From Halobacillus halophilus DSM 2266 (GTDB taxonomy: Bacteria; Bacillota; Bacilli; Bacillales; Halobacillaceae): DNA of 64,000 bases. Shown here piece by piece: positions 1-64,000 of the stretch. The stretch covers positions 3,348,001-3,412,000 of the forward strand of contig NC_017668.1 in assembly GCF_000284515.1 (NCBI RefSeq), in the 5' to 3' direction. The translations under genes and the position numbers were made by a program. The notes under the pieces are model-generated. The model saw only the letters and a list, made by a program, of their open reading frames with translations, did not search any database and was not told where the DNA came from. Position 1 is the first letter of the stretch, and each line of letters begins with the position of its first letter.

Positions 1-114
1 CACAATAGAAACTTGATGACCTTGTGCTTTTAAGTTTTTGGCAAGACCAGCTATTCTTTTAGTAGCTGGTCCCACTTCTGGCTCATAATAATGTGTGAAA
101 AATAATATTTTCAA
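1..114 (-). CDS. Glycosyltransferase family 4, N-terminal fragment
   Basis: Partial gene cut by the left edge of the window; only the first 38 codons are visible. The translation begins M(TTG)-KILFFTHYYEPEVGP and continues through a TKRIAGLAKNLKAQGHQVSIV-like segment. This is the usual N-terminus of GT-B glycosyltransferases (WcaI/WbuB type), where the first beta strand is followed by a Gly/Pro-rich nucleotide-sugar loop. The TTG start is chosen because an AAAGGAG site lies 8 bases upstream. It follows the heparinase-family gene by 26 bases and is probably the next gene of the exopolysaccharide operon. Sugar specificity cannot be read from a fragment. Confidence 0.7.
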   Translation of the reverse strand, partial: MKILFFTHYYEPEVGPATKRIAGLAKNLKAQGHQVSIV

Positions 115-140
115 AACCTACGCTCCTTTATAAGGGAAGT

Positions 141-1934
141 TTAAAACTTTAATGAAAATAATTTAGCAAGGTTAATAATTGCTTTTTCCTCTCCTATTGA
201 GATTTCCAAATAATCATTTAATATATTGTAACTTACGTCTTTATCACCAAAATTTAGTATATAACCAATAAAAGTATCTCCAATATCTGCAGTTAGTTCA
301 TATGTACTTATCGGTTTCTTAATATTAAAGTGACTTGAATAATAACCCTCGTTACTGCCTGCTTTGCCATTTCCTCTATTCTTACTGAAAAGAGGGTGTA
401 TTTTTAATACTATTTTCTCATTATCTTTTGAACGAATTATATTATTCTCTGTTTTAAGGTTTGGATGAAAATGCAAGTAACTTTTAGCTAACCTATTGTC
501 TTTAGTAGATATCTCGTCTAAAAATAGTATAATTTCCTCGTCCAAAAAAGTGATGAACCGTCTATGCTTATCTCCTCTATAATTAAAATAACTTCCTACA
601 AAAAAATTATACTTTCCTAAATTGAAGTTTAAGCCCTTATGATCATAGCTTCTCCTTGCCACTCTAAAAGAACTCCATATTTCGGATTGTTCCACACTAC
701 CAAATTGAACAGTATTTTGAGCACTTGTACGTCTGAAAAAGTCTCTCCAGTATCCTTTTTCATATTCAAACGTGCCAGAGTTCACGATAATAGGTAACCC
801 ACTTATAGACAATTCGTAACTTAAAGCATCACAGTGACCGTGCCCTGGGAGATACTTTGGACCTATCTCTCCATAATCTATCACCATTTTGAGTAATCCT
901 TTTTCCATTACTTCATAACCGCTGCTCGTTAATCTATTTATCTTTTTAGGTTTAATACCTAAATATTTACAAGATGCTCTTATTAAAGAGTCATAATTTT
1001 TGCTTATACCATCAGCACTATCATTAAAAAAAGGTGTCTTCCCCATGTTTTTTTCTAAAGAATAAATAGAGTTAAGTATATTTTGACAGGTATTGGTAAG
1101 TTTTAATATTTGAGTAGAGTCAAATTCTGCTTGTTTTAGCCAATAAATTGTTTTAATTAATAACTCAAAAACGATTTTATTATACATTGGACTACGTTCA
1201 AAATGCATTCCATCACTTAAAACTTGTTCCTGTAATTCATTTTGCAAAACCTTTACGTATTTATTAGTAACTCGAGACTCAGAAAAAAATAAACTACCTA
1301 GAATGATAGCTTTTATATTCTCAAGATAATGGTTACCTAATAAATGCTTCTCTTGATTCTTTTTTAGATACATATACTGTTGGTATATGCTTTGCCTTAA
1401 TAATTGCAAGAGTTCCTTGCTATTTTCTGCCGTTTTCAAAATCGTTTGATGAGCTATTATTAAATTAGGTAATCTCATTGAAATTGTATAAGCATCCCAA
1501 CTAACGTTATCTTTTTTCTGACTCTTATCATACCAAGATAGTAGAATTTCCTTTATTTTAAGAAAGTACTTTTGATCATTACTTATCTTGTATTCATATA
1601 ACAATGGCAACAAAAAATCTAGATAATAAAGATTATATTCCCACAAGTTCGATATTTCTTTATTATTCCATAGTTCATCTATAGGACATGTATAGGTTTG
1701 ATTTATCAACGTATACTTATCTTCTAAAATCTCTGAAACTCTAAACTTTTTCAGGAAATTTTTATCTTCATCTAATTCAGGTAATAAGTATTCAATATTA
1801 CAATTACTATTCAAATTTTTTTTTACATAGCTTAATCTTCGTAATTTAATTTTTTTTAACACTCTATAGAATATTTGCTTTTTTTTCAGATGTTTAAGTG
1901 TGTTAATATATTTTCCAATGATTTTTATATCCAA
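141..1934 (-). CDS. Heparinase II/III family protein
   Basis: 597-residue protein of the heparinase II/III-like family: an alpha-helical toroid in the N-terminal half followed by a beta-sandwich domain. The diagnostic stretch is around residues 360-430 (PGHGHCDALSYEL, then NSGTFEYEKGYWRDFFRRTSAQNT), which holds the family's conserved His and Tyr/Arg region. There is no signal peptide; the N-terminus is very basic (KHLKKKQ, KKIKLRR), so the protein seems cytoplasmic or membrane-peripheral. Family members inside capsule loci are usually annotated as uronate-polysaccharide lyases. It sits next to a UDP-ManNAc dehydrogenase that would supply a uronic acid, which fits a role in trimming or editing a uronate-containing polymer. 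The exact substrate is unknown. Confidence 0.85.
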   Translation of the reverse strand: MDIKIIGKYINTLKHLKKKQIFYRVLKKIKLRRLSYVKKNLNSNCNIEYLLPELDEDKNFLKKFRVSEILEDKYTLINQTYTCPIDELWNNKEISNLWEYNLYYLDFLLPLLYEYKISNDQKYFLKIKEILLSWYDKSQKKDNVSWDAYTISMRLPNLIIAHQTILKTAENSKELLQLLRQSIYQQYMYLKKNQEKHLLGNHYLENIKAIILGSLFFSESRVTNKYVKVLQNELQEQVLSDGMHFERSPMYNKIVFELLIKTIYWLKQAEFDSTQILKLTNTCQNILNSIYSLEKNMGKTPFFNDSADGISKNYDSLIRASCKYLGIKPKKINRLTSSGYEVMEKGLLKMVIDYGEIGPKYLPGHGHCDALSYELSISGLPIIVNSGTFEYEKGYWRDFFRRTSAQNTVQFGSVEQSEIWSSFRVARRSYDHKGLNFNLGKYNFFVGSYFNYRGDKHRRFITFLDEEIILFLDEISTKDNRLAKSYLHFHPNLKTENNIIRSKDNEKIVLKIHPLFSKNRGNGKAGSNEGYYSSHFNIKKPISTYELTADIGDTFIGYILNFGDKDVSYNILNDYLEISIGEEKAIINLAKLFSLKF

Positions 1935-1974
1935 TTAATTCTCCTCATGAGTAGTTAATGTTTTAAGTAATCTT

Positions 1975-3258
1975 CTAATATACAAAATTAGACTGAACCT
2001 CATTTACGAGATATAAATTATTATAATTGATATACTTTATATCATTATTAGTTATTTTCATGCAATTTTTAGTGTCAAATATAACTGGTTTTGAAGCTTT
2101 ATTTATAAATTTTTCTTCATCTATTTTTATAAATTCATTATGGTCACTTAAAACTAATAAACATTCTGATCCCTCAATAACCTCTTCAAAACTAGATAAT
2201 TTAAATATAGTGCTTTCATCTTTTACATATGGATCATGAATCTTTACTTCATAACCTTTATCTAATAACTCGTTTATTATTTTCAAGGCAGGACTCTCTC
2301 TTATATCATCTACATTTCCTTTATAAGTTATACCGAGTATACCTATATGACCTTTTCCTTGATATAACTTATCAATCTGTTCGACTATATACATTGGCAT
2401 TGAATTATTGATTTCTCTAGCTGTGGAAATCAACTTTGCTTCATTGTGAGCTTTTTCAATTATAAAGTAAGGGTCTACCGCTAAGCAATGTCCGCCTACT
2501 CCTGGACCAGGGGTGTGTAGATTAACTCTAGGGTGTAAGTTAGCTAATTCAATTACATCCAATGTGTTCACATTAAGTTTTTCCGATATTTTAGCTAACT
2601 CATTTGCTAGTGAAATATTTACATCTCTAAATGTATTTTCCATTAACTTTGCCATCTCAGCACTCAATGCTACTGTTTCTATAACCTCACCTTTGACAAA
2701 AGTTTTATAGACTTCAGCTGCTTTATGAGCGGACAATGAATCAAACCCGCCAATTATTCTATTATTATTGATTAATTCTTTTAGGATATTACCTGGTAAA
2801 ACTCTTTCTGGACAGTGAGCTAAAAAGACATCCTCTCCAATACTCCACCCATTATTAGAAATTATTGGACCTACTACATCATCAATTGTTCTAGGTGGAA
2901 TAGTTGATTCAATAATAATGGTGTCGTCTTTCTTTAAGTATGGAAGTAAAGATTCTGTTGCTGAAATCAAATATGATAAATTTGCAGTTAAATTTTCATT
3001 GTGAGGGGTAGGAACTGCAATAATAAAAACCGAAGCCTCAGAAGGTTTATTGTCTGCAGTTAAATACCCCTTGGAAACAACCTCTTTGACTAGAGTAGCT
3101 AGTCCAAATTCTTCTATGTGTACCTCACCTTTATTGAGGGTTTCTATAACTCTATCGTTCACATCCACACCTTGTACATTCCAACCATAATTAGCAAAAA
3201 CTGCAGCGGTAGGCAGTCCTATATAACCTAATCCAATCACACATAGTTTCTTATCCAT
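1975..3258 (-). CDS. UDP-N-acetyl-D-mannosamine dehydrogenase (WecC family)
   Basis: 427 residues, the usual length for the UDP-glucose/GDP-mannose dehydrogenase family. A Rossmann NAD site is at residues 9-16 (GLGYIGLP), the CPERVLPG motif is near 149-156, and the catalytic cysteine is C258 in GPGVGGHC. The enzyme would oxidise UDP-ManNAc (or a similar UDP-N-acetylhexosamine) twice to the uronic acid. The ATG start follows a weak purine-rich stretch. It is co-directional with its neighbours (gap of about 40-47 bases), so likely part of the same operon. A close paralogue with the cysteine at the same residue number is encoded at 54581-55858, so the genome can make this uronic acid from two loci. 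Substrate assignment is by family resemblance. Confidence 0.88.
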   Translation of the reverse strand: MDKKLCVIGLGYIGLPTAAVFANYGWNVQGVDVNDRVIETLNKGEVHIEEFGLATLVKEVVSKGYLTADNKPSEASVFIIAVPTPHNENLTANLSYLISATESLLPYLKKDDTIIIESTIPPRTIDDVVGPIISNNGWSIGEDVFLAHCPERVLPGNILKELINNNRIIGGFDSLSAHKAAEVYKTFVKGEVIETVALSAEMAKLMENTFRDVNISLANELAKISEKLNVNTLDVIELANLHPRVNLHTPGPGVGGHCLAVDPYFIIEKAHNEAKLISTAREINNSMPMYIVEQIDKLYQGKGHIGILGITYKGNVDDIRESPALKIINELLDKGYEVKIHDPYVKDESTIFKLSSFEEVIEGSECLLVLSDHNEFIKIDEEKFINKASKPVIFDTKNCMKITNNDIKYINYNNLYLVNEVQSNFVY

Positions 3259-3305
3259 AATTTAATCACTCTCATTTCCAAATTATTAATTGCAAAGCAG
3301 TAACT

Positions 3306-4322
3306 TTATTTATTAAATATTAATAAACAACCATCATCTCTTCTAATTCCCTGGCCATAAGCATAGAGTATTGAGTTCCTGTTAATAGCTTGAGGTAGCA
3401 TTAGAGCGCTATACTGGAAATATTTTAAGTGCCAGCAATCCTTATGTCTAGAATAAAGCTCTCTCCATTCTTCCCCATCTTTACTTATGTAGATTTTTGC
3501 GTACTTGCTCTTATTAACCTCACTAGGCTCAACTACAGTAGACACCACCAAAGAACTGTCAAATTGACTACAATAGAAAGCACTACCTTCTATTTGATGT
3601 ACAGCATTTAACCTCATTGTGTCAGGATAAAATACTTGAATAAAATTCTTTTCCAAAGGTGTGTCAGTAGGAATAATAACCTTTTCTTTCATGGGGATTA
3701 TTGATACTGCTCTAACCATCTGGCTTCCTTTTAAAACAGTATTTAAACTTTCAAACTCATCATCAGTAAATAATATTTGACATTCTTCTTTAATATCGCC
3801 AGTTAATACCCAAGCACCTTTCCTATGTGGATCATAATAAATTCCATGCACATGGCGTATTGAATTTTCAGGAAAAGTGTAAACTTTTCTCCATGTTTCT
3901 CCATAATCAAAGGAGCCATAAATATGAACTTCACTTCTATTTTGATTACTAAAGTACTCTCCAAAGAACAAATTCCCATTAGGAAAACTGCAGATGTTCA
4001 AGGGTCTACTACCTCTTGGAATTTTGAATACAGTTTTAAATTTATTACTATTGTTGTTACATTTCAAGATTCTCCCTTTGATTAATCCTATGTATGAATT
4101 ATCAGGAAGTACTTGCAAGTTATGAAATCCCATTCTAAATAGCCTTCTACTTAAACGGTTTATATTTTTAAATTTATCAATAAGCGATAATTTATAAGTT
4201 CCTACTTTTTCAAAGGTTTTACACCCATCTCCTGTTTTAAGTACTTTGTATCCCTTACTTACCCAAAGCACATCATCTTTTACGAGTAATGGTTTTAATC
4301 CTTTTAACCTTGTAATTTGCAT
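3306..4322 (-). CDS. BNR/sialidase-like beta-propeller protein
   Basis: 338-residue protein without signal peptide or clear membrane segment. It contains Asp-box-like repeats, for example SFDYGETWRKV near residue 137 and SKDGEEWREL near 288, and repeated short beta strands typical of BNR/sialidase-like propellers. No full set of sialidase catalytic residues is evident, so no enzyme activity is claimed. Its start overlaps the end of the upstream sulfotransferase gene by 19 bases, so the two are translationally coupled. Proteins like this occur in exopolysaccharide loci and may bind or modify the polymer, but the role here is unknown. Confidence 0.55.
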   Translation of the reverse strand: MQITRLKGLKPLLVKDDVLWVSKGYKVLKTGDGCKTFEKVGTYKLSLIDKFKNINRLSRRLFRMGFHNLQVLPDNSYIGLIKGRILKCNNNSNKFKTVFKIPRGSRPLNICSFPNGNLFFGEYFSNQNRSEVHIYGSFDYGETWRKVYTFPENSIRHVHGIYYDPHRKGAWVLTGDIKEECQILFTDDEFESLNTVLKGSQMVRAVSIIPMKEKVIIPTDTPLEKNFIQVFYPDTMRLNAVHQIEGSAFYCSQFDSSLVVSTVVEPSEVNKSKYAKIYISKDGEEWRELYSRHKDCWHLKYFQYSALMLPQAINRNSILYAYGQGIRRDDGCLLIFNK

Positions 4323-5281
4323 AATTTTTTCACGCTTCTTAATTTATTGTTGATATATATGGTAGTAAGTATTAAGTATGATACGTTTAAAACCGTAATA
4401 CTTACACGTTGAATTAAGCTTAATCTTCGAATAGATTGGCTAGGTATATAATTATTAGTTTTAAAAGTTTTCTTTAATACTTCTTCTATTAAAGCTAATT
4501 TATAATTTTCAATAGTCCCTTGCCACTTCCCAACATTGTCTTTTAGAAGAGGACCTGTACTTTCTTTTTTCCATTGCATCTCTTCACTACTTACAAGTTT
4601 CTCTGCAGTACTTTGAAAGTTAAGCATAGATGGATCATATTCAACACCTAATTTTTTGCAAATTGGTTCAATGTATTTTTTAGGATCTTTCAAAAGATTT
4701 TCATATTTTAAATTAAAAAAATTACTATTAAATAATTTTTTTCCATATCTAGCTGACATAATAGATTGGGCTTTATATGCAAATAAATGTGAATAGACAC
4801 TTCTACTTTTAGACCAATCAGCTTTCATTCGTGAAGCTATTACATCTCTGGGATCTCTTGTCATGTTAATAATTAAAGCTTCAGGAAAATGTTGTTTTAT
4901 TAAATGTAGCAACTCAATGTTTTTAGGATCTTTATCACCCACATACGATTTACCTTCTGATATAGCGTATTCTTCTAGCACCTTTTTATAGATATCTATT
5001 AAACTCATGTCTTCTGAAGATTTATATTCAGCAAGTATATTATCTGAAAGGTTGCCTAATCTCCTAAAATACTTATCTTCTTTTAGTTCTTCTATAACTT
5101 TAGTTTTACTTTTTCTGTTAAGATGAAAATATTTTTTTTCACTTCCCAAATAGAACCTAAAAAAATGTGTTTCCGGTGTGAATGTTACGTTTTTATGTGA
5201 ACTTAAGATACTTTGAAGTAAAGTAGTGCCTGATCTTCCAACCCCAATAATAAATATAGGTTTATTTATATTAACTTCCAA
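4304..5281 (-). CDS. Sulfotransferase family protein
   Basis: 325 residues. The N-terminus carries the 5'-phosphosulfate-binding loop of PAPS-dependent sulfotransferases (IIGVGRSGTTLLQSIL, residues 11-26). Further on there is a 3'-phosphate-binding segment (NMTRDPRDVIASR, about residues 139-151), where the Arg and Ser positions are those expected to bind PAPS. The enzyme would transfer sulfate from PAPS to a hydroxyl or amino group of a sugar. A hydrophobic segment near the C-terminus (VSITVLNVSYLILTTIYI) may hold it at the membrane. It lies between a second sulfotransferase and a BNR-like protein, which indicates sulfation of the exopolysaccharide. The acceptor is unknown. Confidence 0.85.
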   Translation of the reverse strand: MEVNINKPIFIIGVGRSGTTLLQSILSSHKNVTFTPETHFFRFYLGSEKKYFHLNRKSKTKVIEELKEDKYFRRLGNLSDNILAEYKSSEDMSLIDIYKKVLEEYAISEGKSYVGDKDPKNIELLHLIKQHFPEALIINMTRDPRDVIASRMKADWSKSRSVYSHLFAYKAQSIMSARYGKKLFNSNFFNLKYENLLKDPKKYIEPICKKLGVEYDPSMLNFQSTAEKLVSSEEMQWKKESTGPLLKDNVGKWQGTIENYKLALIEEVLKKTFKTNNYIPSQSIRRLSLIQRVSITVLNVSYLILTTIYINNKLRSVKKLCKLQG

Positions 5282-5305
5282 TTTTTCATCTCCTTTTCAC
5301 TGAGA

Positions 5306-6307
5306 TTAATTCTTAGGAATTGGTTTACTATATCCTAATATTGAAGCGTACTCCTCACAGTGTCTACCAATTATTTCTATCTCTTTTTCACTAATTTCAT
5401 TTAAGTAACGATTGTTCAAGGATGGTTTTAATGGATACCATCTCTTCCTTCTTTTTGAGCCAAAAGGAATCTCATGCTCTGGCTGTGGCACCATATCATC
5501 GGTGTATTCTAATTTCGCGAATTCACAAATTTCTTTTACTTTTTCTTCAGGGGAACTCAATATATCCTCAAACTTAAAAATGCAAAAATTATCCATATAC
5601 TTCCCGTCCTCTAATGCAGCTTTAATAGAATTAGCCCAGTGCTGGGCAGCTAAATCTAAAATTTCATGGAAAGAGAATTTATTCTGAAGGCGCTTTAGAC
5701 TGTAAGCTTTTCCTTGAGCAGATCTAAAACACAGGGCATATGGGTCTCTTGTTATTAATACGAATTTAGGATCATATCCCTTTAAAATCTCATTTAAAAA
5801 GGATACCTTTACAGTATTAATTTGACTTTTGTCAGTGAACCTAACTTTATTTATATCACCTTGTCTATTGATAATCCATTTTAATATTTTCAAGTATTCA
5901 TCTTTATTATTTTCGTTAACATCCTCATTAGTAAGCCGATGCTTATCAATCAGGTCATCTATAGCATATAACCACCCTCTCGGTTTACCGATTTTTGGGT
6001 GAGGAGGCACTTTGTGTTTAATCCCTGTAAATTCAGCAGGTAATATTGGGCCAAGAACATTTTGCATTTCATCTGCTCCAGTCCAATAGTTCGAATCTCC
6101 AGTAACTGATACTACTTTATCATTTCGCCTTAACATTCTTGAAACTAACGATAATCCTCCGCCTTGAACACCTAATAGAAAAATAGGACTGTTTATTGAC
6201 TTATCTTTATAATTCTTGTAGAAACGTGAAAGGTCAAGCATCCAGTTATTTCTTTTATAAGCATAATAAATATTATTCGTGAAGTCTTTCGAAAAAATAT
6301 TATTCAC
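5306..6307 (-). CDS. Sulfotransferase family protein with divergent PAPS loop
   Basis: 333 residues. The N-terminal segment SPIFLLGVQGGGLSLVSRML (about residues 40-59) aligns with the 5'-phosphosulfate-binding loop of the sulfotransferase fold, but the usual GxxRSGTT is replaced by GVQGGGLS, so the Arg and Thr residues are missing. The second motif is recognisable (LITRDPYALCFRSAQ), and the C-terminal part resembles other bacterial sulfotransferases (FEDILSSPEEKVKEICEFA). It is therefore a sulfotransferase-family protein whose activity should not be assumed. The gene is 24 bases upstream of the canonical sulfotransferase gene and almost certainly cotranscribed with it. The two may act on different positions, or this one may be non-catalytic. 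Confidence 0.75.
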   Translation of the reverse strand: MNNIFSKDFTNNIYYAYKRNNWMLDLSRFYKNYKDKSINSPIFLLGVQGGGLSLVSRMLRRNDKVVSVTGDSNYWTGADEMQNVLGPILPAEFTGIKHKVPPHPKIGKPRGWLYAIDDLIDKHRLTNEDVNENNKDEYLKILKWIINRQGDINKVRFTDKSQINTVKVSFLNEILKGYDPKFVLITRDPYALCFRSAQGKAYSLKRLQNKFSFHEILDLAAQHWANSIKAALEDGKYMDNFCIFKFEDILSSPEEKVKEICEFAKLEYTDDMVPQPEHEIPFGSKRRKRWYPLKPSLNNRYLNEISEKEIEIIGRHCEEYASILGYSKPIPKN

Positions 6308-6324
6308 AATTTCACTCCTTTTTA

Positions 6325-7425
6325 TTATTGATAAAGTTCAGAAATACTTTGTTTAACTTTACTATAATTATATACTTTTTTTATTTCTTTTAAATTATTC
6401 TTATAACTAGTTAAATAGTGATTATTTAGTTGTAGAAGGTTTTGCTTAAGTTGTTCTGTATCGTCATACGGTGTCGTAAAACCTATGTGATGTTTCTTTA
6501 CAAAATTCCCTAATTCTGTATTTTCCGCCACAATTATTGGTAATTCACATGTTATAGCTTCAAATAATTTATTTGGAAGAGCTGTTTTAACATTTTCCCT
6601 ATTTAAATCGTAAACCGAATAAACCATGTCAACCTTTGAATATAAGTTAGAAATATCTTTTGAATAGTCGTATGGCCCCAAATACTCAACATGTTCAAAA
6701 TTCCTGTCTAACTTTTTCACAAATTCTAACTCTCCCCCTGTTCCCGCAATAATTACATTTATCCCTGCCTCAATAGTTGCTTCTACTAGCATTTTAAGCT
6801 GATGGGGATAGCGCAATGCCCCAAAAAACCCTATGGTAAAATCACTGGTGTTTTTTTCTTTAAAATATTCAAAGTATCTATCGTCAGGTATATTAGGAAT
6901 AATAATATATTTTGAACTATTAGTTATTTTATTGTAATAACTATGCCAATGATGTTCTGATGTTAATACTAGCTTCTTTATTTCCGAACATAAGATTTTT
7001 TCAACTAACATGTAAGCTTTTGTTAATATTTTGTTTATACCGGTTTTAGTATTAATAAATCTTGGTAAATCCCCAACTTCATATATAATTGAAGTTTTCT
7101 TATTAATAATTTTCTTATAAATAACTGCTATAAATAACATATCTATTTTCCCACAATGAATTAAATCTGGATTTTGTTTTTTCAAGGTATTCAACGCCTT
7201 CGGTAAGAACTTAAGGTAAGGAAGAATCCTTTTAATGTTATTGCGTATAGGGGCATTTACGCTGATTTCTTCTACATTTACTCGATGATCTATAGTGAAT
7301 GGAATGGATTTACTTTCTTTTCTATCCCAATAAACTAAGTTAACTTTGGAAAGATTACATGCTTCATTCATTCTTTTGGAAAATCTTGGATTAGGGTTAT
7401 GAGACAGTAAAAAACTCACTATCAT
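6325..7425 (-). CDS. Glycosyltransferase family 4
   Basis: 366-residue GT-B protein. The C-terminal nucleotide-sugar domain shows FTIGFFGALRYPHQLKML at about 196-213 and the family E-x7-E region (LPNKLFEAITCELPIIVAEN) near 285-304. The N-terminal domain has the weaker acceptor-side pattern. It would add a sugar to the lipid-linked repeat unit on the cytoplasmic face. The gene ends 17 bases before the sulfotransferase pair begins, so it is in the same transcription unit, but a 226-base AT-rich gap separates it from the flippase gene upstream. Donor and acceptor cannot be read from sequence. Confidence 0.85.
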   Translation of the reverse strand: MIVSFLLSHNPNPRFSKRMNEACNLSKVNLVYWDRKESKSIPFTIDHRVNVEEISVNAPIRNNIKRILPYLKFLPKALNTLKKQNPDLIHCGKIDMLFIAVIYKKIINKKTSIIYEVGDLPRFINTKTGINKILTKAYMLVEKILCSEIKKLVLTSEHHWHSYYNKITNSSKYIIIPNIPDDRYFEYFKEKNTSDFTIGFFGALRYPHQLKMLVEATIEAGINVIIAGTGGELEFVKKLDRNFEHVEYLGPYDYSKDISNLYSKVDMVYSVYDLNRENVKTALPNKLFEAITCELPIIVAENTELGNFVKKHHIGFTTPYDDTEQLKQNLLQLNNHYLTSYKNNLKEIKKVYNYSKVKQSISELYQ

Positions 7426-7651
7426 AAATTACTCCTCCTGTTTAATGGATGGTTTGCTTTTATATTTAACCTCTATTGCCCTAAAAATAAGGGTCTCTTT
7501 TGTTTCAAAGTTGCACAGAAGATTTTTTTATCTAGTGAGACTATATTAATTAGAAAAGCAATATGTAATAAAGTTATAAATTAAACTTATTTTTTAGATT
7601 TTACTATTATTATATGTGAAATATTATTCAGAGTTAACTTTCTATATCAAT

Positions 7652-8908
7652 TCATCTTGACGGATTACCTGCAGAACGTATAACTACTATTATTAGAATT
7701 AAATTCATTACCACACTAACAATTGAATAAAAACTTAAAGATAAGATAATGCTATCTACCCATCCACCTAATAATACTGCTCCTATTCTCAAGACAGTTA
7801 ATATTATTTCATAATTCATGTGGAACTTTTGTAAATTTATTATTGGAATTATTACAAGGGAAGGAATGTTTATAAGGTTTAGAAAAAAAGCTGGTATTAA
7901 TATTTGTGCATAAGTCCCAGCCTGGTTCCATTCCCCGCCTAAAGTTAGTGAAAAAAGCGATGGTCCATATAACATAATAACTAGCACTGGTATAATTCCG
8001 CCTAGAAAAAGATAAATTGTGAGTCGCTTAGTTATAATTTGAGTATTTATATTTCTATTATGTGTTTCACTTGCTTTCTGATAAAACACCTGTCTCAATG
8101 ATTGGCCAATCATTCTTAATGGAATTTTTAGTATTCTTTCACACAATGCATAGTAACCAACTATAGTCGAGGAAAAGAATAATGCTAGGAGAAGAACTAA
8201 AATATTTTGGGACATTGAATTTAACAAGGCTTGAGGAGCACTAAACATAGCAAACTGTTTATACTTCTTAAATAGTACCTGCATTCTTTTTAAATTTATA
8301 TTTAATGATAGATATTTCTTATGATTTAGCTTACGTATCATATAAAGGACCGCAACCGTTTGTCCTATAATTTGACCTGCAATTAACCCGCTTGGATTGC
8401 TTAAATAGAAACCACTTGAAATTTGCACAGAAGCTGAAGCACCAGATCTGTTCATTTGAGAGTAACTTAAAGACTTGAATTCCTTAAACCTTGTAATTAG
8501 TTGGTTCAATGTTTTAAACAGCCCCAGAACGAAAACACTTATTGGTAAACACCAAATCATAAATATGTATTCTTTTCCTCCTAATAACTCGGCTATTTCG
8601 TAATGAAATAATGCTACTACGATTAAGGTGAATATTGTCATAATAACAACTAATAAAGTAGCGAGATAAAATATTTGAGTGGCTGCTCTTTTACTTTTAG
8701 GTATAAGAATTGCTAATTCAAATCTAAGTGCTGCGACTACTCCTAATATACTTAATATAGAAGTGTAGACCGCAAATACCCCAAATGCACTCGGGGCGTA
8801 TATTCTACTTAGCAAAGGAGCAATTAATATATTGATAACTTGTGCGACAATTGTGCCCGACATTACTATAGCTAGATTTTTTGTAAATGCATTTATTTTC
8901 CTATTCAT
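7652..8908 (-). CDS. Wzx-like polysaccharide flippase
   Basis: 418-residue integral membrane protein of the polysaccharide transporter (PST/Wzx) branch of the MOP superfamily, with about 12 predicted membrane helices spread evenly. The N-terminus is typical (NLAIVMSGTIVAQVINILIAPLLSRIYAP, mostly within the first helix pair). It would flip the undecaprenyl-linked repeat unit across the membrane for polymerisation. It sits 41 bases after the epimerase gene. No separate Wzy-type polymerase is seen in the visible part of the cluster, so one may lie beyond the left edge. Confidence 0.87.
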   Translation of the reverse strand: MNRKINAFTKNLAIVMSGTIVAQVINILIAPLLSRIYAPSAFGVFAVYTSILSILGVVAALRFELAILIPKSKRAATQIFYLATLLVVIMTIFTLIVVALFHYEIAELLGGKEYIFMIWCLPISVFVLGLFKTLNQLITRFKEFKSLSYSQMNRSGASASVQISSGFYLSNPSGLIAGQIIGQTVAVLYMIRKLNHKKYLSLNINLKRMQVLFKKYKQFAMFSAPQALLNSMSQNILVLLLALFFSSTIVGYYALCERILKIPLRMIGQSLRQVFYQKASETHNRNINTQIITKRLTIYLFLGGIIPVLVIMLYGPSLFSLTLGGEWNQAGTYAQILIPAFFLNLINIPSLVIIPIINLQKFHMNYEIILTVLRIGAVLLGGWVDSIILSLSFYSIVSVVMNLILIIVVIRSAGNPSR

Positions 8909-8949
8909 ACGAAAGCACCTATCTCTTCAAAAAGAAAACTTTTAATTTT

Positions 8950-9867
8950 CTACGATGTACTCAAATAATCTACCGTTTCCTGTAAACCTTCGTTGAAAGT
9001 GTACTTTAATTCCCACTGTAATTCTTCTCTTGTAATGTCATTGGACAATAGACTATGCTGAATATCCCCATTCCTCTCAGCTTTATAGCGAACATTGATA
9101 TTTGAATTATTAATTCTAATCATTTGCTCGAACAACTGATTGATACTAATTTTTTCACCAGACGAAACATTGTATATTTTTCCATGACCATTTTTTATGG
9201 CATTGACATTCGCTCGTGCTACATCTTTAACATAAATGAAGTCTCTAGTTTGCTCTCCGTCACCAAAAATAGTAACATCTGCTTTATTTATTATTCGATC
9301 AGCGAAGATAGAGATGACGCCTCCTTCACCTCTAGCATCCTGCTTAGGTCCGAATACATTACTATATCTAAGTACAGTATAATCAATATTGTAATGCTCT
9401 TTTGCGATTCTAAGATATTGTTCTACTGTATATTTAGATAATCCATAAGGTGAAAGTGGAATTGTAGAATGGTTTACATCAATTGGTAAATACTCCGGAT
9501 TCCCGTAAACTGCTGCTGAAGACGCAAAAACAATCTTATTTACATCAGCTTCTTTCGCAGCATTAATCACATTAACTGATCCCTGAATGTTAATTTCGCT
9601 ATCTTTCTTTATATCACATATGGATTCAAAAACACTTACTTGTGCTGCTTGATGAATTATATAATTTGGTTTTATATTCACTATTGTATCCACAATATCG
9701 GGGGAAGTGATGTCCTTTTCATAAAACTCTACATTATCAGGAATATTTTTAAGTTTACCAGATTGAAGGTTATCAACAATCGCTACCTTAAACCCTTCCT
9801 CTAGTAAATTCTCAACTATATGAGAACCTATAAAACCACATCCGCCTGTTACTAAAACTTTTTCCAT
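8950..9867 (-). CDS. NAD-dependent epimerase/dehydratase (UDP-hexose 4-epimerase-like)
   Basis: 305 residues from the preferred ATG at 9867, which has AAGGAG 8 bases upstream; an in-frame GTG nine bases earlier lies inside that site and is unlikely to be used. This is an extended short-chain dehydrogenase: NAD-binding GGCGFIGSH at residues 8-16, an active-site Ser region (FASSAAVYG) and the YGLSK (YxxxK) motif near residue 145. Overall it resembles UDP-glucose/UDP-GlcNAc 4-epimerases. It would supply an epimerised UDP-sugar for the polymer. The gene begins 12 bases after the sugar transferase gene, so the two are coupled. Confidence 0.86.
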   Translation of the reverse strand: MEKVLVTGGCGFIGSHIVENLLEEGFKVAIVDNLQSGKLKNIPDNVEFYEKDITSPDIVDTIVNIKPNYIIHQAAQVSVFESICDIKKDSEINIQGSVNVINAAKEADVNKIVFASSAAVYGNPEYLPIDVNHSTIPLSPYGLSKYTVEQYLRIAKEHYNIDYTVLRYSNVFGPKQDARGEGGVISIFADRIINKADVTIFGDGEQTRDFIYVKDVARANVNAIKNGHGKIYNVSSGEKISINQLFEQMIRINNSNINVRYKAERNGDIQHSLLSNDITREELQWELKYTFNEGLQETVDYLSTS

Positions 9868-9879
9868 TATATACACTCC

Positions 9880-10551
9880 TTATCTTGCTCCATTACCTGT
9901 AAAAACGATTTTTATAGTTAACAATATTATTTTAATATCAAGTGTTAAATTCATACTTTTTATGTATTCTATATCTAATTTTAATTTTTCAGGAGGTGTT
10001 ATATCGTACCCTCCGTTAACTTGTGCCCACCCAGTAAGTCCAGGTTTTATTGATAGTCTATTCACAAAACCAGGAGTTTCCTCGTTAAATAGAGCAGTAA
10101 ATACCGGTCTTTCAGGTCGCGGTCCAATTAAAGACATATCACCTTTTAACATATTAATAAATTGTGGAATTTCATCTATCCTAGTTTTTCTTAAAGCCTT
10201 CCCCACCTTAGTAACTCTTGGATCATCCGTAGCCGCCCATTGAGCGCCATTTTTTTCAGCGCCCATAGCCATAGATCTGAGCTTAATTACCTTGAATATT
10301 TTACCATGCAGCCCCACTCGTTCTTGTAAATAAAAAACTGAACCTTTTGATTCTATTTTAATTGCAACTGCTGCCAGAATTAATATAGGAGATGTTACTA
10401 CTAAACCTATAATTGCTATAAAAACATCTATAACACTTTTAATTTGGTTGTATATTAGAACTTTGTAATTAATATGGTTCTCATAGAAGGACCTCTCCAC
10501 TCTCAATACGTAATCTCGCTCATTTGCAGAACTTTTTTCTTTAATTATCAT
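9880..10551 (-). CDS. Initiating sugar-phosphate transferase (bacterial sugar transferase family)
   Basis: 223 residues from the ATG at 10551, chosen because GGGGGAG sits 7 bases upstream; the longer reading from 10593 has no good site. One membrane segment lies at about residues 35-60 (IDVFIAIIGLVVTSPILILAAVAIK), followed by the catalytic domain with the ERVG, KLRSM, DEIPQFINMLKGDMSLIGPRPE and PGLTGWAQVNG motifs. This family transfers a sugar-1-phosphate from UDP-sugar to undecaprenyl phosphate, the first step of repeat-unit assembly. It is the short monotopic form (TuaA/EpsL type). It is the first gene after a 390-base leader with a plausible promoter at 10759-10787. Confidence 0.92.
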   Translation of the reverse strand: MIIKEKSSANERDYVLRVERSFYENHINYKVLIYNQIKSVIDVFIAIIGLVVTSPILILAAVAIKIESKGSVFYLQERVGLHGKIFKVIKLRSMAMGAEKNGAQWAATDDPRVTKVGKALRKTRIDEIPQFINMLKGDMSLIGPRPERPVFTALFNEETPGFVNRLSIKPGLTGWAQVNGGYDITPPEKLKLDIEYIKSMNLTLDIKIILLTIKIVFTGNGAR

Positions 10552-10758
10552 TAAATAACTCCCCCAAGTATTAAAAAGTACTGTTAATTCCATTAATTTA
10601 TAGTGCGATTATTGAGGACAACTTAAAAAGAGCTTGCATGAAAATAAATAAAGTTACCCCCTATGTTTTTAAAAGTATTTTGGCAAGCTATAAGACAGTG
10701 TACTTAGGTTAATATTTTATAGTTCCAAACTAATTTACTATATTCTATATCATTGTTC

Positions 10759-10787
10759 ATTATAGCAGGTTTATATTCCCGAATGAA
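10759..10787 (-). promoter_or_regulatory. Candidate sigma-A promoter for the polysaccharide operon
   Basis: On the minus strand there is a perfect -10 box TATAAT (10759-10764) and a weak -35 TTCATT (10782-10787) spaced by 17 bases. It would drive the sugar transferase and downstream genes. Inferred from consensus only. Confidence 0.5.
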
Positions 10788-10874
10788 GGGGAATGAGGTA
10801 ATATTTTACACAATATTAATAGATTATGTCGTTTATTTACTTCTTAATCTTACTAATGCGCTTACATAAATGAT

Positions 10875-10924
10875 TAAAAAAAAAAACAACAACCCCAGCC
10901 ATATAAATTGACTAGAAGTTGTTA
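10875..10924 (-). terminator. Possible terminator of the phosphatase gene
   Basis: On the minus strand AACAAC and GTTGTT can pair across about 27 bases and are followed by a run of 11 T. The stem is weak, so the run of T is the main evidence. Confidence 0.45.
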
Positions 10925-10944
10925 GGTGTCTCGTTATTCAATCT

Positions 10945-11712
10945 TTAAAATAGTCCAAAAGTCTTTTTCTTTTTAACATGCTGTGGTGGATCCGAGGCTA
11001 ATATCCCGTTTTCTAACAATTCCTCAGCATTCTCCGAAAGAAGATAGACCATTTCCAGCCCGAACTCTTTCCTCACTTCGCTATATGCCTCTGTCATACA
11101 GAAACCACGACTTGACGTATTGTGAGCATCGGAAGCTATGAGGTGAGCTAGGTTTGCTCCAATTAATTGATGCGAAAACTTCTTAATTTTCTTTCCAAAA
11201 CGGCCACATACACTTCCAGCTGTAAGCTGGACGAATGCGCCATTTTTGACCAGCGTGTAAAGCGTGTCCGGATGTTCCATAATATGCTTATTACGTTCAG
11301 GATGAACAATAATGGGATGGTATCCTTCCACCTGCAAATCAAATAGTAACTTACTTGTGTAGCGCGGGACACTGTCAGGTGGAAACTCCACGAATACAAA
11401 TTTGGTGTCTACATTAAGTGATAGCACCTCTTCACTTTGTATACCTTCCAGCATCTCTCCGTGGATCCTTGTTTCCTGCCCGGGCAGAACTTTCAATTCA
11501 ATTCCTCGTTCACTTAACTGCCGGTTTAATTCAGCTACTTGAATCAATATATCGTTTTTATAATTATTATAGGTTCCATTCATATGGTGCGGCGTCGCAA
11601 TGATGGTATCAATTCCATCCTCTACAGCTGCTTTAGCCATATCCATACTTTCTTCCATGTTCTGAGCTCCGTCGTCTACTCCCGGAAGAATGTGACTATG
11701 AATATCGATCAT
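10945..11712 (-). CDS. PHP-type protein tyrosine phosphatase (CpsB/YwqE family)
   Basis: 255 residues of the polymerase-and-histidinol-phosphatase fold. The N-terminal metal motif is DIHSHILPGVDDG (residues 3-15), followed by ATPHH near 40-44, the HPERN region near 137-141 and ASDAHN near 193-198. This is the family of manganese-dependent phosphotyrosine phosphatases (B. subtilis YwqE, S. pneumoniae CpsB). It would dephosphorylate the BY-kinase encoded just upstream and so tune polymer production. It is separated from the kinase gene by a terminator-like hairpin and 193 bases, so it may be expressed partly on its own. Confidence 0.93.
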   Translation of the reverse strand: MIDIHSHILPGVDDGAQNMEESMDMAKAAVEDGIDTIIATPHHMNGTYNNYKNDILIQVAELNRQLSERGIELKVLPGQETRIHGEMLEGIQSEEVLSLNVDTKFVFVEFPPDSVPRYTSKLLFDLQVEGYHPIIVHPERNKHIMEHPDTLYTLVKNGAFVQLTAGSVCGRFGKKIKKFSHQLIGANLAHLIASDAHNTSSRGFCMTEAYSEVRKEFGLEMVYLLSENAEELLENGILASDPPQHVKKKKTFGLF

Positions 11713-11876
11713 ATGCCGGACTCCTCTCTATGTCATATTCTTAGGTTATTCGTCTTATAAAGTCTAGTATAGAGTATATCAGTTTAAGGTCTCGAATTGA
11801 AGATATTTTAGTAGAATCATTTTGTTTTTTATATTACAAATTCCAACATTTTTTGAATATTTCTAATAATTTATTA

Positions 11877-11907
11877 TAAAAAAAGAGAGAGGAAAGTCCC
11901 TCTCTCT
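11877..11907 (-). terminator. Rho-independent terminator after the tyrosine kinase gene
   Basis: On the minus strand AGAGAGAGG pairs with CCTCTCTCT across a short loop, followed by TTTTTTT. The stem overlaps the stop codon of the kinase gene. Confidence 0.75.
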
Positions 11908-12613
11908 AGTTCCCGTAATAATAATAGTAATTACTATCTTTAGCATCCATATCATTCAGCACGACACCAAGAATATTGGCTCTTGATTGTTCAAGCTGTT
12001 CTTTCGCCTTACCTGCTGCTTCCTGTTCGGTCTGCTTGCTGCGAACAACCAGTAACGCGCCATCTACAAACTTAGACAACACCTGTGAATCGGCAACTGC
12101 TAAAACCGGCGGCGTATCAAAAATAATCATATCATAATGTTCTTTAGCTTCTTCAATTAACTTCTCCATCATCGTTGAACCAAGAAGTTCAGAAGGGTTC
12201 GGAGGAATCGGTCCGGATGGAAGAAGGTCCAGATTCTCTACACGGCTTTCTTTTGCCAATTCTTTCAGAGAACGATTCCTTACTAAATAATTACTCAATC
12301 CAGAAGTATTATCAGCACGGAAAGTATAGTGTACCGTAGGTTTCCGAAGATCGGCATCTACGAGCAATACTTTCTTCCCTTGCTGGGCAAATACAACCGC
12401 CACATTAGCCGTGGTTAAGGACTTCCCTTCCGAAGGTCCGGCAGACGTAACAATCATCGTTTCTAGTTCTTTATCGACAGAGGCAAATTGTAGATTCGTA
12501 CGGATCGTTCGGTATTGCTCGGCAATTGGTGATTTAGGATTATCGTTCGCAATAATACTACGGACTGACGTTTGTTGGTTTTTTTTCTTCTTGCTAAGCG
12601 CCAATAGATTCAC
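11906..12613 (-). CDS. Bacterial tyrosine kinase (CpsD/CapB/YwqD family)
   Basis: 235-residue cytoplasmic P-loop kinase. Walker A is SAGPSEGKS near residues 58-66, Walker A' is LLVDADLRKP near 88-97, and Walker B is MIIFDTPP near 160-167. The C-terminus ends in a tyrosine cluster (NYYYYYGN), the autophosphorylation tail of Gram-positive BY-kinases. It needs the Wzz-like membrane protein encoded immediately upstream as activator; the two reading frames overlap by 20 bases. The pair sets polymer chain length and also phosphorylates enzymes such as UDP-sugar dehydrogenases in related species, a possible link to the dehydrogenases in this window. Confidence 0.94.
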   Translation of the reverse strand: MNLLALSKKKKNQQTSVRSIIANDNPKSPIAEQYRTIRTNLQFASVDKELETMIVTSAGPSEGKSLTTANVAVVFAQQGKKVLLVDADLRKPTVHYTFRADNTSGLSNYLVRNRSLKELAKESRVENLDLLPSGPIPPNPSELLGSTMMEKLIEEAKEHYDMIIFDTPPVLAVADSQVLSKFVDGALLVVRSKQTEQEAAGKAKEQLEQSRANILGVVLNDMDAKDSNYYYYYGN

Positions 12614-13352
12614 TCCTCACCTTTGTGTCTTCGGTCTTTTTTCGGGTAGGACGACGCTCCGGCAGATCTTCTTCCGAGATGGTCGAAACAACACCCATAA
12701 CTGGAAGGTCTAGATGGCTTTCTATATCTTCTTCAGATTTAAGCGTATTGTCCAAGTACTCCAATAAGAAGGCTATTCCCACTCCTACCATTAATCCAAC
12801 AACCAAAGCAATGGCAATGTTCAATAAAGGTTTAGGACTTACTTGAGTCGGTGTTGAACCAACGGCTGCTTCAGATAGAACATTCACGTTATCTACATTC
12901 ATTAATTGAGGGATATCTTCTTTAAATACCTGCACAGTAGTATTGGCAATAGCTGCAGCCTGCTGTGGGTCTTCATCCGTTGCCACAACGTTAACAACCT
13001 GGGATTGTTCAGCGTTGGAAACTTGAATCTTATCTGATAGAGTAGCCGAAGTCATGTCTAAACCTAACTCTTCTACAACCTGATCTAAGATGCGTGGACT
13101 TTTAATAATTACGTTATATGTATTTATTAAGTCTATATTTGTTTGTAATTCATTACCTTCATAAATATTGTCTTGCGACTGCGATTGAGATTGGTTGACG
13201 ATAAATTGAGAAGAAGCTTCATAAGACGGTGTTAATACAAAGAAGGTGACTAAAGTACTAATAATGGCCGCTCCGGCTGCAAGACCAATAATAAGTAATA
13301 AGCGTTTTTTCAGAACCTCAAATATTTCCTTAAGGGATATTGTTTCTTCCAT
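12594..13352 (-). CDS. Wzz/CapA-type chain-length protein and BY-kinase activator
   Basis: 252 residues. Wzz domain with TM1 at about residues 17-37 (LLLIIGLAAGAAIISTLVTFF), an extracytoplasmic loop, the proline-rich motif SPKPLLN before TM2 (about 178-198), and a short cytoplasmic tail that activates the kinase. This matches the YwqC/CapA half of the split Gram-positive co-polymerase. The ATG follows CTGGAGG. It is the first gene of the operon, behind an extended -10 promoter at 13395-13423. Confidence 0.92.
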   Translation of the reverse strand: MEETISLKEIFEVLKKRLLLIIGLAAGAAIISTLVTFFVLTPSYEASSQFIVNQSQSQSQDNIYEGNELQTNIDLINTYNVIIKSPRILDQVVEELGLDMTSATLSDKIQVSNAEQSQVVNVVATDEDPQQAAAIANTTVQVFKEDIPQLMNVDNVNVLSEAAVGSTPTQVSPKPLLNIAIALVVGLMVGVGIAFLLEYLDNTLKSEEDIESHLDLPVMGVVSTISEEDLPERRPTRKKTEDTKVRSESIGA

Positions 13353-13394
13353 TACTAAACCTCCAGATATTGTCGAATTTCAAAACATAGAGTC

Positions 13395-13423
13395 ATTATA
13401 TCATAGATAAATATGGGAATGAG
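13395..13423 (-). promoter_or_regulatory. Extended -10 promoter of the chain-length/kinase genes
   Basis: The minus strand shows TGATATAAT, a perfect TATAAT (13395-13400) preceded by the TG of an extended -10. The -35 region is weak, which is usual for extended -10 promoters. The distance to the ATG at 13352 is about 40 bases. Confidence 0.6.
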
Positions 13424-13533
13424 TGCACACTTGTTAATTTTTCAAATAGTTTACAATCACAGACTAAAGTCTGAAGACCTAATGCACAAAAACCCATAAC
13501 ATAGTTTATATCGACACAATACACCCATCATTA

Positions 13534-13587
13534 AATAGATCAAAAGACAGGATTATATTCCAATAATATCCTGTCTTTTGATCTATT
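13534..13587. repeat. Perfect inverted repeat, 20-base arms
   Basis: Arm AATAGATCAAAAGACAGGAT at 13534-13553 and its exact reverse complement at 13568-13587, with a 14-base spacer. There is no T-run on either side and no gene nearby to terminate. Confidence 0.85.
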
Positions 13588-14092
13588 ATTTCATCATGTA
13601 TCTATTGTAATACAGATCATAAGTAATCATGCAATATTAAAGTGAAGTCGTAAATAATACGATCTCTATATGTATTGAAATACAATATCGGTGGTATAAA
13701 TAAGCACCACATTCGAAGATGATCTTCGTGATATCTCTGCTATCTTTATTAATTCTTAATTTATTTCTAACTTGCGCGTTTATTCTCTCTATCTACTACA
13801 GTCATTTCAGCTTTTACATAAGAAGAAAACCAGTTATAAATGAAATAAATTTCCATAATATGTAAGTCAGTGAAGTGACTAATTCTATAAAAATCCCACA
13901 CTTTTGTAACCAATGCGAAAATTTCATAGAGGTTAGAGTCCAGTAAACCCGCGCCCTTTACCCATTTTCTAACTCTCGCAAACCCCTTGTCATTTAATTG
14001 TTACACAACTGTAAATTCATAGCGGAAAATGTTGTGATACATTAGAAAAGGATTAAGAGAGACGAAAAAAATTTCAGGGGGATTAAAAATTT

Positions 14093-15070
14093 ATGAAGAA
14101 AGCACTTATGTCGTTACTCGCATTTTCTATGGTTTTTCTACTGTTCGTACCTAACTCTTTAGCTGGCTCAAGAATTGGGAACCAAATAGTAGATCTAGCA
14201 TTCAAGTATGACTATGCACCTTATGTTTGGGGCGGTACATCTACTCACGGATTTGATTGTTCAGGATATACGCAGTATGTATATGATAAGGCAGGTATTG
14301 ACTTACCTCGTACATCAAGATCACAGTATGGCGAAGGGGATTATGTAAGTCGTTCAAACTTGCAGCCTGGCGATCTAGTATTCTTCGGAAATCCTGTATG
14401 GCATGTTGGGATATACATAGGAAATAACAAAATGATTTCTGCTGAAAATCCGAGTGACGACATAACAGTTGCTTCTCTTACTGGTTACTGGGACCGTAAC
14501 TACCGCGGCGCGAAGCGTGTAGCTGATGTCGGAGTATCCAGTAGTTCTCTTCCAACTGGAAGCTACCACGACCTTGATAGCGATCACTGGTCTGCAGATG
14601 CAGTAAGCTCACTAAGCAAGCAAGGAATTATTGATGGATATGACGGCGATCTATTCAAGCCGAAAAACGATGTAACTCGTGCGGAAGCTGCTAAAATGCT
14701 TGCCGACGCGCTTGATTTAGACAATGGTCACGGTTCCAGCTTTGACGATGTTTCTTCTTCTCACTGGGCTTCTGATTATATTGAAGCCGCTGCTGATGAA
14801 GGCTATATCTCAGGCTATGAAAATGGTGACTTCAAACCTGACCAATCGATCACTCGTGCGGAAATTGCATCAATCTTCGCTAGAGCTTTTGATTTAAACT
14901 CTTCTGGAAGCAACCAATTCTCTGATATTAGCAGCAGTCACTGGGCGTATGACCACATTAAAGCCCTAAGTGCGAATGATATTACAGAGGGTTATGAAGA
15001 TGGAACATTCCGAGTAAACAACGAAGCTACTCGTAGTGAGTTCGCAGTATTCCTATACCGCGCTCTGTAA
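14093..15070 (+). CDS. Secreted NlpC/P60 peptidase with three SLH domains
   Basis: 325 residues: signal peptide at about 1-24 (ends NSLAG), NlpC/P60 domain at 27-145, then SLH domains at about 158-208, 217-267 and 276-325, with the wall-polymer-binding TRAE/TRAE/TRSE motifs at 195, 254 and 313. The catalytic cysteine is C56 (GFDCSGY) and the histidine is H104 (WHVGIYIG). The usual third polar residue in the 'MIHA' position is a serine here (MISAEN, S116). The enzyme would cut D-Glu to diamino-acid peptide bonds in peptidoglycan while held to the wall polymer by the SLH domains. It is monocistronic, with GGGGG upstream of the ATG and a strong terminator behind. Confidence 0.92.
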   Translation: MKKALMSLLAFSMVFLLFVPNSLAGSRIGNQIVDLAFKYDYAPYVWGGTSTHGFDCSGYTQYVYDKAGIDLPRTSRSQYGEGDYVSRSNLQPGDLVFFGNPVWHVGIYIGNNKMISAENPSDDITVASLTGYWDRNYRGAKRVADVGVSSSSLPTGSYHDLDSDHWSADAVSSLSKQGIIDGYDGDLFKPKNDVTRAEAAKMLADALDLDNGHGSSFDDVSSSHWASDYIEAAADEGYISGYENGDFKPDQSITRAEIASIFARAFDLNSSGSNQFSDISSSHWAYDHIKALSANDITEGYEDGTFRVNNEATRSEFAVFLYRAL

Positions 15071-15082
15071 GTTTTTAAACCT

Positions 15083-15126
15083 AAAAAAGCCTTTTTTCCT
15101 GAAAATAGGAAAAAAAGGCTTTTTTA
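15083..15126. terminator. Strong bidirectional terminator
   Basis: AAAAAAGCCTTTTTTCCT pairs with AGGAAAAAAGGCTTTTTT around a 6-base loop. Runs of A and T on both sides let it work in both directions, between the SLH gene and the minus-strand remnants. Confidence 0.9.
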
Positions 15127-15136
15127 TATTCTCCTG

Positions 15137-15250
15137 TTATCTTGCTCTTATCTCAAAGTTATACCTAGTTTCTTCTATTATATAGCGTGCTGTTACGTCT
15201 ATACTTCCTTCCCAACTTTGCCTGGGCCTCCCGTGATCCAGAAATAACAT
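15137..15250 (-). CDS. Short reading frame, 37 codons, possible remnant
   Basis: Reads M-LFLDHGRPRQSWEGSIDV, then a TARYIIEETRYNFEIRAR-like end. A GGGAG lies 10 bases before the ATG, and it starts 1 base after the stop of the interrupted gene upstream. It could be a real small gene or the tail of a decayed one. I do not recognise it. Confidence 0.35.
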   Translation of the reverse strand: MLFLDHGRPRQSWEGSIDVTARYIIEETRYNFEIRAR

Positions 15251-15251
15251 T

Positions 15252-15485
15252 TTAAGACTGCTCCCGGTTACGACGTGACTCCACCTTCCCTAAAATAACA
15301 AGCGCTATCCATATTACAACTCCCGCACCCAGCGAATAAATGATTCCCGTAATAAAGTTATTTCACGTAATATAGGTATTAATAATACCCGTTATTTGGT
15401 TATCAAGCATCATCCAGCTCATAATGACAACAAAAAAGAGTATTGTTCTCATAATCGGTACTCGCCCGTCTTCTCTTTTCTTCAT
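15252..15485 (-). pseudogene. Small two-helix membrane protein interrupted by an in-frame TGA
   Basis: From the ATG at 15485, with TAGGAGG upstream, the frame reads a basic N-terminus (MKKREDGRVP) and a hydrophobic segment (TILFFVVIMSWMML). At codon 41 it meets TGA (15363-15365), then continues in the same frame with a second hydrophobic segment (SLGAGVVIWIALVILG) and a basic end to a TAA at 15252. The intact product would be about 77 residues. The good ribosome site and coherent frame on both sides of the stop point to a recent single-base nonsense change, perhaps from TGG. The family is not recognised. Confidence 0.6.
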
Positions 15486-15638
15486 ATAACTAGCCTCCTA
15501 AAGCTACTCTCCCGTAAAGCGCAGATTATGACCTTAATTATTGTATACGAACATGCTTAAATTTAAGTTAGATTACCATTTATTAACATATAATGGAATG
15601 TATGTACTAAATTGTAAAATGATCAACCTTAACAGCAT

Positions 15639-15884
15639 TTATATGAATGAAAAAACGATTGCAAACAGTAACCCTCCAGCAGTAAGAACCATTAGAGAAA
15701 TCCCCCATTTTTTCTTATCATCTTCAAAGAAGTATCTATATCCTACTGTAAACAGGACTAGTAATGAGCAAATAAGGTAAAATCCGTCAGGAACGGTTAT
15801 AGTTCCCAATATTCTCTCCATAATTAGAGCCACAATAACTGATCCAAGGATTAATACTGTTAAAATGTTCACCACTTTAGTCAA
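15639..15884 (-). CDS. Small integral membrane protein
   Basis: 81 residues from a TTG start with AAAGGCGG 8 bases upstream. Three hydrophobic stretches (residues about 6-22, 33-48 and 62-80) are separated by a charged loop FFEDDKKKW. No enzymatic motif and no family recognised; such small proteins are common in Bacillaceae. It points away from the large protease gene and toward the interrupted membrane-protein gene. Confidence 0.6.
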   Translation of the reverse strand: MTKVVNILTVLILGSVIVALIMERILGTITVPDGFYLICSLLVLFTVGYRYFFEDDKKKWGISLMVLTAGGLLFAIVFSFI

Positions 15885-16510
15885 CTAGAATACCGCCTTT
15901 CATTTTATTAAATATATAGCAAAGAAAAGTAATTTGCTCGTCTTCCTAATTTTTTTTAGTTCCACCCATAGCTAAGGTTATACGTTTTGCTTTATGATCT
16001 TATCTATGAAACGATTTGTAGATTAATAGGGGATAAGTGTTGGAAAGGATATAGATTTAAAGCGTGTTAAGCTTCCTTAGTGAAAATAATGGCTACTAAA
16101 ATTAAAGAGATCGGTTACGATGATCTATTCGACAGGGCATCAATATATCAAATTGCCCTTGGGGATTTCCTGGTTTTAAATTTGAATACAAATAAAAGAA
16201 TCTTATTCTTCTCGCGACTATCTTATATGAAAAAACCCGTCATAAAACAACGTTAAATTTCCGTGTTGAGTTTATAGAATTACTCTCGATTAAATAAGGA
16301 TTTGCCTCTTGCAGAGCCGCTAGAAATTGAAACCTTACTCTACTACCCTAATTTCAACTACTACCTCGAAACTAATTCTTCCATATAATCCTCTTATAAA
16401 TGAACAAATCCTTATAAAAGATTCACTGTTGCATTTAAGAGATTCAGAGATCCTAAAAATAAAAGCAACTGAGGCTCATGTAAGCCTCAGCTGCTTCTTG
16501 TCTTACTCTC
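15885..16510. other. Intergenic region, one weak short frame
   Basis: 626 bases. A plus-strand frame at 16089-16256 (55 codons, MATKIKEIGYDDLFDRASIY at its start) looks protein-like but lacks a convincing ribosome site, so it is not called as a gene. The right end holds the terminator of the large protease gene. Nothing else is recognised. Confidence 0.5.
16454..16495 (-). terminator. Terminator of the large SLH protease gene
   Basis: Minus strand: GCAGCTGAGGCT, six-base loop, AGCCTCAGTTGC, then TTTTATTTTT. Confidence 0.88.
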
Positions 16511-19500
16511 TTACTTAATGAAACGATCATCCTCAGCTTTTGCAAGGAACATCGCAAATTCAGCACGAGTCGTGTCACGGTCCAGCTTGAACGTTCCATC
16601 CGGATAACCGATGGAAATCTTGTTAGCTGCCAGCGTATTGATGTAATCATACGCCCAGTGATCTAGAGGCACGTCACTGAATCCGTCGTCGGTGCTGCCT
16701 TTCAGGTCATAAGCATCGACAAGGATTTTCGCCATTTCAGAACGCTTCAGGCTGGCTTTCGGATTAAAGTTGCCGTCCGGGGAACCAACCATAATTCCGC
16801 TTTCTGCAATCGCTGCGATATCAGCATAGCCGTAATCGCCTTCGTTCACATCATTGAAGTCTGGATTTTCGACATTGTCTGTGTCCAGGTCAAGGATACG
16901 AACGATCATTTTCGCGGCATTCACACGGGAGATGTCGTCATTGGTTCCAAAATCACCATTTGGATAACCGAGGATGACTCCGCCCACGTTCAGCTTCTGA
17001 ATCACTTCTTCTGCCCAGTAATCTTCTGGAATATCGTTGAAGGATTTAGCTTCTTTATCAGATTGATAGATTGTGATTTGCTTGGTCGTTGTATTTCCGG
17101 CCAAGTCTACCAGTTCAATCTCGAAGGTGTTTTTACCTTCTTCCAGATTTACCGTTTCGCTGATCGTTTCTTCAATGGATCTCATTTCATATGGTTCTTT
17201 AAAGATGTTCTTGTAAACTTCGCTGCCATCGACATAGAGACGAAGCTCGTCAAAGTTATCTTTTACATTCATATCAAGTTCCGCTTCCCCTTGATCGGTG
17301 GTGTGCGGTCCATCGATAGATAGAACAGGGTTTGTGGAATCTAACATAAACCTTCTAATGAAGGAAATGTCATTGCCACTGTCGTCCACAGCTTTAAATT
17401 CAATTTCTTTGAATCCATCTTTCTTGAAGCTGATGGTTTCGTTGAAGTTGTAGCGCTGGTTTTCTTTATCCCAGTTCAATTTCGCTTCTTTGCCATTAAT
17501 GGTCAGGCTCTCCACTTGAGAGTCATCTTCCACGTAGCCTGTTACGGCGACTTCTTTGTTATTGGTAACACTTAAGGCTTCTGGAGTAAGGGCAATGACA
17601 CCAGGAATCGTATCATCCGCTTCTTCCATAACATTGTCAGACGTAGTGTTGCCTGCATAGTCATGCGCAACGACTTTTACATTGTCCGCTTCGTCAGGAT
17701 TCTTAACGGTGTACGAATCAGCGTCCGCACCAAGAGAATCTTCCGAAACAAGTTCGCCATTTACAAGGACATCAAAGTGAGATAGTCCTGTGTCTTCATC
17801 AAAAGCGTCCCAGTTGATTTGACCGCTCTCCTGATCGTAGGTCACTTCAAGAGAAGGCGCATCTGTGTCCACTTTGACCGGAATCGTAAAGGACTGCCAT
17901 TCGGCATCTGGGTAGTCTACTTTAGTCTTCACTTCATAGTAGTACTGACCGTCTTCTACGACTTCACCTTTTACCTTGCCATCCCAGGCAGCCGGTGCAT
18001 AAATGTTGGCAACCGGAGCAGCGCCTGCATCAAAATAATTTTTTCTCAATTCATCACGGGTACGGATAGTACGAAGTTCGTTCTTATCTTCATCTAAGAT
18101 ATTGAACTCGACATCCTTCGCATTTCTTAAGAAAGAAAGGTATGGTACAGCTTCTTCACGTGCTCCGTCTCCATTTGGAGAGAAACCGACGTTCTTCTCA
18201 TCACCTGTTAAGGCTGCATCCTCTGCTAGTAGAGGGCTGACACCCAGGTACTCGTAACCGAGCTCAGATGGAGTTAGTAGGCCGGTAGCGTTGTAGAAGG
18301 AATTGCCTTCATAAATCGTATCATCTACGACTGGCGCTTCACCCCATTCTCCGTGGTAACCGACATAAGGTACGTTAATTTCTGGATTTGTGTCATTCGG
18401 ATCCGTGAAACTAACGAATCCTTCTACAAAGTGTCCATTTTCAAATAATTCATCAAGCGCGACGTTATAGTTCCAATCGACTGTGTTTTCAAGATCGATC
18501 GTGACATCTACTTCGACAGAAGAATTAGCTGGAACAACGACCTGATACCCATCTTCTCCCTGGGCGCCATTCGATGAACTCATATTAATTGGGTATTCCC
18601 CTTTGAATGGCTGCTCATCACTGGTCGTTCCTTCTTTGAAGATTCCTTGTGTTTCTTCACGGATTTCAAAGTTATTGGTATCTGAATTCTGGACGACAAG
18701 ATCCGTCTGTACGGTACCGTCTACATTATAGACCGCATTCTCGTCACTTACGTTCTCAAGTTCTACTGTGAACGTTTCTGTCGTGTCCATTTCTTTCAGG
18801 GAAACCTTACCAAGACCGGAGTCTTTTTCAGTCGCAACGACTGGCGTCTTCATGGCAGCATGTAAATCCATTAGTCCCGCTCCCTGGTGACGAGGGGAAT
18901 AATAGAAGCCAAGGTTTAGCGCATCATTGTATAGACCTTTATCAATTTGCGGAGCTGACGTATTCATCAGAAGATTTTTCGTCATTTCCACACGGTTAGC
19001 ATTGTCTAAATTAAATTCTTTGTCCACTCGCTGCATCACAAGGGCAGATCCACCTGCTACGTGCGGCGCAGCCATGGATGTTCCACTCATCAACCCGTAA
19101 TCGTTATCTTGCATGGTTGAAAGAATGCTTGCTCCTGGTGCCGTGATTTCAGGTTTGAAATCAAGGTTCGGTGTGACACCCCAGGAAGAGAACCCTGCCA
19201 TACTTCCTGCTTGCGGGTTTTTCGATTTTACTTCTTCGCCTTTAAAGGCAATCTCAAGATTTTGTCCGTTATCTAAATATCCTTTCATCTCTTGTCCTGT
19301 GGATTGCAGGATACCAAGCTGAGGAATATTGATTTCGGAACTGGAAGCCATGCTGATATATCCACTTACATTATTGTAGATAATGGCAGCAACTGCTCCT
19401 TCTTCTTGTGCATTTAAGGTTTTGCTGACAAATGTAGATTCACCCCGGCTGATGAGGGCAATTTTGCCTTCAAGGTCAATGCCTTCAAAGTCATTTGCAT

Positions 19501-20872
19501 TCGGGTTTGAATCCGAATCATCAGGCTTACGTCCAAGACCGGCATCTACGACTTCGTAATAATTTTCTCCAAGTGTTTCAGGATCTACTTCACTTGCAGA
19601 CAGGAAGGATACTGGATCTTTCTGCTCCCCATCTACTTGAGTATTGAAAGCACTCAGCATTAAGTATTCATTTTCAAAAGCAGCGACTTGCAGGGAGTCT
19701 GTTGATAATCCTGGAGCTCCAACAAGACCGGTATCCGGGTTCGATGCAAACGGATTGTTGAATCCGCCGCCGAAACGATCGGAGTTTCCGGCTGAAATCG
19801 CCATCATTACACCGTTATTCACGGCTCTTTCGACTGCTTTCTGCTCTGGATCTTCTGGTAATACGAAGCTTGCCGTAGAGCCAAGACTCATATTGATCAC
19901 GTCTGCTCCAAGCATAATCGCATCATCAATAGCTTTAACATAGATATCACTATACGTGGAAGGCATTTCCGGATCGTTACCAAACACTTTCAATCCGAGA
20001 ATCTGGGCTTCTGGAGCTACCCCTTTAATTCCGCCATTATCTTCATCGCCATTGGCACCTACTGTACCGGATACGTGCATGCCGTGTTCACTGGCATTAG
20101 GTCCAAGGTCAAGAATGGTATCATTTTCGTCCGCATAGTTGTAGCCGTAAGGAACTTTCTCGGTGAAGTATTCCCCTTTCAGCTCTCCGGAATCTTTATA
20201 TCCGGATATGTCATCTTGACTAAGTTCGGTTTCGGTGTCTTCGCTTAACACCATATCCCTATGAGACGGATCAATGCCTGTGTCAATGACACCAACCGTC
20301 ATCCCTTCTCCTTTATATCCGTATTCCTGCCATGTTTTCTGAGCGTTCACAAGCTCCTTACTATATAACATTTCAGGATCGATTACTTCCGGACGCTCAT
20401 ATTCATGACTGATATGTACTTTGCCCACATTCGGAAGAGATTCTAATACTTTAATCGCTTTGTAGTTAACCACTCCACTAAACCCGTTCACGACGGTGGT
20501 GAAGCTTTCCTTATAATCCATTGGCACCGATTCAGCGGAGATGGATTGTTTCACTTTCTCCTGCTCTTGTAGAGCCTGCTGTTGTAATTGTTCTTTCTTT
20601 TCCTTAGGTAATTCCTGATAGGTCTTACCTGTCGACTTCGCTTGCTCAATTGCTGGGTCATTCTTCAGTTCGACAATGACGCGAACATCATCGTTCGGTG
20701 AATATTCTTTCTCTGCATCCGCTTCCTTAATTTCCTTTTGTACCTTTGGTTTCGCCTCGGGTTCCGGCTGCTGTACATCCGCTTTATCGGTTATTCCACT
20801 GGCAGCAAACACCGAGTTTGAAAAAGCGAGCAGGAAAATAAAGAATAGAATCAAACTCTTCTTCATGTTCAA
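16511..20872 (-). CDS. Large S8 (Vpr-like) serine protease with three SLH domains
   Basis: 1453 residues. Signal peptide about 1-24, an acidic linker, an I9-type inhibitor propeptide (about 60-160), then an S8 catalytic domain with D197 (VIDTG), H263 (EHGMHVSG) and S599 (GTSMAAPH). A PA insert (about 450-550) sits between His and Ser, as in Vpr. A long Fn3-like/beta-rich region follows, and three SLH domains cover about 1278-1453. The protein is very acidic, as expected for a secreted halophile enzyme. It would degrade proteins at the cell surface. The TTG at 20872 has AGGAGG 8 bases upstream; the ATG two codons later is 14 bases away. A promoter lies at 20944-20972. Long for the family because of the C-terminal additions. 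Confidence 0.93.
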   Translation of the reverse strand: MNMKKSLILFFIFLLAFSNSVFAASGITDKADVQQPEPEAKPKVQKEIKEADAEKEYSPNDDVRVIVELKNDPAIEQAKSTGKTYQELPKEKKEQLQQQALQEQEKVKQSISAESVPMDYKESFTTVVNGFSGVVNYKAIKVLESLPNVGKVHISHEYERPEVIDPEMLYSKELVNAQKTWQEYGYKGEGMTVGVIDTGIDPSHRDMVLSEDTETELSQDDISGYKDSGELKGEYFTEKVPYGYNYADENDTILDLGPNASEHGMHVSGTVGANGDEDNGGIKGVAPEAQILGLKVFGNDPEMPSTYSDIYVKAIDDAIMLGADVINMSLGSTASFVLPEDPEQKAVERAVNNGVMMAISAGNSDRFGGGFNNPFASNPDTGLVGAPGLSTDSLQVAAFENEYLMLSAFNTQVDGEQKDPVSFLSASEVDPETLGENYYEVVDAGLGRKPDDSDSNPNANDFEGIDLEGKIALISRGESTFVSKTLNAQEEGAVAAIIYNNVSGYISMASSSEINIPQLGILQSTGQEMKGYLDNGQNLEIAFKGEEVKSKNPQAGSMAGFSSWGVTPNLDFKPEITAPGASILSTMQDNDYGLMSGTSMAAPHVAGGSALVMQRVDKEFNLDNANRVEMTKNLLMNTSAPQIDKGLYNDALNLGFYYSPRHQGAGLMDLHAAMKTPVVATEKDSGLGKVSLKEMDTTETFTVELENVSDENAVYNVDGTVQTDLVVQNSDTNNFEIREETQGIFKEGTTSDEQPFKGEYPINMSSSNGAQGEDGYQVVVPANSSVEVDVTIDLENTVDWNYNVALDELFENGHFVEGFVSFTDPNDTNPEINVPYVGYHGEWGEAPVVDDTIYEGNSFYNATGLLTPSELGYEYLGVSPLLAEDAALTGDEKNVGFSPNGDGAREEAVPYLSFLRNAKDVEFNILDEDKNELRTIRTRDELRKNYFDAGAAPVANIYAPAAWDGKVKGEVVEDGQYYYEVKTKVDYPDAEWQSFTIPVKVDTDAPSLEVTYDQESGQINWDAFDEDTGLSHFDVLVNGELVSEDSLGADADSYTVKNPDEADNVKVVAHDYAGNTTSDNVMEEADDTIPGVIALTPEALSVTNNKEVAVTGYVEDDSQVESLTINGKEAKLNWDKENQRYNFNETISFKKDGFKEIEFKAVDDSGNDISFIRRFMLDSTNPVLSIDGPHTTDQGEAELDMNVKDNFDELRLYVDGSEVYKNIFKEPYEMRSIEETISETVNLEEGKNTFEIELVDLAGNTTTKQITIYQSDKEAKSFNDIPEDYWAEEVIQKLNVGGVILGYPNGDFGTNDDISRVNAAKMIVRILDLDTDNVENPDFNDVNEGDYGYADIAAIAESGIMVGSPDGNFNPKASLKRSEMAKILVDAYDLKGSTDDGFSDVPLDHWAYDYINTLAANKISIGYPDGTFKLDRDTTRAEFAMFLAKAEDDRFIK

Positions 20873-20943
20873 ATGGTTGTCCTCCTTATTATTTCTATCA
20901 AAAAACCTAAAATTACCCTCCTTTCTACTTTTTTACAACCCTA

Positions 20944-20972
20944 AGTATATTCAAATATTCATAAAATTACAA
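20944..20972 (-). promoter_or_regulatory. Candidate promoter of the large SLH protease gene
   Basis: Minus strand -35 TTGTAA (20967-20972) and -10 TATACT (20944-20949), spacing 17. The motif ATGTTACAA lies just upstream of the -35 and is shared with other SLH genes here. Confidence 0.55.
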
Positions 20973-21111
20973 ATTGTAACATGTAGGACGTTGTCCTTAT
21001 CCAGTGGAAAAATCATGTAATGAACGAAGATTCATAGTCTGATCATACTAGGTCCACACGCCGACAGATTGTTTCCAAAACTTAACGTAATTCGTGTAGA
21101 AATGACAGGAC

Positions 21112-21123
21112 TTACCATGGTAA
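21112..21123. promoter_or_regulatory. 12-base perfect palindrome in the secA2 leader
   Basis: TTACCATGGTAA lies 36 bases before the secA2 start codon, a possible operator. No regulator is identified. Confidence 0.3.
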
Positions 21124-21159
21124 AGTAAAGGATAACAACCTAACCAAGGAGCATCCACC

Positions 21160-23529
21160 ATGATGAAGAAACTCTTCCCTGAAAAACGGGGGCGTGAATG
21201 GAAGACCTATGAGCACGAACTCCGTGCTATCAACCGATTGGAAGCCCAGATGTCTGCGCTTTCGGACGATGATCTGCGGGCGAAAACGAGCGAATTCAAG
21301 ACAGCTTTGAGCGAGGGTCGGACTATTAATGACATCCGTGCGGAAGCCTTTGCTGTCGTGCGGGAAGCCGCCCGCCGCGTGCTCGGACTCCGGCCCTATG
21401 ACGTCCAGCTGCTCGGGGGGCTGATCATGTCCGACGGTCACATTGCAGAGATGGCGACCGGCGAAGGAAAGACGCTTGTGGCAGCCCTTTCCGGCTATCT
21501 ATTTGCCTTAGAGGAAAAGGGTGTCCATTTGATTACGGCCAATGAGTATTTAGCACAGCGTGATTATGAACTTATGAGTCCTTTGTATGATTTTCTCTGG
21601 ATATCTACTGGGTTAAATTTGAATCAAATCTCCCAAACTGAGAAACTGGCAGCCTATCAGGCCGATCTGACCTACGGGACAGGAACCGCCTTCGGGTTCG
21701 ACTATCTTCGGGATCATCTGACACGGGATCAAAAGCACCAGGTGCAGCGCCCCTATCATGTCGCGATGATTGATGAGATTGACAGCGTGCTGATCGACGA
21801 AGCGAAGACCCCGATGCTTATTGCCGGCAAAATGGAAGCCCACGCGAATCTTCATAAGCTGGGCGCTCTTGTGATGCGTACGTTTCAAAAGGATACGGAT
21901 TATGAGCTGGATCCGGAAACGAAGGCGGTCCATTTTACCGATCAGGGGATACATAAAATCGAACGCGCGTTTGATATTGAGAATTTGTTTGACCTCGAGC
22001 ATCAGACGCTCTATCACTACATGATGCAGGCAGTCCGGGCCCGGGTTCTTTTTCATAGAGATCAGGATTATGTGGTCGAGGAGCAGCAGATTAAGCTGAT
22101 TGACACGTTCACCGGACGGCTGATGGAAGGACGCACGCTCTCCGACGGCCTTCATCAGGCACTGGAAGCGAAGGAAGGGCTTGCGATCACGGAAGAGAAT
22201 AAGCCCCAGGCGTCGATTACCGTACAAAACTTCTTCCGCATGTACCCGAGGCTTGCAGGCATGACCGGCACGGCGAAAACCGAGGAAGCTGAATTTCAAA
22301 GTGTGTACGGCATGAATGTCTGGCCGGTTCCGACGAATGAACCTGTAATCCGTGAAGATCATCCAGACCAGGTGTACGTGACGCAGACGGATAAGTACCG
22401 CGCGATTGTCCGCGAGGTGGAAACGGTACACGCGTCGGGACAGCCGATCCTGATCGGCACCTCTTCCATTTTGCAGTCGGAATACCTATCCAACTTGCTT
22501 CAGGAAGCCGGGATTACGCATGAGCTTCTGAATGCGAAAAGTGTGGAGCAGGAAGCGCGCTTGATTTCGCTCGCCGGACAGGTCCGTCAGGTGACGATTG
22601 CCACCAACATGGCCGGACGCGGGACGGATATTGTTCTTGGCGAAGGCGCGGCCGCACGCGGCGGTCTGCATGTAATCGGAACGGAACGCCATGAATCACG
22701 CCGCATAGACAATCAGCTGAAGGGACGCGCTGGCCGGCAAGGTGATCCCGGCTCCTCACGCTTCCTGATTTCCTTAGAAGATGAGATCGTCGAGCGCTTC
22801 GGACAGACCGAACGGGATCGTAAATGGAAACACCCGAAAACGAACGAAGAAGGTTTAATTTTGCACAAACAGATTGATCCTTTTATGGATACGGTTCAAA
22901 AAATCAGCGAAGGCAGCCAGGCGAACATCCGGGCATCTATTCTGAAGCTGGATGACGTAATCCACGATCAGCGCACCGTGGTGTACAGGCTGCGCAACCA
23001 GATCCTTCAAAGCGAAGACCCAATTGGAATCCTCGCGCCTATGGTCCTGGATTACGTTCACGAACTCGCGCAAACGCACTGTCCGGAAGCAGAAGCGTCT
23101 GAAGAATGGGATGTAAAGAAGCTCAAGAAGGATTTAAAACATGCTGTTCCGGGAATAGATAGTCAACTTGCTCGGGGCAATTATGAAGACCAGGAGGAGG
23201 TTCTCTCCGACCTTCATGCGCTGGTTGAGCGTTATCAGGGGCAGATTCAGAAATGGAAAGGCCGGCCGGCTGTGCAGCACAAGGTGGCCCAGGGTGCGCT
23301 GAGCGTCCTCGACCGGCACTGGATCCGTCACCTGGACAGGATGAACCGCCTGAAAGAAGGCGTCGGCATCCGGCAGTACCAGCAGGAAGATCCGGTCCGG
23401 CTCTATCAGGAGGACGGATTTGAACTGTTTACCCAGACGTTTGCAGCCATGCGGCAGGAAATGGTCCTCTGGATGGCTGAGGTGCTGGAGCCGTTAGAGA
23501 AATCCAAGGAGGAATTCCCCCATGTTTAA
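21160..23529 (+). CDS. secA2: Accessory preprotein translocase ATPase SecA2
   Basis: 789 residues, shorter than housekeeping SecA (about 840) and without the C-terminal zinc-binding tail, as is typical of SecA2. Walker A is MATGEGKT (98-105), Walker B is MIDEIDSVLIDEAKTP (about 205-220), and the helicase motif GRGTDI and the arginine-rich GRAGRQGDPGSS motif are intact. It powers export of a subset of proteins through SecYEG, often S-layer or SLH proteins in this group. The first of two tandem ATGs is chosen (AAGGAG 8 bases before). It overlaps the SLAP-domain gene by 8 bases, so the two are translated together. They sit between SLH genes, pointing to those as cargo. Its GC content is visibly higher than that of the polysaccharide genes. 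Confidence 0.95.
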   Translation: MMKKLFPEKRGREWKTYEHELRAINRLEAQMSALSDDDLRAKTSEFKTALSEGRTINDIRAEAFAVVREAARRVLGLRPYDVQLLGGLIMSDGHIAEMATGEGKTLVAALSGYLFALEEKGVHLITANEYLAQRDYELMSPLYDFLWISTGLNLNQISQTEKLAAYQADLTYGTGTAFGFDYLRDHLTRDQKHQVQRPYHVAMIDEIDSVLIDEAKTPMLIAGKMEAHANLHKLGALVMRTFQKDTDYELDPETKAVHFTDQGIHKIERAFDIENLFDLEHQTLYHYMMQAVRARVLFHRDQDYVVEEQQIKLIDTFTGRLMEGRTLSDGLHQALEAKEGLAITEENKPQASITVQNFFRMYPRLAGMTGTAKTEEAEFQSVYGMNVWPVPTNEPVIREDHPDQVYVTQTDKYRAIVREVETVHASGQPILIGTSSILQSEYLSNLLQEAGITHELLNAKSVEQEARLISLAGQVRQVTIATNMAGRGTDIVLGEGAAARGGLHVIGTERHESRRIDNQLKGRAGRQGDPGSSRFLISLEDEIVERFGQTERDRKWKHPKTNEEGLILHKQIDPFMDTVQKISEGSQANIRASILKLDDVIHDQRTVVYRLRNQILQSEDPIGILAPMVLDYVHELAQTHCPEAEASEEWDVKKLKKDLKHAVPGIDSQLARGNYEDQEEVLSDLHALVERYQGQIQKWKGRPAVQHKVAQGALSVLDRHWIRHLDRMNRLKEGVGIRQYQQEDPVRLYQEDGFELFTQTFAAMRQEMVLWMAEVLEPLEKSKEEFPHV

Positions 23530-24418
23530 TTTTCGAAATCATAAAAAGCACCATTCCGATGCGGCCTATGACGAACATGCGGTCAATGCCCATGAACTCG
23601 GTCTGTCCGGCGAATCTTCAGAAGAGGAAGCTGTGTATCCGGAGCTTTCCTATCACCCGGACTGGCAGCTTGAGCAGGAAGATGAGTACGTGTACCGCTT
23701 CTGGAACCAGGATTTGCCGCCGCTTAAACCGAATCAGTTCAGCATTCACGGCGTTGACTTGAAGCAGACGAACGGGACACTTGTGGTTGAAGCGTTTGTG
23801 AGAAATTCCTTATCGCGGAGCATTACCTTAAAGACGATGACGATCCTCCTGCTTGATCAGCAGGGGTTTCCCGTGGCGAGAAAATGGTTTGATCTGAAGA
23901 AAGTCGGGACGATTCCGGCAAGATCCAGCCGCCCGTGGACGTTTACGTTTGAACAGCAGCACCGGGTCACGTCCGACGCCAATCCGCCTGTGCACGGCTG
24001 GAAGCTGGTCATTGAACCGAATCAGAAGCACCGCAAGCACACGCTTGATTTAGAAGAAAGTCTTGAGCAGTCCCTTCCATCTGGTGATGCGGAGCGTTTG
24101 GAACGATATGTGGAGGATCTGGAGCCGCCAAAGCCCGGCGAGATTAATTTTGTCAGTTTAAAAGCTGAACAGAAAGAAGGCGCGCTTCATGTTGCGCTAT
24201 TGATTCGAAACGGCAGCGACCGTTCGATCAATCTGCCCCATCTGCCGCTTCAGGTGAAAGATGCAACAGGTGACGTTGTAGCTCAAGGAGCATTTAAGCT
24301 GCAGCATGTGGAAGTGAAAGGCAATACGAGTAAGCCGTGGACATTTGTTTTTCCGGAGTCGATGGTTCTGAGCGAAACAATTGATTTGTCCCGGTGGAAA
24401 GCTTATCCAATTCACTAA
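23522..24418 (+). CDS. Accessory Sec system S-layer assembly protein (SLAP domains)
   Basis: 298 residues with two copies of a SLAP-type repeat, about residues 70-165 and 200-297. In each a LKQTNGTLVVEAFVRNSLS / LKAEQKEGALHVALLIRNGS pattern (around residue 80 and 220) is followed by an RPWTF / KPWTF motif. No signal peptide or membrane segment, so it is cytoplasmic; the N-terminus is His- and acid-rich. This family is found next to secA2 in S-layer-forming Bacillaceae and is thought to help SecA2 select or prepare S-layer cargo. The start codon lies inside the secA2 end, with AAGGAGG upstream. The biochemical role is not established. Confidence 0.88.
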   Translation: MFNFRNHKKHHSDAAYDEHAVNAHELGLSGESSEEEAVYPELSYHPDWQLEQEDEYVYRFWNQDLPPLKPNQFSIHGVDLKQTNGTLVVEAFVRNSLSRSITLKTMTILLLDQQGFPVARKWFDLKKVGTIPARSSRPWTFTFEQQHRVTSDANPPVHGWKLVIEPNQKHRKHTLDLEESLEQSLPSGDAERLERYVEDLEPPKPGEINFVSLKAEQKEGALHVALLIRNGSDRSINLPHLPLQVKDATGDVVAQGAFKLQHVEVKGNTSKPWTFVFPESMVLSETIDLSRWKAYPIH

Positions 24419-24420
24419 TG

Positions 24421-24456
24421 AGAAGCCCTGTTGTCCTTTGGGATGACAGGGCTTCT
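24421..24456 (+). terminator. Hairpin ending the secA2 operon
   Basis: AGAAGCCCTGT pairs with ACAGGGCTTCT, with an inner TCC/GGA stem. There is no clear T-run, so termination is likely but not certain. Confidence 0.6.
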
Positions 24457-24530
24457 GCTGTGTATGATGAGTACCAGCACTGGCTGAGGGATAATAACGG
24501 CGGAGGATTTTCAGGAATAGAAAGCATAAG

Positions 24531-24561
24531 AAAGACCCGGTCTATCGCGGACCGGGTCTTT
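24531..24561 (-). terminator. Terminator of the second SLH protease gene
   Basis: AAAGACCCGGTC / GACCGGGTCTTT with a 7-base loop just after the minus-strand stop codon. The T-run is short. Confidence 0.75.
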
Positions 24562-24572
24562 TGGCTATGGTC

Positions 24573-27191
24573 TTATAGTTCGTCACTCAGGAGTTTTGCC
24601 ATGATGACGGCAAACTCGGAACGCTTAATCGCTTGATTAGGACGATAGGTACCGTCCGGAAAGCCTGTAATCACGTCATTTGCTGTGAGTGTATCAATAT
24701 AAGAGGCGGCCCAGGAACCCGCTTTTACATCCGGGAAGCTGCTGGCACTCTCCCCGGTTAAATCGTAGGCGCGCACAACAAGTGTTGCCATCTCCGCTCG
24801 CGTCAATGTGCTGTTCGGGTGGAATGTGCCGTCTTCATAACCCGACAGTATTCCAGCCTCGGCAAGCGCTCCAATATATTCTGATCCCCAGTGACGGCTG
24901 GGCACATCAGGAAAGTCCGCTTCCTTGAGAGGAAGGTCCAGTTCGCGGGCAATCATCGTAGCCGCTCCCGCACGGGTAATCGCATCGTGGAAACCAAAGG
25001 TGCCGTCCGGATACCCCGTCATCAGGTTTTCCCTGGACAGGTAGCTGACATAAGGTTCGGCCCACGTGCCCGTAACATCCGGGAACGTTTTTTCGTTATA
25101 TTCCATACTTAAAACATAGTTTTCGTTGCGGTCGGCTTCTCCGGTCCCGTTCTCAACCATCAGATAATGAGGGCCGCGCGTGATCCCTTCGATGGTGGCG
25201 GTATGATAGGTTACGCCGTCCTGCTCGAATTGCTGAATCGCCGCCGCTTCTAACGTCTGCCTATTTCCTTCCTGATCATAAGCTGTGACTGTCAACTCCG
25301 GATCGATGTGAGAGGCGTCCGCGCCAGAAGCAAGAGTCACATCGACGCTCCCTGAATAAGGGAAATCCACTTGATAGTAATCCAGATCGTTCAGGTCAAA
25401 CGTGCCGACTGCTGCCTGATCATAGGAGAGTTGGGTGGCGGACGAGACCTTCTCATTCGGCTCCTGTTCATAAACGACTTCGTCTTTGTTCGGATGGTCC
25501 GGCCAATTGACTTCCATGACGTACGGTTCATCGGACCAGTGGTTGTAGTATTCATACACCATCACCTTGTACATGCCGGGGCTTGCTTCAAAGGTGAACG
25601 ATTCGCCGCTTCCTTTCCACTCCCCATCAAAAACCTGGCGTTCACCATAACGGTTGTAGACGGCGACGACGAGATCTTCATTGTCCGATCGGCTGGTTAC
25701 ATCGACGCTCACCGTGGTGGGATGATCCACGCGGAAATCATACCAGTCGGAGTCGTTCGGCGTGTCGAGATTTTCCCGCTTCCGCTGGCCTTTTTCCAAG
25801 TGGAAGGAGCTTTCTCGTTTGTCGCTGACATCATCGTTTAAATCGACGGCTGCTGAGGTGATGACTTCATACCCATCGGGAATGCCGTATCCATACTCTT
25901 CCTCCCATCTGCTTCCGTTGGGGGTTTCGACATGTTTTTCCATGGCCCATTCGATTTCAGCCGGATTCCAGCCGGGGTTCTCCCCTTTTATCATAGCGGC
26001 AAGTCCGGAGACGAGCGGAGCTGAGAAGGATGTCCCGCTCATACTGGTGTAGCCGCCCAGATAAGACGTGCTGGTCAGAAAAACGCCGGGGGCTGCTAAA
26101 TCAATCCAGGTCCCGTAATTGGAAAACGCAGCCGGGTAACCGGAGCGCTCCGTGGCTGCTACACTGATGACCGGATAATAGGAAGCTGGATAAGCGGCAT
26201 CCCGGATTCCATCATTGGACGCTGCAGCAACAAGAACGATCCCTTCATTATAGGCTTTCCATAGCGCGCGTTCTTCGGCAGCGGACTTATGATAAGCTCC
26301 AAAGCTCATGTTAATGACGTCCACTCCCTGATCGATCGCGTAGTAAATGCCGGATAACACGTCAGAATCACTGAACCTCGCTTCATCGTTCCCTACTTTG
26401 ACGGGAAGAATTTTCGTATCCGGAGCAAGGCCTGCAATTCCCCGGTCATTGAAATTCGCCGCGATCAATCCGGCGATATGCGTGCCATGACCGTGATTGT
26501 CATTCGGATTTGAGTCATTATTCACAAAATCATAACCTGGCAGGACGACACCCTGAAGGTCTTCATGATCCTTGTAGACGCCGGTATCCAGCACCGCAAC
26601 GGTGGTATCGGAAGAACCTCGCGTCACATTCCAGGCCTTTTCCATGTTCATGTCATCGTACTGATACTGTCCTGAATACTTGGGATCAGAAGGAACGTAG
26701 GATGATTCACTTATGTAGTCCGGGTCGGCTGTAAGTACGGCCGGGTCTTCGTTTAATTGCTGCAGCACATGGTGATAATCCGCGCCTTCCTCTACTTCAA
26801 GCAGGAGGAAGTTATGCCGCTTGAGCGCTTCGGATAGAGGCTCTTCGTTTACTTCATACTTTTGTGGTGAAAACGATGAGGACTCCTTCACTTGAATTAA
26901 GATGCCGCGGTTATGTACATCTTTCAGATCAACCTCTTCGACTTGCTTGGATTTTTTGGAGCTCTCTTTCTTATGTACTTGTTTGACGGGTCTGTCGTCC
27001 TTTTTGAAAGAAGATCCCTCTTCCGGTTTGGAAGTCTGTGCTTCTTTTTTCGTGATCTCCTCTACAGGAATCTGCTTCATTCTTTCTTCTGCCTGGACCG
27101 AAGATGATGGAGCTATACCTGTGAGCGTCGGGGCCACAAGGGTCAGGCTGATCATCACCGATGTAATGGAATACCTGGTGCGTTTCTTCAT
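24573..27191 (-). CDS. S8 subtilisin-like protease with PPC-type domains and three SLH domains
   Basis: 872 residues. Signal peptide about 1-34, a Lys/Glu-rich linker (50-90), a propeptide (about 95-165), and an S8 domain with D202 (VLDTG), H235 (HGHGTH) and S388 (GTSFSAP). Two beta-sandwich segments follow that resemble bacterial pre-peptidase C-terminal (PPC) domains, each containing the pattern 'DLDYYQVDF' or 'DSDWYDFRV'. Three SLH domains cover about 703-872. The ATG follows AGGAGG at 6 bases. It should be exported and tethered to the wall polymer. The catalytic Ser motif is GTSFSAPL rather than the commoner GTSMAAPH. An ATGTTACAA motif lies in its promoter region (about 27230). Confidence 0.92.
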   Translation of the reverse strand: MKKRTRYSITSVMISLTLVAPTLTGIAPSSSVQAEERMKQIPVEEITKKEAQTSKPEEGSSFKKDDRPVKQVHKKESSKKSKQVEEVDLKDVHNRGILIQVKESSSFSPQKYEVNEEPLSEALKRHNFLLLEVEEGADYHHVLQQLNEDPAVLTADPDYISESSYVPSDPKYSGQYQYDDMNMEKAWNVTRGSSDTTVAVLDTGVYKDHEDLQGVVLPGYDFVNNDSNPNDNHGHGTHIAGLIAANFNDRGIAGLAPDTKILPVKVGNDEARFSDSDVLSGIYYAIDQGVDVINMSFGAYHKSAAEERALWKAYNEGIVLVAAASNDGIRDAAYPASYYPVISVAATERSGYPAAFSNYGTWIDLAAPGVFLTSTSYLGGYTSMSGTSFSAPLVSGLAAMIKGENPGWNPAEIEWAMEKHVETPNGSRWEEEYGYGIPDGYEVITSAAVDLNDDVSDKRESSFHLEKGQRKRENLDTPNDSDWYDFRVDHPTTVSVDVTSRSDNEDLVVAVYNRYGERQVFDGEWKGSGESFTFEASPGMYKVMVYEYYNHWSDEPYVMEVNWPDHPNKDEVVYEQEPNEKVSSATQLSYDQAAVGTFDLNDLDYYQVDFPYSGSVDVTLASGADASHIDPELTVTAYDQEGNRQTLEAAAIQQFEQDGVTYHTATIEGITRGPHYLMVENGTGEADRNENYVLSMEYNEKTFPDVTGTWAEPYVSYLSRENLMTGYPDGTFGFHDAITRAGAATMIARELDLPLKEADFPDVPSRHWGSEYIGALAEAGILSGYEDGTFHPNSTLTRAEMATLVVRAYDLTGESASSFPDVKAGSWAASYIDTLTANDVITGFPDGTYRPNQAIKRSEFAVIMAKLLSDEL

Positions 27192-27295
27192 ATAATACCT
27201 CCTACTAATCTATCAATATTCGTAACCTGATTGTAACATTAAAGGGATAATAAAGAATATAGTCCCAGAAGAAACCACAACGAATTACCCCGCAC

Positions 27296-27367
27296 CTGCC
27301 AATTTCCACCTCCTTCCACCTCAGGTCTCCCAGGAACTGGGAGACCTGAGGTGGGTATATTTGGCAG
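27296..27367. repeat. Perfect palindrome 1 upstream of the MBL-SLH gene
   Basis: An 18-base arm at 27316-27333 (CCACCTCAGGTCTCCCAG) is followed by GAA and its exact reverse complement at 27337-27354. An outer 7-base pair CTGCCAA/TTGGCAG (27296-27302 and 27361-27367) extends the structure. It shares sequence with the palindrome at 29325-29369. Confidence 0.9.
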
Positions 27368-27439
27368 TTTTGTTACAAACCCTTTTCAATAGACTAGATT
27401 CCTAGTATGGTAAGACTAAACAACTAGGAGGTACGCCTA

Positions 27440-29056
27440 ATGAGAAATTGGATGACGTTTCTAGCTGCTTTCCTTTTGGTTACAGCTTTAACGACGCAGC
27501 CCGCACAGGCGGAAGATGCTTTCCGCGACCTGGATCAAACGCCGTGGGCGAAAGAAGAAATTACGTATTTAAGTAATGAAGGGATTATTAATGGGTACGG
27601 GAACGGATACTTCGGTCCCCGGGATCCGATCACTCGTGCACAGGCCGCGATGATGCTCGTCAACGACTTGTACCCGAATGCTGAAGCTCAGGAAGACCCC
27701 GGATTTCATGATTTAAGCAGCGACAGTATTTACTATAATGCAATCGCTGTAGCGGCACAAAAAGGGTTAGTGTCCGGCTACCCGGATGGAACGTACAAAC
27801 CAGACGCTTATATTAAGCGGAATGAAGCTGCCTTTTTAATAGATCGTGCTTATAACGTAAAACGAAATTATGGGGAAAATGTCTTTTTCTCAGATCTTGG
27901 TGATAACTGGTCGACCGGTGCTATTAAAGACCTGGCGTCTCAGGGCATCATTAATGGTTATACAGACGGCACGTTCCGCCCTGATCAATCCATAAACCGT
28001 GCTGAATTTTCGGTCGTTCTATCCTATACCGTGAACAAAAACCTTCGTCCTCTCGATGATATGACCGTTCACTTCATCGATGTCGGCCAAGGGGACAGCA
28101 CCCTTCTTGAAACGCCATCCGGCCAAACAATTCTGATCGATGGCGGACGTAAATCAGCGGGAGAAGAAGTGGTGGATTACTTAGCCTCTGCCGGAATCGA
28201 CACAATTGATTTAATGGTTGCTACTCACCCGGACGCTGATCACATCGGCGGTTTGATCGATGTGCTGGAAACGATGGACGTTAAGCAAGTGCTCGATAGC
28301 GGCAAGGAACATACAACGGATACGTACATGGACTATCTGGACTTGATCGACGAGAAAGATATTCCTTTTGATACAGCTTACGAAGGCGAAGTCCTATCCT
28401 ATGAAGACATGAGTATGAAAGTGATGAACAGCAAAGAGTCTTCCAGTGATAACAACGAATCCTCGATTGTGTTAAAGGTCACTCACGGAGAAGTTGATTT
28501 CTTATTAACCGGCGACGCTACCGTTGAGAATGAGGAAGAAATGCTCCCTGCTTACAATGTAGAAGCTGAAATATTGAAAGTGGGGCACCATGGTGCTTCA
28601 ACGTCCACTTCGGATGAATTTGTGGATGAAGTACAGCCTGAAGTGGGTATCTTATCCTATGGAGAGAACTCTTACGGCCATCCGGACTCTGAAGTGGTGA
28701 ACCGTTTGTGGGAGGCGGACGTTGATCTTTACTCCACGTGTGACGAAGGAGACATTACGATCACCTCCACTGGAAACAACTATGACGTAAGTGCTTCGAT
28801 CTTCGATGGCAGCGATCCTTGTATAGCCGAACAGGATAATGGCGATAATGATGGGGAAAACCCTGGATTAATTAACGTGAATACAGCAAGCTATGAGGAG
28901 CTGCAGGAGGTTAGCGGCATCGGTACAACTATTGCCGGGAATATCATCGACTATCGTGAAACGTACGGTGATTTCCAAACCTATGAAGAGCTGCTCAACG
29001 TGAGTTATATCGGAGAAGCTACGCTTGAAGAAATCAAGCCGCAAATTACACTTTGA
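27440..29056 (+). CDS. SLH-anchored metallo-beta-lactamase-fold hydrolase with C-terminal helix-hairpin-helix
   Basis: 538 residues: signal peptide 1-24 (AQA-ED), three SLH domains (about 27-200), a metallo-beta-lactamase domain (about 207-460) with metal ligands in HPDADH (263-268) and HH (383-384), and a ComEA-type helix-hairpin-helix module at about 478-538 (VNTASYEELQEVSGIGTTIA at its start). The catalytic part resembles the C-terminal MBL domain of the DNA-uptake protein ComEC, and the HhH resembles the DNA-binding end of ComEA. A wall-attached nuclease or nucleic-acid phosphodiesterase is the natural inference. It is followed after 12 bases by a DUF3006 gene, a common partner. The ATG has AGGAGGT at 7 bases. 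Confidence 0.9.
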   Translation: MRNWMTFLAAFLLVTALTTQPAQAEDAFRDLDQTPWAKEEITYLSNEGIINGYGNGYFGPRDPITRAQAAMMLVNDLYPNAEAQEDPGFHDLSSDSIYYNAIAVAAQKGLVSGYPDGTYKPDAYIKRNEAAFLIDRAYNVKRNYGENVFFSDLGDNWSTGAIKDLASQGIINGYTDGTFRPDQSINRAEFSVVLSYTVNKNLRPLDDMTVHFIDVGQGDSTLLETPSGQTILIDGGRKSAGEEVVDYLASAGIDTIDLMVATHPDADHIGGLIDVLETMDVKQVLDSGKEHTTDTYMDYLDLIDEKDIPFDTAYEGEVLSYEDMSMKVMNSKESSSDNNESSIVLKVTHGEVDFLLTGDATVENEEEMLPAYNVEAEILKVGHHGASTSTSDEFVDEVQPEVGILSYGENSYGHPDSEVVNRLWEADVDLYSTCDEGDITITSTGNNYDVSASIFDGSDPCIAEQDNGDNDGENPGLINVNTASYEELQEVSGIGTTIAGNIIDYRETYGDFQTYEELLNVSYIGEATLEEIKPQITL

Positions 29057-29068
29057 GGTGAATGATCT

Positions 29069-29314
29069 ATGCGTTATACCATCGATCGTTTTGAAAACGG
29101 GAAAGCCGTGCTCTTAGAAAAAGGAAACGAATTTAACGAGAAACTGATTCCTATCGAACGAATGCCTTCTCACGCCAAAGAAGGAGATCTAGTAGAACCC
29201 GCCGATCTCGGGCATGGCAAGGACTATCAAGTGCTTGAACAGGAAACAGCCGAACGCCGCAAACAAGCCAAAGAAAAATTAGAAAAACTAAAGAAAAAAA
29301 ACAAAAAGAAATAA
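29069..29314 (+). CDS. DUF3006 family protein
   Basis: 81 residues, cytoplasmic, ending in a very lysine-rich tail. The pattern YTIDRFENGKAVLLE at the N-terminus, followed by IPIERMPSHAKEGDLVE, is typical of DUF3006, a small beta-barrel-like family of unknown function. It is often encoded directly behind MBL-fold hydrolases, as here (12-base spacing, shared transcript). Function is not known. Confidence 0.88.
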   Translation: MRYTIDRFENGKAVLLEKGNEFNEKLIPIERMPSHAKEGDLVEPADLGHGKDYQVLEQETAERRKQAKEKLEKLKKKNKKK

Positions 29315-29324
29315 CCGGTAAATC

Positions 29325-29369
29325 CTTCCACCTCAGGTCATCCAGAATCTGGATGACCTGAGGTGGAAG
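29325..29369. repeat. Perfect palindrome 2 downstream of the DUF3006 gene
   Basis: A 21-base arm at 29325-29345, loop AAT, and the exact complement at 29349-29369. It is the sister of palindrome 1: the 18 inner positions are identical except for two, and those two change on both arms so that pairing is kept. It could terminate the MBL-DUF3006 transcript, but the T-run is short and a better terminator follows. Confidence 0.9.
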
Positions 29370-29390
29370 TTTATAACAATACCCAACAAG

Positions 29391-29433
29391 AAAAACCCGT
29401 AACGATCGCTTGCTGTGATCGTTACGGGTTTTT
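29391..29433. terminator. Bidirectional terminator
   Basis: AAAAACCCGTAACGATC / GATCGTTACGGGTTTTT with a 9-base loop between converging genes. Confidence 0.9.
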
Positions 29434-29455
29434 GGTTTATTCTATTTCCTTATGA

Positions 29456-31666
29456 TCAGTCACTGTCGTTATCGTCATTGTTCTCATCTACGATACGATT
29501 TTCGGTAGTAGGTGTGACCGTGCCTTGTTCAGCTACGTAGTCTCTGAATACTTCCCAGTCGGAAAGACCCAGATCTGTTACGTCGCCATCATCATACGCC
29601 TGAGCAAATACGTCGTAGCCATCGCCGCCTTTAGCTGTGAAGGCGTTGGTTGCGATCGTGTACATATCACCATCGTTCAATGTCTCCCAGGAACCGTCCT
29701 GATTTACTTTCACTTCCTGTACGCGATTGCCAGTATTTTTCGAGCTGTCATACGTGAAGTTCAATCCGGATACTTGCAGGAATCCGCCGTTTTCTTCTGG
29801 TACCTGACCTACACTGCGCTCAAGAGCTGTCTTAATTTCTGCTCCTGTTAATTCCATCGTAGCTAGTGTATTACCAAAAGGCATCACGGTTAGAATTTCA
29901 CCAAGCGTAATTGGCCCCTTGTCAATGGAAGTACGGATCCCGCCGCTGTTTTGGAAGGCCGCTACAACATCTTCGTTGTATTCCTTCGCTTTATCAAGCA
30001 TTCCATCCGCAATCAGATCGCCTAGTGCCGTCTCGCTGTTACGGACACTTACCGTTCCGCCGTCACCCAGACGCGGATTCGGGAATGCTTCGGCTGCTAC
30101 TCCTCCACTTTCTTCGTTCTTAAGATCTTCTATGTCATCTGAGTATTTCTTCAGGGCTTCTGCCGCTTCTGGATCTGCTTCTTTCTCAGAAACATCAATC
30201 AGATCGCTAGAGTAATCCGTTACCACACCGTCTTCATCAAATTCAACATCCAGCGTCCCCAGGTTTCCTCCGTACTGACCAGCTTGTACGATAATCGTCG
30301 GATCTTTCGGATCGCCGTTTTCATCCGTCGTTACTTCTACAGCTTCATCTAAGCTGGTGTGGCTGTGTCCGCCGACAATAATATCGATGCCTTCCACTTC
30401 AGCCAGCAGCTGATCATTGTCATAAGCAGGATTGTCATTGAAACCAAGGTGCGTAAGCGCGATTACTTTGTCTACACCTAAAGCTTCCAGAGCTCTTACA
30501 CGCTCTTCCGCCGTTTGAATGTAGTTATCAAATGTAATATCTTCAGGGCTTGAAATGTCCGCTGTTTCCGCAGTTGTTAAACCGAAGATTCCGACTTCTT
30601 CCCCGTCAATCTCTTTCACAAGGCTGTTGTAGATCTCACCATTTCGTGGATACTTACTGATGTAGCTGTTATACAGCCCTTTCATATTCTCATCTTGAGA
30701 AAAATTAACATTCGAGCTGACAAACGGGAATTCAGCTCCTTCTACAAACTCAGCAAGGGCCTGGTGGCCTTCCGTGGAGGAACCAAGATCGAACTCGTGG
30801 TTGCCGAAAGTCATCGCATCATAGTCCATCATGTTCATAAATTCCAGATCCGCCTGGCCTTTAAACTCATTAAAATAGAGCGTACCAGAGAACACGTCTC
30901 CTGCATCCAGCAGCAGTGCATCCGGATTTTCAGCGCGTACTTCTTCAACGGCAGTAACGCGTTTCGCTACATCATCTAAGTGACCATGCGTGTCGTTGGT
31001 GTGCATAAGCGAAAGATCGAAATCCGATGGCTTCGGCAGTTTTGAACCGAATTCATAGTCTGTATTCGCTAGAAGCCAGGCAAAATCTCCGCGCTTCACA
31101 TCAGCATCGGAACCGAAATGGTTTTCATCCTGTCCTACAATTAAACCATTGGCATAAAGCGTTTCAATCGCTGTTTCGTACCAATCGCCTTCCTCAACAT
31201 CCTCAAATGGATGGCCGGCATCTACAGGTTCGATTTCATAGGCTTCCATAATAATCTGAGCAAATTCAGCGCGGGACATTTTTGCTTGCGGAGCAAAGGT
31301 GCCATCGTCCATCCCGTGAATAATACCAGATTCGTGAAGGGCATTGACCGCATCCGCATACCAGTGGTCCTGATCAACGTCTGGATAAGGAGCAGGATCG
31401 GCATTCAAATTCAGATCAAGAATTTTGGCAAGCATGAGAGAAGCTTCCGCACGCGTAACGGAGTTACCTAAACGGAATGTCCCATCTTCATACCCCTTTA
31501 CAACGCCGGCCTCTGCCAACTGGTGAATGACTTCGTAATAAGGGTGGTCTTCCTGAACATCCGGGAATGTTTCTTCTGCGGAAATACTGACAGCTGGAGT
31601 TAGAGCGGACGCCACTAGAGCGGCTCCCATGGAAGATACAACAAACTTGCTATGTAGCTTTTTCAT
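29456..31666 (-). CDS. SLH-anchored 5'-nucleotidase / 2',3'-cyclic phosphodiesterase
   Basis: 736 residues: signal peptide about 1-31, three SLH domains (about 33-200), a calcineurin-like metallophosphoesterase domain (about 216-450) with HTNDTHGH (222-229), GD (256-257), GNHE (288-291) and GGHSH (432-436), and a 5'-nucleotidase C-terminal substrate domain (about 515-710) with the NSGGIR and PFGNTL motifs. This UshA/YfkN-like enzyme removes phosphate from extracellular nucleotides so the nucleoside can be taken up. It converges with the MBL-HhH gene, which could supply nucleotides by degrading DNA. The start has AAGGAGG 12 bases upstream, somewhat far. Confidence 0.94.
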   Translation of the reverse strand: MKKLHSKFVVSSMGAALVASALTPAVSISAEETFPDVQEDHPYYEVIHQLAEAGVVKGYEDGTFRLGNSVTRAEASLMLAKILDLNLNADPAPYPDVDQDHWYADAVNALHESGIIHGMDDGTFAPQAKMSRAEFAQIIMEAYEIEPVDAGHPFEDVEEGDWYETAIETLYANGLIVGQDENHFGSDADVKRGDFAWLLANTDYEFGSKLPKPSDFDLSLMHTNDTHGHLDDVAKRVTAVEEVRAENPDALLLDAGDVFSGTLYFNEFKGQADLEFMNMMDYDAMTFGNHEFDLGSSTEGHQALAEFVEGAEFPFVSSNVNFSQDENMKGLYNSYISKYPRNGEIYNSLVKEIDGEEVGIFGLTTAETADISSPEDITFDNYIQTAEERVRALEALGVDKVIALTHLGFNDNPAYDNDQLLAEVEGIDIIVGGHSHTSLDEAVEVTTDENGDPKDPTIIVQAGQYGGNLGTLDVEFDEDGVVTDYSSDLIDVSEKEADPEAAEALKKYSDDIEDLKNEESGGVAAEAFPNPRLGDGGTVSVRNSETALGDLIADGMLDKAKEYNEDVVAAFQNSGGIRTSIDKGPITLGEILTVMPFGNTLATMELTGAEIKTALERSVGQVPEENGGFLQVSGLNFTYDSSKNTGNRVQEVKVNQDGSWETLNDGDMYTIATNAFTAKGGDGYDVFAQAYDDGDVTDLGLSDWEVFRDYVAEQGTVTPTTENRIVDENNDDNDSD

Positions 31667-31941
31667 TTTTATAAAATTCCTCCTTCAATTTATGAATCTG
31701 GCTTTCTATTTTATGACCGTGGCAAATAGGATGTATGTACTCTACTTTCCTCCTCCATTTTATAAAAAGCCTACACTATAAATCTTACACGATTGTCCAT
31801 AAAATTCCTCTAAAATCTTAAAATTTTACAATTTTTTTACCGGAACTCAAGAAAGATTGTTATTTTTTAAGATTATAAATATTATCTCTCCAAGATTATT
31901 AGGGAAGTGGAGCTGTTGATTTCTCATAATAGGCTTATTAC
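31667..31941. other. Leader of the 5'-nucleotidase gene
   Basis: 275 AT-rich bases holding the nucleotidase promoter region (minus strand). I see an AATTGTAAAATTTT stretch near 31820 but no convincing -35/-10 pair. Repeat copy A follows directly, so the gene-free stretch between the two genes is nearly 900 bases in all. Confidence 0.5.
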
Positions 31942-32473
31942 GCAATAGGGCAGGTTAGTTGAATACTCAGCTTCGAGATATTGGATGGAAAAGGGGCTCC
32001 AGGGAAGGGCTCGCTTTCCGTGGGCATGTGGTGAGCTTCCTCAGGCTACGCCTTCCGGGATCTCACCGATCATGTTCATCCCACAGGAGTCTTCACCGTT
32101 CCCTTCCGCCCCTTTGCGATCATGGAGCGCTCGAAATCCTTTACGTATATACTCCATCTGAGGAAGAACGGCCTACGTTAAATTCCGAGTCTGTCCAAAG
32201 GGTAAAGCCCGTTATAGAAGCATTTTAGACAATTTTAGTTTCCCCGTTTCTCCTATTAGCAGGGTCCGTTCACAAGAAAACGATGGGTTGGTGGGGAAAT
32301 GGCGAGACTCCCGTGGGAGAAGGAACTAGGTGAGATCCCGCAGGGAGTGAAACGAGCGAGGAAGCTCACCGTTCCCCCATAGGAAAGCGAGTTATTTCCC
32401 CACCAGCCCTCCTCCATTTAACGTAAAGGACCCAATTGTCTCGAAACTGAGTCTTCCAGTATCGGGAGCTTAT
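31942..32473 (+). repeat. Long structured interspersed repeat, copy A
   Basis: About 530 bases. Left end CAATAGGGCAGGTTAG with ACTCAGCTTCGAGATA; right end TCTCGAAACTGAGTCTTC then CAGTATCGGGAGCTTATC. Inner hairpin arm 1 (about 31995-32110) carries CGCTTTCC and GATCATGTTCATCC. Inner arm 2 (about 32290-32400) runs from GGTGGGGAAATGGCGAGACTC to GGAAAGCGAGTTATTTCC and is flanked by GGGTCCGTT/AAGGACCC. It lies between the start of the nucleotidase gene and the end of the third protease gene. Non-coding; short frames inside are incidental. Confidence 0.88.
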
Positions 32474-32485
32474 CTTTAACACAGC

Positions 32486-32524
32486 AAAAAACCCTGAAAC
32501 CTATTAGGAAGGCTTCAGGGTTTT
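32486..32524 (-). terminator. Terminator of the third SLH protease gene
   Basis: AAAACCCTGAA / TTCAGGGTTTT around a 15-base loop, with T-rich sequence on the minus strand. Confidence 0.85.
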
Positions 32525-32552
32525 CTACTTTATACACTCGTAATCTAGCAAA

Positions 32553-34211
32553 CTATTGATTCAATACATTTGAAAGAATCAGAGAAAACTCAGCACGTGT
32601 AATCTCACTTGAAGGAAGGAACGTTCCATCTGGATATCCGGAAATGAATCCAGCTGCCTTCAAATCATGAACACTTTCATAATAGTAAGCATCTTCATTC
32701 ACATCACTGAATCTTTCAGAAGAAGATCCTTCAATCTTAAACGCACGATCAATAATCATCGCTACATCCCCGCGGTTGATCGCCTGATTCGGACGGAAGG
32801 TTCCATCTGTATAACCAGAAATGAAACCAGAAGATGTACCGGCCGAAATATAACCGGAACCGAATGAACTTGGACTTACATCAGGGAAATCCGTTGCTCT
32901 TTCTTCTCCGTTCAGTTGCAAAGCACGACCTACCATAGTGGCCGCTTCTTCTCGCGTAATAGATTGTTTCGCTTTAAACATACCATCGTCATAACCACTG
33001 ATTAAGTTTCCTTGGGAAAGATTTTCAACGGCACTGCTGTACCAGTAGCTTCTGTTAAAATCTTTAAAAGGTGTGGTTGGCGCTTGCGCAACCCCGTATC
33101 CGTAAGTATTATCTTTGCCTCCGTCACCTTTATCCAGTGAGTTGGAGATCAGCAGCTCTTTTCGTTCAGAGTCTGACATTTCAGGAAACAGCTGCTCATA
33201 TAAAGCAAGGATTCCTGTTACATGCGGCGCAGCCATTGAAGATCCACTCATGGTTGCATAGCCGGTAGGGAAATCATCATTTGTAATATAAGTACTTTCA
33301 ATTCTTGCGCCAGGAGCTGTGAAGTCGAGGGATGGTCCACTATACGTGTAATCCGAACCATTCAGCTTCTTGGTAACAGCGCCTACACTAACTACTTCTG
33401 GAAAGCGGGCCGGATAAAGAATATCATCGATATTTTCAGATACGCATACATCTTTATTGCCTGCGGCGGCTACCACCTGGACTCCAGCATTTCTAGCTTT
33501 TTTGATTGCATTTTTTGTGAGATCAGAAGGTTTACAGGATGTGAGACTTAGATTAATAATGTCTACACCTTGATCAATGGCCCAATCAATACCGGCCACC
33601 ACTTCTGAATTCAATCCGTTTCCTTCTTCATCGAGCACTTTCACCGCGTAAATCTCTGCATCAGGAGCGATGCCTATGGTGCCAATTTCGTTATCCTGGG
33701 CGGCTATGATTCCTGCAACGTGTGTTCCGTGACCATTATCATCTTCATAACCCTCGGTACCTTGCACAAAGCTGATACCTTTAGCTACATTCAAATCGGG
33801 GTGTTTACTTGCAATCCCGGTATCCAGGATAGCAATTTTAACTCCCTCACCCGACAGCCCCATGGATCTTGATTTGTTCATTTCTACTGAATCGGTTCCC
33901 CAGGAAGTTTCCTGGAAACTAACCTGAACTTGGCCGTCTTCTTCAATTGATTTGACTGCAGTTTCACCCTTCAACTCAGAAATCTTATTGCCTGGTATCG
34001 TTACCGCTACAGAATCAAGAGATTCATAGCGATAATGAATGGTGTGCGGGATATCCTTCAGTATATTTACATTAATTTCTTCATTATACTGAATTACCAC
34101 ACGCTCCGTTTTCTCCCCTTCTGAACCTTGATCAGAAGCTGCCAGAGAAGCAGAAGGCGTACCCAAAGCCCCTGAAACCAGTAACACCATGACAACCATT
34201 AACTTTTTCAA
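32553..34211 (-). CDS. S8 subtilisin-like protease with three SLH domains
   Basis: 552 residues from a TTG at 34211, chosen because GGAGGAGG lies 8 bases upstream and the product then begins with a normal signal peptide (KKLMVVMVLLVSGALG, cleaved near ASLAA). Propeptide about 35-100. S8 domain with D130 (ILDTG), H161 (GHGTHVAG) and S325 (GSSMAAPH). Three SLH domains at about 380-552. Two cysteines, C226 (LTSCKPS) and C256 (KDVCVSE), lie in the catalytic domain and could form a disulfide, unusual for extracellular subtilisins of Bacillus. The gene follows the amidase gene with a 79-base gap containing a hairpin, so partial cotranscription is likely. Confidence 0.93.
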   Translation of the reverse strand: MKKLMVVMVLLVSGALGTPSASLAASDQGSEGEKTERVVIQYNEEINVNILKDIPHTIHYRYESLDSVAVTIPGNKISELKGETAVKSIEEDGQVQVSFQETSWGTDSVEMNKSRSMGLSGEGVKIAILDTGIASKHPDLNVAKGISFVQGTEGYEDDNGHGTHVAGIIAAQDNEIGTIGIAPDAEIYAVKVLDEEGNGLNSEVVAGIDWAIDQGVDIINLSLTSCKPSDLTKNAIKKARNAGVQVVAAAGNKDVCVSENIDDILYPARFPEVVSVGAVTKKLNGSDYTYSGPSLDFTAPGARIESTYITNDDFPTGYATMSGSSMAAPHVTGILALYEQLFPEMSDSERKELLISNSLDKGDGGKDNTYGYGVAQAPTTPFKDFNRSYWYSSAVENLSQGNLISGYDDGMFKAKQSITREEAATMVGRALQLNGEERATDFPDVSPSSFGSGYISAGTSSGFISGYTDGTFRPNQAINRGDVAMIIDRAFKIEGSSSERFSDVNEDAYYYESVHDLKAAGFISGYPDGTFLPSSEITRAEFSLILSNVLNQ

Positions 34212-34257
34212 TAGATCTTCCTCCTCCAAAGTGCTCACTGCTGACAAATAATTGAAA

Positions 34258-34281
34258 GAGCGAACCAAAAAATGGTCGCTC
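34258..34281 (-). terminator. Hairpin between amidase and protease genes
   Basis: Minus strand GAGCGACC / GGTTCGCTC with a T-rich loop, followed by CTTTCAATTATTT. It could attenuate read-through from the amidase gene into the protease gene, since no separate promoter is obvious in the 47 bases that follow. Confidence 0.5.
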
Positions 34282-34289
34282 TTACATTA

Positions 34290-36089
34290 TTATTCTCTCC
34301 AATTGTAATAGTCTATGATCCCCATTGCAATAGCTTTAGCTGCCTCATCACGATATTTTTGTGTTTTTAATTTAGCAGCATCGTCATCATTTGTTAAAAA
34401 GCCAATTTCTGTGAGCACCGCTGGAAGATTAGTAGCTTTGATTACTCGATAGCCGGCATTTTTAATTCCACGGTCGGTCATGTCCATAGATTTGTGCAGA
34501 CGCTCATTAATATAACCGGCAAGTTTGTAGCTCTTATACTCGCGATCAGTCATTCCCTTAGCATAGTAGAAAGTTTCTACTCCATTCGCACTACTTAAGA
34601 AGGCATTCGCGTGAACACTGACGAAAGAATCCGCATTATTTCTATTTGCGATGTTTACTCGGCCATCCAGTGTTGGATACCAGTCGCTTGAGCGGGTCAT
34701 GACTACGTTGATTCCTGAGTCTCTTAAATACTCACGAACTTTAAGAGAAACATCTAAAACGACTTCTTTCTCTACCAATCCGTTAGCTACAGCACCTGGA
34801 TCTTTTCCGCCGTGTCCAGGATCAATGGCCACGGTACGATTCACACTTGGTTTGTCCGTTAAATAAGCTTCGTGGACATATCCTTCCACGCTTCCTGAGG
34901 AAACCAATCTCCAGCTTCCTTCTTCTTTATGAACATCAACCGCTTCTCCGGTAGTAAACTGACCAACCACGTCGTAGCTGGTTCCTGGCCCTTTACGTAC
35001 ATTTAAGGAATCGGCAGTTACAATTTTTTCAGCAATAACAGGCTTTGGAATGTCGGCTAAGTAAGCGCTGTGTACATATCCTTCCACGCCATTTGCGGAA
35101 ACCAATCTCCAGTCTCCATCCACTTCATGAACGTCAACTTCCTGATTATCGGAGTATTTTCCGACGACATCGTAGCTGATTCCTGGTCCTTTTCTTACAT
35201 TTAAGTTATCCGTCGTGACAATTTTTTCAGCAATAACTGGTTTAGGAATATCCGCTAAGTAAGCACTATGTACATACCCTTCGACGCCATTGCCAGAAAC
35301 GTACCTCCAGCTTCCATCTTCTTCATGGACTTTTACTTCCTGGCCATCTGAGAACTTTCCAACTACATCATAGCTGGTTCCCGGTCCTTTACGTACATTT
35401 AAGCTATCCGTCGTTACCATTTTCTCACCGATAACCGTTTCCGTACGGTCCGGCTCTGGCTGAGGCTCTGGGTCCTGGCTTACCGAGTCAACATTCCCGT
35501 CCATGGCACGCGCCATTAAGACAGAGAATTCTTCTCTTGTAATATCTTTACTTGGCTTGAATGTACCATCTGGATACCCAACGGTAATCTCTGCTGTGGC
35601 TACTTTATTAATCGGTGTGTAGTACCAGGCACTCTTTGCTACGTCTGTGAACGAGTGGCTGCTTGTCTCGTCTAAATCAAACGCTCGGGCAAGCAACGTG
35701 GCCATTTGTGCGCGTGTTACTTTTTCATTGGGATGAAATGTTCCGTCAGCATATCCACTGATAATCCCTTCCTCAGCAGCTGAAGCTATGTATCCGGAAG
35801 CATAATGTTCCTCTGTCACATCTGGAAATTTAGTATTTTGGCGATTGTTCTCTAAATCCAGGGACCTTCCAATCATCGTAGCGGCTTCCTGACGGGTAAC
35901 CGCATTTTTCGGTTTAAATGTATCATCCGGGTAACCGAAAATAATTTCCTGCTCGATTAAGTAATTGATCTCACTGGCATATTTGTCCGGGATATCCGAT
36001 AAGGCAGCATACACCTTATCTGTGGATTGAATGGTAGCGAATGTCATCACGATCATGGCAAACAGCAGACTACAGACTTTTCTCATCAT
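34290..36089 (-). CDS. SLH-anchored N-acetylmuramoyl-L-alanine amidase with three SH3b repeats
   Basis: 599 residues from the ATG at 36089 (GAAGGAG 10 bases upstream); the longer TTG readings lie too close to that site. Signal peptide about 1-29, three SLH domains (about 30-200), three nearly identical bacterial SH3 repeats (about 220-280, 290-350 and 365-420, each with LNVRKGPG), and an Amidase_3 domain (about 422-599). The zinc and catalytic pattern is seen in DPGHGG, VEKEV, SVHANA and TEIGFLTN. It would cleave the lactyl-peptide bond of peptidoglycan, held by both SLH and SH3b modules. The triple SH3b repeat is very regular, which suggests recent duplication. Confidence 0.95.
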   Translation of the reverse strand: MMRKVCSLLFAMIVMTFATIQSTDKVYAALSDIPDKYASEINYLIEQEIIFGYPDDTFKPKNAVTRQEAATMIGRSLDLENNRQNTKFPDVTEEHYASGYIASAAEEGIISGYADGTFHPNEKVTRAQMATLLARAFDLDETSSHSFTDVAKSAWYYTPINKVATAEITVGYPDGTFKPSKDITREEFSVLMARAMDGNVDSVSQDPEPQPEPDRTETVIGEKMVTTDSLNVRKGPGTSYDVVGKFSDGQEVKVHEEDGSWRYVSGNGVEGYVHSAYLADIPKPVIAEKIVTTDNLNVRKGPGISYDVVGKYSDNQEVDVHEVDGDWRLVSANGVEGYVHSAYLADIPKPVIAEKIVTADSLNVRKGPGTSYDVVGQFTTGEAVDVHKEEGSWRLVSSGSVEGYVHEAYLTDKPSVNRTVAIDPGHGGKDPGAVANGLVEKEVVLDVSLKVREYLRDSGINVVMTRSSDWYPTLDGRVNIANRNNADSFVSVHANAFLSSANGVETFYYAKGMTDREYKSYKLAGYINERLHKSMDMTDRGIKNAGYRVIKATNLPAVLTEIGFLTNDDDAAKLKTQKYRDEAAKAIAMGIIDYYNWRE

Positions 36090-36472
36090 ATTCAACAAGC
36101 TCCTTCTTAAAATAATTTAGTAAACCATTGTGAGAGAGGGACAGAGAGACTATGGCTAACATTTATCGGATGTAGCATTTCCTCCTTTTTCGATGTTCGA
36201 ACGGTTTGAGTGATTGCTATGTCAAAAATTGGATTGATTGTTGCTGGCACGTCTATACTAATATCGAAACCTGTCAGATAATGTTTATAGTAAATTAGTC
36301 TTATTTATTGAAAAAGTTGCTTAAAAAAGTTTAATATAAATTTACATGTGGTAAGAAACCCTGATTCTAAGCCTTTTTAACCTTTCCATAATTTCTAAAA
36401 CTTTCTTTTTAACCTATTCATTTCCAATTTATTCTGATAGATTAAGAAAGAATGAATTTAGGAGGGTGATGA
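36090..36472. other. Divergent promoter region of two wall-hydrolase genes
   Basis: 383 AT-rich bases between the amidase (minus) and glucosaminidase (plus) genes. Promoters for both must lie here, but no pair of boxes is convincing: CTGACA with TATAGA on the minus strand is spaced only 14 bases. No gene or riboswitch seen. Confidence 0.5.
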
Positions 36473-38386
36473 ATGAAGAAGGTAATCATGTCGATTTTTG
36501 TCGTATTTTTAGCTTTAACCTCAGTGGTCTCGACAGCTTTCGCGGAAGATGATATTACAGGAACACCATTCGAAGATGATCTGCGTGCTCTGATTGAAGC
36601 CGGGATCATGAGTGGATATGATGACGGTACCTATAGACCTAGCAAATCGGTCACGAGAGCAGAGTTCACCGTGTTCCTTAACGGGGCATTAGACCTACAG
36701 ATGGGTGATGGAGAATTACCAGAGGAATATTTCACAGATGTGGAACCTGATGACTGGTATTTCGAGTCGATCATGATCGCCTATAATAACGGGCTGGTCA
36801 ATGGTTATCCGGGTGGAGACTTCCAACCGAACAAGGTCATCACGAGACAAGACATGGCGATGATGATGATTAATGCGGCCAAGGCGAAAAACGTCGTATC
36901 AGAACGGAAACCTTTAGCTTTTGCCGATAATGAAGAGATTTCAAATTACGCGGTCGAATCAGTGGAAAGATTAACGTACCTGGAAATTATCAGTGGAAAA
37001 CAGCATGCAGACGGCTCCCTGTTCTTTGCTCCAAAAGACGAAACGTCACGTGGAGAAACGGCAGCTGTTATTAACCGGTTAATGAACGTATTGGACCCTC
37101 CGAAAGAGCTGGATTATAAAGTCGTCAGCTTGTCTCTCAATCAGGATCCGGTCGTTCAGGATGATTATGAAACCTATGAAGAAGCCGTCAGCCAAGCTGA
37201 TGATGATCAAGTGGTTCTGAAAGGAAATAATATTGTGTGGATGAATGAAGGAAGCGCGGTATCCAATGCGTACACCGTTCTCTATGATTCTAGTGATTTA
37301 AGTCGTTCGCTTACATATATGACTTCAGGTGTTGAAGTGGAATTATTGGAGATTAATGAAGATACCTTGAAGATTAAGCTTGCGGATACAACAGCCTATG
37401 TGGAGGCCGGTAAGATTAACCTGACGCCGCAGCATATGGTGAAAGACCGTTCCTATTACTACGAGAAAAATGGAGATTTGTACCACCGAATCTATAACTC
37501 TCTTACGGAAGGTTCGGCTGCTTACAAATACGGGGCAGCTCCGTCCTTCATGAAGACAGGCGAAAAGTATTACAGCTTTAACGGCAGCACCTTCTATTCT
37601 GAAGATGGCAGCCAAGCAGGCGAAGCTCATCAATACTTCAACCGCATGCCTCTCTATACCAACACCTCGTATACAGGAGAGCAGCTCGATGAATTCATCG
37701 CTTCTGAAGTGCCGGACAGTCCATTAATCGGAACTGGGGATGCTTTCAAAAAAGCAGAAGAACTGCACGGCACGAATGCTCTTTACCTGCTGGCACATGC
37801 GATTCACGAAAGTAACTGGGGCAAAAGTAAAATTGCCCGCGATAAAAACAACCTCTTCGGAATTGGGGCCAATGACGGCAATCCTTACCAAGACGCGTGG
37901 ACATATGAGAATTATGAAAAAGGAATACTGGCTGCGGCTTCTGAATTCATCGTACCAGGCTACTTTGACTCCAGTTCGTGGAAAGCAAGAGGCGCTCATC
38001 TCGGGAATAAGAGCTCAGGGATGAACGTGTATTACGCTTCTGATGTCTATTGGGGTCAGAAAATTGCCGGCCATATGTACCGGGCAGATACCTATTTAAG
38101 CAGCAAGTACGGAACGCCTAAAGAAAACGCAGCTAATGACCTGGCTGAAACCGTCACGTCTTATGTGAATGTGCGAGCCGAAGCCGATACAGGAGCAGAA
38201 AAGCTTTACACGCTTCCAAAAGCAAGCGAGACGGTACAAATTTTGAGCGAAACAGACGGTCTGGGTACGTGGTATCAAATTTCGCCGAAATCTATCGAAT
38301 CCAATACCTATGAGAATGCGTTTGTTTACAGTCATGGCTACTCCGCCTATGGAAATAGTCTCAGAAAATTACCGCTGAGTAAGTAA
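36473..38386 (+). CDS. SLH-anchored beta-N-acetylglucosaminidase (GH73-type) with SH3 domain
   Basis: 637 residues: signal peptide 1-24, three SLH domains (about 28-210), a linker of about 200 residues, a glucosaminidase domain (about 415-545) with the catalytic glutamate in HAIHESNWGKSK and the NNLFGIGAND motif, and a C-terminal SH3-like module (about 560-625, with YVNVRAEADTG). It would cleave the GlcNAc-(1,4)-MurNAc glycan bond in peptidoglycan, as LytD/LytG-type autolysins do. AGGAGGG is 6 bases before the ATG. Paired divergently with the SLH amidase, it probably acts in wall turnover and cell separation. Confidence 0.93.
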   Translation: MKKVIMSIFVVFLALTSVVSTAFAEDDITGTPFEDDLRALIEAGIMSGYDDGTYRPSKSVTRAEFTVFLNGALDLQMGDGELPEEYFTDVEPDDWYFESIMIAYNNGLVNGYPGGDFQPNKVITRQDMAMMMINAAKAKNVVSERKPLAFADNEEISNYAVESVERLTYLEIISGKQHADGSLFFAPKDETSRGETAAVINRLMNVLDPPKELDYKVVSLSLNQDPVVQDDYETYEEAVSQADDDQVVLKGNNIVWMNEGSAVSNAYTVLYDSSDLSRSLTYMTSGVEVELLEINEDTLKIKLADTTAYVEAGKINLTPQHMVKDRSYYYEKNGDLYHRIYNSLTEGSAAYKYGAAPSFMKTGEKYYSFNGSTFYSEDGSQAGEAHQYFNRMPLYTNTSYTGEQLDEFIASEVPDSPLIGTGDAFKKAEELHGTNALYLLAHAIHESNWGKSKIARDKNNLFGIGANDGNPYQDAWTYENYEKGILAAASEFIVPGYFDSSSWKARGAHLGNKSSGMNVYYASDVYWGQKIAGHMYRADTYLSSKYGTPKENAANDLAETVTSYVNVRAEADTGAEKLYTLPKASETVQILSETDGLGTWYQISPKSIESNTYENAFVYSHGYSAYGNSLRKLPLSK

Positions 38387-38401
38387 TTTCATTCCTATTA
38401 C

Positions 38402-38436
38402 AAAGGAGCAACCGCTATATGGTTGCTCCTTTTTTA
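38402..38436 (+). terminator. Terminator after the glucosaminidase gene
   Basis: AAAGGAGCAACC / GGTTGCTCCTTTTTT with a 7-base loop. Confidence 0.9.
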
Positions 38437-38487
38437 TGTTATATTAAGAAGGCAGGAATGTGTAAATTAAAGGAGTCTCATCATACC

Positions 38488-39219
38488 ATGAAGCACGTTA
38501 ACATTTTGGGTGTTCCATTCTCAATAACGAACCATTCGACACTTGTCGAACAGCTGAATCAGCATATACAAAAACACGAAAAATCTTTCGTCATAACCGC
38601 GAATCCCGAAATTGTCATGCGCGCGAATCAAGAAGAAGCTTATATGAAGAGTCTTCACCGTGCTACATACATAACCGCAGACGGGATTGGTATCGTCAAA
38701 GCCTCCCGTCTCTTAGGCCAGACCCTTCCTGAACGAGTAACCGGGTATGATGTTATGATCGAGATGTTAAAGTTAGCCGACTTGAACCATTACCGGATTT
38801 ATCTGCTGGGAGCCCAAAGGGATACCCTGGAGGAAGTGAAGAAACATATCCAGCAGTTCTATCCTCACATACAAGTCGTAGGCTCTCATGATGGATATTT
38901 CGACTGGCAGCATAACACTATTTCCGAGGAAATAATGCAATCTTCACCAGATCTCGTCTTTGTCGCTCTAGGGGCTCCTAAGCAGGAGAACTGGATCGCA
39001 GAGCATATTGACCAGTTCAATAAAGGTGTCTTTCTATGTGTTGGCGGCAGCTTTGACGTCATCGCTGGTAAAGTGAAACGAGCACCGCTCAGCTGGCAGA
39101 ACAAAAACCTCGAATGGTTTTACCGACTTCTGCAGCAGCCGACACGCTGGAAAAGAATGCTTGCTCTTCCCCGGTTTTCATACCACGTGATTCGTCAAAA
39201 AGTGAAGCGTTCCTTATGA
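38488..39219 (+). CDS. WecG/TagA/CpsF family glycosyltransferase (SCWP operon)
   Basis: 243 residues from the ATG at 38488 (AAAGGAG upstream, spacing 12); the longer frame runs into the terminator. GT26 fold: TANPEIVMRAN near 40-50, the TADGIGIV motif near 68-75, TGYDVM near 92, and FVALGAPKQENWI near 157-169, with a basic C-terminal membrane-binding tail. TagA of this family transfers ManNAc to undecaprenyl-PP-GlcNAc. In csaB loci the family builds the linkage or repeat unit of the wall polymer that SLH domains bind. Its stop overlaps the next start (ATGA). A paralogue is at 53851-54564. Confidence 0.92.
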   Translation: MKHVNILGVPFSITNHSTLVEQLNQHIQKHEKSFVITANPEIVMRANQEEAYMKSLHRATYITADGIGIVKASRLLGQTLPERVTGYDVMIEMLKLADLNHYRIYLLGAQRDTLEEVKKHIQQFYPHIQVVGSHDGYFDWQHNTISEEIMQSSPDLVFVALGAPKQENWIAEHIDQFNKGVFLCVGGSFDVIAGKVKRAPLSWQNKNLEWFYRLLQQPTRWKRMLALPRFSYHVIRQKVKRSL

Positions 39220-40775
39220 GTCACTCAACCTTTTTAAAAAGCACCTTCATCTTAACTCTGGCTGCCCTGTTCTCTAAAATACTGGGCAGCTTATTCCGTA
39301 TTCCACTCCAAAATATTGCCGGGGACGAAGTACTTGGAATCTTCACCCTGGTCTATCCCGTTTATATGGTCACGCTCATTTTATCCGTCGCCGGGATTCC
39401 CCTTGCCATCTCCAAATTGATCGCAGAAGCCCGTACGGAAGAAAACCATTTACATATTCGACGCATTTACGTGACCGCAAGTATTCTCGGTCTTTTATTT
39501 GGTTTGGTCAGCTTTACCCTGATCGCTGTATTCTCTTCCCCGATCAGTCAATTACTCGGGGGACCGGAAACTGAACCAGCCCTGCTGCTTGTAGCGACCG
39601 GACTGTTAATCGCTCCGTACATGGCTGTTTACCGCGGCTATTTCCAGGGCTTCGATCATATGAATCCAACCGCTATTTCGCAGGTGCTCGAACAGTTTTT
39701 CCGTGCAGCGCTTGTATTGCTTATCGCCTACGTATTGACTCACCTGCCCTTCTCAAATGAATGGATTGCTGGAGGCATTATGGCGGGATCCCTGTTCGGG
39801 GTGATCGCGTCGTTCATCTACTTACGCTTCACTTATGTGAGATCACCGCAACGGATTCAAAAAAGCACATCCTATTCGTTTCGTGATTTCAAAACGTGGA
39901 GCCGCACCATTCTCCGGATTTCTATTCCCATCGCTATTGGGACCGTGACAATGGCTTTGCTTAATTTTGTCGATTCGTTTACGATTCCGTTCAGTCTGGA
40001 CCGTCACCACGGAGAGGCCTCCCCTTCTATTACGTACCTGTACGGAATTTATGGGCGCGGCCTGTCTCTCGTGCAAATTGCCACTGTATTTGCAACATCT
40101 ATTATCCTTCCGCTCGTCCCGTTACTGACGTCGAAGAAAAAGGAAGGCGACCGAACCGATATGCGTTCCACCATTGAAGTGACCCACCGGCTTACGAACT
40201 TAATTTCGTGGCCGGCAGCGATGGGACTTGCCGCTCTCGCTATTCCGTTAAACGTCGCCCTGTTCACGAATGCGGAGGGCAGCTTCGTCATCGCGATTCT
40301 CGGCGTAAGCTCTGTCTTCACCTCGCTTACGATTGTTGGTACCGGTATCCTGCAGGGTCTTGATTTTGCTCGAAAAGCGGCGATTATTATTATCGCCGGA
40401 GTAATCAGTAAAGTCTTTCTCAACCTGTGGCTCGTTGAGTGGCTGGGTCTTGAAGGCGCCGGTCTCTCTACCCTGATTGTCTACGTGCTCCTGGCCATCG
40501 TGAACAGCTTTTTTATTGTCCGGTACATCTCCTTTACGATCGTGTCCAAGAGCGACTTGAAAATCATCGGCTCGTCTCTTGTGATGGGGATCCTGGTCGG
40601 CTTGCCGGCTCTGTATTACTCTATAGCCGACTGGGGAAGATGGGAAGCCTTTACTTACTCCATTCTTGCCATTGTGGGCGGCGGTATCGCGTATATCGGG
40701 TGCCTGTATGTTCTGAAAGCCATCGATCGTGAGACCCTGAAGCGCATGCCGATGTTCGGAAAATATTTCAGTTAA
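39216..40775 (+). CDS. Polysaccharide flippase (SpoVB/MurJ-like MOP family)
   Basis: 519 residues from the ATG at 39216, which overlaps the TGA of the previous gene (ATGA), a strong sign of coupling; the longer frame reads into that gene. About 14 membrane helices, typical of the SpoVB/YtgP branch, with AALFSKILGSLFRIPLQNIAG at the N-terminus (first 20 residues of the motif region shown by family members). It probably flips the lipid-linked wall-polymer unit made by the TagA-type transferase, given its place before DUF5693 and csaB. A role in lipid II flipping cannot be excluded from sequence. Confidence 0.87.
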   Translation: MSHSTFLKSTFILTLAALFSKILGSLFRIPLQNIAGDEVLGIFTLVYPVYMVTLILSVAGIPLAISKLIAEARTEENHLHIRRIYVTASILGLLFGLVSFTLIAVFSSPISQLLGGPETEPALLLVATGLLIAPYMAVYRGYFQGFDHMNPTAISQVLEQFFRAALVLLIAYVLTHLPFSNEWIAGGIMAGSLFGVIASFIYLRFTYVRSPQRIQKSTSYSFRDFKTWSRTILRISIPIAIGTVTMALLNFVDSFTIPFSLDRHHGEASPSITYLYGIYGRGLSLVQIATVFATSIILPLVPLLTSKKKEGDRTDMRSTIEVTHRLTNLISWPAAMGLAALAIPLNVALFTNAEGSFVIAILGVSSVFTSLTIVGTGILQGLDFARKAAIIIIAGVISKVFLNLWLVEWLGLEGAGLSTLIVYVLLAIVNSFFIVRYISFTIVSKSDLKIIGSSLVMGILVGLPALYYSIADWGRWEAFTYSILAIVGGGIAYIGCLYVLKAIDRETLKRMPMFGKYFS

Positions 40776-40791
40776 TAAAGGAGGCCCACCC

Positions 40792-42372
40792 ATGAACAAA
40801 CCGCGTGTCCTTTGGATCATCCTTATTCTTTTACTCACAGCAACGATTCCCAGTTTATATGAGCGCTCCTCTATCGAAAGGGCACAGGATGACTACGAGC
40901 TCGTCCTTCCTTATAAGCATATAAAAGAAATGGCAGAACCGGTTGATTCTCTTCCCTCTGTGCTTCAGCAGCTGCAGGCAGCTGGTCTCACCTCCGTGCT
41001 TGTAGATATGAAGGAAGCCTCCCTGCCGGAAGAAGCCGTTTCTGAAATTAAAGGCGCAGAACTGGATGTAATTATTTCAGTAGCAGCCGACAACACGAAG
41101 AATTGGAAAAATCAGCTGGAGACGGCGGTTCACTATTATGAGGATGAATCAGATTATATACATATCAGCGGGGATAAGGCTCCCGGCTACCCTGATGCAG
41201 CCGCTATGGACGAATTAGCCGGCATTCTTGCAGAAGGAGCAGAAGGTGTATATTTTACAGAGTTTCAACGGCTTGAAGGATTCAAGGAATTTACCGATGA
41301 TCTAAACTACAACGTGGTTCGGATGCATGACCTGGATCTATTGCACGGCCACCAGACCGTAGAAGAAAAAGTGGACCGCACCCTGCGCGCCGTAAAAGAA
41401 CGCAATCAGCGCTCGATCCTGCTGTCTTCTATGGAAGCCGATCCGCTGAGTCATACGGTCACTTACTTAGAAAAAATAACAGTGGCCATGCCGTCTGCCT
41501 TTGAGTTAAATGAAGCAGACGGGTGGAAAGACTTCTCGCCACCGCTATGGGCGAAGCTCGCAGCGTTTCTTGCCGGGATTCTATTTATTTATCAGGCGCT
41601 CGTCTCCATTTTCCAGTACCGCTTATTCGGATGGCTTGCCGCCTTCGCATCAGTTGGGCTTATGATTGCTTACCTGATGACGGATTCTCTCTTATTCCTG
41701 CAGGGATTCGCCCTGGGAGTGGGACTGGTCACTCCGATTTATGCGGTCAAAGCAACATCCCGTGGCAGTACCCGCATCAAGGATATAACCTTTTCCTATA
41801 TGAAAGCACTGGGGATCAGCCTGGCCGGAATCGTGATCATCATTGCTTTGCTTAATGGGACGGTGTTCTTAACAGGAATTGCCCTGTTCCGGGGAGTCAA
41901 ATTGCTTTACGTCGTTCCTCTGCTTTTCTTTGGGGTTTATGCTCTGTGGGGGCTGACTTTTAAAGAAGTGAAGCAGTCTCTGAAGGGCTGGCACGTCATC
42001 CTTATTGCGCTCGTTGGGGCTGCGGCGGTGTATTATGTGCTGCGAAGTGGGAATAGCCAGGCTGTGAGTGAGGTTGAGTTGTGGTTCCGGACGAAGCTTG
42101 AAGAGTGGCTTTACGCGCGACCGCGATCGAAGGAATTTCTTCTGGGCTTTCCGGCTTACCTGTTAGCTCTGGCCGTTCTCCCACGATTTAAGCGCATAGG
42201 GAAAATGCTGCTTGTACCTGGTGTGATCGGGTTTATGTCAATCGTTAACACCTTCTCCCACCTGCACATTCCGCTTCACATTTCCCTGCTCCGGACAAGC
42301 TACAGCATCGTGTTCGGCTATCTAATCGGCCTGCTCGCGATTGGAATCTATAAGCTGATTTTTAAAAAGTAG
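40792..42372 (+). CDS. DUF5693 family membrane protein
   Basis: 526 residues: an N-terminal membrane anchor (residues 7-20), an extracytoplasmic domain of about 220 residues and then about 9-10 membrane helices (from about residue 250 to the end). It resembles DUF5693, a family found almost only beside csaB in SLH-bearing Firmicutes. Its large polytopic C-terminal part would suit a polymerase, ligase or co-transporter for the wall polymer, but no activity is proved. AAGGAGG is 7 bases before the ATG and 16 bases separate it from the flippase gene. Confidence 0.82.
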   Translation: MNKPRVLWIILILLLTATIPSLYERSSIERAQDDYELVLPYKHIKEMAEPVDSLPSVLQQLQAAGLTSVLVDMKEASLPEEAVSEIKGAELDVIISVAADNTKNWKNQLETAVHYYEDESDYIHISGDKAPGYPDAAAMDELAGILAEGAEGVYFTEFQRLEGFKEFTDDLNYNVVRMHDLDLLHGHQTVEEKVDRTLRAVKERNQRSILLSSMEADPLSHTVTYLEKITVAMPSAFELNEADGWKDFSPPLWAKLAAFLAGILFIYQALVSIFQYRLFGWLAAFASVGLMIAYLMTDSLLFLQGFALGVGLVTPIYAVKATSRGSTRIKDITFSYMKALGISLAGIVIIIALLNGTVFLTGIALFRGVKLLYVVPLLFFGVYALWGLTFKEVKQSLKGWHVILIALVGAAAVYYVLRSGNSQAVSEVELWFRTKLEEWLYARPRSKEFLLGFPAYLLALAVLPRFKRIGKMLLVPGVIGFMSIVNTFSHLHIPLHISLLRTSYSIVFGYLIGLLAIGIYKLIFKK

Positions 42373-42417
42373 CTGAAAACAATGCGGGGTATTTTCATTG
42401 ATAGATTACTAAGCTAT

Positions 42418-42960
42418 AGATCCGGTTACTGTAGGACACGGTTTCGAGATATGGGGCGGAGAAAGGGGCTCCAGGGAACGGCTCGCTTTCCGCGGGCATG
42501 TGCTGAGCTTCCTCGGGCTTAACAGCCCTGCGGGATCTCACCGATCATGTTCATCCCGCAGGAGTCTTCGCCGTTCCCTTCCGCCCCTTTGCGATCATGG
42601 AGCGATCGAAAATCTCTGAATAAACACTTTACAATGAACAAGGATCATCTATAATCCACCTTGAGTTTTAATGTTTGTTTACATGTAGGAACCCTGTTAT
42701 AGAAGCATTTGTGGCAGATTCATCTTGTCTCCTGTCTCCTATAGAAGGGTCCGTTCGCCGTATATCGATGGGGTGGTGGGGAAATGGCGAGACTCCCATG
42801 GGAGAAGGGACTAGGTGAGATCCCGCAGGGAGTGAAACGAGCGAGGAAGCTCACCGTTCCCCCATAGGAAAGCGAGTTATTTCCCAACCAGCCCTTCTCC
42901 ACATATTGTAACGGACCCCAACTATCCCGAAACGGAGTCTTCAACAAACGGGAGCTTATC
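42418..42960 (+). repeat. Long structured interspersed repeat, copy B
   Basis: About 540 bases with left end CCGGTTACTGTAGGACACGG plus TTTCGAGATA, and right end TCCCGAAACGGAGTCTTC plus AAACGGGAGCTTATC. Arm 1 (about 42485-42600) and arm 2 (about 42770-42895) as in copy A, with the same GGGTCCGTT/AACGGACCC pair around arm 2. It separates csaB from the operon genes upstream, so it may impose a terminator or carry a promoter in between. Confidence 0.88.
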
Positions 42961-43009
42961 TTTACTATTAATATAGAAATTTTTCATAAAAAAAGAAAAG
43001 GAAGTGATG

Positions 43010-44062
43010 ATGATGCACGTCGTGTTATCCGGTTATTTCGGTTTTCACAATACAGGAGATGAAGCTATTCTCTCCTCCATGATTAAACAGCTTCGCACCC
43101 TCCAACCTGATATTCGCATTACGGTTCTTTCGGATGATCTGATCCATACCACTACCACCTATGGAGTAGAAACCGTCAGCCGCTGGAATTTCCTTGACAT
43201 TCGTCGCGTACTGCAAGCAAGTGATGGGCTGATATCAGGTGGCGGCAGTCTGCTGCAGGATGCTACCGGTCCAAAGTCGATCGTCTACTATACTACGATT
43301 ATCAATATGGCAAAGTGGCTCGGCAAACCCGTATTCATCTATGCCCAGGGAATGGGACCGTTTAACCAGCTGGTTGGAAAGAGACTGACCAGGTACACTC
43401 TGAATCGTGTTGACGGACTTACCGTTCGCGACCAGGACTCTAAACCGCGTCTCGAATCACTTGGGGTGCAGCAGGAGTGCTTTGTCGTACCCGATGCAGT
43501 CTTTGGCTATGAAGCCCCGTCTGTACAGAAGAAGCACCAGATCGCCGTCAGTGTTCGATCATGGGATGGTTCCGAATCCTATATTCCAAAGCTTGCTTTT
43601 GCCTGTGACCAGCTGGCCCAGCAAGGTTTCTCCATTCTATTTGTACCGATGCACGGTCAGGAGGATGAACGCTTTGCAAAACTCGTAGAACTGCAAATGA
43701 CCGAACCGGCCGTCGTCGCCCCGGGGGATGACTCCATAGAGGAAAAGCTCGAGCGGATCGCAGAATCAGAGCTTCTGATCGGTATGCGTCTGCATGCGCT
43801 TATATTTGCAGCCGTAAGTCATACGCCGTTCCTCCCGCTCTCGTATGATCCGAAAATTGATTCCTTCGCTGGTATGTATGAGCTGGATAATGGATGGCAC
43901 GTGACAGCGGAAAATTGGGACGGACATCTTTTATTTAAGGAAGCGAAACGATTGCTGGATCAAAGGAGAAGAATTGGGAAAAAGATTGCTGCCACTACAG
44001 CAAGATTGCACGATGAGGCTCTTTCTACAACGAAACAGGCCCTGCAGGTGCTCCAAAAATAA
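43010..44062 (+). CDS. csaB: Polysaccharide pyruvyl transferase CsaB
   Basis: About 350 residues. The family signature is at the N-terminus (HVVLSGYFGFHNTGDEAIL) and continues with SGGGSLLQD near 78-86, YAQGMGP near 113-119, and a GMRLHALIFA motif near 262-271 carrying the conserved His. CsaB transfers pyruvate from phosphoenolpyruvate as a ketal to ManNAc of the secondary wall polymer, which SLH domains recognise. It is therefore required to anchor the eight SLH proteins encoded between 14 and 38 kb. Three tandem ATGs follow GGAAG; the one at 43010 has the best spacing (7), but 43007 or 43013 is possible. It ends with a strong terminator. Confidence 0.95.
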   Translation: MMHVVLSGYFGFHNTGDEAILSSMIKQLRTLQPDIRITVLSDDLIHTTTTYGVETVSRWNFLDIRRVLQASDGLISGGGSLLQDATGPKSIVYYTTIINMAKWLGKPVFIYAQGMGPFNQLVGKRLTRYTLNRVDGLTVRDQDSKPRLESLGVQQECFVVPDAVFGYEAPSVQKKHQIAVSVRSWDGSESYIPKLAFACDQLAQQGFSILFVPMHGQEDERFAKLVELQMTEPAVVAPGDDSIEEKLERIAESELLIGMRLHALIFAAVSHTPFLPLSYDPKIDSFAGMYELDNGWHVTAENWDGHLLFKEAKRLLDQRRRIGKKIAATTARLHDEALSTTKQALQVLQK

Positions 44063-44065
44063 TAC

Positions 44066-44111
44066 AAGCGGTTCAGGAGAAGCAATCATCTTCTTCTGAA
44101 CCGCTTTTTTT
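44066..44111 (+). terminator. Terminator of csaB
   Basis: AAGCGGTTCAG / CTGAACCGCTT with an inner GAAG/CTTC stem, followed by TTTTTTT. Confidence 0.9.
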
Positions 44112-44172
44112 AAGATAAACACTATTTTATTCACCTGTTCGTTTCATTTTCCATATCCCGCATTGACAGTAC

Positions 44173-44236
44173 TTTTAGTAGAAGCTGGATTTCCACAATT
44201 GTACTAAACCGGGTGATCTTCCAGTCCAGCTTTTTT
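44173..44236 (+). ncRNA. Terminator-like leader or small RNA of unknown role
   Basis: AAGCTGGA (44180-44187) can pair with TCCAGCTT (44225-44232), followed by a T-run. TTTAGTA just upstream can instead pair with TACTAAA inside the loop, giving two mutually exclusive folds. No promoter box is convincing. It could be an attenuator, a short RNA or chance. Confidence 0.25.
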
Positions 44237-44266
44237 TAAAAAAGTCATAATTTGTCACTAAATGGA

Positions 44267-44295
44267 TTGAGCCGGATTGCAGACTGTGATATATT
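44267..44295 (+). promoter_or_regulatory. Candidate promoter of the 47-residue gene
   Basis: -35 TTGAGC (44267-44272), 17 bases, -10 TATATT (44290-44295), preceded by TGTGA. The start codon follows about 90 bases later. Confidence 0.5.
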
Positions 44296-44384
44296 CAACG
44301 CACACAGTTCTATTATATTACAAAAATATCAAATTTACTTTATGCACCATCCAGATTCAACAAGTTCGAGAGGAGTTTTAGCAA

Positions 44385-44528
44385 ATGAGTCAGCATCAAC
44401 AGATCTACACCCAGCTTGTTCAAGAATTTGAACAGAAACTCGATCGACAGCTAAAGCCTGAGGAACGTGAGCTCCTTTACTGGATAGCTGAAAAACATGC
44501 GGAAGAAATTAATAATGAGGCAGAATAG
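44385..44528 (+). CDS. Small acidic helical protein, 47 residues
   Basis: Begins MSQHQQIYTQLVQEFEQKL and continues as an amphipathic, charged helix rich in Glu, Gln and Lys (KPEERELLYWIAEKHAEE). GAGAGGAG lies 9 bases before the ATG, its own promoter is plausible and a terminator-like hairpin follows, so it is likely a real short gene. No family recognised; a cytoplasmic regulator or adaptor is possible but unproved. Confidence 0.65.
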   Translation: MSQHQQIYTQLVQEFEQKLDRQLKPEERELLYWIAEKHAEEINNEAE

Positions 44529-44543
44529 ATATAGCTTTGAACT

Positions 44544-44580
44544 CCACTCCCTACGATAGTAGAACGGGGTGATTTTTTTT
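44544..44580 (+). terminator. Terminator of the 47-residue gene
   Basis: CACTCC can pair with GGGGTG (with G-T pairs), followed by a run of eight T. Confidence 0.5.
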
Positions 44581-44600
44581 GTGGTTGAGCTTCCATCATT

Positions 44601-44658
44601 AAAAAGCCGCAGGAAGGCTCGATTTTTTTCATCAAATACTCGAACCTGCCTGCGGTTT
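44601..44658 (-). terminator. Terminator of the chemoreceptor gene
   Basis: Minus strand AAACCGCAGGCAGGTTCGA / TCGAGCCTTCCTGCGGCTTTTT with a 17-base loop. Confidence 0.8.
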
Positions 44659-44705
44659 CATCTTGTAGTTCTTTAAAATCTTCCAGGTGTTATATCCTGA
44701 ACGTT

Positions 44706-46547
44706 TTACCCAGCCTTATCAATCGGAGGATGCTCATCGTCGGGCTCTTCCTTTTGTTCTGTTTCGGCGTCTTCCGTCCAATGGAACTCATTCACCTGAC
44801 TGTTCAAATCTTCGGAGAGCTGCGAAAGCTTCTTCGTGCTTGAAGTTATTTCCTCCATCGCACTGTTGGACTGCTGAGCGGAGGCTGTAACCTGCTGCAC
44901 CCCGGCAGCTGATTCTTCCGATAAAGCGGCGATGCCGGCGATGGACTGATTCATTTCGCTGCTTTCCTCTGTAATTTCGGTAAGATTGGCAGAGATCTGC
45001 TGAATCTGGTCCACCATTCCGGATACCGACGTATGAATACTTTCAAACCTCTCCTCCGTTGCATTAATCTGCTGTGTACCTTTATTCACTTCTTCATATC
45101 CCGTTGTCAAAGAATCGGATACGTACGTAGACTCTTCTTGAATGTTTGCAACAATCTGGTTAATATCCACGACAGAATGAGCGACCTGGTCAGCGAGCTT
45201 CCTTACTTCTTCGGCCACTACGGCAAATCCTTTTCCGCTTTCCCCTGCTCTTGCTGCTTCAATGGCCGCATTCAAGGACAACAGATTGGTCTGGTCAGCA
45301 ATATCTTTAATCACGCTGCCTATTTTAGTGATTTCCTTCGTTTGGGCATCCAGTCCTTTTACCTTCGTAACGGAGCTTTTCACAATCTCATCGATTGCGT
45401 GCATCTGCTCGACGGATTGCTTCATCATTGTCCGTCCTTCCTGCGACATTTGCATCGCCTGTGTGGAATGAGTATAGACGGAGTCTCCCATTTCCTGGGC
45501 ATGCTGAATGCGCTGGACCAATTTATCCGTTGATTCAGCCAGACTCGTCGTATAATCAGCCTGGGACTCTACACCTGCTGATAATTCCTCCATGGTGTGC
45601 ACAATCTGGTTGGTCCCCTGCTGAACATCATCAGCCGAATGCGTAAGCTCTTCGCTCTGCTGGGACAAGTCTTTGGAAGCATCTGAGACATTACCGATCA
45701 TAAGGCGCAGGTTCATCGTCATTTGATTAATGGCGTGGCTGAGCTCGCCAAATTCATCCCGACTGCGAGTCGATAAATCCTCTACTTCAAGATTTTTATT
45801 AGCTACCTGATTCACATGCGCCGTCATTTCCGTTAACTTCCTCGAGATGCGATTGCTGAACAGAAGGGCAAGTATCGCGGAAAGGAGAAGCAGGACAGCC
45901 ACAATGCCCCCGCCGACCAGCATGTCACGCACCATTTTCTGATTATACTCGTCTGCTTTTTGAGCGGTTAGGGCATCAATCTCATCTGTATAATTGCCGG
46001 TACTGACAATATAGTCCCATGGCTCAAATAACTCAGAATAGGCACGCTTAGCCACCAGACCCTCTTCTCCCGGCTTCTCCCACATGTACTCTGAATAGCC
46101 GCCACTCTCGCCCTCTGTAGCAGCCGAAACAATATTCTGAACCAAATAGGTGCCTTCCGGATCCTGAATGTCGATACGGTTGCTACCTTCCTTCTCCGGT
46201 AACATCGGGTGCGCGATCAGCTCTCCATCAATACCGTCAATCCAGAAATAGCCATCACTCCCGTAGCGAAGCTCCTTCACGAGCTTCCTGCCTAATTCCT
46301 TGGCTTCCGGCTCTGACATTTCTCCCAGTTTATACTGGCTGTAGGCGGATTGAAGCAAAGACATAGCCGTATTCACTTCATTTTTAATCCGTAAATCGAA
46401 AGCTTCTAATAAATTCGTCTCGTAACTCTCAACTTGCTGCTGATTATGCTGGTAGTTTGTGTACAGATTGTAAGATCCCATTCCTGTAAAAGCCAGGAAC
46501 AGGACAACTCCAAAGGCCAACAGCATTTTGTACTTAAATTTCTTCAT
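44706..46547 (-). CDS. Methyl-accepting chemotaxis protein with Cache sensor
   Basis: 613 residues: TM1 about 8-24, extracellular sCache_2-like domain about 35-190 ([17 protein letters not shown] at about 98-114), TM2 about 208-230, HAMP about 231-285, and a signalling domain with the highly conserved hairpin tip ([18 protein letters not shown]) near 420-440. It senses a small molecule outside and controls CheA. This sensor class often binds organic acids, but the ligand here is unknown. AGGGGG is 8 bases before the ATG. Confidence 0.94.
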
Positions 46548-46739
46548 CTCATTTTCCCCCTATGTACGTTTCCTCTTTTCTATATATCGGCTTTTTTGAC
46601 TAGACCTTTTATCATTCATCAGCAGATTATACCTCTTATGTAATTGAATGAATGGTTTTCTAAAAAAAGGAAAATAGTAGGGTGACGAAGAATTTAATGA
46701 TAATAAATAATACTTTTCAACATAAGGGAGAAAAAGAAC

Positions 46740-46979
46740 GTGATCAATCGAATCTACACAGGTATTTCGTTTCTATTTTTAGCAGCTTTCTTATTTGCGG
46801 TCCTTTTTATTTGTGCAGCGATTGGAGGAATTGGGGCAGAAACATGGGGGAAAGAAGAATTTCTTCGTTATATGTTTGTCTATACCCCAAGCGGCCTGCT
46901 CATTGGAGGGGTCGTGGCTTTGTTAGCCGGTATCAGTTTATTTATCTGGGAACTAAGGGTGCACGCGAACAGGAAATAA
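46740..46979 (+). CDS. Small two-helix membrane protein
   Basis: 79 residues from a GTG with AAGGGAG 9 bases upstream. Two hydrophobic segments (about 8-30 and 50-70) flank a short acidic loop (ETWGKEEF). Function unknown. A compact terminator follows within 10 bases of the stop, supporting a real monocistronic gene. Confidence 0.65.
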   Translation: MINRIYTGISFLFLAAFLFAVLFICAAIGGIGAETWGKEEFLRYMFVYTPSGLLIGGVVALLAGISLFIWELRVHANRK

Positions 46980-46988
46980 TTCAAAAGG

Positions 46989-47010
46989 AGAGTCTGAGGA
47001 CTCTTTTTTT
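46989..47010 (+). terminator. Terminator
   Basis: AGAGTC-TGAG-GACTCT followed by TTTTTT. Confidence 0.85.
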
Positions 47011-47042
47011 AATGTCTCTGTCCCCCCTGTTGATTTTCCAGT

Positions 47043-47650
47043 AAAGCTCCCGATACTGGAAGACTCAGTTTCGAGACATTGGAGGAGCGGAAGGTCCTCC
47101 GGCGGACGATTTCGCTTTCCGGCCCTGCATGACGCAGGGTCGTTCGACGTTGCCACAGGACGTGGCGATCTTAGTCGAACTTCTTATATGTGGTAAGCTT
47201 CCTCAGGCTTCGCCTTCCGGGATCTTACCGATCATGTTCATCCCGCAGGAGGTCTTCATCGTCCCCCTCCGGACCTAGCCGAATGAGAACATTGAAACCA
47301 CTTAAGATATCTTCTTGATGACCAAAAAAAGCATGGGAATATGAGCCTGCATTCATGCTATAAAGATGTAAAGATAGCCTGCCATAGAAGCATTTAAGAC
47401 CAGTTACGAAGGAGAGCATACTCTCTTCTGGCAGGGTCCGTTATTCTCCCGCGGCTGAGTTGGTGGGGAAATGACGAGACTCCCATGGGAGAAGGAACTA
47501 GGTGAGATCCCGCAGGGAGTGAAACGAGCGAGGAAGCTCACCGTTCCCCCATAGGAAAGCGAGTTATTTCCCCAACAACTCTCATTTTTTTTGGCAACGG
47601 ACCCAGTATATCTCGAAACTGAGTCTTACAGTAACCTGCCCTATTGTTTA
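47043..47650 (+). repeat. Long structured interspersed repeat, copy C
   Basis: About 610 bases between convergent genes. Left end AAGCTCCCGATACTGGAAGA with CTCAGTTTCGAGA; right end TCTCGAAACTGAGTCTTACA with GTAACCTGCCCTATTG. Compared with copies A, B and D the two outer end types are swapped while the inner arms keep their order. Arm 1 holds a 60-base structured insert at 47121-47180. Arm 2 (about 47460-47575) is the standard one. Confidence 0.88.
47121..47180 (+). repeat. 60-base structured module inserted in copy C
   Basis: Three small hairpins: CCCTGC/GCAGGG, then GTTCGAC/GTCGAAC enclosing GCCAC/GTGGC with an AGGAC loop. It follows CGCTTTCC. A related 60-base module is in copy E at 58052-58111. 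Confidence 0.8.
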
Positions 47651-47703
47651 AGAAGCAGTTGTTAAACAATCAACAATAACTTCTAATAGAACCTTTTTAT
47701 TAG

Positions 47704-47741
47704 CAAAAATAAAAAGGGAAACGCTCAGGTCAGCGTTTCCC
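47704..47741 (-). terminator. Terminator of the 97-residue protein gene
   Basis: Minus strand GGGAAACGCT-6-AGCGTTTCCC then TTTTTATTTTT. Confidence 0.9.
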
Positions 47742-47758
47742 ACGATATGTTATGATTA

Positions 47759-48052
47759 TCACCCTTGCGTCAACTCGCCTCTTGCAACCATGAGCACCGT
47801 GCGTTGATCTGGAATCAAATCAACCGCTGCCGTCCCTCTATACGTCTTTCCCTCTGGTCCGACAATGCTCAGATGAAGATGCTTACCTTCTTTTTGGAGA
47901 TCCGCAAAAAAACTGACATCCTGTACTTTGTTTAAACTGACGGTCCAGTTCATAAGTGGTCCAACATCATCAATCAGTAATAAACCTTTAGAAAACGCCA
48001 CTTCATTGTGATCTTCATTATAGAATACCTTTTTTACTATCACATTTTTCAT
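47759..48052 (-). CDS. Hypothetical protein, 97 residues
   Basis: From the ATG at 48052 (GGGGG 9 bases upstream) the product begins MKNVIVKKVFYNEDHNEV. It has alternating beta-like hydrophobic patterns and no signal peptide or membrane segment. Family not recognised. The gene is downstream of a lipoprotein gene in the same direction (57-base gap) and has its own strong terminator. Confidence 0.65.
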   Translation of the reverse strand: MKNVIVKKVFYNEDHNEVAFSKGLLLIDDVGPLMNWTVSLNKVQDVSFFADLQKEGKHLHLSIVGPEGKTYRGTAAVDLIPDQRTVLMVARGELTQG

Positions 48053-48109
48053 CCAGAGTGTCCCCCTCTCCCCCACTATTCAACAAAAGAAGACGGGTTT
48101 CCTGCCTGG

Positions 48110-48556
48110 TCATTCTCCCAATTGCTTAATCTGATCGATAACTTCTGTAATTTCTCTCAATGACTGGAAAACTTCCGTATTCTCAATTACCGAGGCGTCC
48201 AGCTTACCATTCTCTATATTGTCTAAATACATCTGAATGCCCTCGAGCGCCTGATTGTTTCGTTCCACCACTTGCTGGTGCAAATCCGCTCCTGCCTGCG
48301 GGGCATCAAGCTCATTAAATTCTTCAATATTTGCTTTCATCTCTTCCATACGCGTTTCCAATTCATCTGCCGCCTGCTGATCGGTCACCGCTTGCTCCGC
48401 AAGCCCAGGAACTTCGCTGGTAAACGTGCTGACTTCATTCGCGTACTCAGTAGCTTCATTCACATAATTCAAGGAGTTGTTCACCCCTTCAAGGAACGAA
48501 CACCCGCTCAGAAACAACATAACCACAATGAAAAAATATCCATACACCTTTTTCAA
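48110..48556 (-). CDS. Putative lipoprotein, DUF6376-like
   Basis: 148 residues from the TTG at 48556, with GAGGAGGG 6 bases upstream; the ATG at 48577 has no such site. Signal peptide with a lipobox ending LFLSGC (C19), so the mature protein should be lipid-anchored outside the membrane. The remainder is helical and acidic with repeated NE/TE patterns (VNEATEYANEVSTF) typical of the small DUF6376 lipoproteins of Bacillaceae. Function unknown. Confidence 0.72.
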   Translation of the reverse strand: MKKVYGYFFIVVMLFLSGCSFLEGVNNSLNYVNEATEYANEVSTFTSEVPGLAEQAVTDQQAADELETRMEEMKANIEEFNELDAPQAGADLHQQVVERNNQALEGIQMYLDNIENGKLDASVIENTEVFQSLREITEVIDQIKQLGE

Positions 48557-48815
48557 CTTGATCCCTCCTCGTTCCATTGTATGCCCAAATATAGATATAC
48601 AATTGCTAAACTATACGATCAGATACGTCTCCAGGTTTCAATAAACGGGAACCTTATGTAAATAAAACATCCAAAGCTTGAGAACATTTAGGATGAAAGC
48701 AATCCCCGCTTCTTGATCACAACTCCTTACACCATGAACGCACTGGAACTAAATAATTATGTCTATTCATTCATACATTAGATAGGGACAAGACATATGG
48801 AAGAGGAGAATATAA

Positions 48816-49376
48816 ATGAGTGACTTTCACCTGTTTGTTCTAGTCGCATTGCTATTAACCGTTATCAGTTCATTCCTATTAACGAGAAAATGGTGCGACT
48901 TTCTATCTCACAGCCAGCGCATGGTCATGTCCATGTTTTCAGGAACCACAATTGGTCTCACAGTTGGGTTAATGGCAAGCTCTATTTTTCCAGGCAGTTT
49001 CTATTCCTCAAATCTCATAGGATTTTTTGGCGGTGCTACTTTGGCAGCGTTAAGTACGGGGAAATTAGGGACCGTCTCCATGATGGAAGGTCTCACCGCT
49101 GGAATGATGGGAGGAATGATGGGCGCTATGTTAGGAGAAATGGTTTCCTATACGGAAGCAGTTATTTTTCTTCAGCTTTTGATCACCCTTTCCATCAGCT
49201 CCCTGCTGTTATACCCGGTATTCTTTCATGCATCTTTTCGGGAAAATTCGATTCCAACAAAAAGGTGGCTGATCAAGCCTTTCCTTGTTTTCTTAGCGGC
49301 CCTGTTTATTCTACTTGGAGGAAGCTTATTAGATTCAGCTCCTGCAAGTGAGCCTCCCACTCATCAAACTCACTAA
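48816..49376 (+). CDS. Methionine- and glycine-rich integral membrane protein
   Basis: 186 residues with about 5-6 membrane helices and a short hydrophilic His/Pro tail. The central part is unusually rich in Met and Gly (SMMEGLTAGMMGGMMGAMLG, residues 91-110), a pattern compatible with tight helix packing or with soft-metal contacts. AGAGGAG is upstream of the ATG and a terminator follows. Family not recognised. It converges with a lipoprotein gene, and copZ lies 1.2 kb away; a copper link is only a guess. Confidence 0.65.
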   Translation: MSDFHLFVLVALLLTVISSFLLTRKWCDFLSHSQRMVMSMFSGTTIGLTVGLMASSIFPGSFYSSNLIGFFGGATLAALSTGKLGTVSMMEGLTAGMMGGMMGAMLGEMVSYTEAVIFLQLLITLSISSLLLYPVFFHASFRENSIPTKRWLIKPFLVFLAALFILLGGSLLDSAPASEPPTHQTH

Positions 49377-49412
49377 AAAACCCATGCACATCTAATTTTG
49401 TGCATGGGTTTC
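49375..49412. terminator. Bidirectional terminator
   Basis: AAACCCATGCAC / GTGCATGGGTTT with a 10-base loop, between converging genes. Confidence 0.88.
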
Positions 49413-49450
49413 CCTTTCCGTTTACTTTCCTCACCGGAAAACTACAGTCA

Positions 49451-50395
49451 TTATTTTGTTTGTCCCTGATCTATAATATTCTCCCAGGATTCCCCGTTAT
49501 TAGAAGTCGTATAACTGTTTCCTTTAATCGTAAAAATAGCAAATGTGTCTTTCTTTTCAGGGTTTTTAGCGAGATACATGACCGCATCCTCATTCATTTC
49601 AGGGAGTTCGATCTCCTCTTTGGATTGATCTTCCCATTGATAGACGGACAAGGAAGGTGTGCCGGTATAAAGACCATAATATAGGCGATCTTCTGAAAAA
49701 TGCAGACCGCTGCCCTGTCCTTCCTCTGAAATTCTGCTGAAGGTTTCGCCTCCATCTTCACTTACATAAATTCCTGAAGCGGTAGCCAGCGCCACCCTAT
49801 TTTCATCATCAGGATGAACGGCAATTTGAAAAATTTTCTCGCCGGAATTTTCAGCGGCTAGCTTCTCCCAACTCTCTCCGTCATCAAGGCTTCTATACAG
49901 CCCCTGCTCCATTTCTGAGTTCGCATGTTCATTCAATACATAAACGGCGTGATTTCTGGCTCCTACTCCCATCGCATGGAAATCACTTTCTCCCTCAAAT
50001 CCAAGGGCAGATAAGTCTTCTTCCATCACTTTACCTTTCTGAAGACCAATTGGATTCGGAAGATCACTTCCTTCTCCCGGGTGACCTGAGGTATAAAACC
50101 CATTGTCGACTACATTAAAACCCATGTAATCATTTTTGTGATGAATGGATTCGAGCCACTCCCCCCCCTTATGTAACTTGATTCCAGAATGAGCGGCGTA
50201 CGCGAGGGTATCCGCATCCATATAGCCGATCCCATGGACGTGCTCGAGACTTCCATCAAAGGAAGCCGTACTCTTTTCAACGGATTCCTTTTGCTCTGAA
50301 CTTTCTTCTGACGTTTCATTCTGATTAGAATCACTGCTGCACGCGGCGAGGATAAGCATAGATATAAACATAATCATCCCTATTTTTATCTTCAT
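49451..50395 (-). CDS. F510_1955 family glycosylhydrolase-like lipoprotein
   Basis: 314 residues from the ATG at 50395 (AGGAGT 7 bases upstream). Lipoprotein signal with lipobox LILAAC, then a low-complexity Glu/Ser linker and a beta-propeller with Asp-box repeats (SLDDGESWEKL, SEDGGETFSRI, SNNGESWENI). This arrangement matches the F510_1955 family, annotated as glycosylhydrolase-like from the propeller fold; no active site is proved. It would be anchored on the outer side of the membrane. It is followed, in the direction of transcription, by the bidirectional terminator. Confidence 0.83.
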   Translation of the reverse strand: MKIKIGMIMFISMLILAACSSDSNQNETSEESSEQKESVEKSTASFDGSLEHVHGIGYMDADTLAYAAHSGIKLHKGGEWLESIHHKNDYMGFNVVDNGFYTSGHPGEGSDLPNPIGLQKGKVMEEDLSALGFEGESDFHAMGVGARNHAVYVLNEHANSEMEQGLYRSLDDGESWEKLAAENSGEKIFQIAVHPDDENRVALATASGIYVSEDGGETFSRISEEGQGSGLHFSEDRLYYGLYTGTPSLSVYQWEDQSKEEIELPEMNEDAVMYLAKNPEKKDTFAIFTIKGNSYTTSNNGESWENIIDQGQTK

Positions 50396-50492
50396 GTATG
50401 ACACTCCTTAAAAAGTCTTCTTTACTCTAGCAAAAAGGTATCGATAAATGGTTAGAAAGCATGAAATGAAACGAGGAGGATGGTCTCTCATG

Positions 50493-50527
50493 AAAAAAGC
50501 CTAAAGATCTTTCATCTTCAGACTTTT
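50493..50527 (-). terminator. Terminator of copZ
   Basis: Minus strand AAAAGTCTGAAGAT / ATCTTTAGGCTTTTTT with a 5-base loop and one or two G-T pairs. Confidence 0.75.
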
Positions 50528-50535
50528 CCTCCTTC

Positions 50536-50739
50536 TTATGAAACAACGTCATAACCCTGGTCTTCAATCGTATCGGCCATCGCTTCTCTACTCACTTCTT
50601 TACTCGTCGAAACCTCGACATTTCCCGTAGCCAGGTCAACTTGAACTTCTTCAACACCATCTAATTCCTTCAAAGCGCCGGTAACGGCTTTTTCACAATG
50701 TTCACACGTCATACCTTCGACTTTAATGGTAGTTTGCAT
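50536..50739 (-). CDS. copZ: Copper chaperone CopZ
   Basis: 67 residues from the second in-frame ATG (AAAGGA with 9-base spacing). Heavy-metal-associated domain with the metal motif GMTCEHC (residues 9-15 from this start) and the typical KVEGMTCEHCEKAVTGALKE region, length and beta-alpha-beta pattern. It carries Cu(I) to a CopA-type ATPase, which is not encoded in this window; that partner would be elsewhere. Confidence 0.93.
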   Translation of the reverse strand: MQTTIKVEGMTCEHCEKAVTGALKELDGVEEVQVDLATGNVEVSTSKEVSREAMADTIEDQGYDVVS

Positions 50740-50898
50740 GATCATTCATCCTTTCACAGGTTTAGTATAACTTCACATCCAGCGGATCTTCACGATTTTT
50801 AGACAATCTGTCTTTTCCAATATACCCATACAAGGTATTTTTGGTCAACCGTTAGGCGTGAAGATTTGAATAAACCATAAACGCCATCTGAATCTATC

Positions 50899-50925
50899 AA
50901 CGTCATTCCAAATTGGAATGACGTT
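50899..50925 (-). terminator. Hairpin after the phosphoesterase gene
   Basis: AACGTCATTCCAA / TTGGAATGACGTT, 13-base arms with a single-base loop; no T-run, so termination is plausible only. Confidence 0.6.
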
Positions 50926-50930
50926 TGTGG

Positions 50931-51764
50931 TTAATTTGCTTCATTAGAACCGGAAATTGTAAGCAGGCTCATCTGGCTCTGATTCCAGAACCGTACAGGA
51001 GCGATACTCGTTCCCAGCCCGCTATCAATATATAACGTTGAACCGGAATCTACTTGATAGACTCCTTTCGTTAGATCCGGAAATAAGCCCTGATCTGGGG
51101 CCACTACCGCTCCAATGAATGGGAATCGAACCTGCCCGCCGTGCGTATGGCCGCTCAAAATCAAGTCGGCCGGAATGTCGTCGTACTTCGTAACAACGTT
51201 TGGAGAATGAGATAGAAGAATCGTATAAGCACTGTTGTCGATCCCTTCAAATGCTTGTTCCATATTTTCATGATCTGTGGAACTGTCTGCAACCCCGGCT
51301 ATATTGATCGTCGTCTTCTCCCGCTGGAGGGTAACATGGGTATTGTCCAGCATCGTAACGTTTCTTTCCCGAAGCCCCTGGAACAATTCTTCTGTCCGCT
51401 CATTTTCCCATTCATGATTGCCCGATACATAATAGACGTCTTCCTGGATGGCTTTCAATTTTTCTGCCAGGTTAAAAACATGTTGTAACTGCTCGGTACT
51501 ATGGTCGACCAAATCTCCGGTAATGACGATTAGATCAGGGTTCAATTCTTCAGCTGTACGAACCAGTTTTTCATTTTCGGCTCCGAAAACCTTATTATGT
51601 AAGTCGGTAATTTGTAATATTTCAAGCTCCTCGCCCGCGGGAAGCTCGCTGCTTTCAAAATTTACGTGATTAACTTTAAATACATTGGTGTCATAGATCG
51701 CTTTTCCAATCGAGGCAGCGCCTAGTAGGATCATCAATGCTAAGAAACCTAGTCGTATTTTCAT
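50931..51764 (-). CDS. Membrane-anchored metallophosphoesterase (YkuE-like)
   Basis: 277 residues. An N-terminal membrane segment (about 4-22) is followed by a calcineurin-like domain with metal motifs LQITDLHN (near 50-57), VITGDLVDH (near 80-88), YVSGNHEW (near 111-118), LSHSP (near 184-188) and SGHTHGGQ (near 203-210). This is the family of cell-envelope phosphoesterases such as B. subtilis YkuE. The substrate is uncertain. AGGAGG lies 6 bases before the ATG. Confidence 0.92.
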   Translation of the reverse strand: MKIRLGFLALMILLGAASIGKAIYDTNVFKVNHVNFESSELPAGEELEILQITDLHNKVFGAENEKLVRTAEELNPDLIVITGDLVDHSTEQLQHVFNLAEKLKAIQEDVYYVSGNHEWENERTEELFQGLRERNVTMLDNTHVTLQREKTTINIAGVADSSTDHENMEQAFEGIDNSAYTILLSHSPNVVTKYDDIPADLILSGHTHGGQVRFPFIGAVVAPDQGLFPDLTKGVYQVDSGSTLYIDSGLGTSIAPVRFWNQSQMSLLTISGSNEAN

Positions 51765-52145
51765 GGGGCACCTCCTTGCTCTTTTAAGATTCTCTCATAC
51801 ATCAGACGATCATTCCTCCTAAATGTTTCAAAAAATAAGAAATTCACACTAATTCTTTTGATTTACAAATTGGCAGGATCATCAAATATTCAAGGTTTTT
51901 TCAAATAGGTTCACGCTTCTGTATAAACTGAGCCGCTGCTTTTGTTCGGAAAAATGATATTCTGCCCTTTCACTGCAGGAAACATCGAAAGTGAGGCAGG
52001 AAAAGCAGATTTATTCAGAACTCGGCTGCGCCAGTAAAGGTTCGGCTGCCTTTCCTACTAACGGCTTATTTTACTTTTTAAAAAGCTTACTGCTCTACTT
52101 TTAGGGTATGGAATATTATTGGAAGATACAAAGGAGGAACAATTT
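51765..52145. other. Divergent promoter region
   Basis: 381 bases between the phosphoesterase and the general-stress gene. A sigma-B-like promoter lies at 52085-52109. The phosphoesterase promoter is not clear. A G-rich partial dyad near 51990-52060 has no recognised meaning. Confidence 0.5.
52085..52109 (+). promoter_or_regulatory. Sigma-B-like promoter
   Basis: GCTTAC (52085-52090), 13 bases, GGGTAT (52104-52109). It compares with the sigma-B consensus GTTTAA-N12-15-GGGTAT: perfect -10 and near -35. The downstream gene is a YflT-type stress protein, a known sigma-B class. Confidence 0.6.
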
Positions 52146-53012
52146 ATGGATAAGAAAATTATAGGCGGCGTATTTAGTAAAGTAGGAAATGCCGAACAAG
52201 CCATTATGGATCTTCAACATCACGGTTATGGATCCAATGACATATCTGTTTTTGCAAAAGATAAAAGTAAAGTGGCCGTGTTGGAAGATGAGATGGATAC
52301 ATCTGTCAGCTCCAACAAAGGCGGACGAGGCAAAAACTCCGGAAAAGGAGCAGGTTTAGGTGCCTTATCCGGCGGCGTGCTCGGTGGAATTGGCGGTTTA
52401 ATTACAGGACTGGGTCTGCTTGCGATTCCTGGACTTGGACAAATTGCCGCGGCAGGCCCAATCGCTGCTGCCCTTACTGGCGCAGGAGTAGGCGCTGGTG
52501 GCGGAGGAATTGTCGGTGCGCTTGTAGGTGCCGGAATGTCCGAGAATGATGCCCGGATGTATGAGAGTCATCTGAAAGAAGGAAAAGTCATTGTCATTGT
52601 GGAAGCCACTGAAAAACTTCAGGACAAAGTTTACCGCGCATTTATTACAAATAAAACAGAGAATAAATCTATGTATCCTGAAGCTTATCATGATCATGAA
52701 ACTCACCGTGACTCTTCAGCCCATGATCGAAATCATAAGGCTCATACGAATACAGAAGCCCATAACCACGATCATGACTCTAACCATGATTCTACAGACA
52801 ATCATAGAAATAAAAGCACTCGTACAAATAAGGAAGATCCTGGCCATGAACGCAAGAAGGAAGTTAACAGCCATGAGGACCATTCGGCTTCCACCAAGAG
52901 CCACGGAAACCCGGATGATCCTTTTTCCAATGTCAGAACTCATGAGCCTGAAAAACGCACGAGAACTTCCGAGAGACACCACTCTTCTCACTCAAGTCAT
53001 AAACGCTCCTAA
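52146..53012 (+). CDS. General stress protein YflT-type with glycine zipper and His-rich tail
   Basis: 288 residues from the ATG at 52146 with AAAGGAGG upstream. N-terminal YflT-like domain (about 1-60, IIGGVFSKVGNAEQAI), a Gly/Ala-rich hydrophobic hairpin (about 65-150, a glycine zipper that may enter the membrane), and a hydrophilic tail of about 110 residues with about 20 histidines plus many Asp, Ser and Asn. The tail is not found in typical YflT proteins; it may bind metal or hydrate the protein under salt stress, but this is inferred. A sigma-B-like promoter and a strong terminator make it a monocistronic stress gene. Confidence 0.85.
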   Translation: MDKKIIGGVFSKVGNAEQAIMDLQHHGYGSNDISVFAKDKSKVAVLEDEMDTSVSSNKGGRGKNSGKGAGLGALSGGVLGGIGGLITGLGLLAIPGLGQIAAAGPIAAALTGAGVGAGGGGIVGALVGAGMSENDARMYESHLKEGKVIVIVEATEKLQDKVYRAFITNKTENKSMYPEAYHDHETHRDSSAHDRNHKAHTNTEAHNHDHDSNHDSTDNHRNKSTRTNKEDPGHERKKEVNSHEDHSASTKSHGNPDDPFSNVRTHEPEKRTRTSERHHSSHSSHKRS

Positions 53013-53028
53013 TTAGACCACATTTAAA

Positions 53029-53068
53029 AGCCGGGATCTTCTGATGCGCAGAAGTTCCCGGTTTTTTT
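53029..53068 (+). terminator. Terminator of the stress-protein gene
   Basis: CCGGGATCTTCTG / CAGAAGTTCCCGG followed by TTTTTTT. Confidence 0.9.
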
Positions 53069-53117
53069 ATTATAGCTTAGTTAAAGGATGTAGTTGATTC
53101 TCATAGAGAGTTATTAA

Positions 53118-53770
53118 ACAATCGGGCCGGATTGTGGAAGACTCAGCTTCGAGATACTTTTATGACAAGAAAGGTCCTGCGGGGGATGATTCGCTTTCCG
53201 CGGGCATGTGCTGAGCCTCCTCAGTCTTCGACTTCCGGGGTCTCACCGATCATGTTTATCCCGCAGGAGTCTTCATCATCCCCCTCCGGACCTGGCCAAA
53301 TCAGAAGCTCGAAGCCACTTCAACCATCACCTGCATAATGAAGTATTAGACCATGTAGTTAGGATATAACGACCCACACAGCCCGTCATGATAACATTCC
53401 CTACAGATTACAGAGGAGCACCATTCTCTTCTGGAAGGGTCCGTTCGCAACATTATAGTTGGGGTGGTGGGGAAATGATGAGACTCCCATGGGAGAAGGG
53501 ACTAGGTGAGATCCCACAGGGAGTGAAACGAGCGAGGAAGCTCACCGTTCCCCCGTAGGAAAGTGTTCAAATGTGGAATCACCCCGAAAGACACGACCAG
53601 CATAAGCCGACCATCAAAAGGATTGTGGTTTTTCAATCCGTTGATGAGCGGCTTATGTCTCGAGTGTCTGGGTGATGGAACAAGACGAGTTGTTTCCGTA
53701 GCCGCCCTTCTTCTTTTTGGGCGACGGACCCAAGTTATCTTGAAACTGAGTCTTCAAGTATCGGGAGTTT
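53118..53770 (+). repeat. Long structured interspersed repeat, copy D
   Basis: About 650 bases between convergent genes; the longest copy because arm 2 contains a 122-base insertion at 53564-53685. Left end AATCGGGCCGGATTGTGG and AAGACTCAGCTTCGAGATA; right end ATCTTGAAACTGAGTCTTCA and AGTATCGGGAG. Arm 1 is at about 53185-53290 and arm 2 at about 53460-53715, flanked by GGGTCCGTT/GACGGACCC. Confidence 0.88.
53564..53685 (+). repeat. Nested-hairpin module inserted in copy D
   Basis: 122 bases placed between GGAAAG and CGAGTT of the standard arm. Paired blocks from outside in: ATCACC/GGTGAT, GACAC/GTGTC, CATAAGCCG/CGGCTTATG, CATCAA/TTGATG, GGATTG/CAATCC, so one long stem can form. Not found in the other copies. 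Confidence 0.8.
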
Positions 53771-53800
53771 TTCTGTAAGAACTTAAGTCTAAAACTAAAA

Positions 53801-53833
53801 AAAGTGCTGGATCGTTTAATGATCCAGCACTTT
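53801..53833 (-). terminator. Terminator of the second wall-polymer operon
   Basis: Minus strand AAAGTGCTGGATC-7-GATCCAGCACTTT then TTTTT. Confidence 0.9.
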
Positions 53834-53850
53834 AAAGTAAGCTTATACTT

Positions 53851-54564
53851 TTATTTCCGCTCTTTCCAGACCTTATAGAGGAACGTCGGCAGTTTAATCT
53901 GACGCTTGAGCCTCCAGGGTTCTGTAATTAAACGGTACAGCCATTCAATACCGAACTTCTGGAAGAACCTTGGCGCACGCTTCACCCGGCCGGAAATAAC
54001 GTCAAACGAACCACCGACTCCCTGGAATATCCGTACATCCAGGTCCTTCATGTGATCCACAATCCAATATTCCTGCTTCGGACTTCCTAACGCTACAAAA
54101 AGAACATCCGGTTTCGCCTCGTTAATCGTCTGGATCACATGCTCCTGATCCTTCTCGTAACCATCGAGAACGCCCGCCACTTTAAGGTTAGGGTACTTTT
54201 TCAAAAGACCGTCCTTCGCTTTTTCAGCTACACCTGGTTTCGCTCCATAAAGGAACACCGATTTATCATGGGTCGATGCCTGCTCGCACAAGGCAAGAAG
54301 CATATCAATGCCGGTCACGCGGCTTGAGATATCCCCCCGGTTGATCTTTGAAGCGAGCAGAACCCCAACCCCATCAGGAATCTGGTACGTAGCCTTATTT
54401 AATAAGTTCTTTAAATTGGGATCCTTTTGAGCCTGTAGAATCTTCTCCGGGTTAATGGCTACAATAAAGGACTGCCTTCTCTGTTCAATATCCGCTATGG
54501 TGTTTTGCTTGAGTTCCTCGTAAGAATAACTGCTTACGTCGACTCCTAAGAACTGTTCCTTCAT
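53851..54564 (-). CDS. WecG/TagA/CpsF family glycosyltransferase (second cluster)
   Basis: 237 residues, GT26 fold with AINPEKILQAQ near 34-44, IPDGVGVLLA near 63-72, RVTGIDML near 82-89, FVALGSPKQEYWI near 155-167 and a basic membrane-binding tail. It differs from the paralogue at 38488-39219 but keeps all motifs. Here it is cotranscribed with a UDP-ManNAc dehydrogenase (16-base gap), so the transferred sugar is likely ManNAc or ManNAcA, by context. The ribosome site (AGGTG) is weak, in keeping with translational coupling to the gene upstream. Confidence 0.9.
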   Translation of the reverse strand: MKEQFLGVDVSSYSYEELKQNTIADIEQRRQSFIVAINPEKILQAQKDPNLKNLLNKATYQIPDGVGVLLASKINRGDISSRVTGIDMLLALCEQASTHDKSVFLYGAKPGVAEKAKDGLLKKYPNLKVAGVLDGYEKDQEHVIQTINEAKPDVLFVALGSPKQEYWIVDHMKDLDVRIFQGVGGSFDVISGRVKRAPRFFQKFGIEWLYRLITEPWRLKRQIKLPTFLYKVWKERK

Positions 54565-54580
54565 GATTTCACCTGGACCC

Positions 54581-55858
54581 CTATCCGTTTTTTGAATCTC
54601 CCAGTCGTTTTGTGAGAAATCCTGCGTCTTTCCATTCGTCTAACGATAGTGCATTTTTCGTATCAAATACAAGTCTACTTCTCATTTTACCTTGTATGTG
54701 TGCAGGGTCAAGCTGTTTAAACTCATCGTGATCTGTGAGAATTACGACAATATCGGCTCCCTCTAGAGCTTCATCCATGCTCTGAGTCTGGTTGGAAGCG
54801 ACATTTTCTTTAATATGCGGATCGTAGGAGGAGAAGCTGATGCCTCTCTCTACAAGTTCCAGAATTACTTTCAAGGACGGGCTTTCACGCTGGTCATCGA
54901 TATTCGCTTTGAAAGAAAGACCAAACAGGGCCACTTTTGGATCCTGGATGTGCTGTTCTTTCAGGAACGATTCGACCTCTCCTGCCGTGTACACCGGCAT
55001 ATGATCATTCGTATTACGGGACAGCTGTATGATCTTCGAAAGATCCGGCTGGATTTCGGCCAGGAACCATGGATCCACGGCGATACAGTGTCCACCGACG
55101 CCTGGTCCAGGTGTATGAATATTTACACGCGGGTGATAATTGGCCAGCTTAATGGCTTCCCACGAATTCACGCCGATTTGATCACTGATTAACGCCAGCT
55201 CATTCGCAAAAGCGATGTTCACATCACGGTACGTATTTTCAATTACTTTGGCCATTTCCGCTGTTGTAGCATCGGTTAAATGGATATTTCCTTTTACAAA
55301 GGACAGGTACAAGTCCCTGGTCATCTCGGAAGACTTCTCATTGATCCCTCCGACAATGCGGTCATTATCCACCAGCTCCTGAAATACTTTACCTGGGATC
55401 ACACGCTCAGGTGAATGGGAGACGAATAACTCTTCTCCTATCGTAAGTCCCGTTTCTTCCAATACTGGAAGCATAACGTCTTCTACCGTTCTTGGCGGAA
55501 CCGTTGATTCTAAAATGACAAGATTCCCTTCCTTTACAAACGGCACAATCGACTCAGTTGCTTTTTTCACGTAATCAAGATTCGCTGTTTTGTCCTCCCG
55601 AATAGGAGAAGGAACCGCGATGACGAATACATCCGCTTCCGTTGGTTCGAGAGAGGCCGTGAATTTTCCGCTGTCTACCGCTTCTTCCAGACGCTCCTGA
55701 AGACCATTTTCTTCTATATGAAGCTGTTTAGCATTTACCATCTCTACAGCTTTCCTATTTACATCAACACCATGAACCTGGTGACCGTTAATCGCAAACA
55801 TAACGGATGTAGGCAGGCCGATATAACCAAGCCCGACGACACAGAGTGACTTCTTCAT
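54581..55858 (-). CDS. UDP-N-acetyl-D-mannosamine dehydrogenase (second copy)
   Basis: 425 residues from the ATG at 55858 (GGGAG 7 bases upstream); the longer frame lacks a ribosome site. Rossmann motif GLGYIGLP at 9-16, SPERVIPG near 149-156, catalytic C258 in GPGVGGHC. In the second position motif the usual Cys of CPERV is a Ser here. It shares length and motif positions with the dehydrogenase at 1975-3258 and would make UDP-ManNAcA for the wall polymer. It is the first gene of a two-gene minus-strand operon with the TagA-type gene. Confidence 0.9.
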   Translation of the reverse strand: MKKSLCVVGLGYIGLPTSVMFAINGHQVHGVDVNRKAVEMVNAKQLHIEENGLQERLEEAVDSGKFTASLEPTEADVFVIAVPSPIREDKTANLDYVKKATESIVPFVKEGNLVILESTVPPRTVEDVMLPVLEETGLTIGEELFVSHSPERVIPGKVFQELVDNDRIVGGINEKSSEMTRDLYLSFVKGNIHLTDATTAEMAKVIENTYRDVNIAFANELALISDQIGVNSWEAIKLANYHPRVNIHTPGPGVGGHCIAVDPWFLAEIQPDLSKIIQLSRNTNDHMPVYTAGEVESFLKEQHIQDPKVALFGLSFKANIDDQRESPSLKVILELVERGISFSSYDPHIKENVASNQTQSMDEALEGADIVVILTDHDEFKQLDPAHIQGKMRSRLVFDTKNALSLDEWKDAGFLTKRLGDSKNG

Positions 55859-56387
55859 AACCATACTCCCTTTCTCTATCTGAACCATTCCTATTAATAT
55901 CGACTTCTATGCGGGCGATATTATGGGGTGTTTTTTCCATTTATCTATTTATTCCTTTTAAAAAATAAGGTTGATTTAAAATTCAGACTGCCTGCTATAT
56001 TAAATTATGTATGCCGATTGGATCGTCATGAAAAATCCCCGCAAGCGGGCACACTCTACATAGTTCGGTTGCAATCTTCCGTTTATGACGTTCGGGGAAT
56101 GCTTTTCCTTAGCAGGGCAATTTTAAACATGATAGATCCTGCTGCAAGCGTTAGATAAAAAGCCAGTTTCTCAACTTCTTATTGTACCTTATTTCTGCTT
56201 GGTAAGCTATTATGATCATGTCTTCACATAAATTTATTATACGGCTTTGCGACCTTTACATTCAACTTCTATTACATTCTTATCAATCTTGTAAACATCC
56301 CTGATCACACATAGACAGTCGAATAGTAATGGTTTATACTTCAATATGTCATATCATAGAATATTCCAAACATTGAGGTGTTCACTA
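55859..56387. other. Divergent intergenic region
   Basis: 529 bases between the dehydrogenase gene and the polymerase-like gene. No gene, repeat or riboswitch recognised. A small GC-rich hairpin CCCGC/GCGGG is at about 56036-56050. Promoters for both directions should be here but are not obvious. Confidence 0.5.
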
Positions 56388-57860
56388 TTGCCTAAAATTT
56401 TACATAAAGATTTTTACACGAAATTATTACTTTTATTCATTATTTTTCAACCTGTATTAGACATCCTTACGTTCTTATCCATTCGCTGGACGGACTCCAG
56501 TTTAACCATCGGCATTGTTGTGCGTGTGCTGTTCATGGCCCTTTCCTTATGGTTTATTTTGTTCGGCAATTCGAGCCGTTATAAGAAACCGATTATTCTT
56601 TATTTAGCTGCCCTCGCCGCTGCTTTTGGATTTGGACTTGTGTACAATTACTTCGCCAAACCTATTTTTGATCCATTTACAGAACTGCAATTCGTAGCTA
56701 AGACCGCTTATTTCTCAATTATGCTTGGCTCTTATTTGCTGTTGTTCACCACTATTGAGAAGGTTTCCACCGTTCGCCTTAGAATTCTCCAAGCGATTTC
56801 AGCGGCCATGCTGATCGTTTCCATTTCCTTGCTAGTAGCGATCTTAACAGGCACTTCAACGGAAACCTACGAGTGGAATAAGTTTGGCTATAAAGGGTGG
56901 TTCTTTGCGGGAAATGAACTGGGATCCATCGTATCGATCAGTTTCCCTCTTGTTTACCTTTATGCTTTGTATAAAATTGAAAGCTTGAAGAATTCTTACC
57001 TTTTTATACCCGTCGTATTACTGGCCATCGTATCAATTCTGATTGGAACCAAGGTTCCTTATTTTGCTGTACTGATGGCAGCGGTGATTGTGTTCTTCAG
57101 CTACCTTATTTATTGGCTCATTCAATGGAAAAAGAAACAAAAAGGATCCTTGCTCACGCTGCGCCTCGTGCTTTCTTTCTGTTTCCTGCTTCTGTTTGCG
57201 GCTGTATCCCCGTTTTCTCCTGCATTCTCTAACGTAGCTGGGGATATCGGGGCCATTGAGGAAAAAACAGCGGAACAAGAGGAAAAGGATAAACCATCGG
57301 ATACCGGGGATCAGGATCCGGGAGATAAAGAAAGTGAAGGCTCTTCAGATAGCGATCAAGCTAAACAGGAAGAAGAGCAGGCAAAGCTGATGGATTCTCC
57401 GATTCTAGTAATCCTTTTAAGTGCCCGTAATCTGTATTTCGCCGAACTCTATCAAGATTATACGAACGCGGACATCGTTCAGAAAACATTTGGTATGGGG
57501 TATGCCGGAAACTATACAGACATGGAGGACAGGAAATTAATCGAGATGGATTTCTTTGATCTATTCTTTTCTTACGGAATCTTAGGCTTTACTTTAATCC
57601 TTCTGCCGTTCTTATTTATTATCGGTCTGTTTGTTAAGCTGCTGTTCCAGGTTCCAGGTCGACTGCTCCATCCGGAGAATCTGCTGATTCTTTTATCAAT
57701 CGGCTTTGGTACCGGCATCGCCTTTATCGCCGGTCATGTGCTCTATGCTCCCGCTGTCAGCATTTATCTTGCTGTGGCTATGTCGCTTCTCATCATTAAT
57801 ATGTTAAAAATGCAAAACGATCACCGGGAAGCGAAACAACTCGCCTCCTCATCCAAATAG
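56388..57860 (+). CDS. O-antigen ligase/polymerase-like membrane protein
   Basis: 490 residues from a TTG at 56388 with GAGGTG 7 bases upstream (the ATG at 56346 has no site). About 10-11 membrane helices and one large outside loop with an extremely acidic segment (EEKTAEQEEKDKPSDTGDQ, then SDSDQAKQEEEQ). That is the expected place for the loop of Wzy/WaaL-type enzymes, which join or polymerise lipid-linked sugars. The acidic stretch is unusual and may reflect salt adaptation. It faces the dehydrogenase/TagA pair and could polymerise or attach the same polymer. Confidence 0.75.
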   Translation: MPKILHKDFYTKLLLLFIIFQPVLDILTFLSIRWTDSSLTIGIVVRVLFMALSLWFILFGNSSRYKKPIILYLAALAAAFGFGLVYNYFAKPIFDPFTELQFVAKTAYFSIMLGSYLLLFTTIEKVSTVRLRILQAISAAMLIVSISLLVAILTGTSTETYEWNKFGYKGWFFAGNELGSIVSISFPLVYLYALYKIESLKNSYLFIPVVLLAIVSILIGTKVPYFAVLMAAVIVFFSYLIYWLIQWKKKQKGSLLTLRLVLSFCFLLLFAAVSPFSPAFSNVAGDIGAIEEKTAEQEEKDKPSDTGDQDPGDKESEGSSDSDQAKQEEEQAKLMDSPILVILLSARNLYFAELYQDYTNADIVQKTFGMGYAGNYTDMEDRKLIEMDFFDLFFSYGILGFTLILLPFLFIIGLFVKLLFQVPGRLLHPENLLILLSIGFGTGIAFIAGHVLYAPAVSIYLAVAMSLLIINMLKMQNDHREAKQLASSSK

Positions 57861-57871
57861 CTCTATCCACG

Positions 57872-57915
57872 CCGGACATCCACCTGCTTTACTAAGCCAT
57901 GGATGTCCGGTTTTT
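57872..57915 (+). terminator. Terminator
   Basis: CCGGACATCCA / TGGATGTCCGG with TTTTT, 17-base loop. Confidence 0.85.
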
Positions 57916-57956
57916 AAATCCTAAACTCTTTTAAAATTACGTGTTGATCTTACAGA

Positions 57957-58575
57957 TAAGCTCCCGATACAGGAAGACTCAGTTTCGAGATAGTTTGGCC
58001 CGTTACTAAAATGGGGATGAGGGTTGGTTGGGAAATAATTCGCTTTTCTGTGGCCCTACACGACGTTGGGTCGATCGACGTTGCCACAGGACGTGGCGAC
58101 TTTAGTCGATCCTCCTTTTACCAGGAGCCTCCTCGGTCGTTTCACTCCCTGTGGGGTCTCGCCTCGCTCCTTCTCCCGCGGGAGTCTCATCATTTCCCCA
58201 CCAACCCAACTATAATGTTGCGAACGGACCCTTCTAGAAGAGAAAGATTCTCCTGCTTAATCTGAATTAAATGCTTTTATGATAGGCGATTGCGGGTCAT
58301 TAAATCCTGGAAGTAGGTAGAAAACCACCTGGTCTAATTACTCAAATTCATCATCACGCAGGTGATGTTTGAAGTAGTTTCGATCTTCTGATTTGGCAAG
58401 GTCCGGAGGGGGATGGTGAAGACTCCTGCGGGATAAACATGATCGGTGAGACCCCGGAGAGCGTTAGCTCGAGGAGGCTCAACACATGCCCGCGGAAAGC
58501 GAATCATCCCCCGCAGGAGCTTTCCTCTCATAAAATACCTCGAAACTGAGTCTTCAGCTATCCGGCCCTATTGTG
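57957..58575 (-). repeat. Long structured interspersed repeat, copy E (inverted)
   Basis: About 620 bases in the opposite orientation to copies A, B and D. Left end AAGCTCCCGATACAGGAAGA with CTCAGTTTCGAGATA; right end CTCGAAACTGAGTCTTC with AGCTATCCGGCCCTATTG. Arm 2 is on the left (about 58025-58215) and holds a 60-base structured module; arm 1 is on the right (about 58410-58520). It separates the polymerase-like gene from the MurJ-like gene. Confidence 0.88.
58052..58111 (-). repeat. 60-base structured module inserted in copy E
   Basis: A relative of 47121-47180 of identical length. It keeps the GCCAC/GTGGC inner stem and the AGGAC loop. The outer stem is GATCGAC/GTCGATC where copy C has GTTCGAC/GTCGAAC, so both sides changed together. 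The first small hairpin here has one mismatch. Confidence 0.8.
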
Positions 58576-58756
58576 GAAGATTCTTAAGAATAAACTAGTA
58601 AGCGTAACCTGACTAAAACATAGAATAGCGGGTTTCTGTCTCTGTGACCCGCCTAGGAAGAATGCGAAAGAGTTATGGTAAAATAAAAAGATATGATTTA
58701 TAGTTGAAATCGTCGAACATCGTAGATTCAAAGTCTAGTCGAAAGAGGTATATCAA

Positions 58757-60280
58757 TTGAAATCAAAACTAGGACTGGCAAGTATACTCTTCATCGGAGC
58801 TACCCTGCTCCTCAAAGTGTCCGGACTCATCCGGGATATGGTTATCGCTTATTACTTCGGGGACAGCTATGTGGCCGATGCGTATCTCGCCGCATTCATT
58901 ATCCCGAATATGCTGATTTTATTTATGACAAACGGCATGAAAAATGCCCTTGTCCCCACTTATATTCAGTCACTTGAGAAAAATCGCGGCAAAACATACT
59001 TAGGACAAGTTTTTAAAGGAACGCTTGTGCTCGCATTCATTCTATCCATTATCGGCATGGCCATCGCTCCGTTCCTGATTCCGCTTCTCTATCCGGAATT
59101 CAGCCCCGAGGCAACGCAAATTGCCACGTGGGTAACGATTATCTTCTTCTCCTGTATAGCCTTTGTCGGAATGAACGCGGTATTGGAAGCCTTTTTTGAT
59201 GCGGAAAACAAGTTTTCTTTATCGATCGTCTCCCAGATCATCGTTATTCTGAGCTCCATCCTGGCGGCCTTCTTATTTGCTAACCAGATCGGAGCCTACT
59301 CTCTTGCGCTTGGTTATCTGGCCGGAACGATTCTGTCGCTTATCTTTAAGCTTTTCCTTGTGGTCCCGCGAAAAGTTATGGATGTAAAGCAGAAAATTGA
59401 ATGGCCGGAAGTGAAGCAGTTCTACTGGATCTTCCTGCCGGTCGGTCTGACCGTGGCTGTCGGCCAAGTCAACTTAATGGTCGGAGCGATCTTTGCCTCC
59501 GGACAGGGCGAAGGTGCTGTTACGTACATTAACTACGCCAAAAATCTCGTGCACATGCCCCAGGCCATTTTCGGAGTTACGATTGCGACTATTATCTTTC
59601 CGATGCTGTCAAAAGCCATTACGAAAGATGATACGCCTCAGTTTAAGAAGGGTATCGAAAAAGGGCTCACCACGATGTATCTCGTCCTGCTGCCTTCTGT
59701 GATTGGGATGATGCTTTTAATGCCGAATCTTATCGAGCTCCTCTACGAACGCGGGGCCTTTAACAATGAGGCGACGCAGGCCACGACGAATGTCGCGTAC
59801 CTGTACTTCGGTTCTGTCATCTTTTTCAGCTTGAATAACGTAATTAATAAAGGGTTCTACACGATGAATAAAGGTCATCTTATCTTATTCATCAGTATCG
59901 GATCGATCCTGATTAACGTGTTATTCAACTTTTTGTTCGCTTCGTGGCTTGGCTATTTAGGCATCCCGCTCGCTGCATCATTAATGGCCCTGTTTTATAC
60001 CGGTGCCTGTCTGATCATTTTTGTGCGATTGGTCGGTGGGATTGATTTTAAATACCTCGCCGTTGACTATGGAAAAATCACCTTCGCCGTGATCATTATG
60101 AGCGGAGCGGTTATTGGAATTCAGCAGCTGATCGGAGGGCTGCCGAACCTCGTTCAGATCATCATCGTGGCGATTGTCGGCGCTGTCGTTTTCGCGGCTT
60201 CAAGCTTTGTTATGAAAATAAATGCTTTCTTATTCTTACTCAACAACATCCGGAAGCGAGGAAAGAATTCAGAAGCCTGA
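58757..60280 (+). CDS. MurJ-like (MOP family) lipid-linked oligosaccharide flippase
   Basis: 507 residues from a TTG (AAAGAGGT 7 bases upstream). About 14 membrane helices with the MurJ-type N-terminus (ATLLLKVSGLIRDMVIAYYFG at about 17-37, shown in part) and ADAYLAAFIIPN near 41-52. It would move a lipid-linked wall-polymer intermediate outward. Followed 25 bases later by a glycosyltransferase gene. It differs from the SpoVB-like flippase in the csaB operon. Confidence 0.88.
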   Translation: MKSKLGLASILFIGATLLLKVSGLIRDMVIAYYFGDSYVADAYLAAFIIPNMLILFMTNGMKNALVPTYIQSLEKNRGKTYLGQVFKGTLVLAFILSIIGMAIAPFLIPLLYPEFSPEATQIATWVTIIFFSCIAFVGMNAVLEAFFDAENKFSLSIVSQIIVILSSILAAFLFANQIGAYSLALGYLAGTILSLIFKLFLVVPRKVMDVKQKIEWPEVKQFYWIFLPVGLTVAVGQVNLMVGAIFASGQGEGAVTYINYAKNLVHMPQAIFGVTIATIIFPMLSKAITKDDTPQFKKGIEKGLTTMYLVLLPSVIGMMLLMPNLIELLYERGAFNNEATQATTNVAYLYFGSVIFFSLNNVINKGFYTMNKGHLILFISIGSILINVLFNFLFASWLGYLGIPLAASLMALFYTGACLIIFVRLVGGIDFKYLAVDYGKITFAVIIMSGAVIGIQQLIGGLPNLVQIIIVAIVGAVVFAASSFVMKINAFLFLLNNIRKRGKNSEA

Positions 60281-60305
60281 CCGGTTATGGAGAAAGGAGT
60301 TTCTT

Positions 60306-61394
60306 ATGAAGAAACGCGTACTCGTCATCAGTAATATGTATCCAAGTAAGCTCAATCCTACCTACGGAATATTTGTGAAAAATCAGGTCGAGGCTCTACG
60401 TGAGCAGGGGCTGAACATGGATATTGCCGTAAATAAGGATAACCGCGGCGGCAAGAGGAACCTGATTATGAAATATGGAACGTGGCTGCTTCGCATCTTA
60501 AGCAAGCTGATAACAAACGGCCGTAAGTACGACGTTGTGCATGCTCACTATATTTTTCCGAGCGGCTTGCCGGCCTTACTTTTTAAAAAACTGTTCAAAA
60601 GCAAGCTGATCGTGACGTCCCACGGCGGTGATCTCGATCAGATGGCGAAAAAGAATAAATGGATCGCGTCGATGACGAAGTATATTCTGAAGCAGGCCGA
60701 TCATGTGATTGTCGTCGGGGAAGCTTTAAAGCAGGAGGTCGTCGGTCAGTACGGGGTATCCCCGGAACGCGTCTCTCTCATTAACATGGGTGTCGACCGG
60801 AAGCTTTTCGCCCCGAGAGGTTCGGAACTGATGAAGCAGGAGTTAAACCTGAGCCCGGATCATTTCCATCTGCTGTTTGTGGGAAATTTAATTAAAGCTA
60901 AAGGGCTGACAGAGCTGCTGGAAGCTTTCCAGTCTCTTAATCAAGAGCGGCGGAATCTTGAGCTTCATATTATAGGAAGTATGAAGGATGCTGGGTATTT
61001 GTCCGAACTGAAAGAAAGCGTTCAGCCGGACAACAAAGAGGTGGTTCATTTTCACGGCGTTAAGGACCAGGAGAACCTGGCGAAATGGATGGCCGCTGCT
61101 GACCTGTTCGTCCTCCCCTCTTATATCGAAGGATTTGGACTGGTAGCGCTGGAAGCCATGTCCTGCCATACCCCTGTCGTCGCTTCCGATGTAGGTGGTT
61201 TATCTTATCTCCTCAGTGACGAAGCAGGCGTACTCGTTAAACCGAAAGATGCCGCTTCTCTGCGTAAAGGAATCGACGAAGTCATCGATGATCCTGAACG
61301 GCGCATAACCATGATTCAAAAAGGGGAACGGATTGCGGAAGAGAACAATGAGGAAATCCTGATCAAACGGATTATCGACATCTATAACCAATAA
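60306..61394 (+). CDS. Glycosyltransferase family 4
   Basis: 362 residues from the ATG at 60306 with AAAGGAG 6 bases upstream. GT-B fold with VLVISNMYPSKLNPTYG (about 5-21), the acceptor-side VHAHYIFPSGLPAL, and the donor-side E-x7-E motif (LPSYIEGFGLVALEAMSCHT, residues about 274-293). It probably extends the lipid-linked unit of the second wall polymer. A terminator lies directly downstream, so the two following genes may be expressed less strongly. Confidence 0.92.
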   Translation: MKKRVLVISNMYPSKLNPTYGIFVKNQVEALREQGLNMDIAVNKDNRGGKRNLIMKYGTWLLRILSKLITNGRKYDVVHAHYIFPSGLPALLFKKLFKSKLIVTSHGGDLDQMAKKNKWIASMTKYILKQADHVIVVGEALKQEVVGQYGVSPERVSLINMGVDRKLFAPRGSELMKQELNLSPDHFHLLFVGNLIKAKGLTELLEAFQSLNQERRNLELHIIGSMKDAGYLSELKESVQPDNKEVVHFHGVKDQENLAKWMAAADLFVLPSYIEGFGLVALEAMSCHTPVVASDVGGLSYLLSDEAGVLVKPKDAASLRKGIDEVIDDPERRITMIQKGERIAEENNEEILIKRIIDIYNQ

Positions 61395-61401
61395 GAATCT
61401 C

Positions 61402-61432
61402 AGAAACTCAAATCATTGGATTTGAGTTTTCT
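61402..61432 (+). terminator. Hairpin with T-run after the GT4 gene
   Basis: AGAAACTCAAATC / GATTTGAGTTTTCT with a 4-base loop. Confidence 0.75.
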
Positions 61433-61510
61433 GTTAGGAAGATACGGAATTTCCCTATTATTTGATATAATTTGTATAGGAACCCCAAAGTGCAGAAAGG
61501 AAACATTCAC

Positions 61511-62533
61511 ATGAACGTAAGGAAATACCACCCAAAAGATTTGAATCAGGTCCAAACCCTTTTCCAAAAGACGTTCAAGCAGGAACGTTCCTATGAGTTA
61601 TGGAATTGGAAATTTAAACACAACCCTAAATCTGACTCTCCCTTTATTCTAGTCTGGGAAGAGAACGATACGATACAGGGCCATATCAGTTTGTGGGTGA
61701 CCGAGGCTTATCTATCCGGTGAAAAATCAACCATCGGCCTGCGCGTCGATACGATGGTGGATCCGGATGCACGCGGCAAAGGCATTTATAAACAACTGAA
61801 TGAAGCCCTTTTGAGAGAAGCAAGCGATGCTGGAATCGATTACTTGTACGGATTCCCCGCTCCAAAAGCGAAGGAATTATTTATTCGATACACAGATGCT
61901 GTTCACCTGACAGACATGCCCCGCTGGATGTACGTTCAGCGGCCTGTCTCCGTACTCGCCTCTAAATTCGCGCCGCTGAAACTGCTCAGGCCGCTTGATC
62001 TGGCGTATGCAAAGTGGAAAAATCCGTATAAGCCAACCTCCTCTTCGCTTCATTGGAAAAACATCACGGAGTGTGGTCCGGAATTTGACGATCTTGCACA
62101 GGAAACACGTCACATCGCCCCTGCTCTTGTAGTAAGAGATGCTGCTTATTTGAATTGGCGCTACCTGTCCCATCCCGAAAACGAATATGAAATTCATGCG
62201 GTATATCGCGAAGAAATACTCCAGGGGTACGTGGTAACGAAAATCACCACAAGCAGCGGATTTAAAAATGGGTTAATTGTCGATATGCTTGCGAATGAGG
62301 AAGAGATTTGGGAAGCGCTGCTGCAGAAGAGCTTTGATGTGCTCAAACAGACCGACGTCATCCAGACATGGGCGCTCGCCCACACCCCTCTCGCGGCCCA
62401 CCTGAAGAACAATGGATTTACTCATAAAGACAGCCCAATGCCTTTAGTAGGTAAAGAGATCAATGAATCCCTCCGCTTCTTAAATCAATCGAGCAAGTGG
62501 TACATTACCCCAGGCGACGTGGATTCGTATTAA
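61511..62533 (+). CDS. GNAT family N-acetyltransferase
   Basis: 340 residues from the ATG at 61511 (GAAAGGAAA upstream). The GNAT N-terminal part includes the acetyl-CoA loop VDPDARGKGIYKQL (about residues 80-93), and the large C-terminal part resembles polysaccharide-associated acetyltransferases. It may acetylate a sugar amine of the wall polymer or its nucleotide-sugar precursor. It lies 16 bases before a PIG-L deacetylase gene, which would give the opposite reaction on a similar N-acetyl group. Confidence 0.82.
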   Translation: MNVRKYHPKDLNQVQTLFQKTFKQERSYELWNWKFKHNPKSDSPFILVWEENDTIQGHISLWVTEAYLSGEKSTIGLRVDTMVDPDARGKGIYKQLNEALLREASDAGIDYLYGFPAPKAKELFIRYTDAVHLTDMPRWMYVQRPVSVLASKFAPLKLLRPLDLAYAKWKNPYKPTSSSLHWKNITECGPEFDDLAQETRHIAPALVVRDAAYLNWRYLSHPENEYEIHAVYREEILQGYVVTKITTSSGFKNGLIVDMLANEEEIWEALLQKSFDVLKQTDVIQTWALAHTPLAAHLKNNGFTHKDSPMPLVGKEINESLRFLNQSSKWYITPGDVDSY

Positions 62534-62549
62534 AAAGGAGATCTGATTT

Positions 62550-63437
62550 ATGAAGCGACAAATTCTCAAACTAGCGCGGCCCGTTCTATCTCCCGCGAAT
62601 CATATGGTCATCAGCCGCTATTATAAGGCCGACAGACCATTGAACGATGTAACCGAACAGCGCGTGCTGCTGTTTGCACCGCACGTGGATGATGAAACGA
62701 TTGGAGCTGGCGGCACGTTAATGAAACATGCCGCCAGTGGAGCAGAGACGCACGTAGCTTTCTTAACAGATGGCTCTGGAAGCCAAAGTACGGGCGCGGC
62801 CGATGAGATAGTGGCAGCCCGTAAGAAGGAAGCACAGAAAGTGAAGGAACTGCTTAACCTAACTTCCATCGACTTCTTCGATGAAAAAGATGGACAGCTG
62901 ACGAGTGACAAACGGACAAGAGCATGGATCAAAGGGAAGATTGAAACGGTCCAGCCTGAAGTGATCTATGCCCCCGTATTCGTTGACTGTCATGCGGACC
63001 ACATCGCAACCGCCCAGCTCGTCCGCGATACGCTTGAGGAAATGGGACGGGAAGACATCACGATCCGCTTGTATGAGATTAATACATTGCTGCCTAAGGA
63101 AGAAGTGAACTGCATCGTGGATATTTCCCCGTATGTCAGCCGGAAGAAGGAAGCGATTGATGTGTTCCAATCTCAGGCCATCGATTTTGACGGCTTTCAG
63201 AGACTGGAGAAGTTGAAGCGTCATTTGGTGGCCGGTTCGGTAGAAGCCTCGGTAGAAGCCGTCGAAACGTTCCTTGAATTAACACCGGCAGAGCTTCGCA
63301 GCCGCTTCGACCGGGTTCAGGGTAAATATACGTACAGCGAGCATTTCAAACAGGTGAACAAAGAAGTGACCCTGCTCTATGCGATGTACAAGAATTTAAC
63401 GTTTAAGCGGCAGGTATATGCAGAAAGCCGTAAATAG
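62550..63437 (+). CDS. PIG-L family deacetylase
   Basis: 295 residues. The zinc motif is APHVDDETIGAGG (about 44-56, a variant of AHPDDE), followed by a distal HADH motif (about residue 150). This family removes acetyl groups from N-acetylglucosamine derivatives (PIG-L, BshB). Its position after a GNAT gene in a wall-polymer cluster makes polymer precursor deacetylation likelier than bacillithiol synthesis, but this is inference. AAGGAG is 9 bases before the ATG. Confidence 0.9.
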   Translation: MKRQILKLARPVLSPANHMVISRYYKADRPLNDVTEQRVLLFAPHVDDETIGAGGTLMKHAASGAETHVAFLTDGSGSQSTGAADEIVAARKKEAQKVKELLNLTSIDFFDEKDGQLTSDKRTRAWIKGKIETVQPEVIYAPVFVDCHADHIATAQLVRDTLEEMGREDITIRLYEINTLLPKEEVNCIVDISPYVSRKKEAIDVFQSQAIDFDGFQRLEKLKRHLVAGSVEASVEAVETFLELTPAELRSRFDRVQGKYTYSEHFKQVNKEVTLLYAMYKNLTFKRQVYAESRK

Positions 63438-63495
63438 GCTCAGCTTAATTCTTCTGTTAAATAAATCAGTAAAGCAATAGTTAATCCTATATAAT

Positions 63496-63533
63496 AAACG
63501 TCCAGTCAAGTAGAGCTGGACGTTTATTTTTTT
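63496..63533 (+). terminator. Terminator of the second wall-polymer cluster
   Basis: TAAACGTCCAG / CTGGACGTTTA followed by TTTTTTT. Confidence 0.9.
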
Positions 63534-63550
63534 GCAGAAAATTTCTTGTT

Positions 63551-63766
63551 CTAAGTATTACTCTTCTTCAGTATCATTTTTGCGGCGATAAAATAGACCA
63601 CAATTCCGAGTATAATAGGCAGAATGGAGCCACCGACATGGATGCTTTTGCCATCTTCTGGTGAATATTCGTTACTGTAGTAGAATTGCAGCCAGCTTAG
63701 ATCCAAGAGACTGCCAGCAGCATAGATTAATAGAATGGCTGATAATTCAATGAAAAATCTCCTCAT
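63551..63766 (-). CDS. Small two-helix membrane protein
   Basis: 71 residues. Hydrophobic segments at about 6-22 and 45-65 separated by a polar, acidic loop (SNEYSPEDGKS). GGGAGGG is 7 bases before the ATG. No family recognised. It shares direction with the 58-residue gene upstream. Confidence 0.65.
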   Translation of the reverse strand: MRRFFIELSAILLIYAAGSLLDLSWLQFYYSNEYSPEDGKSIHVGGSILPIILGIVVYFIAAKMILKKSNT

Positions 63767-63818
63767 ACGTAAACCCTCCCAGTAAAGGTCTGCCCAATCG
63801 CTTTGAGAATTTTTAAAC

Positions 63819-63995
63819 CTATGGCTCGTTCTTCATATCTTTTATTTCCCTTTCAAGCCTGTCTATTTTCTGCTGCAATTCATGATCTGGCTGCGTAACT
63901 TTCCGCCCTATGATGATTAGGAAGCCGAGAAGGGCTGCACCCCCGCCTATGATGAACACACCTATCAAAATAATAAACTCAACCATTGAATCCAT
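63819..63995 (-). CDS. Small membrane protein with coiled-coil tail
   Basis: 58 residues: one Gly-rich membrane segment (about 5-28, VEFIILIGVFIIGGGAALL) and a charged, probably coiled-coil tail (LQQKIDRLEREIKDMKNE). GGGGG lies at the very edge of the window, just before the first ATG; the ATG three codons later (63986) is an equally good start. Small Bacillaceae proteins of this shape are common, but the family is not certain. Confidence 0.6.
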   Translation of the reverse strand: MDSMVEFIILIGVFIIGGGAALLGFLIIIGRKVTQPDHELQQKIDRLEREIKDMKNEP

Positions 63996-64000
63996 CCCCC

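Follow-up and report, generated by a model that had tools for sequence, protein, structure and literature searches.

Intergenic repeats of Halobacillus halophilus are probably copies of a composite IS1595-type MITE whose interiors behave like exchangeable cassettes

Five repeats in a 64,000-nucleotide stretch of the Halobacillus halophilus DSM 2266 genome (the window; C1:3348001-3412000 of a genome of 4,170,008 bases in 3 contigs) are very probably old copies of a composite MITE. This element would have been moved in trans by an IS1595-family transposase. Comparison of orthologous loci between strains reveals shells that stay in place around interiors that behave as if they were exchangeable cassettes.

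Copies in the window

The original prediction described five copies in the window, and all were recovered at their positions. Each has the collar motif, a pair of hairpin arms and both types of end. According to their ends, c1, c2 and c4 lie in forward orientation and c3 and c5 in reverse orientation. Copy c1 (31914..32480, + strand; inner span 31942-32473 in the original prediction) has approximate boundaries and decayed outer ends, with collars at 31962-31980 and 32437-32455 and the arm 2 frame at 32262-32433. The boundaries of copy c2 (42414..42968, +) are also approximate and its outer ends decayed; its collars are located at 42433-42451 and 42923-42941 and its arm 2 frame at 42747-42918. 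Copy c3 (47014..47693, - strand) extends from a TIR remnant, GGTTCTATTAGA...TGTTGATT (47668-47693), to ...GACAGAGAC, and its interior is inverted relative to its ends. It is the only window copy with a possible target duplication, read by eye as ATTAAAAA (47006..47013, -) and AATAAAAA (47694..47701, -) and identical at 7/8 bases. Copy c4 (53074..53795, +) carries a TIR remnant, AGCTTAGTTAAA...AGTTGATT, at 53074-53099, has an approximate right boundary and contains an extra hairpin-forming insert in arm 2 (53564..53684, +; limits approximate, from the alignment). Copy c5 (57924..58573, -) retains a right TIR remnant at 57924-57949, and its left outer end is not recognisable. The Rfam family RF01690 (Bacillaceae-1) matches c3 at 47124..47190 (-; 68 bits) and c5 at 58055..58121 (-; 64.6 bits), both above the gathering cut-off of 35.

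The window thus retains left TIR remnants in c3 and c4 and a right one in c5, each with 6/26 mismatches. No outer TIR was recognisable in c1 and c2, and both TIRs together with a perfect duplication were found in none of c1-c5. The window copies are old, and their probable membership of the IS1595-type MITE family rests on homology to intact copies. Synteny with 11 relatives is absent at most of the c1-c5 sites.

The element is nested. Its outer shell is made up of the TIR and a further 20 nt or so that lead to a GGG-containing core. The inner cassette comprises a variable 8-nt inner arm, the 19-bp collar AAGACTCAGTTTCGAGATA and two diverged inverted hairpin arms, with Bacillaceae-1 or other hairpins as optional contents. 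The GGG core is nearly invariant. Among 49 copies, interior and shell most commonly have the same orientation (26 copies), with 20 inverted and 3 unclear.

Family size

A 20-base end motif, GAAGACTCAGYTTCGAGATA, has 409 matches with ≤3 mismatches in the DSM 2266 genome, while the reversed control has none. Because a full copy carries two motifs, the family comprises about 200 copies, and the genome-wide search proposed with the original prediction therefore revealed many further copies. An 864-kb sample of this genome, composed of the window and further fetched stretches, contains 49 composites, 1 bare palindrome and 16 lone motifs (≤4 mismatches). Five copies in 27 kb had been regarded as dense; this does not apply to a family of 205 copies, as random placement of that number gave some 26.6-kb stretch with at least five in 99.75% of simulations.

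Among the matches listed in named genomes, the exact 19-mer occurs in Halobacillus, Thalassobacillus and a few other Bacillales. The motif (≤2 mismatches) was detected in 41 of 61 genomes, with the highest count (363) in DSM 2266.

Element ends and assignment to the IS1595 family

The ends recognised in the original prediction are real, but they bound an inner module and not the mobile element. In intact relatives each side is longer by approximately 35-50 nt and terminates in the inverted repeat GGCTCTGTTAAA-N6-TGTTGATT, and the conservation profile of 49 copies fades about 42-45 nt beyond the collars. In the fetched DNA, 32 near-exact TIR pairs were found, two of which are autonomous IS1595 elements. 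The 8-bp flanks are identical in 18 pairs and differ by one mismatch in 6, two in 4 and three or more in 4; 8 bases at similarly spaced random positions, chosen irrespective of AT content, agree with a probability of approximately 3e-5. An earlier scan yielded 11 identical duplications, which are 91% AT, compared to 58% in the sampled genome, and AT-rich 8-bp target duplications are a feature given for the IS1595 family (PMC8101967, PMC12561309). In the 17 TIR pairs shorter than 1,500 nt, the longest open frame is 36-114 codons, and these elements carry no transposase gene. The TIRs, the duplications and the empty sites described below rule out segmental duplication without precise ends.

The IS1595 transposase domain (PF12762) was not found in DSM 2266; of the 44 genomes searched in its bacterial family, 2 contain it. 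Two IS1595 elements, L356 (1,619 bp, TTAAATAA at both sides) and L358 (1,999 bp, AATTCTTT at both sides), share the 12-bp ends GGCTCTGTTAAA of the MITE and its second block TGTTGAT at equal spacing. The NCBIfam model for IS1595, NF033547, recognises the ORFs of both (9.9e-63 and 1.2e-60, respectively). The repeats are identified as IS1595-type MITEs because their ends and 8-bp duplications are common to IS1595 elements of the same bacterial family, and for the same reason the whole element is likely to have been moved by an IS1595 transposase. We infer that this mobilisation took place in trans, by a transposase now missing from DSM 2266. A non-autonomous mobile element was one suggestion of the original prediction, and it is supported by the inverted ends, the 8-bp duplications, the empty sites and the autonomous insertion sequences that share these ends. 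Weighing against the assignment are the transposase missing from DSM 2266, the decayed ends of the window copies, two or more flank mismatches in 8 of the 32 TIR pairs, and the sharing of most compared composites with a close strain (23 of 29 syntenic sites).

Relatives also carry MITEs with the same ends and no collar, including two of 174 bp that consist of the TIR and one hairpin arm. Because of these collar-less elements, the GC-rich arm appears to correspond to the body of simpler MITEs of the IS1595 type. Locus L317 contains a passenger gene and a C-terminal transposase fragment, whose PF12762 match (E = 0.0038) is under the curated cut-off. An exact GGCTCTGTTAAA precedes the arm at L364 and L365, where a search allowing 3 mismatches gave no right TIR.

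Other origins were considered and rejected. The ends of the ISL3 elements in DSM 2266 (GGCTCTAGAATATTTGTTGGGG, GGTTCTAAGTCAATTGTTGGGG) match the MITE in the first bases only, and the second block is spaced otherwise. For an IS6/IS240-family MITE no partner transposase was found in the host, with 0 matches to PF13610 in DSM 2266; in the bacterial family 9 of 44 genomes have a match, 2 of them above cut-off. With regard to a plasmid or phage origin, the whole c4 region as query retrieved 3 plasmid records that match the arm only, and no phage record. Arm 1 alone retrieved 9 plasmid records from Priestia, Paenibacillus, Niallia and Bacillus at 75-82%.

Presence and absence between strains

In a 400-kb stretch, 29 of 30 DSM 2266 composites are located at syntenic sites in the close strain G001. 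The element was scored as present at 23 sites and absent at 6, by a lenient presence rule under which 1 of the 23 sites had no collar in the gap. Several of the 6 absent sites retain end remnants, so the absences are partly deletions. In the reverse direction, 18 of 20 G001 composites have a DSM 2266 counterpart.

Empty-site comparison, proposed with the original prediction, revealed a single target copy at two clear sites and a decayed case at a third. The composite at 965774 in DSM 2266 (TAATAACG/TAATAATG) faces an empty site with one target copy in G001. Conversely, DSM 2266 is empty at the site of G001:C2 159650 (TAAATTAA twice), with one similar copy, and is likewise empty at the site of G001:C2 365360, where the duplication has decayed. 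In the more distant G014, 18 of the 30 sites are syntenic, and the element is absent from 15 of them; 2 have the motif and 1 is unclear. Target collapse was not visible at the G014 empty sites, where divergence hid it.

Interiors are not orthologous within orthologous shells

To compare the parts of the element, G001 ends were sorted by similarity to each DSM 2266 end, separately for each region, and the rank of the ortholog was recorded. Over 34 ends at 17 loci, the ortholog ranked first for 24 ends by flank and 27 by shell, and for 2 by GGG core, 1 by collar, 1 by interior and none by inner arm. The mean rank of the ortholog is 2.1 for the shell and 17.9, 17.1 and 16.6 for the inner arm, collar and interior, with 17.5 expected by chance. 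Four of the 17 interiors share no matching piece between the two strains, one reaches 97% in a match of just 37 nt and another 92%; the remaining interiors are 73-85% identical, compared to mostly about 90-95% in the flanks. The ortholog is the best match of the interior at 1 locus. In the aligned ends the switch can be seen by eye at most ends; exceptions, where the interior beside the collar also matches, include the right end at 834645 and the left end at 729860.

Two smaller sets were compared in the same way. At 4 loci shared with G019, the ortholog ranked first at 8/8 ends for the shell, 2/8 for the interior and 3/8 for the inner arm. At 7 other G001 loci, a set that repeats at least one locus of the 17-locus set, the corresponding values are 9/14, 2/14 and 3/14. 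For shell against interior, both sets point the same way as the main one. Orientation also varies between DSM 2266 and G001: at 4 of 12 scorable loci the interior is opposite while the shell has the same orientation, and by eye the interior of c5 is opposite as well. The shells are thus fixed, and their interiors act like cassettes that can be exchanged. That the shells are orthologous and the interiors are not could not have been seen from one genome.

The c4 locus in G019 consists of the shell alone, joined at CGGG. A shell-only pattern matched 4 places in the 864 kb of DSM 2266 DNA, and each of these has a collar. In 0.9 Mb of related contigs it matched 8 places, 2 of which lack a collar by eye. 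In the bare palindrome, two collars stand back to back with about 22 nt between them, and by sequence this arrangement is the reciprocal of a shell-only site. It was not accepted as proof of a cassette circle; 27 copies were found in related contigs, in unrelated flanks. A comparison of cassettes within each genome gave a mixed result for concerted evolution (13/24 in DSM 2266, 11/13 in G001), and cassettes of one genome are not clearly more alike.

Possible mechanisms of exchange

The GGG core may be where cassettes are swapped, through either a site-specific enzyme or gene conversion. Interiors may be flipped by recombination between collars or inserted in either orientation; these steps are less certain than the mobilisation in trans. 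Site-specific exchange and gene conversion are close together in likelihood.

With a probability that we place a little short of even, the interiors of the same MITE would be exchanged by ordinary RecA-dependent gene conversion among dispersed copies. Cleavage of the long hairpins would perhaps start the exchange, and the boundary would lie near the GGG core only as a result of fading homology. Non-orthologous copies are indeed alike in the collar (similarity 0.87) and less so in the shell (0.50-0.63), and recombination between collars would in addition invert the interior, an effect reported for insertion sequences of Wolbachia (PMC3004938). However, if breakpoints fell throughout the 37 conserved nucleotides that comprise core, inner arm and collar, many ends should keep the inner arm, and in the main set the orthologous inner arm never ranked first, although it did so at some ends of the two smaller sets.

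Site-specific exchange, which we put forward tentatively, would account for a constant boundary at the GGG core and for the shell-only site. Hundreds of IS1595-type MITE shells in Halobacillus and its relatives might then serve as docking sites at which a putative recombinase swaps non-coding hairpin cassettes. The GGG core would be the attachment site, cassettes could enter either way, and swapping would outpace the divergence of the flanks; we consider this possible but somewhat doubtful. Among ORFs within 3.5 kb of the 27 bare palindromes there is no recurrent recombinase, and one cluster occurs in 3 loci.

Bacillaceae-1 RNA and arm pairing

RF01690 matches 97 places in the DSM 2266 genome. 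In the 864-kb sample, 17 of 18 matches fall inside composites and the remaining one lies near a lone collar; 34 of the 49 composites have no match, 13 have one and 2 have two. The repeats could accordingly be read as structured-RNA genes with Bacillaceae-1 as one part, as the original prediction had considered, and their strong predicted folds would be consistent with this. When 24 interiors were set in one orientation, 93 arm pairs had ≥60% Watson-Crick cells, and 34 of the 93 show a double Watson-Crick change. Arm mismatches, however, are equally divided between G-T (43) and A-C (46), with no G-U preference, in a test that covered the arms and not Bacillaceae-1 itself. Because both mismatch types are equally frequent, arm pairing looks to be kept at the DNA level, a result that would be compatible with transcription of the repeats. 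The pairing test thus speaks against a structured RNA, though an Rfam RNA family is embedded in the element; the copies are also mobile and variable in size, and we consider this reading very improbable.

Genomic position

The intergenic location claimed for the window copies holds in the 864-kb sample, where none of the 49 composite midpoints falls inside a chosen ORF (ORFs wholly inside an element were left out). For four of the five window copies, the original prediction also gives a place directly after putative terminators, as read from the flanks. The composites lie in 33 tandem, 14 convergent and 2 divergent contexts, compared to 273, 89 and 103 in the background intergenic regions. They avoid divergent regions (p = 0.0013), and their enrichment in convergent regions is not significant (p = 0.13). 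A chromosome-organising repeat, retained for its position, would fit about 200 copies and the location of all 49 sampled ones outside chosen ORFs, but it is extremely improbable, with 1 to 6 motif matches in each of the congeners G003, G005, G006, G011, G018 and G020 and 15 of 18 syntenic G014 sites without the element. Among the three options of the original prediction, the mobile element is therefore retained, and the structured RNA and the chromosome-organising repeat are not.

Comparison with known systems

Several known systems resemble parts of this element. A 165-bp Haloquadratum MITE linked to ISHwa6 has inverted repeats of 25 and direct repeats of 8 (PMC3852290). Such IS1595-family MITEs likewise have no transposase, IS1595-type ends and 8-bp duplications, whereas the Halobacillus element is much larger and nested, has about 200 copies, and has an interior that is exchangeable and invertible. 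The TIMEs, miniature elements derived from Tn3, form mosaic elements (PMC4133298) and are similar in yielding mosaic non-autonomous elements; they differ in their Tn3-type ends and mostly single copies, and fixed shells with replaced interiors are not described in the available part of that source. Insertion sequences can invert by recombination between their terminal inverted repeats (PMC3004938), and here too content flips between inverted repeats, but the Halobacillus flip is bounded by inner collars and not by the TIRs, and the interior is non-orthologous between strains. Bacillaceae-1 RNA is listed as RF01690 in PMC2864571. Its family model matched well above the cut-off, and the difference in Halobacillus is that the hairpin module lies inside a MITE. 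Integron gene cassettes are interchangeable segments at one fixed recombination point. The Halobacillus contents, in contrast, are non-coding, the sites are dispersed and number in the hundreds, and no integrase was found.

No description of the Halobacillus element was found among the listed titles and abstract openings of an open-access library. IS1595 MITEs (PMC3852290), terminal-repeat inversions (PMC3004938) and mosaic miniature elements (PMC4133298) are known, while fixed shells with contents replaced between sister strains were not found in that literature.

These results explain a conspicuous GC-rich intergenic repeat of Bacillaceae, at least partly, as the body of an IS1595-type MITE. 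Most sampled RF01690 copies in DSM 2266 lie inside a mobile element, which bears on the annotation of this RNA family. More surprising is that sister strains share these insertions site for site, and yet what the insertions contain is non-orthologous. If the exchange is site-specific, it would represent a non-coding cassette system scattered over the chromosome; if it is gene conversion, it would be an extreme and easily measured case at long palindromes. Under either mechanism, the interiors are unusable for dating these insertions.

Hairpin modules and other repeats

The GC-rich hairpin arm of the MITE interior was also identified in the Priestia and Niallia plasmids L359, L360, L361, and L362, within a different outer frame whose ends resemble GAGGTTGAGACATAAC and TTTTGTCCCAGCCTC. 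A hairpin insert of a second kind, GACACGACC/TGGCATAAGC... GATGGAACAAGACGAG, is present in arm 2 of window copy c4 (approximately 53564-53684) and in the related stretches L316 and L303, close to the position that the Bacillaceae-1 hairpin module (RF01690) occupies in other copies.

Two further repeats were found in the window. A near-identical hairpin pair, CCACCTCAGGTC...GACCTGAGGTGG (27311-27354 and 29323-29366), flanks the ORF at 27440-29056. Three 198-nt direct repeats (34847-35435) lie within the ORF at 34290-36098 and are a repeated segment of the protein.

Insertion sequences and a partial transposase

Three near-identical ISL3-family insertion sequences are located in the DSM 2266 genome (C1:1661101, 1967497, and 2128703); ATTTTTTT is one example of their 8-bp duplications. 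In a relative's genome (G013; L317:1500-2517), an element of 1,017 bp has MITE-type ends and contains a 150-codon open frame together with a fragment from the C terminus of an IS1595 transposase; the 8-mers on its two flanks mismatch at 2 bases.

Bare collar palindromes

Bare palindromes, in which two of the 19-bp collars face outward, were found at 27 places in the related contigs L061-L180 (for example, L082:4404-4474 and L092:3446-3505), and one lies in the DSM 2266 genome at C1:3327853-3327912. The sequence TGAAAC-N15-17-CGT[AC] starts 10-12 nt past the GGGCAG side in 10 of the 27 sites, some of which may be orthologous to one another, against 0.0019 expected per site, and on the opposite side in none of the 27. 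This sequence resembles an ECF sigma promoter.
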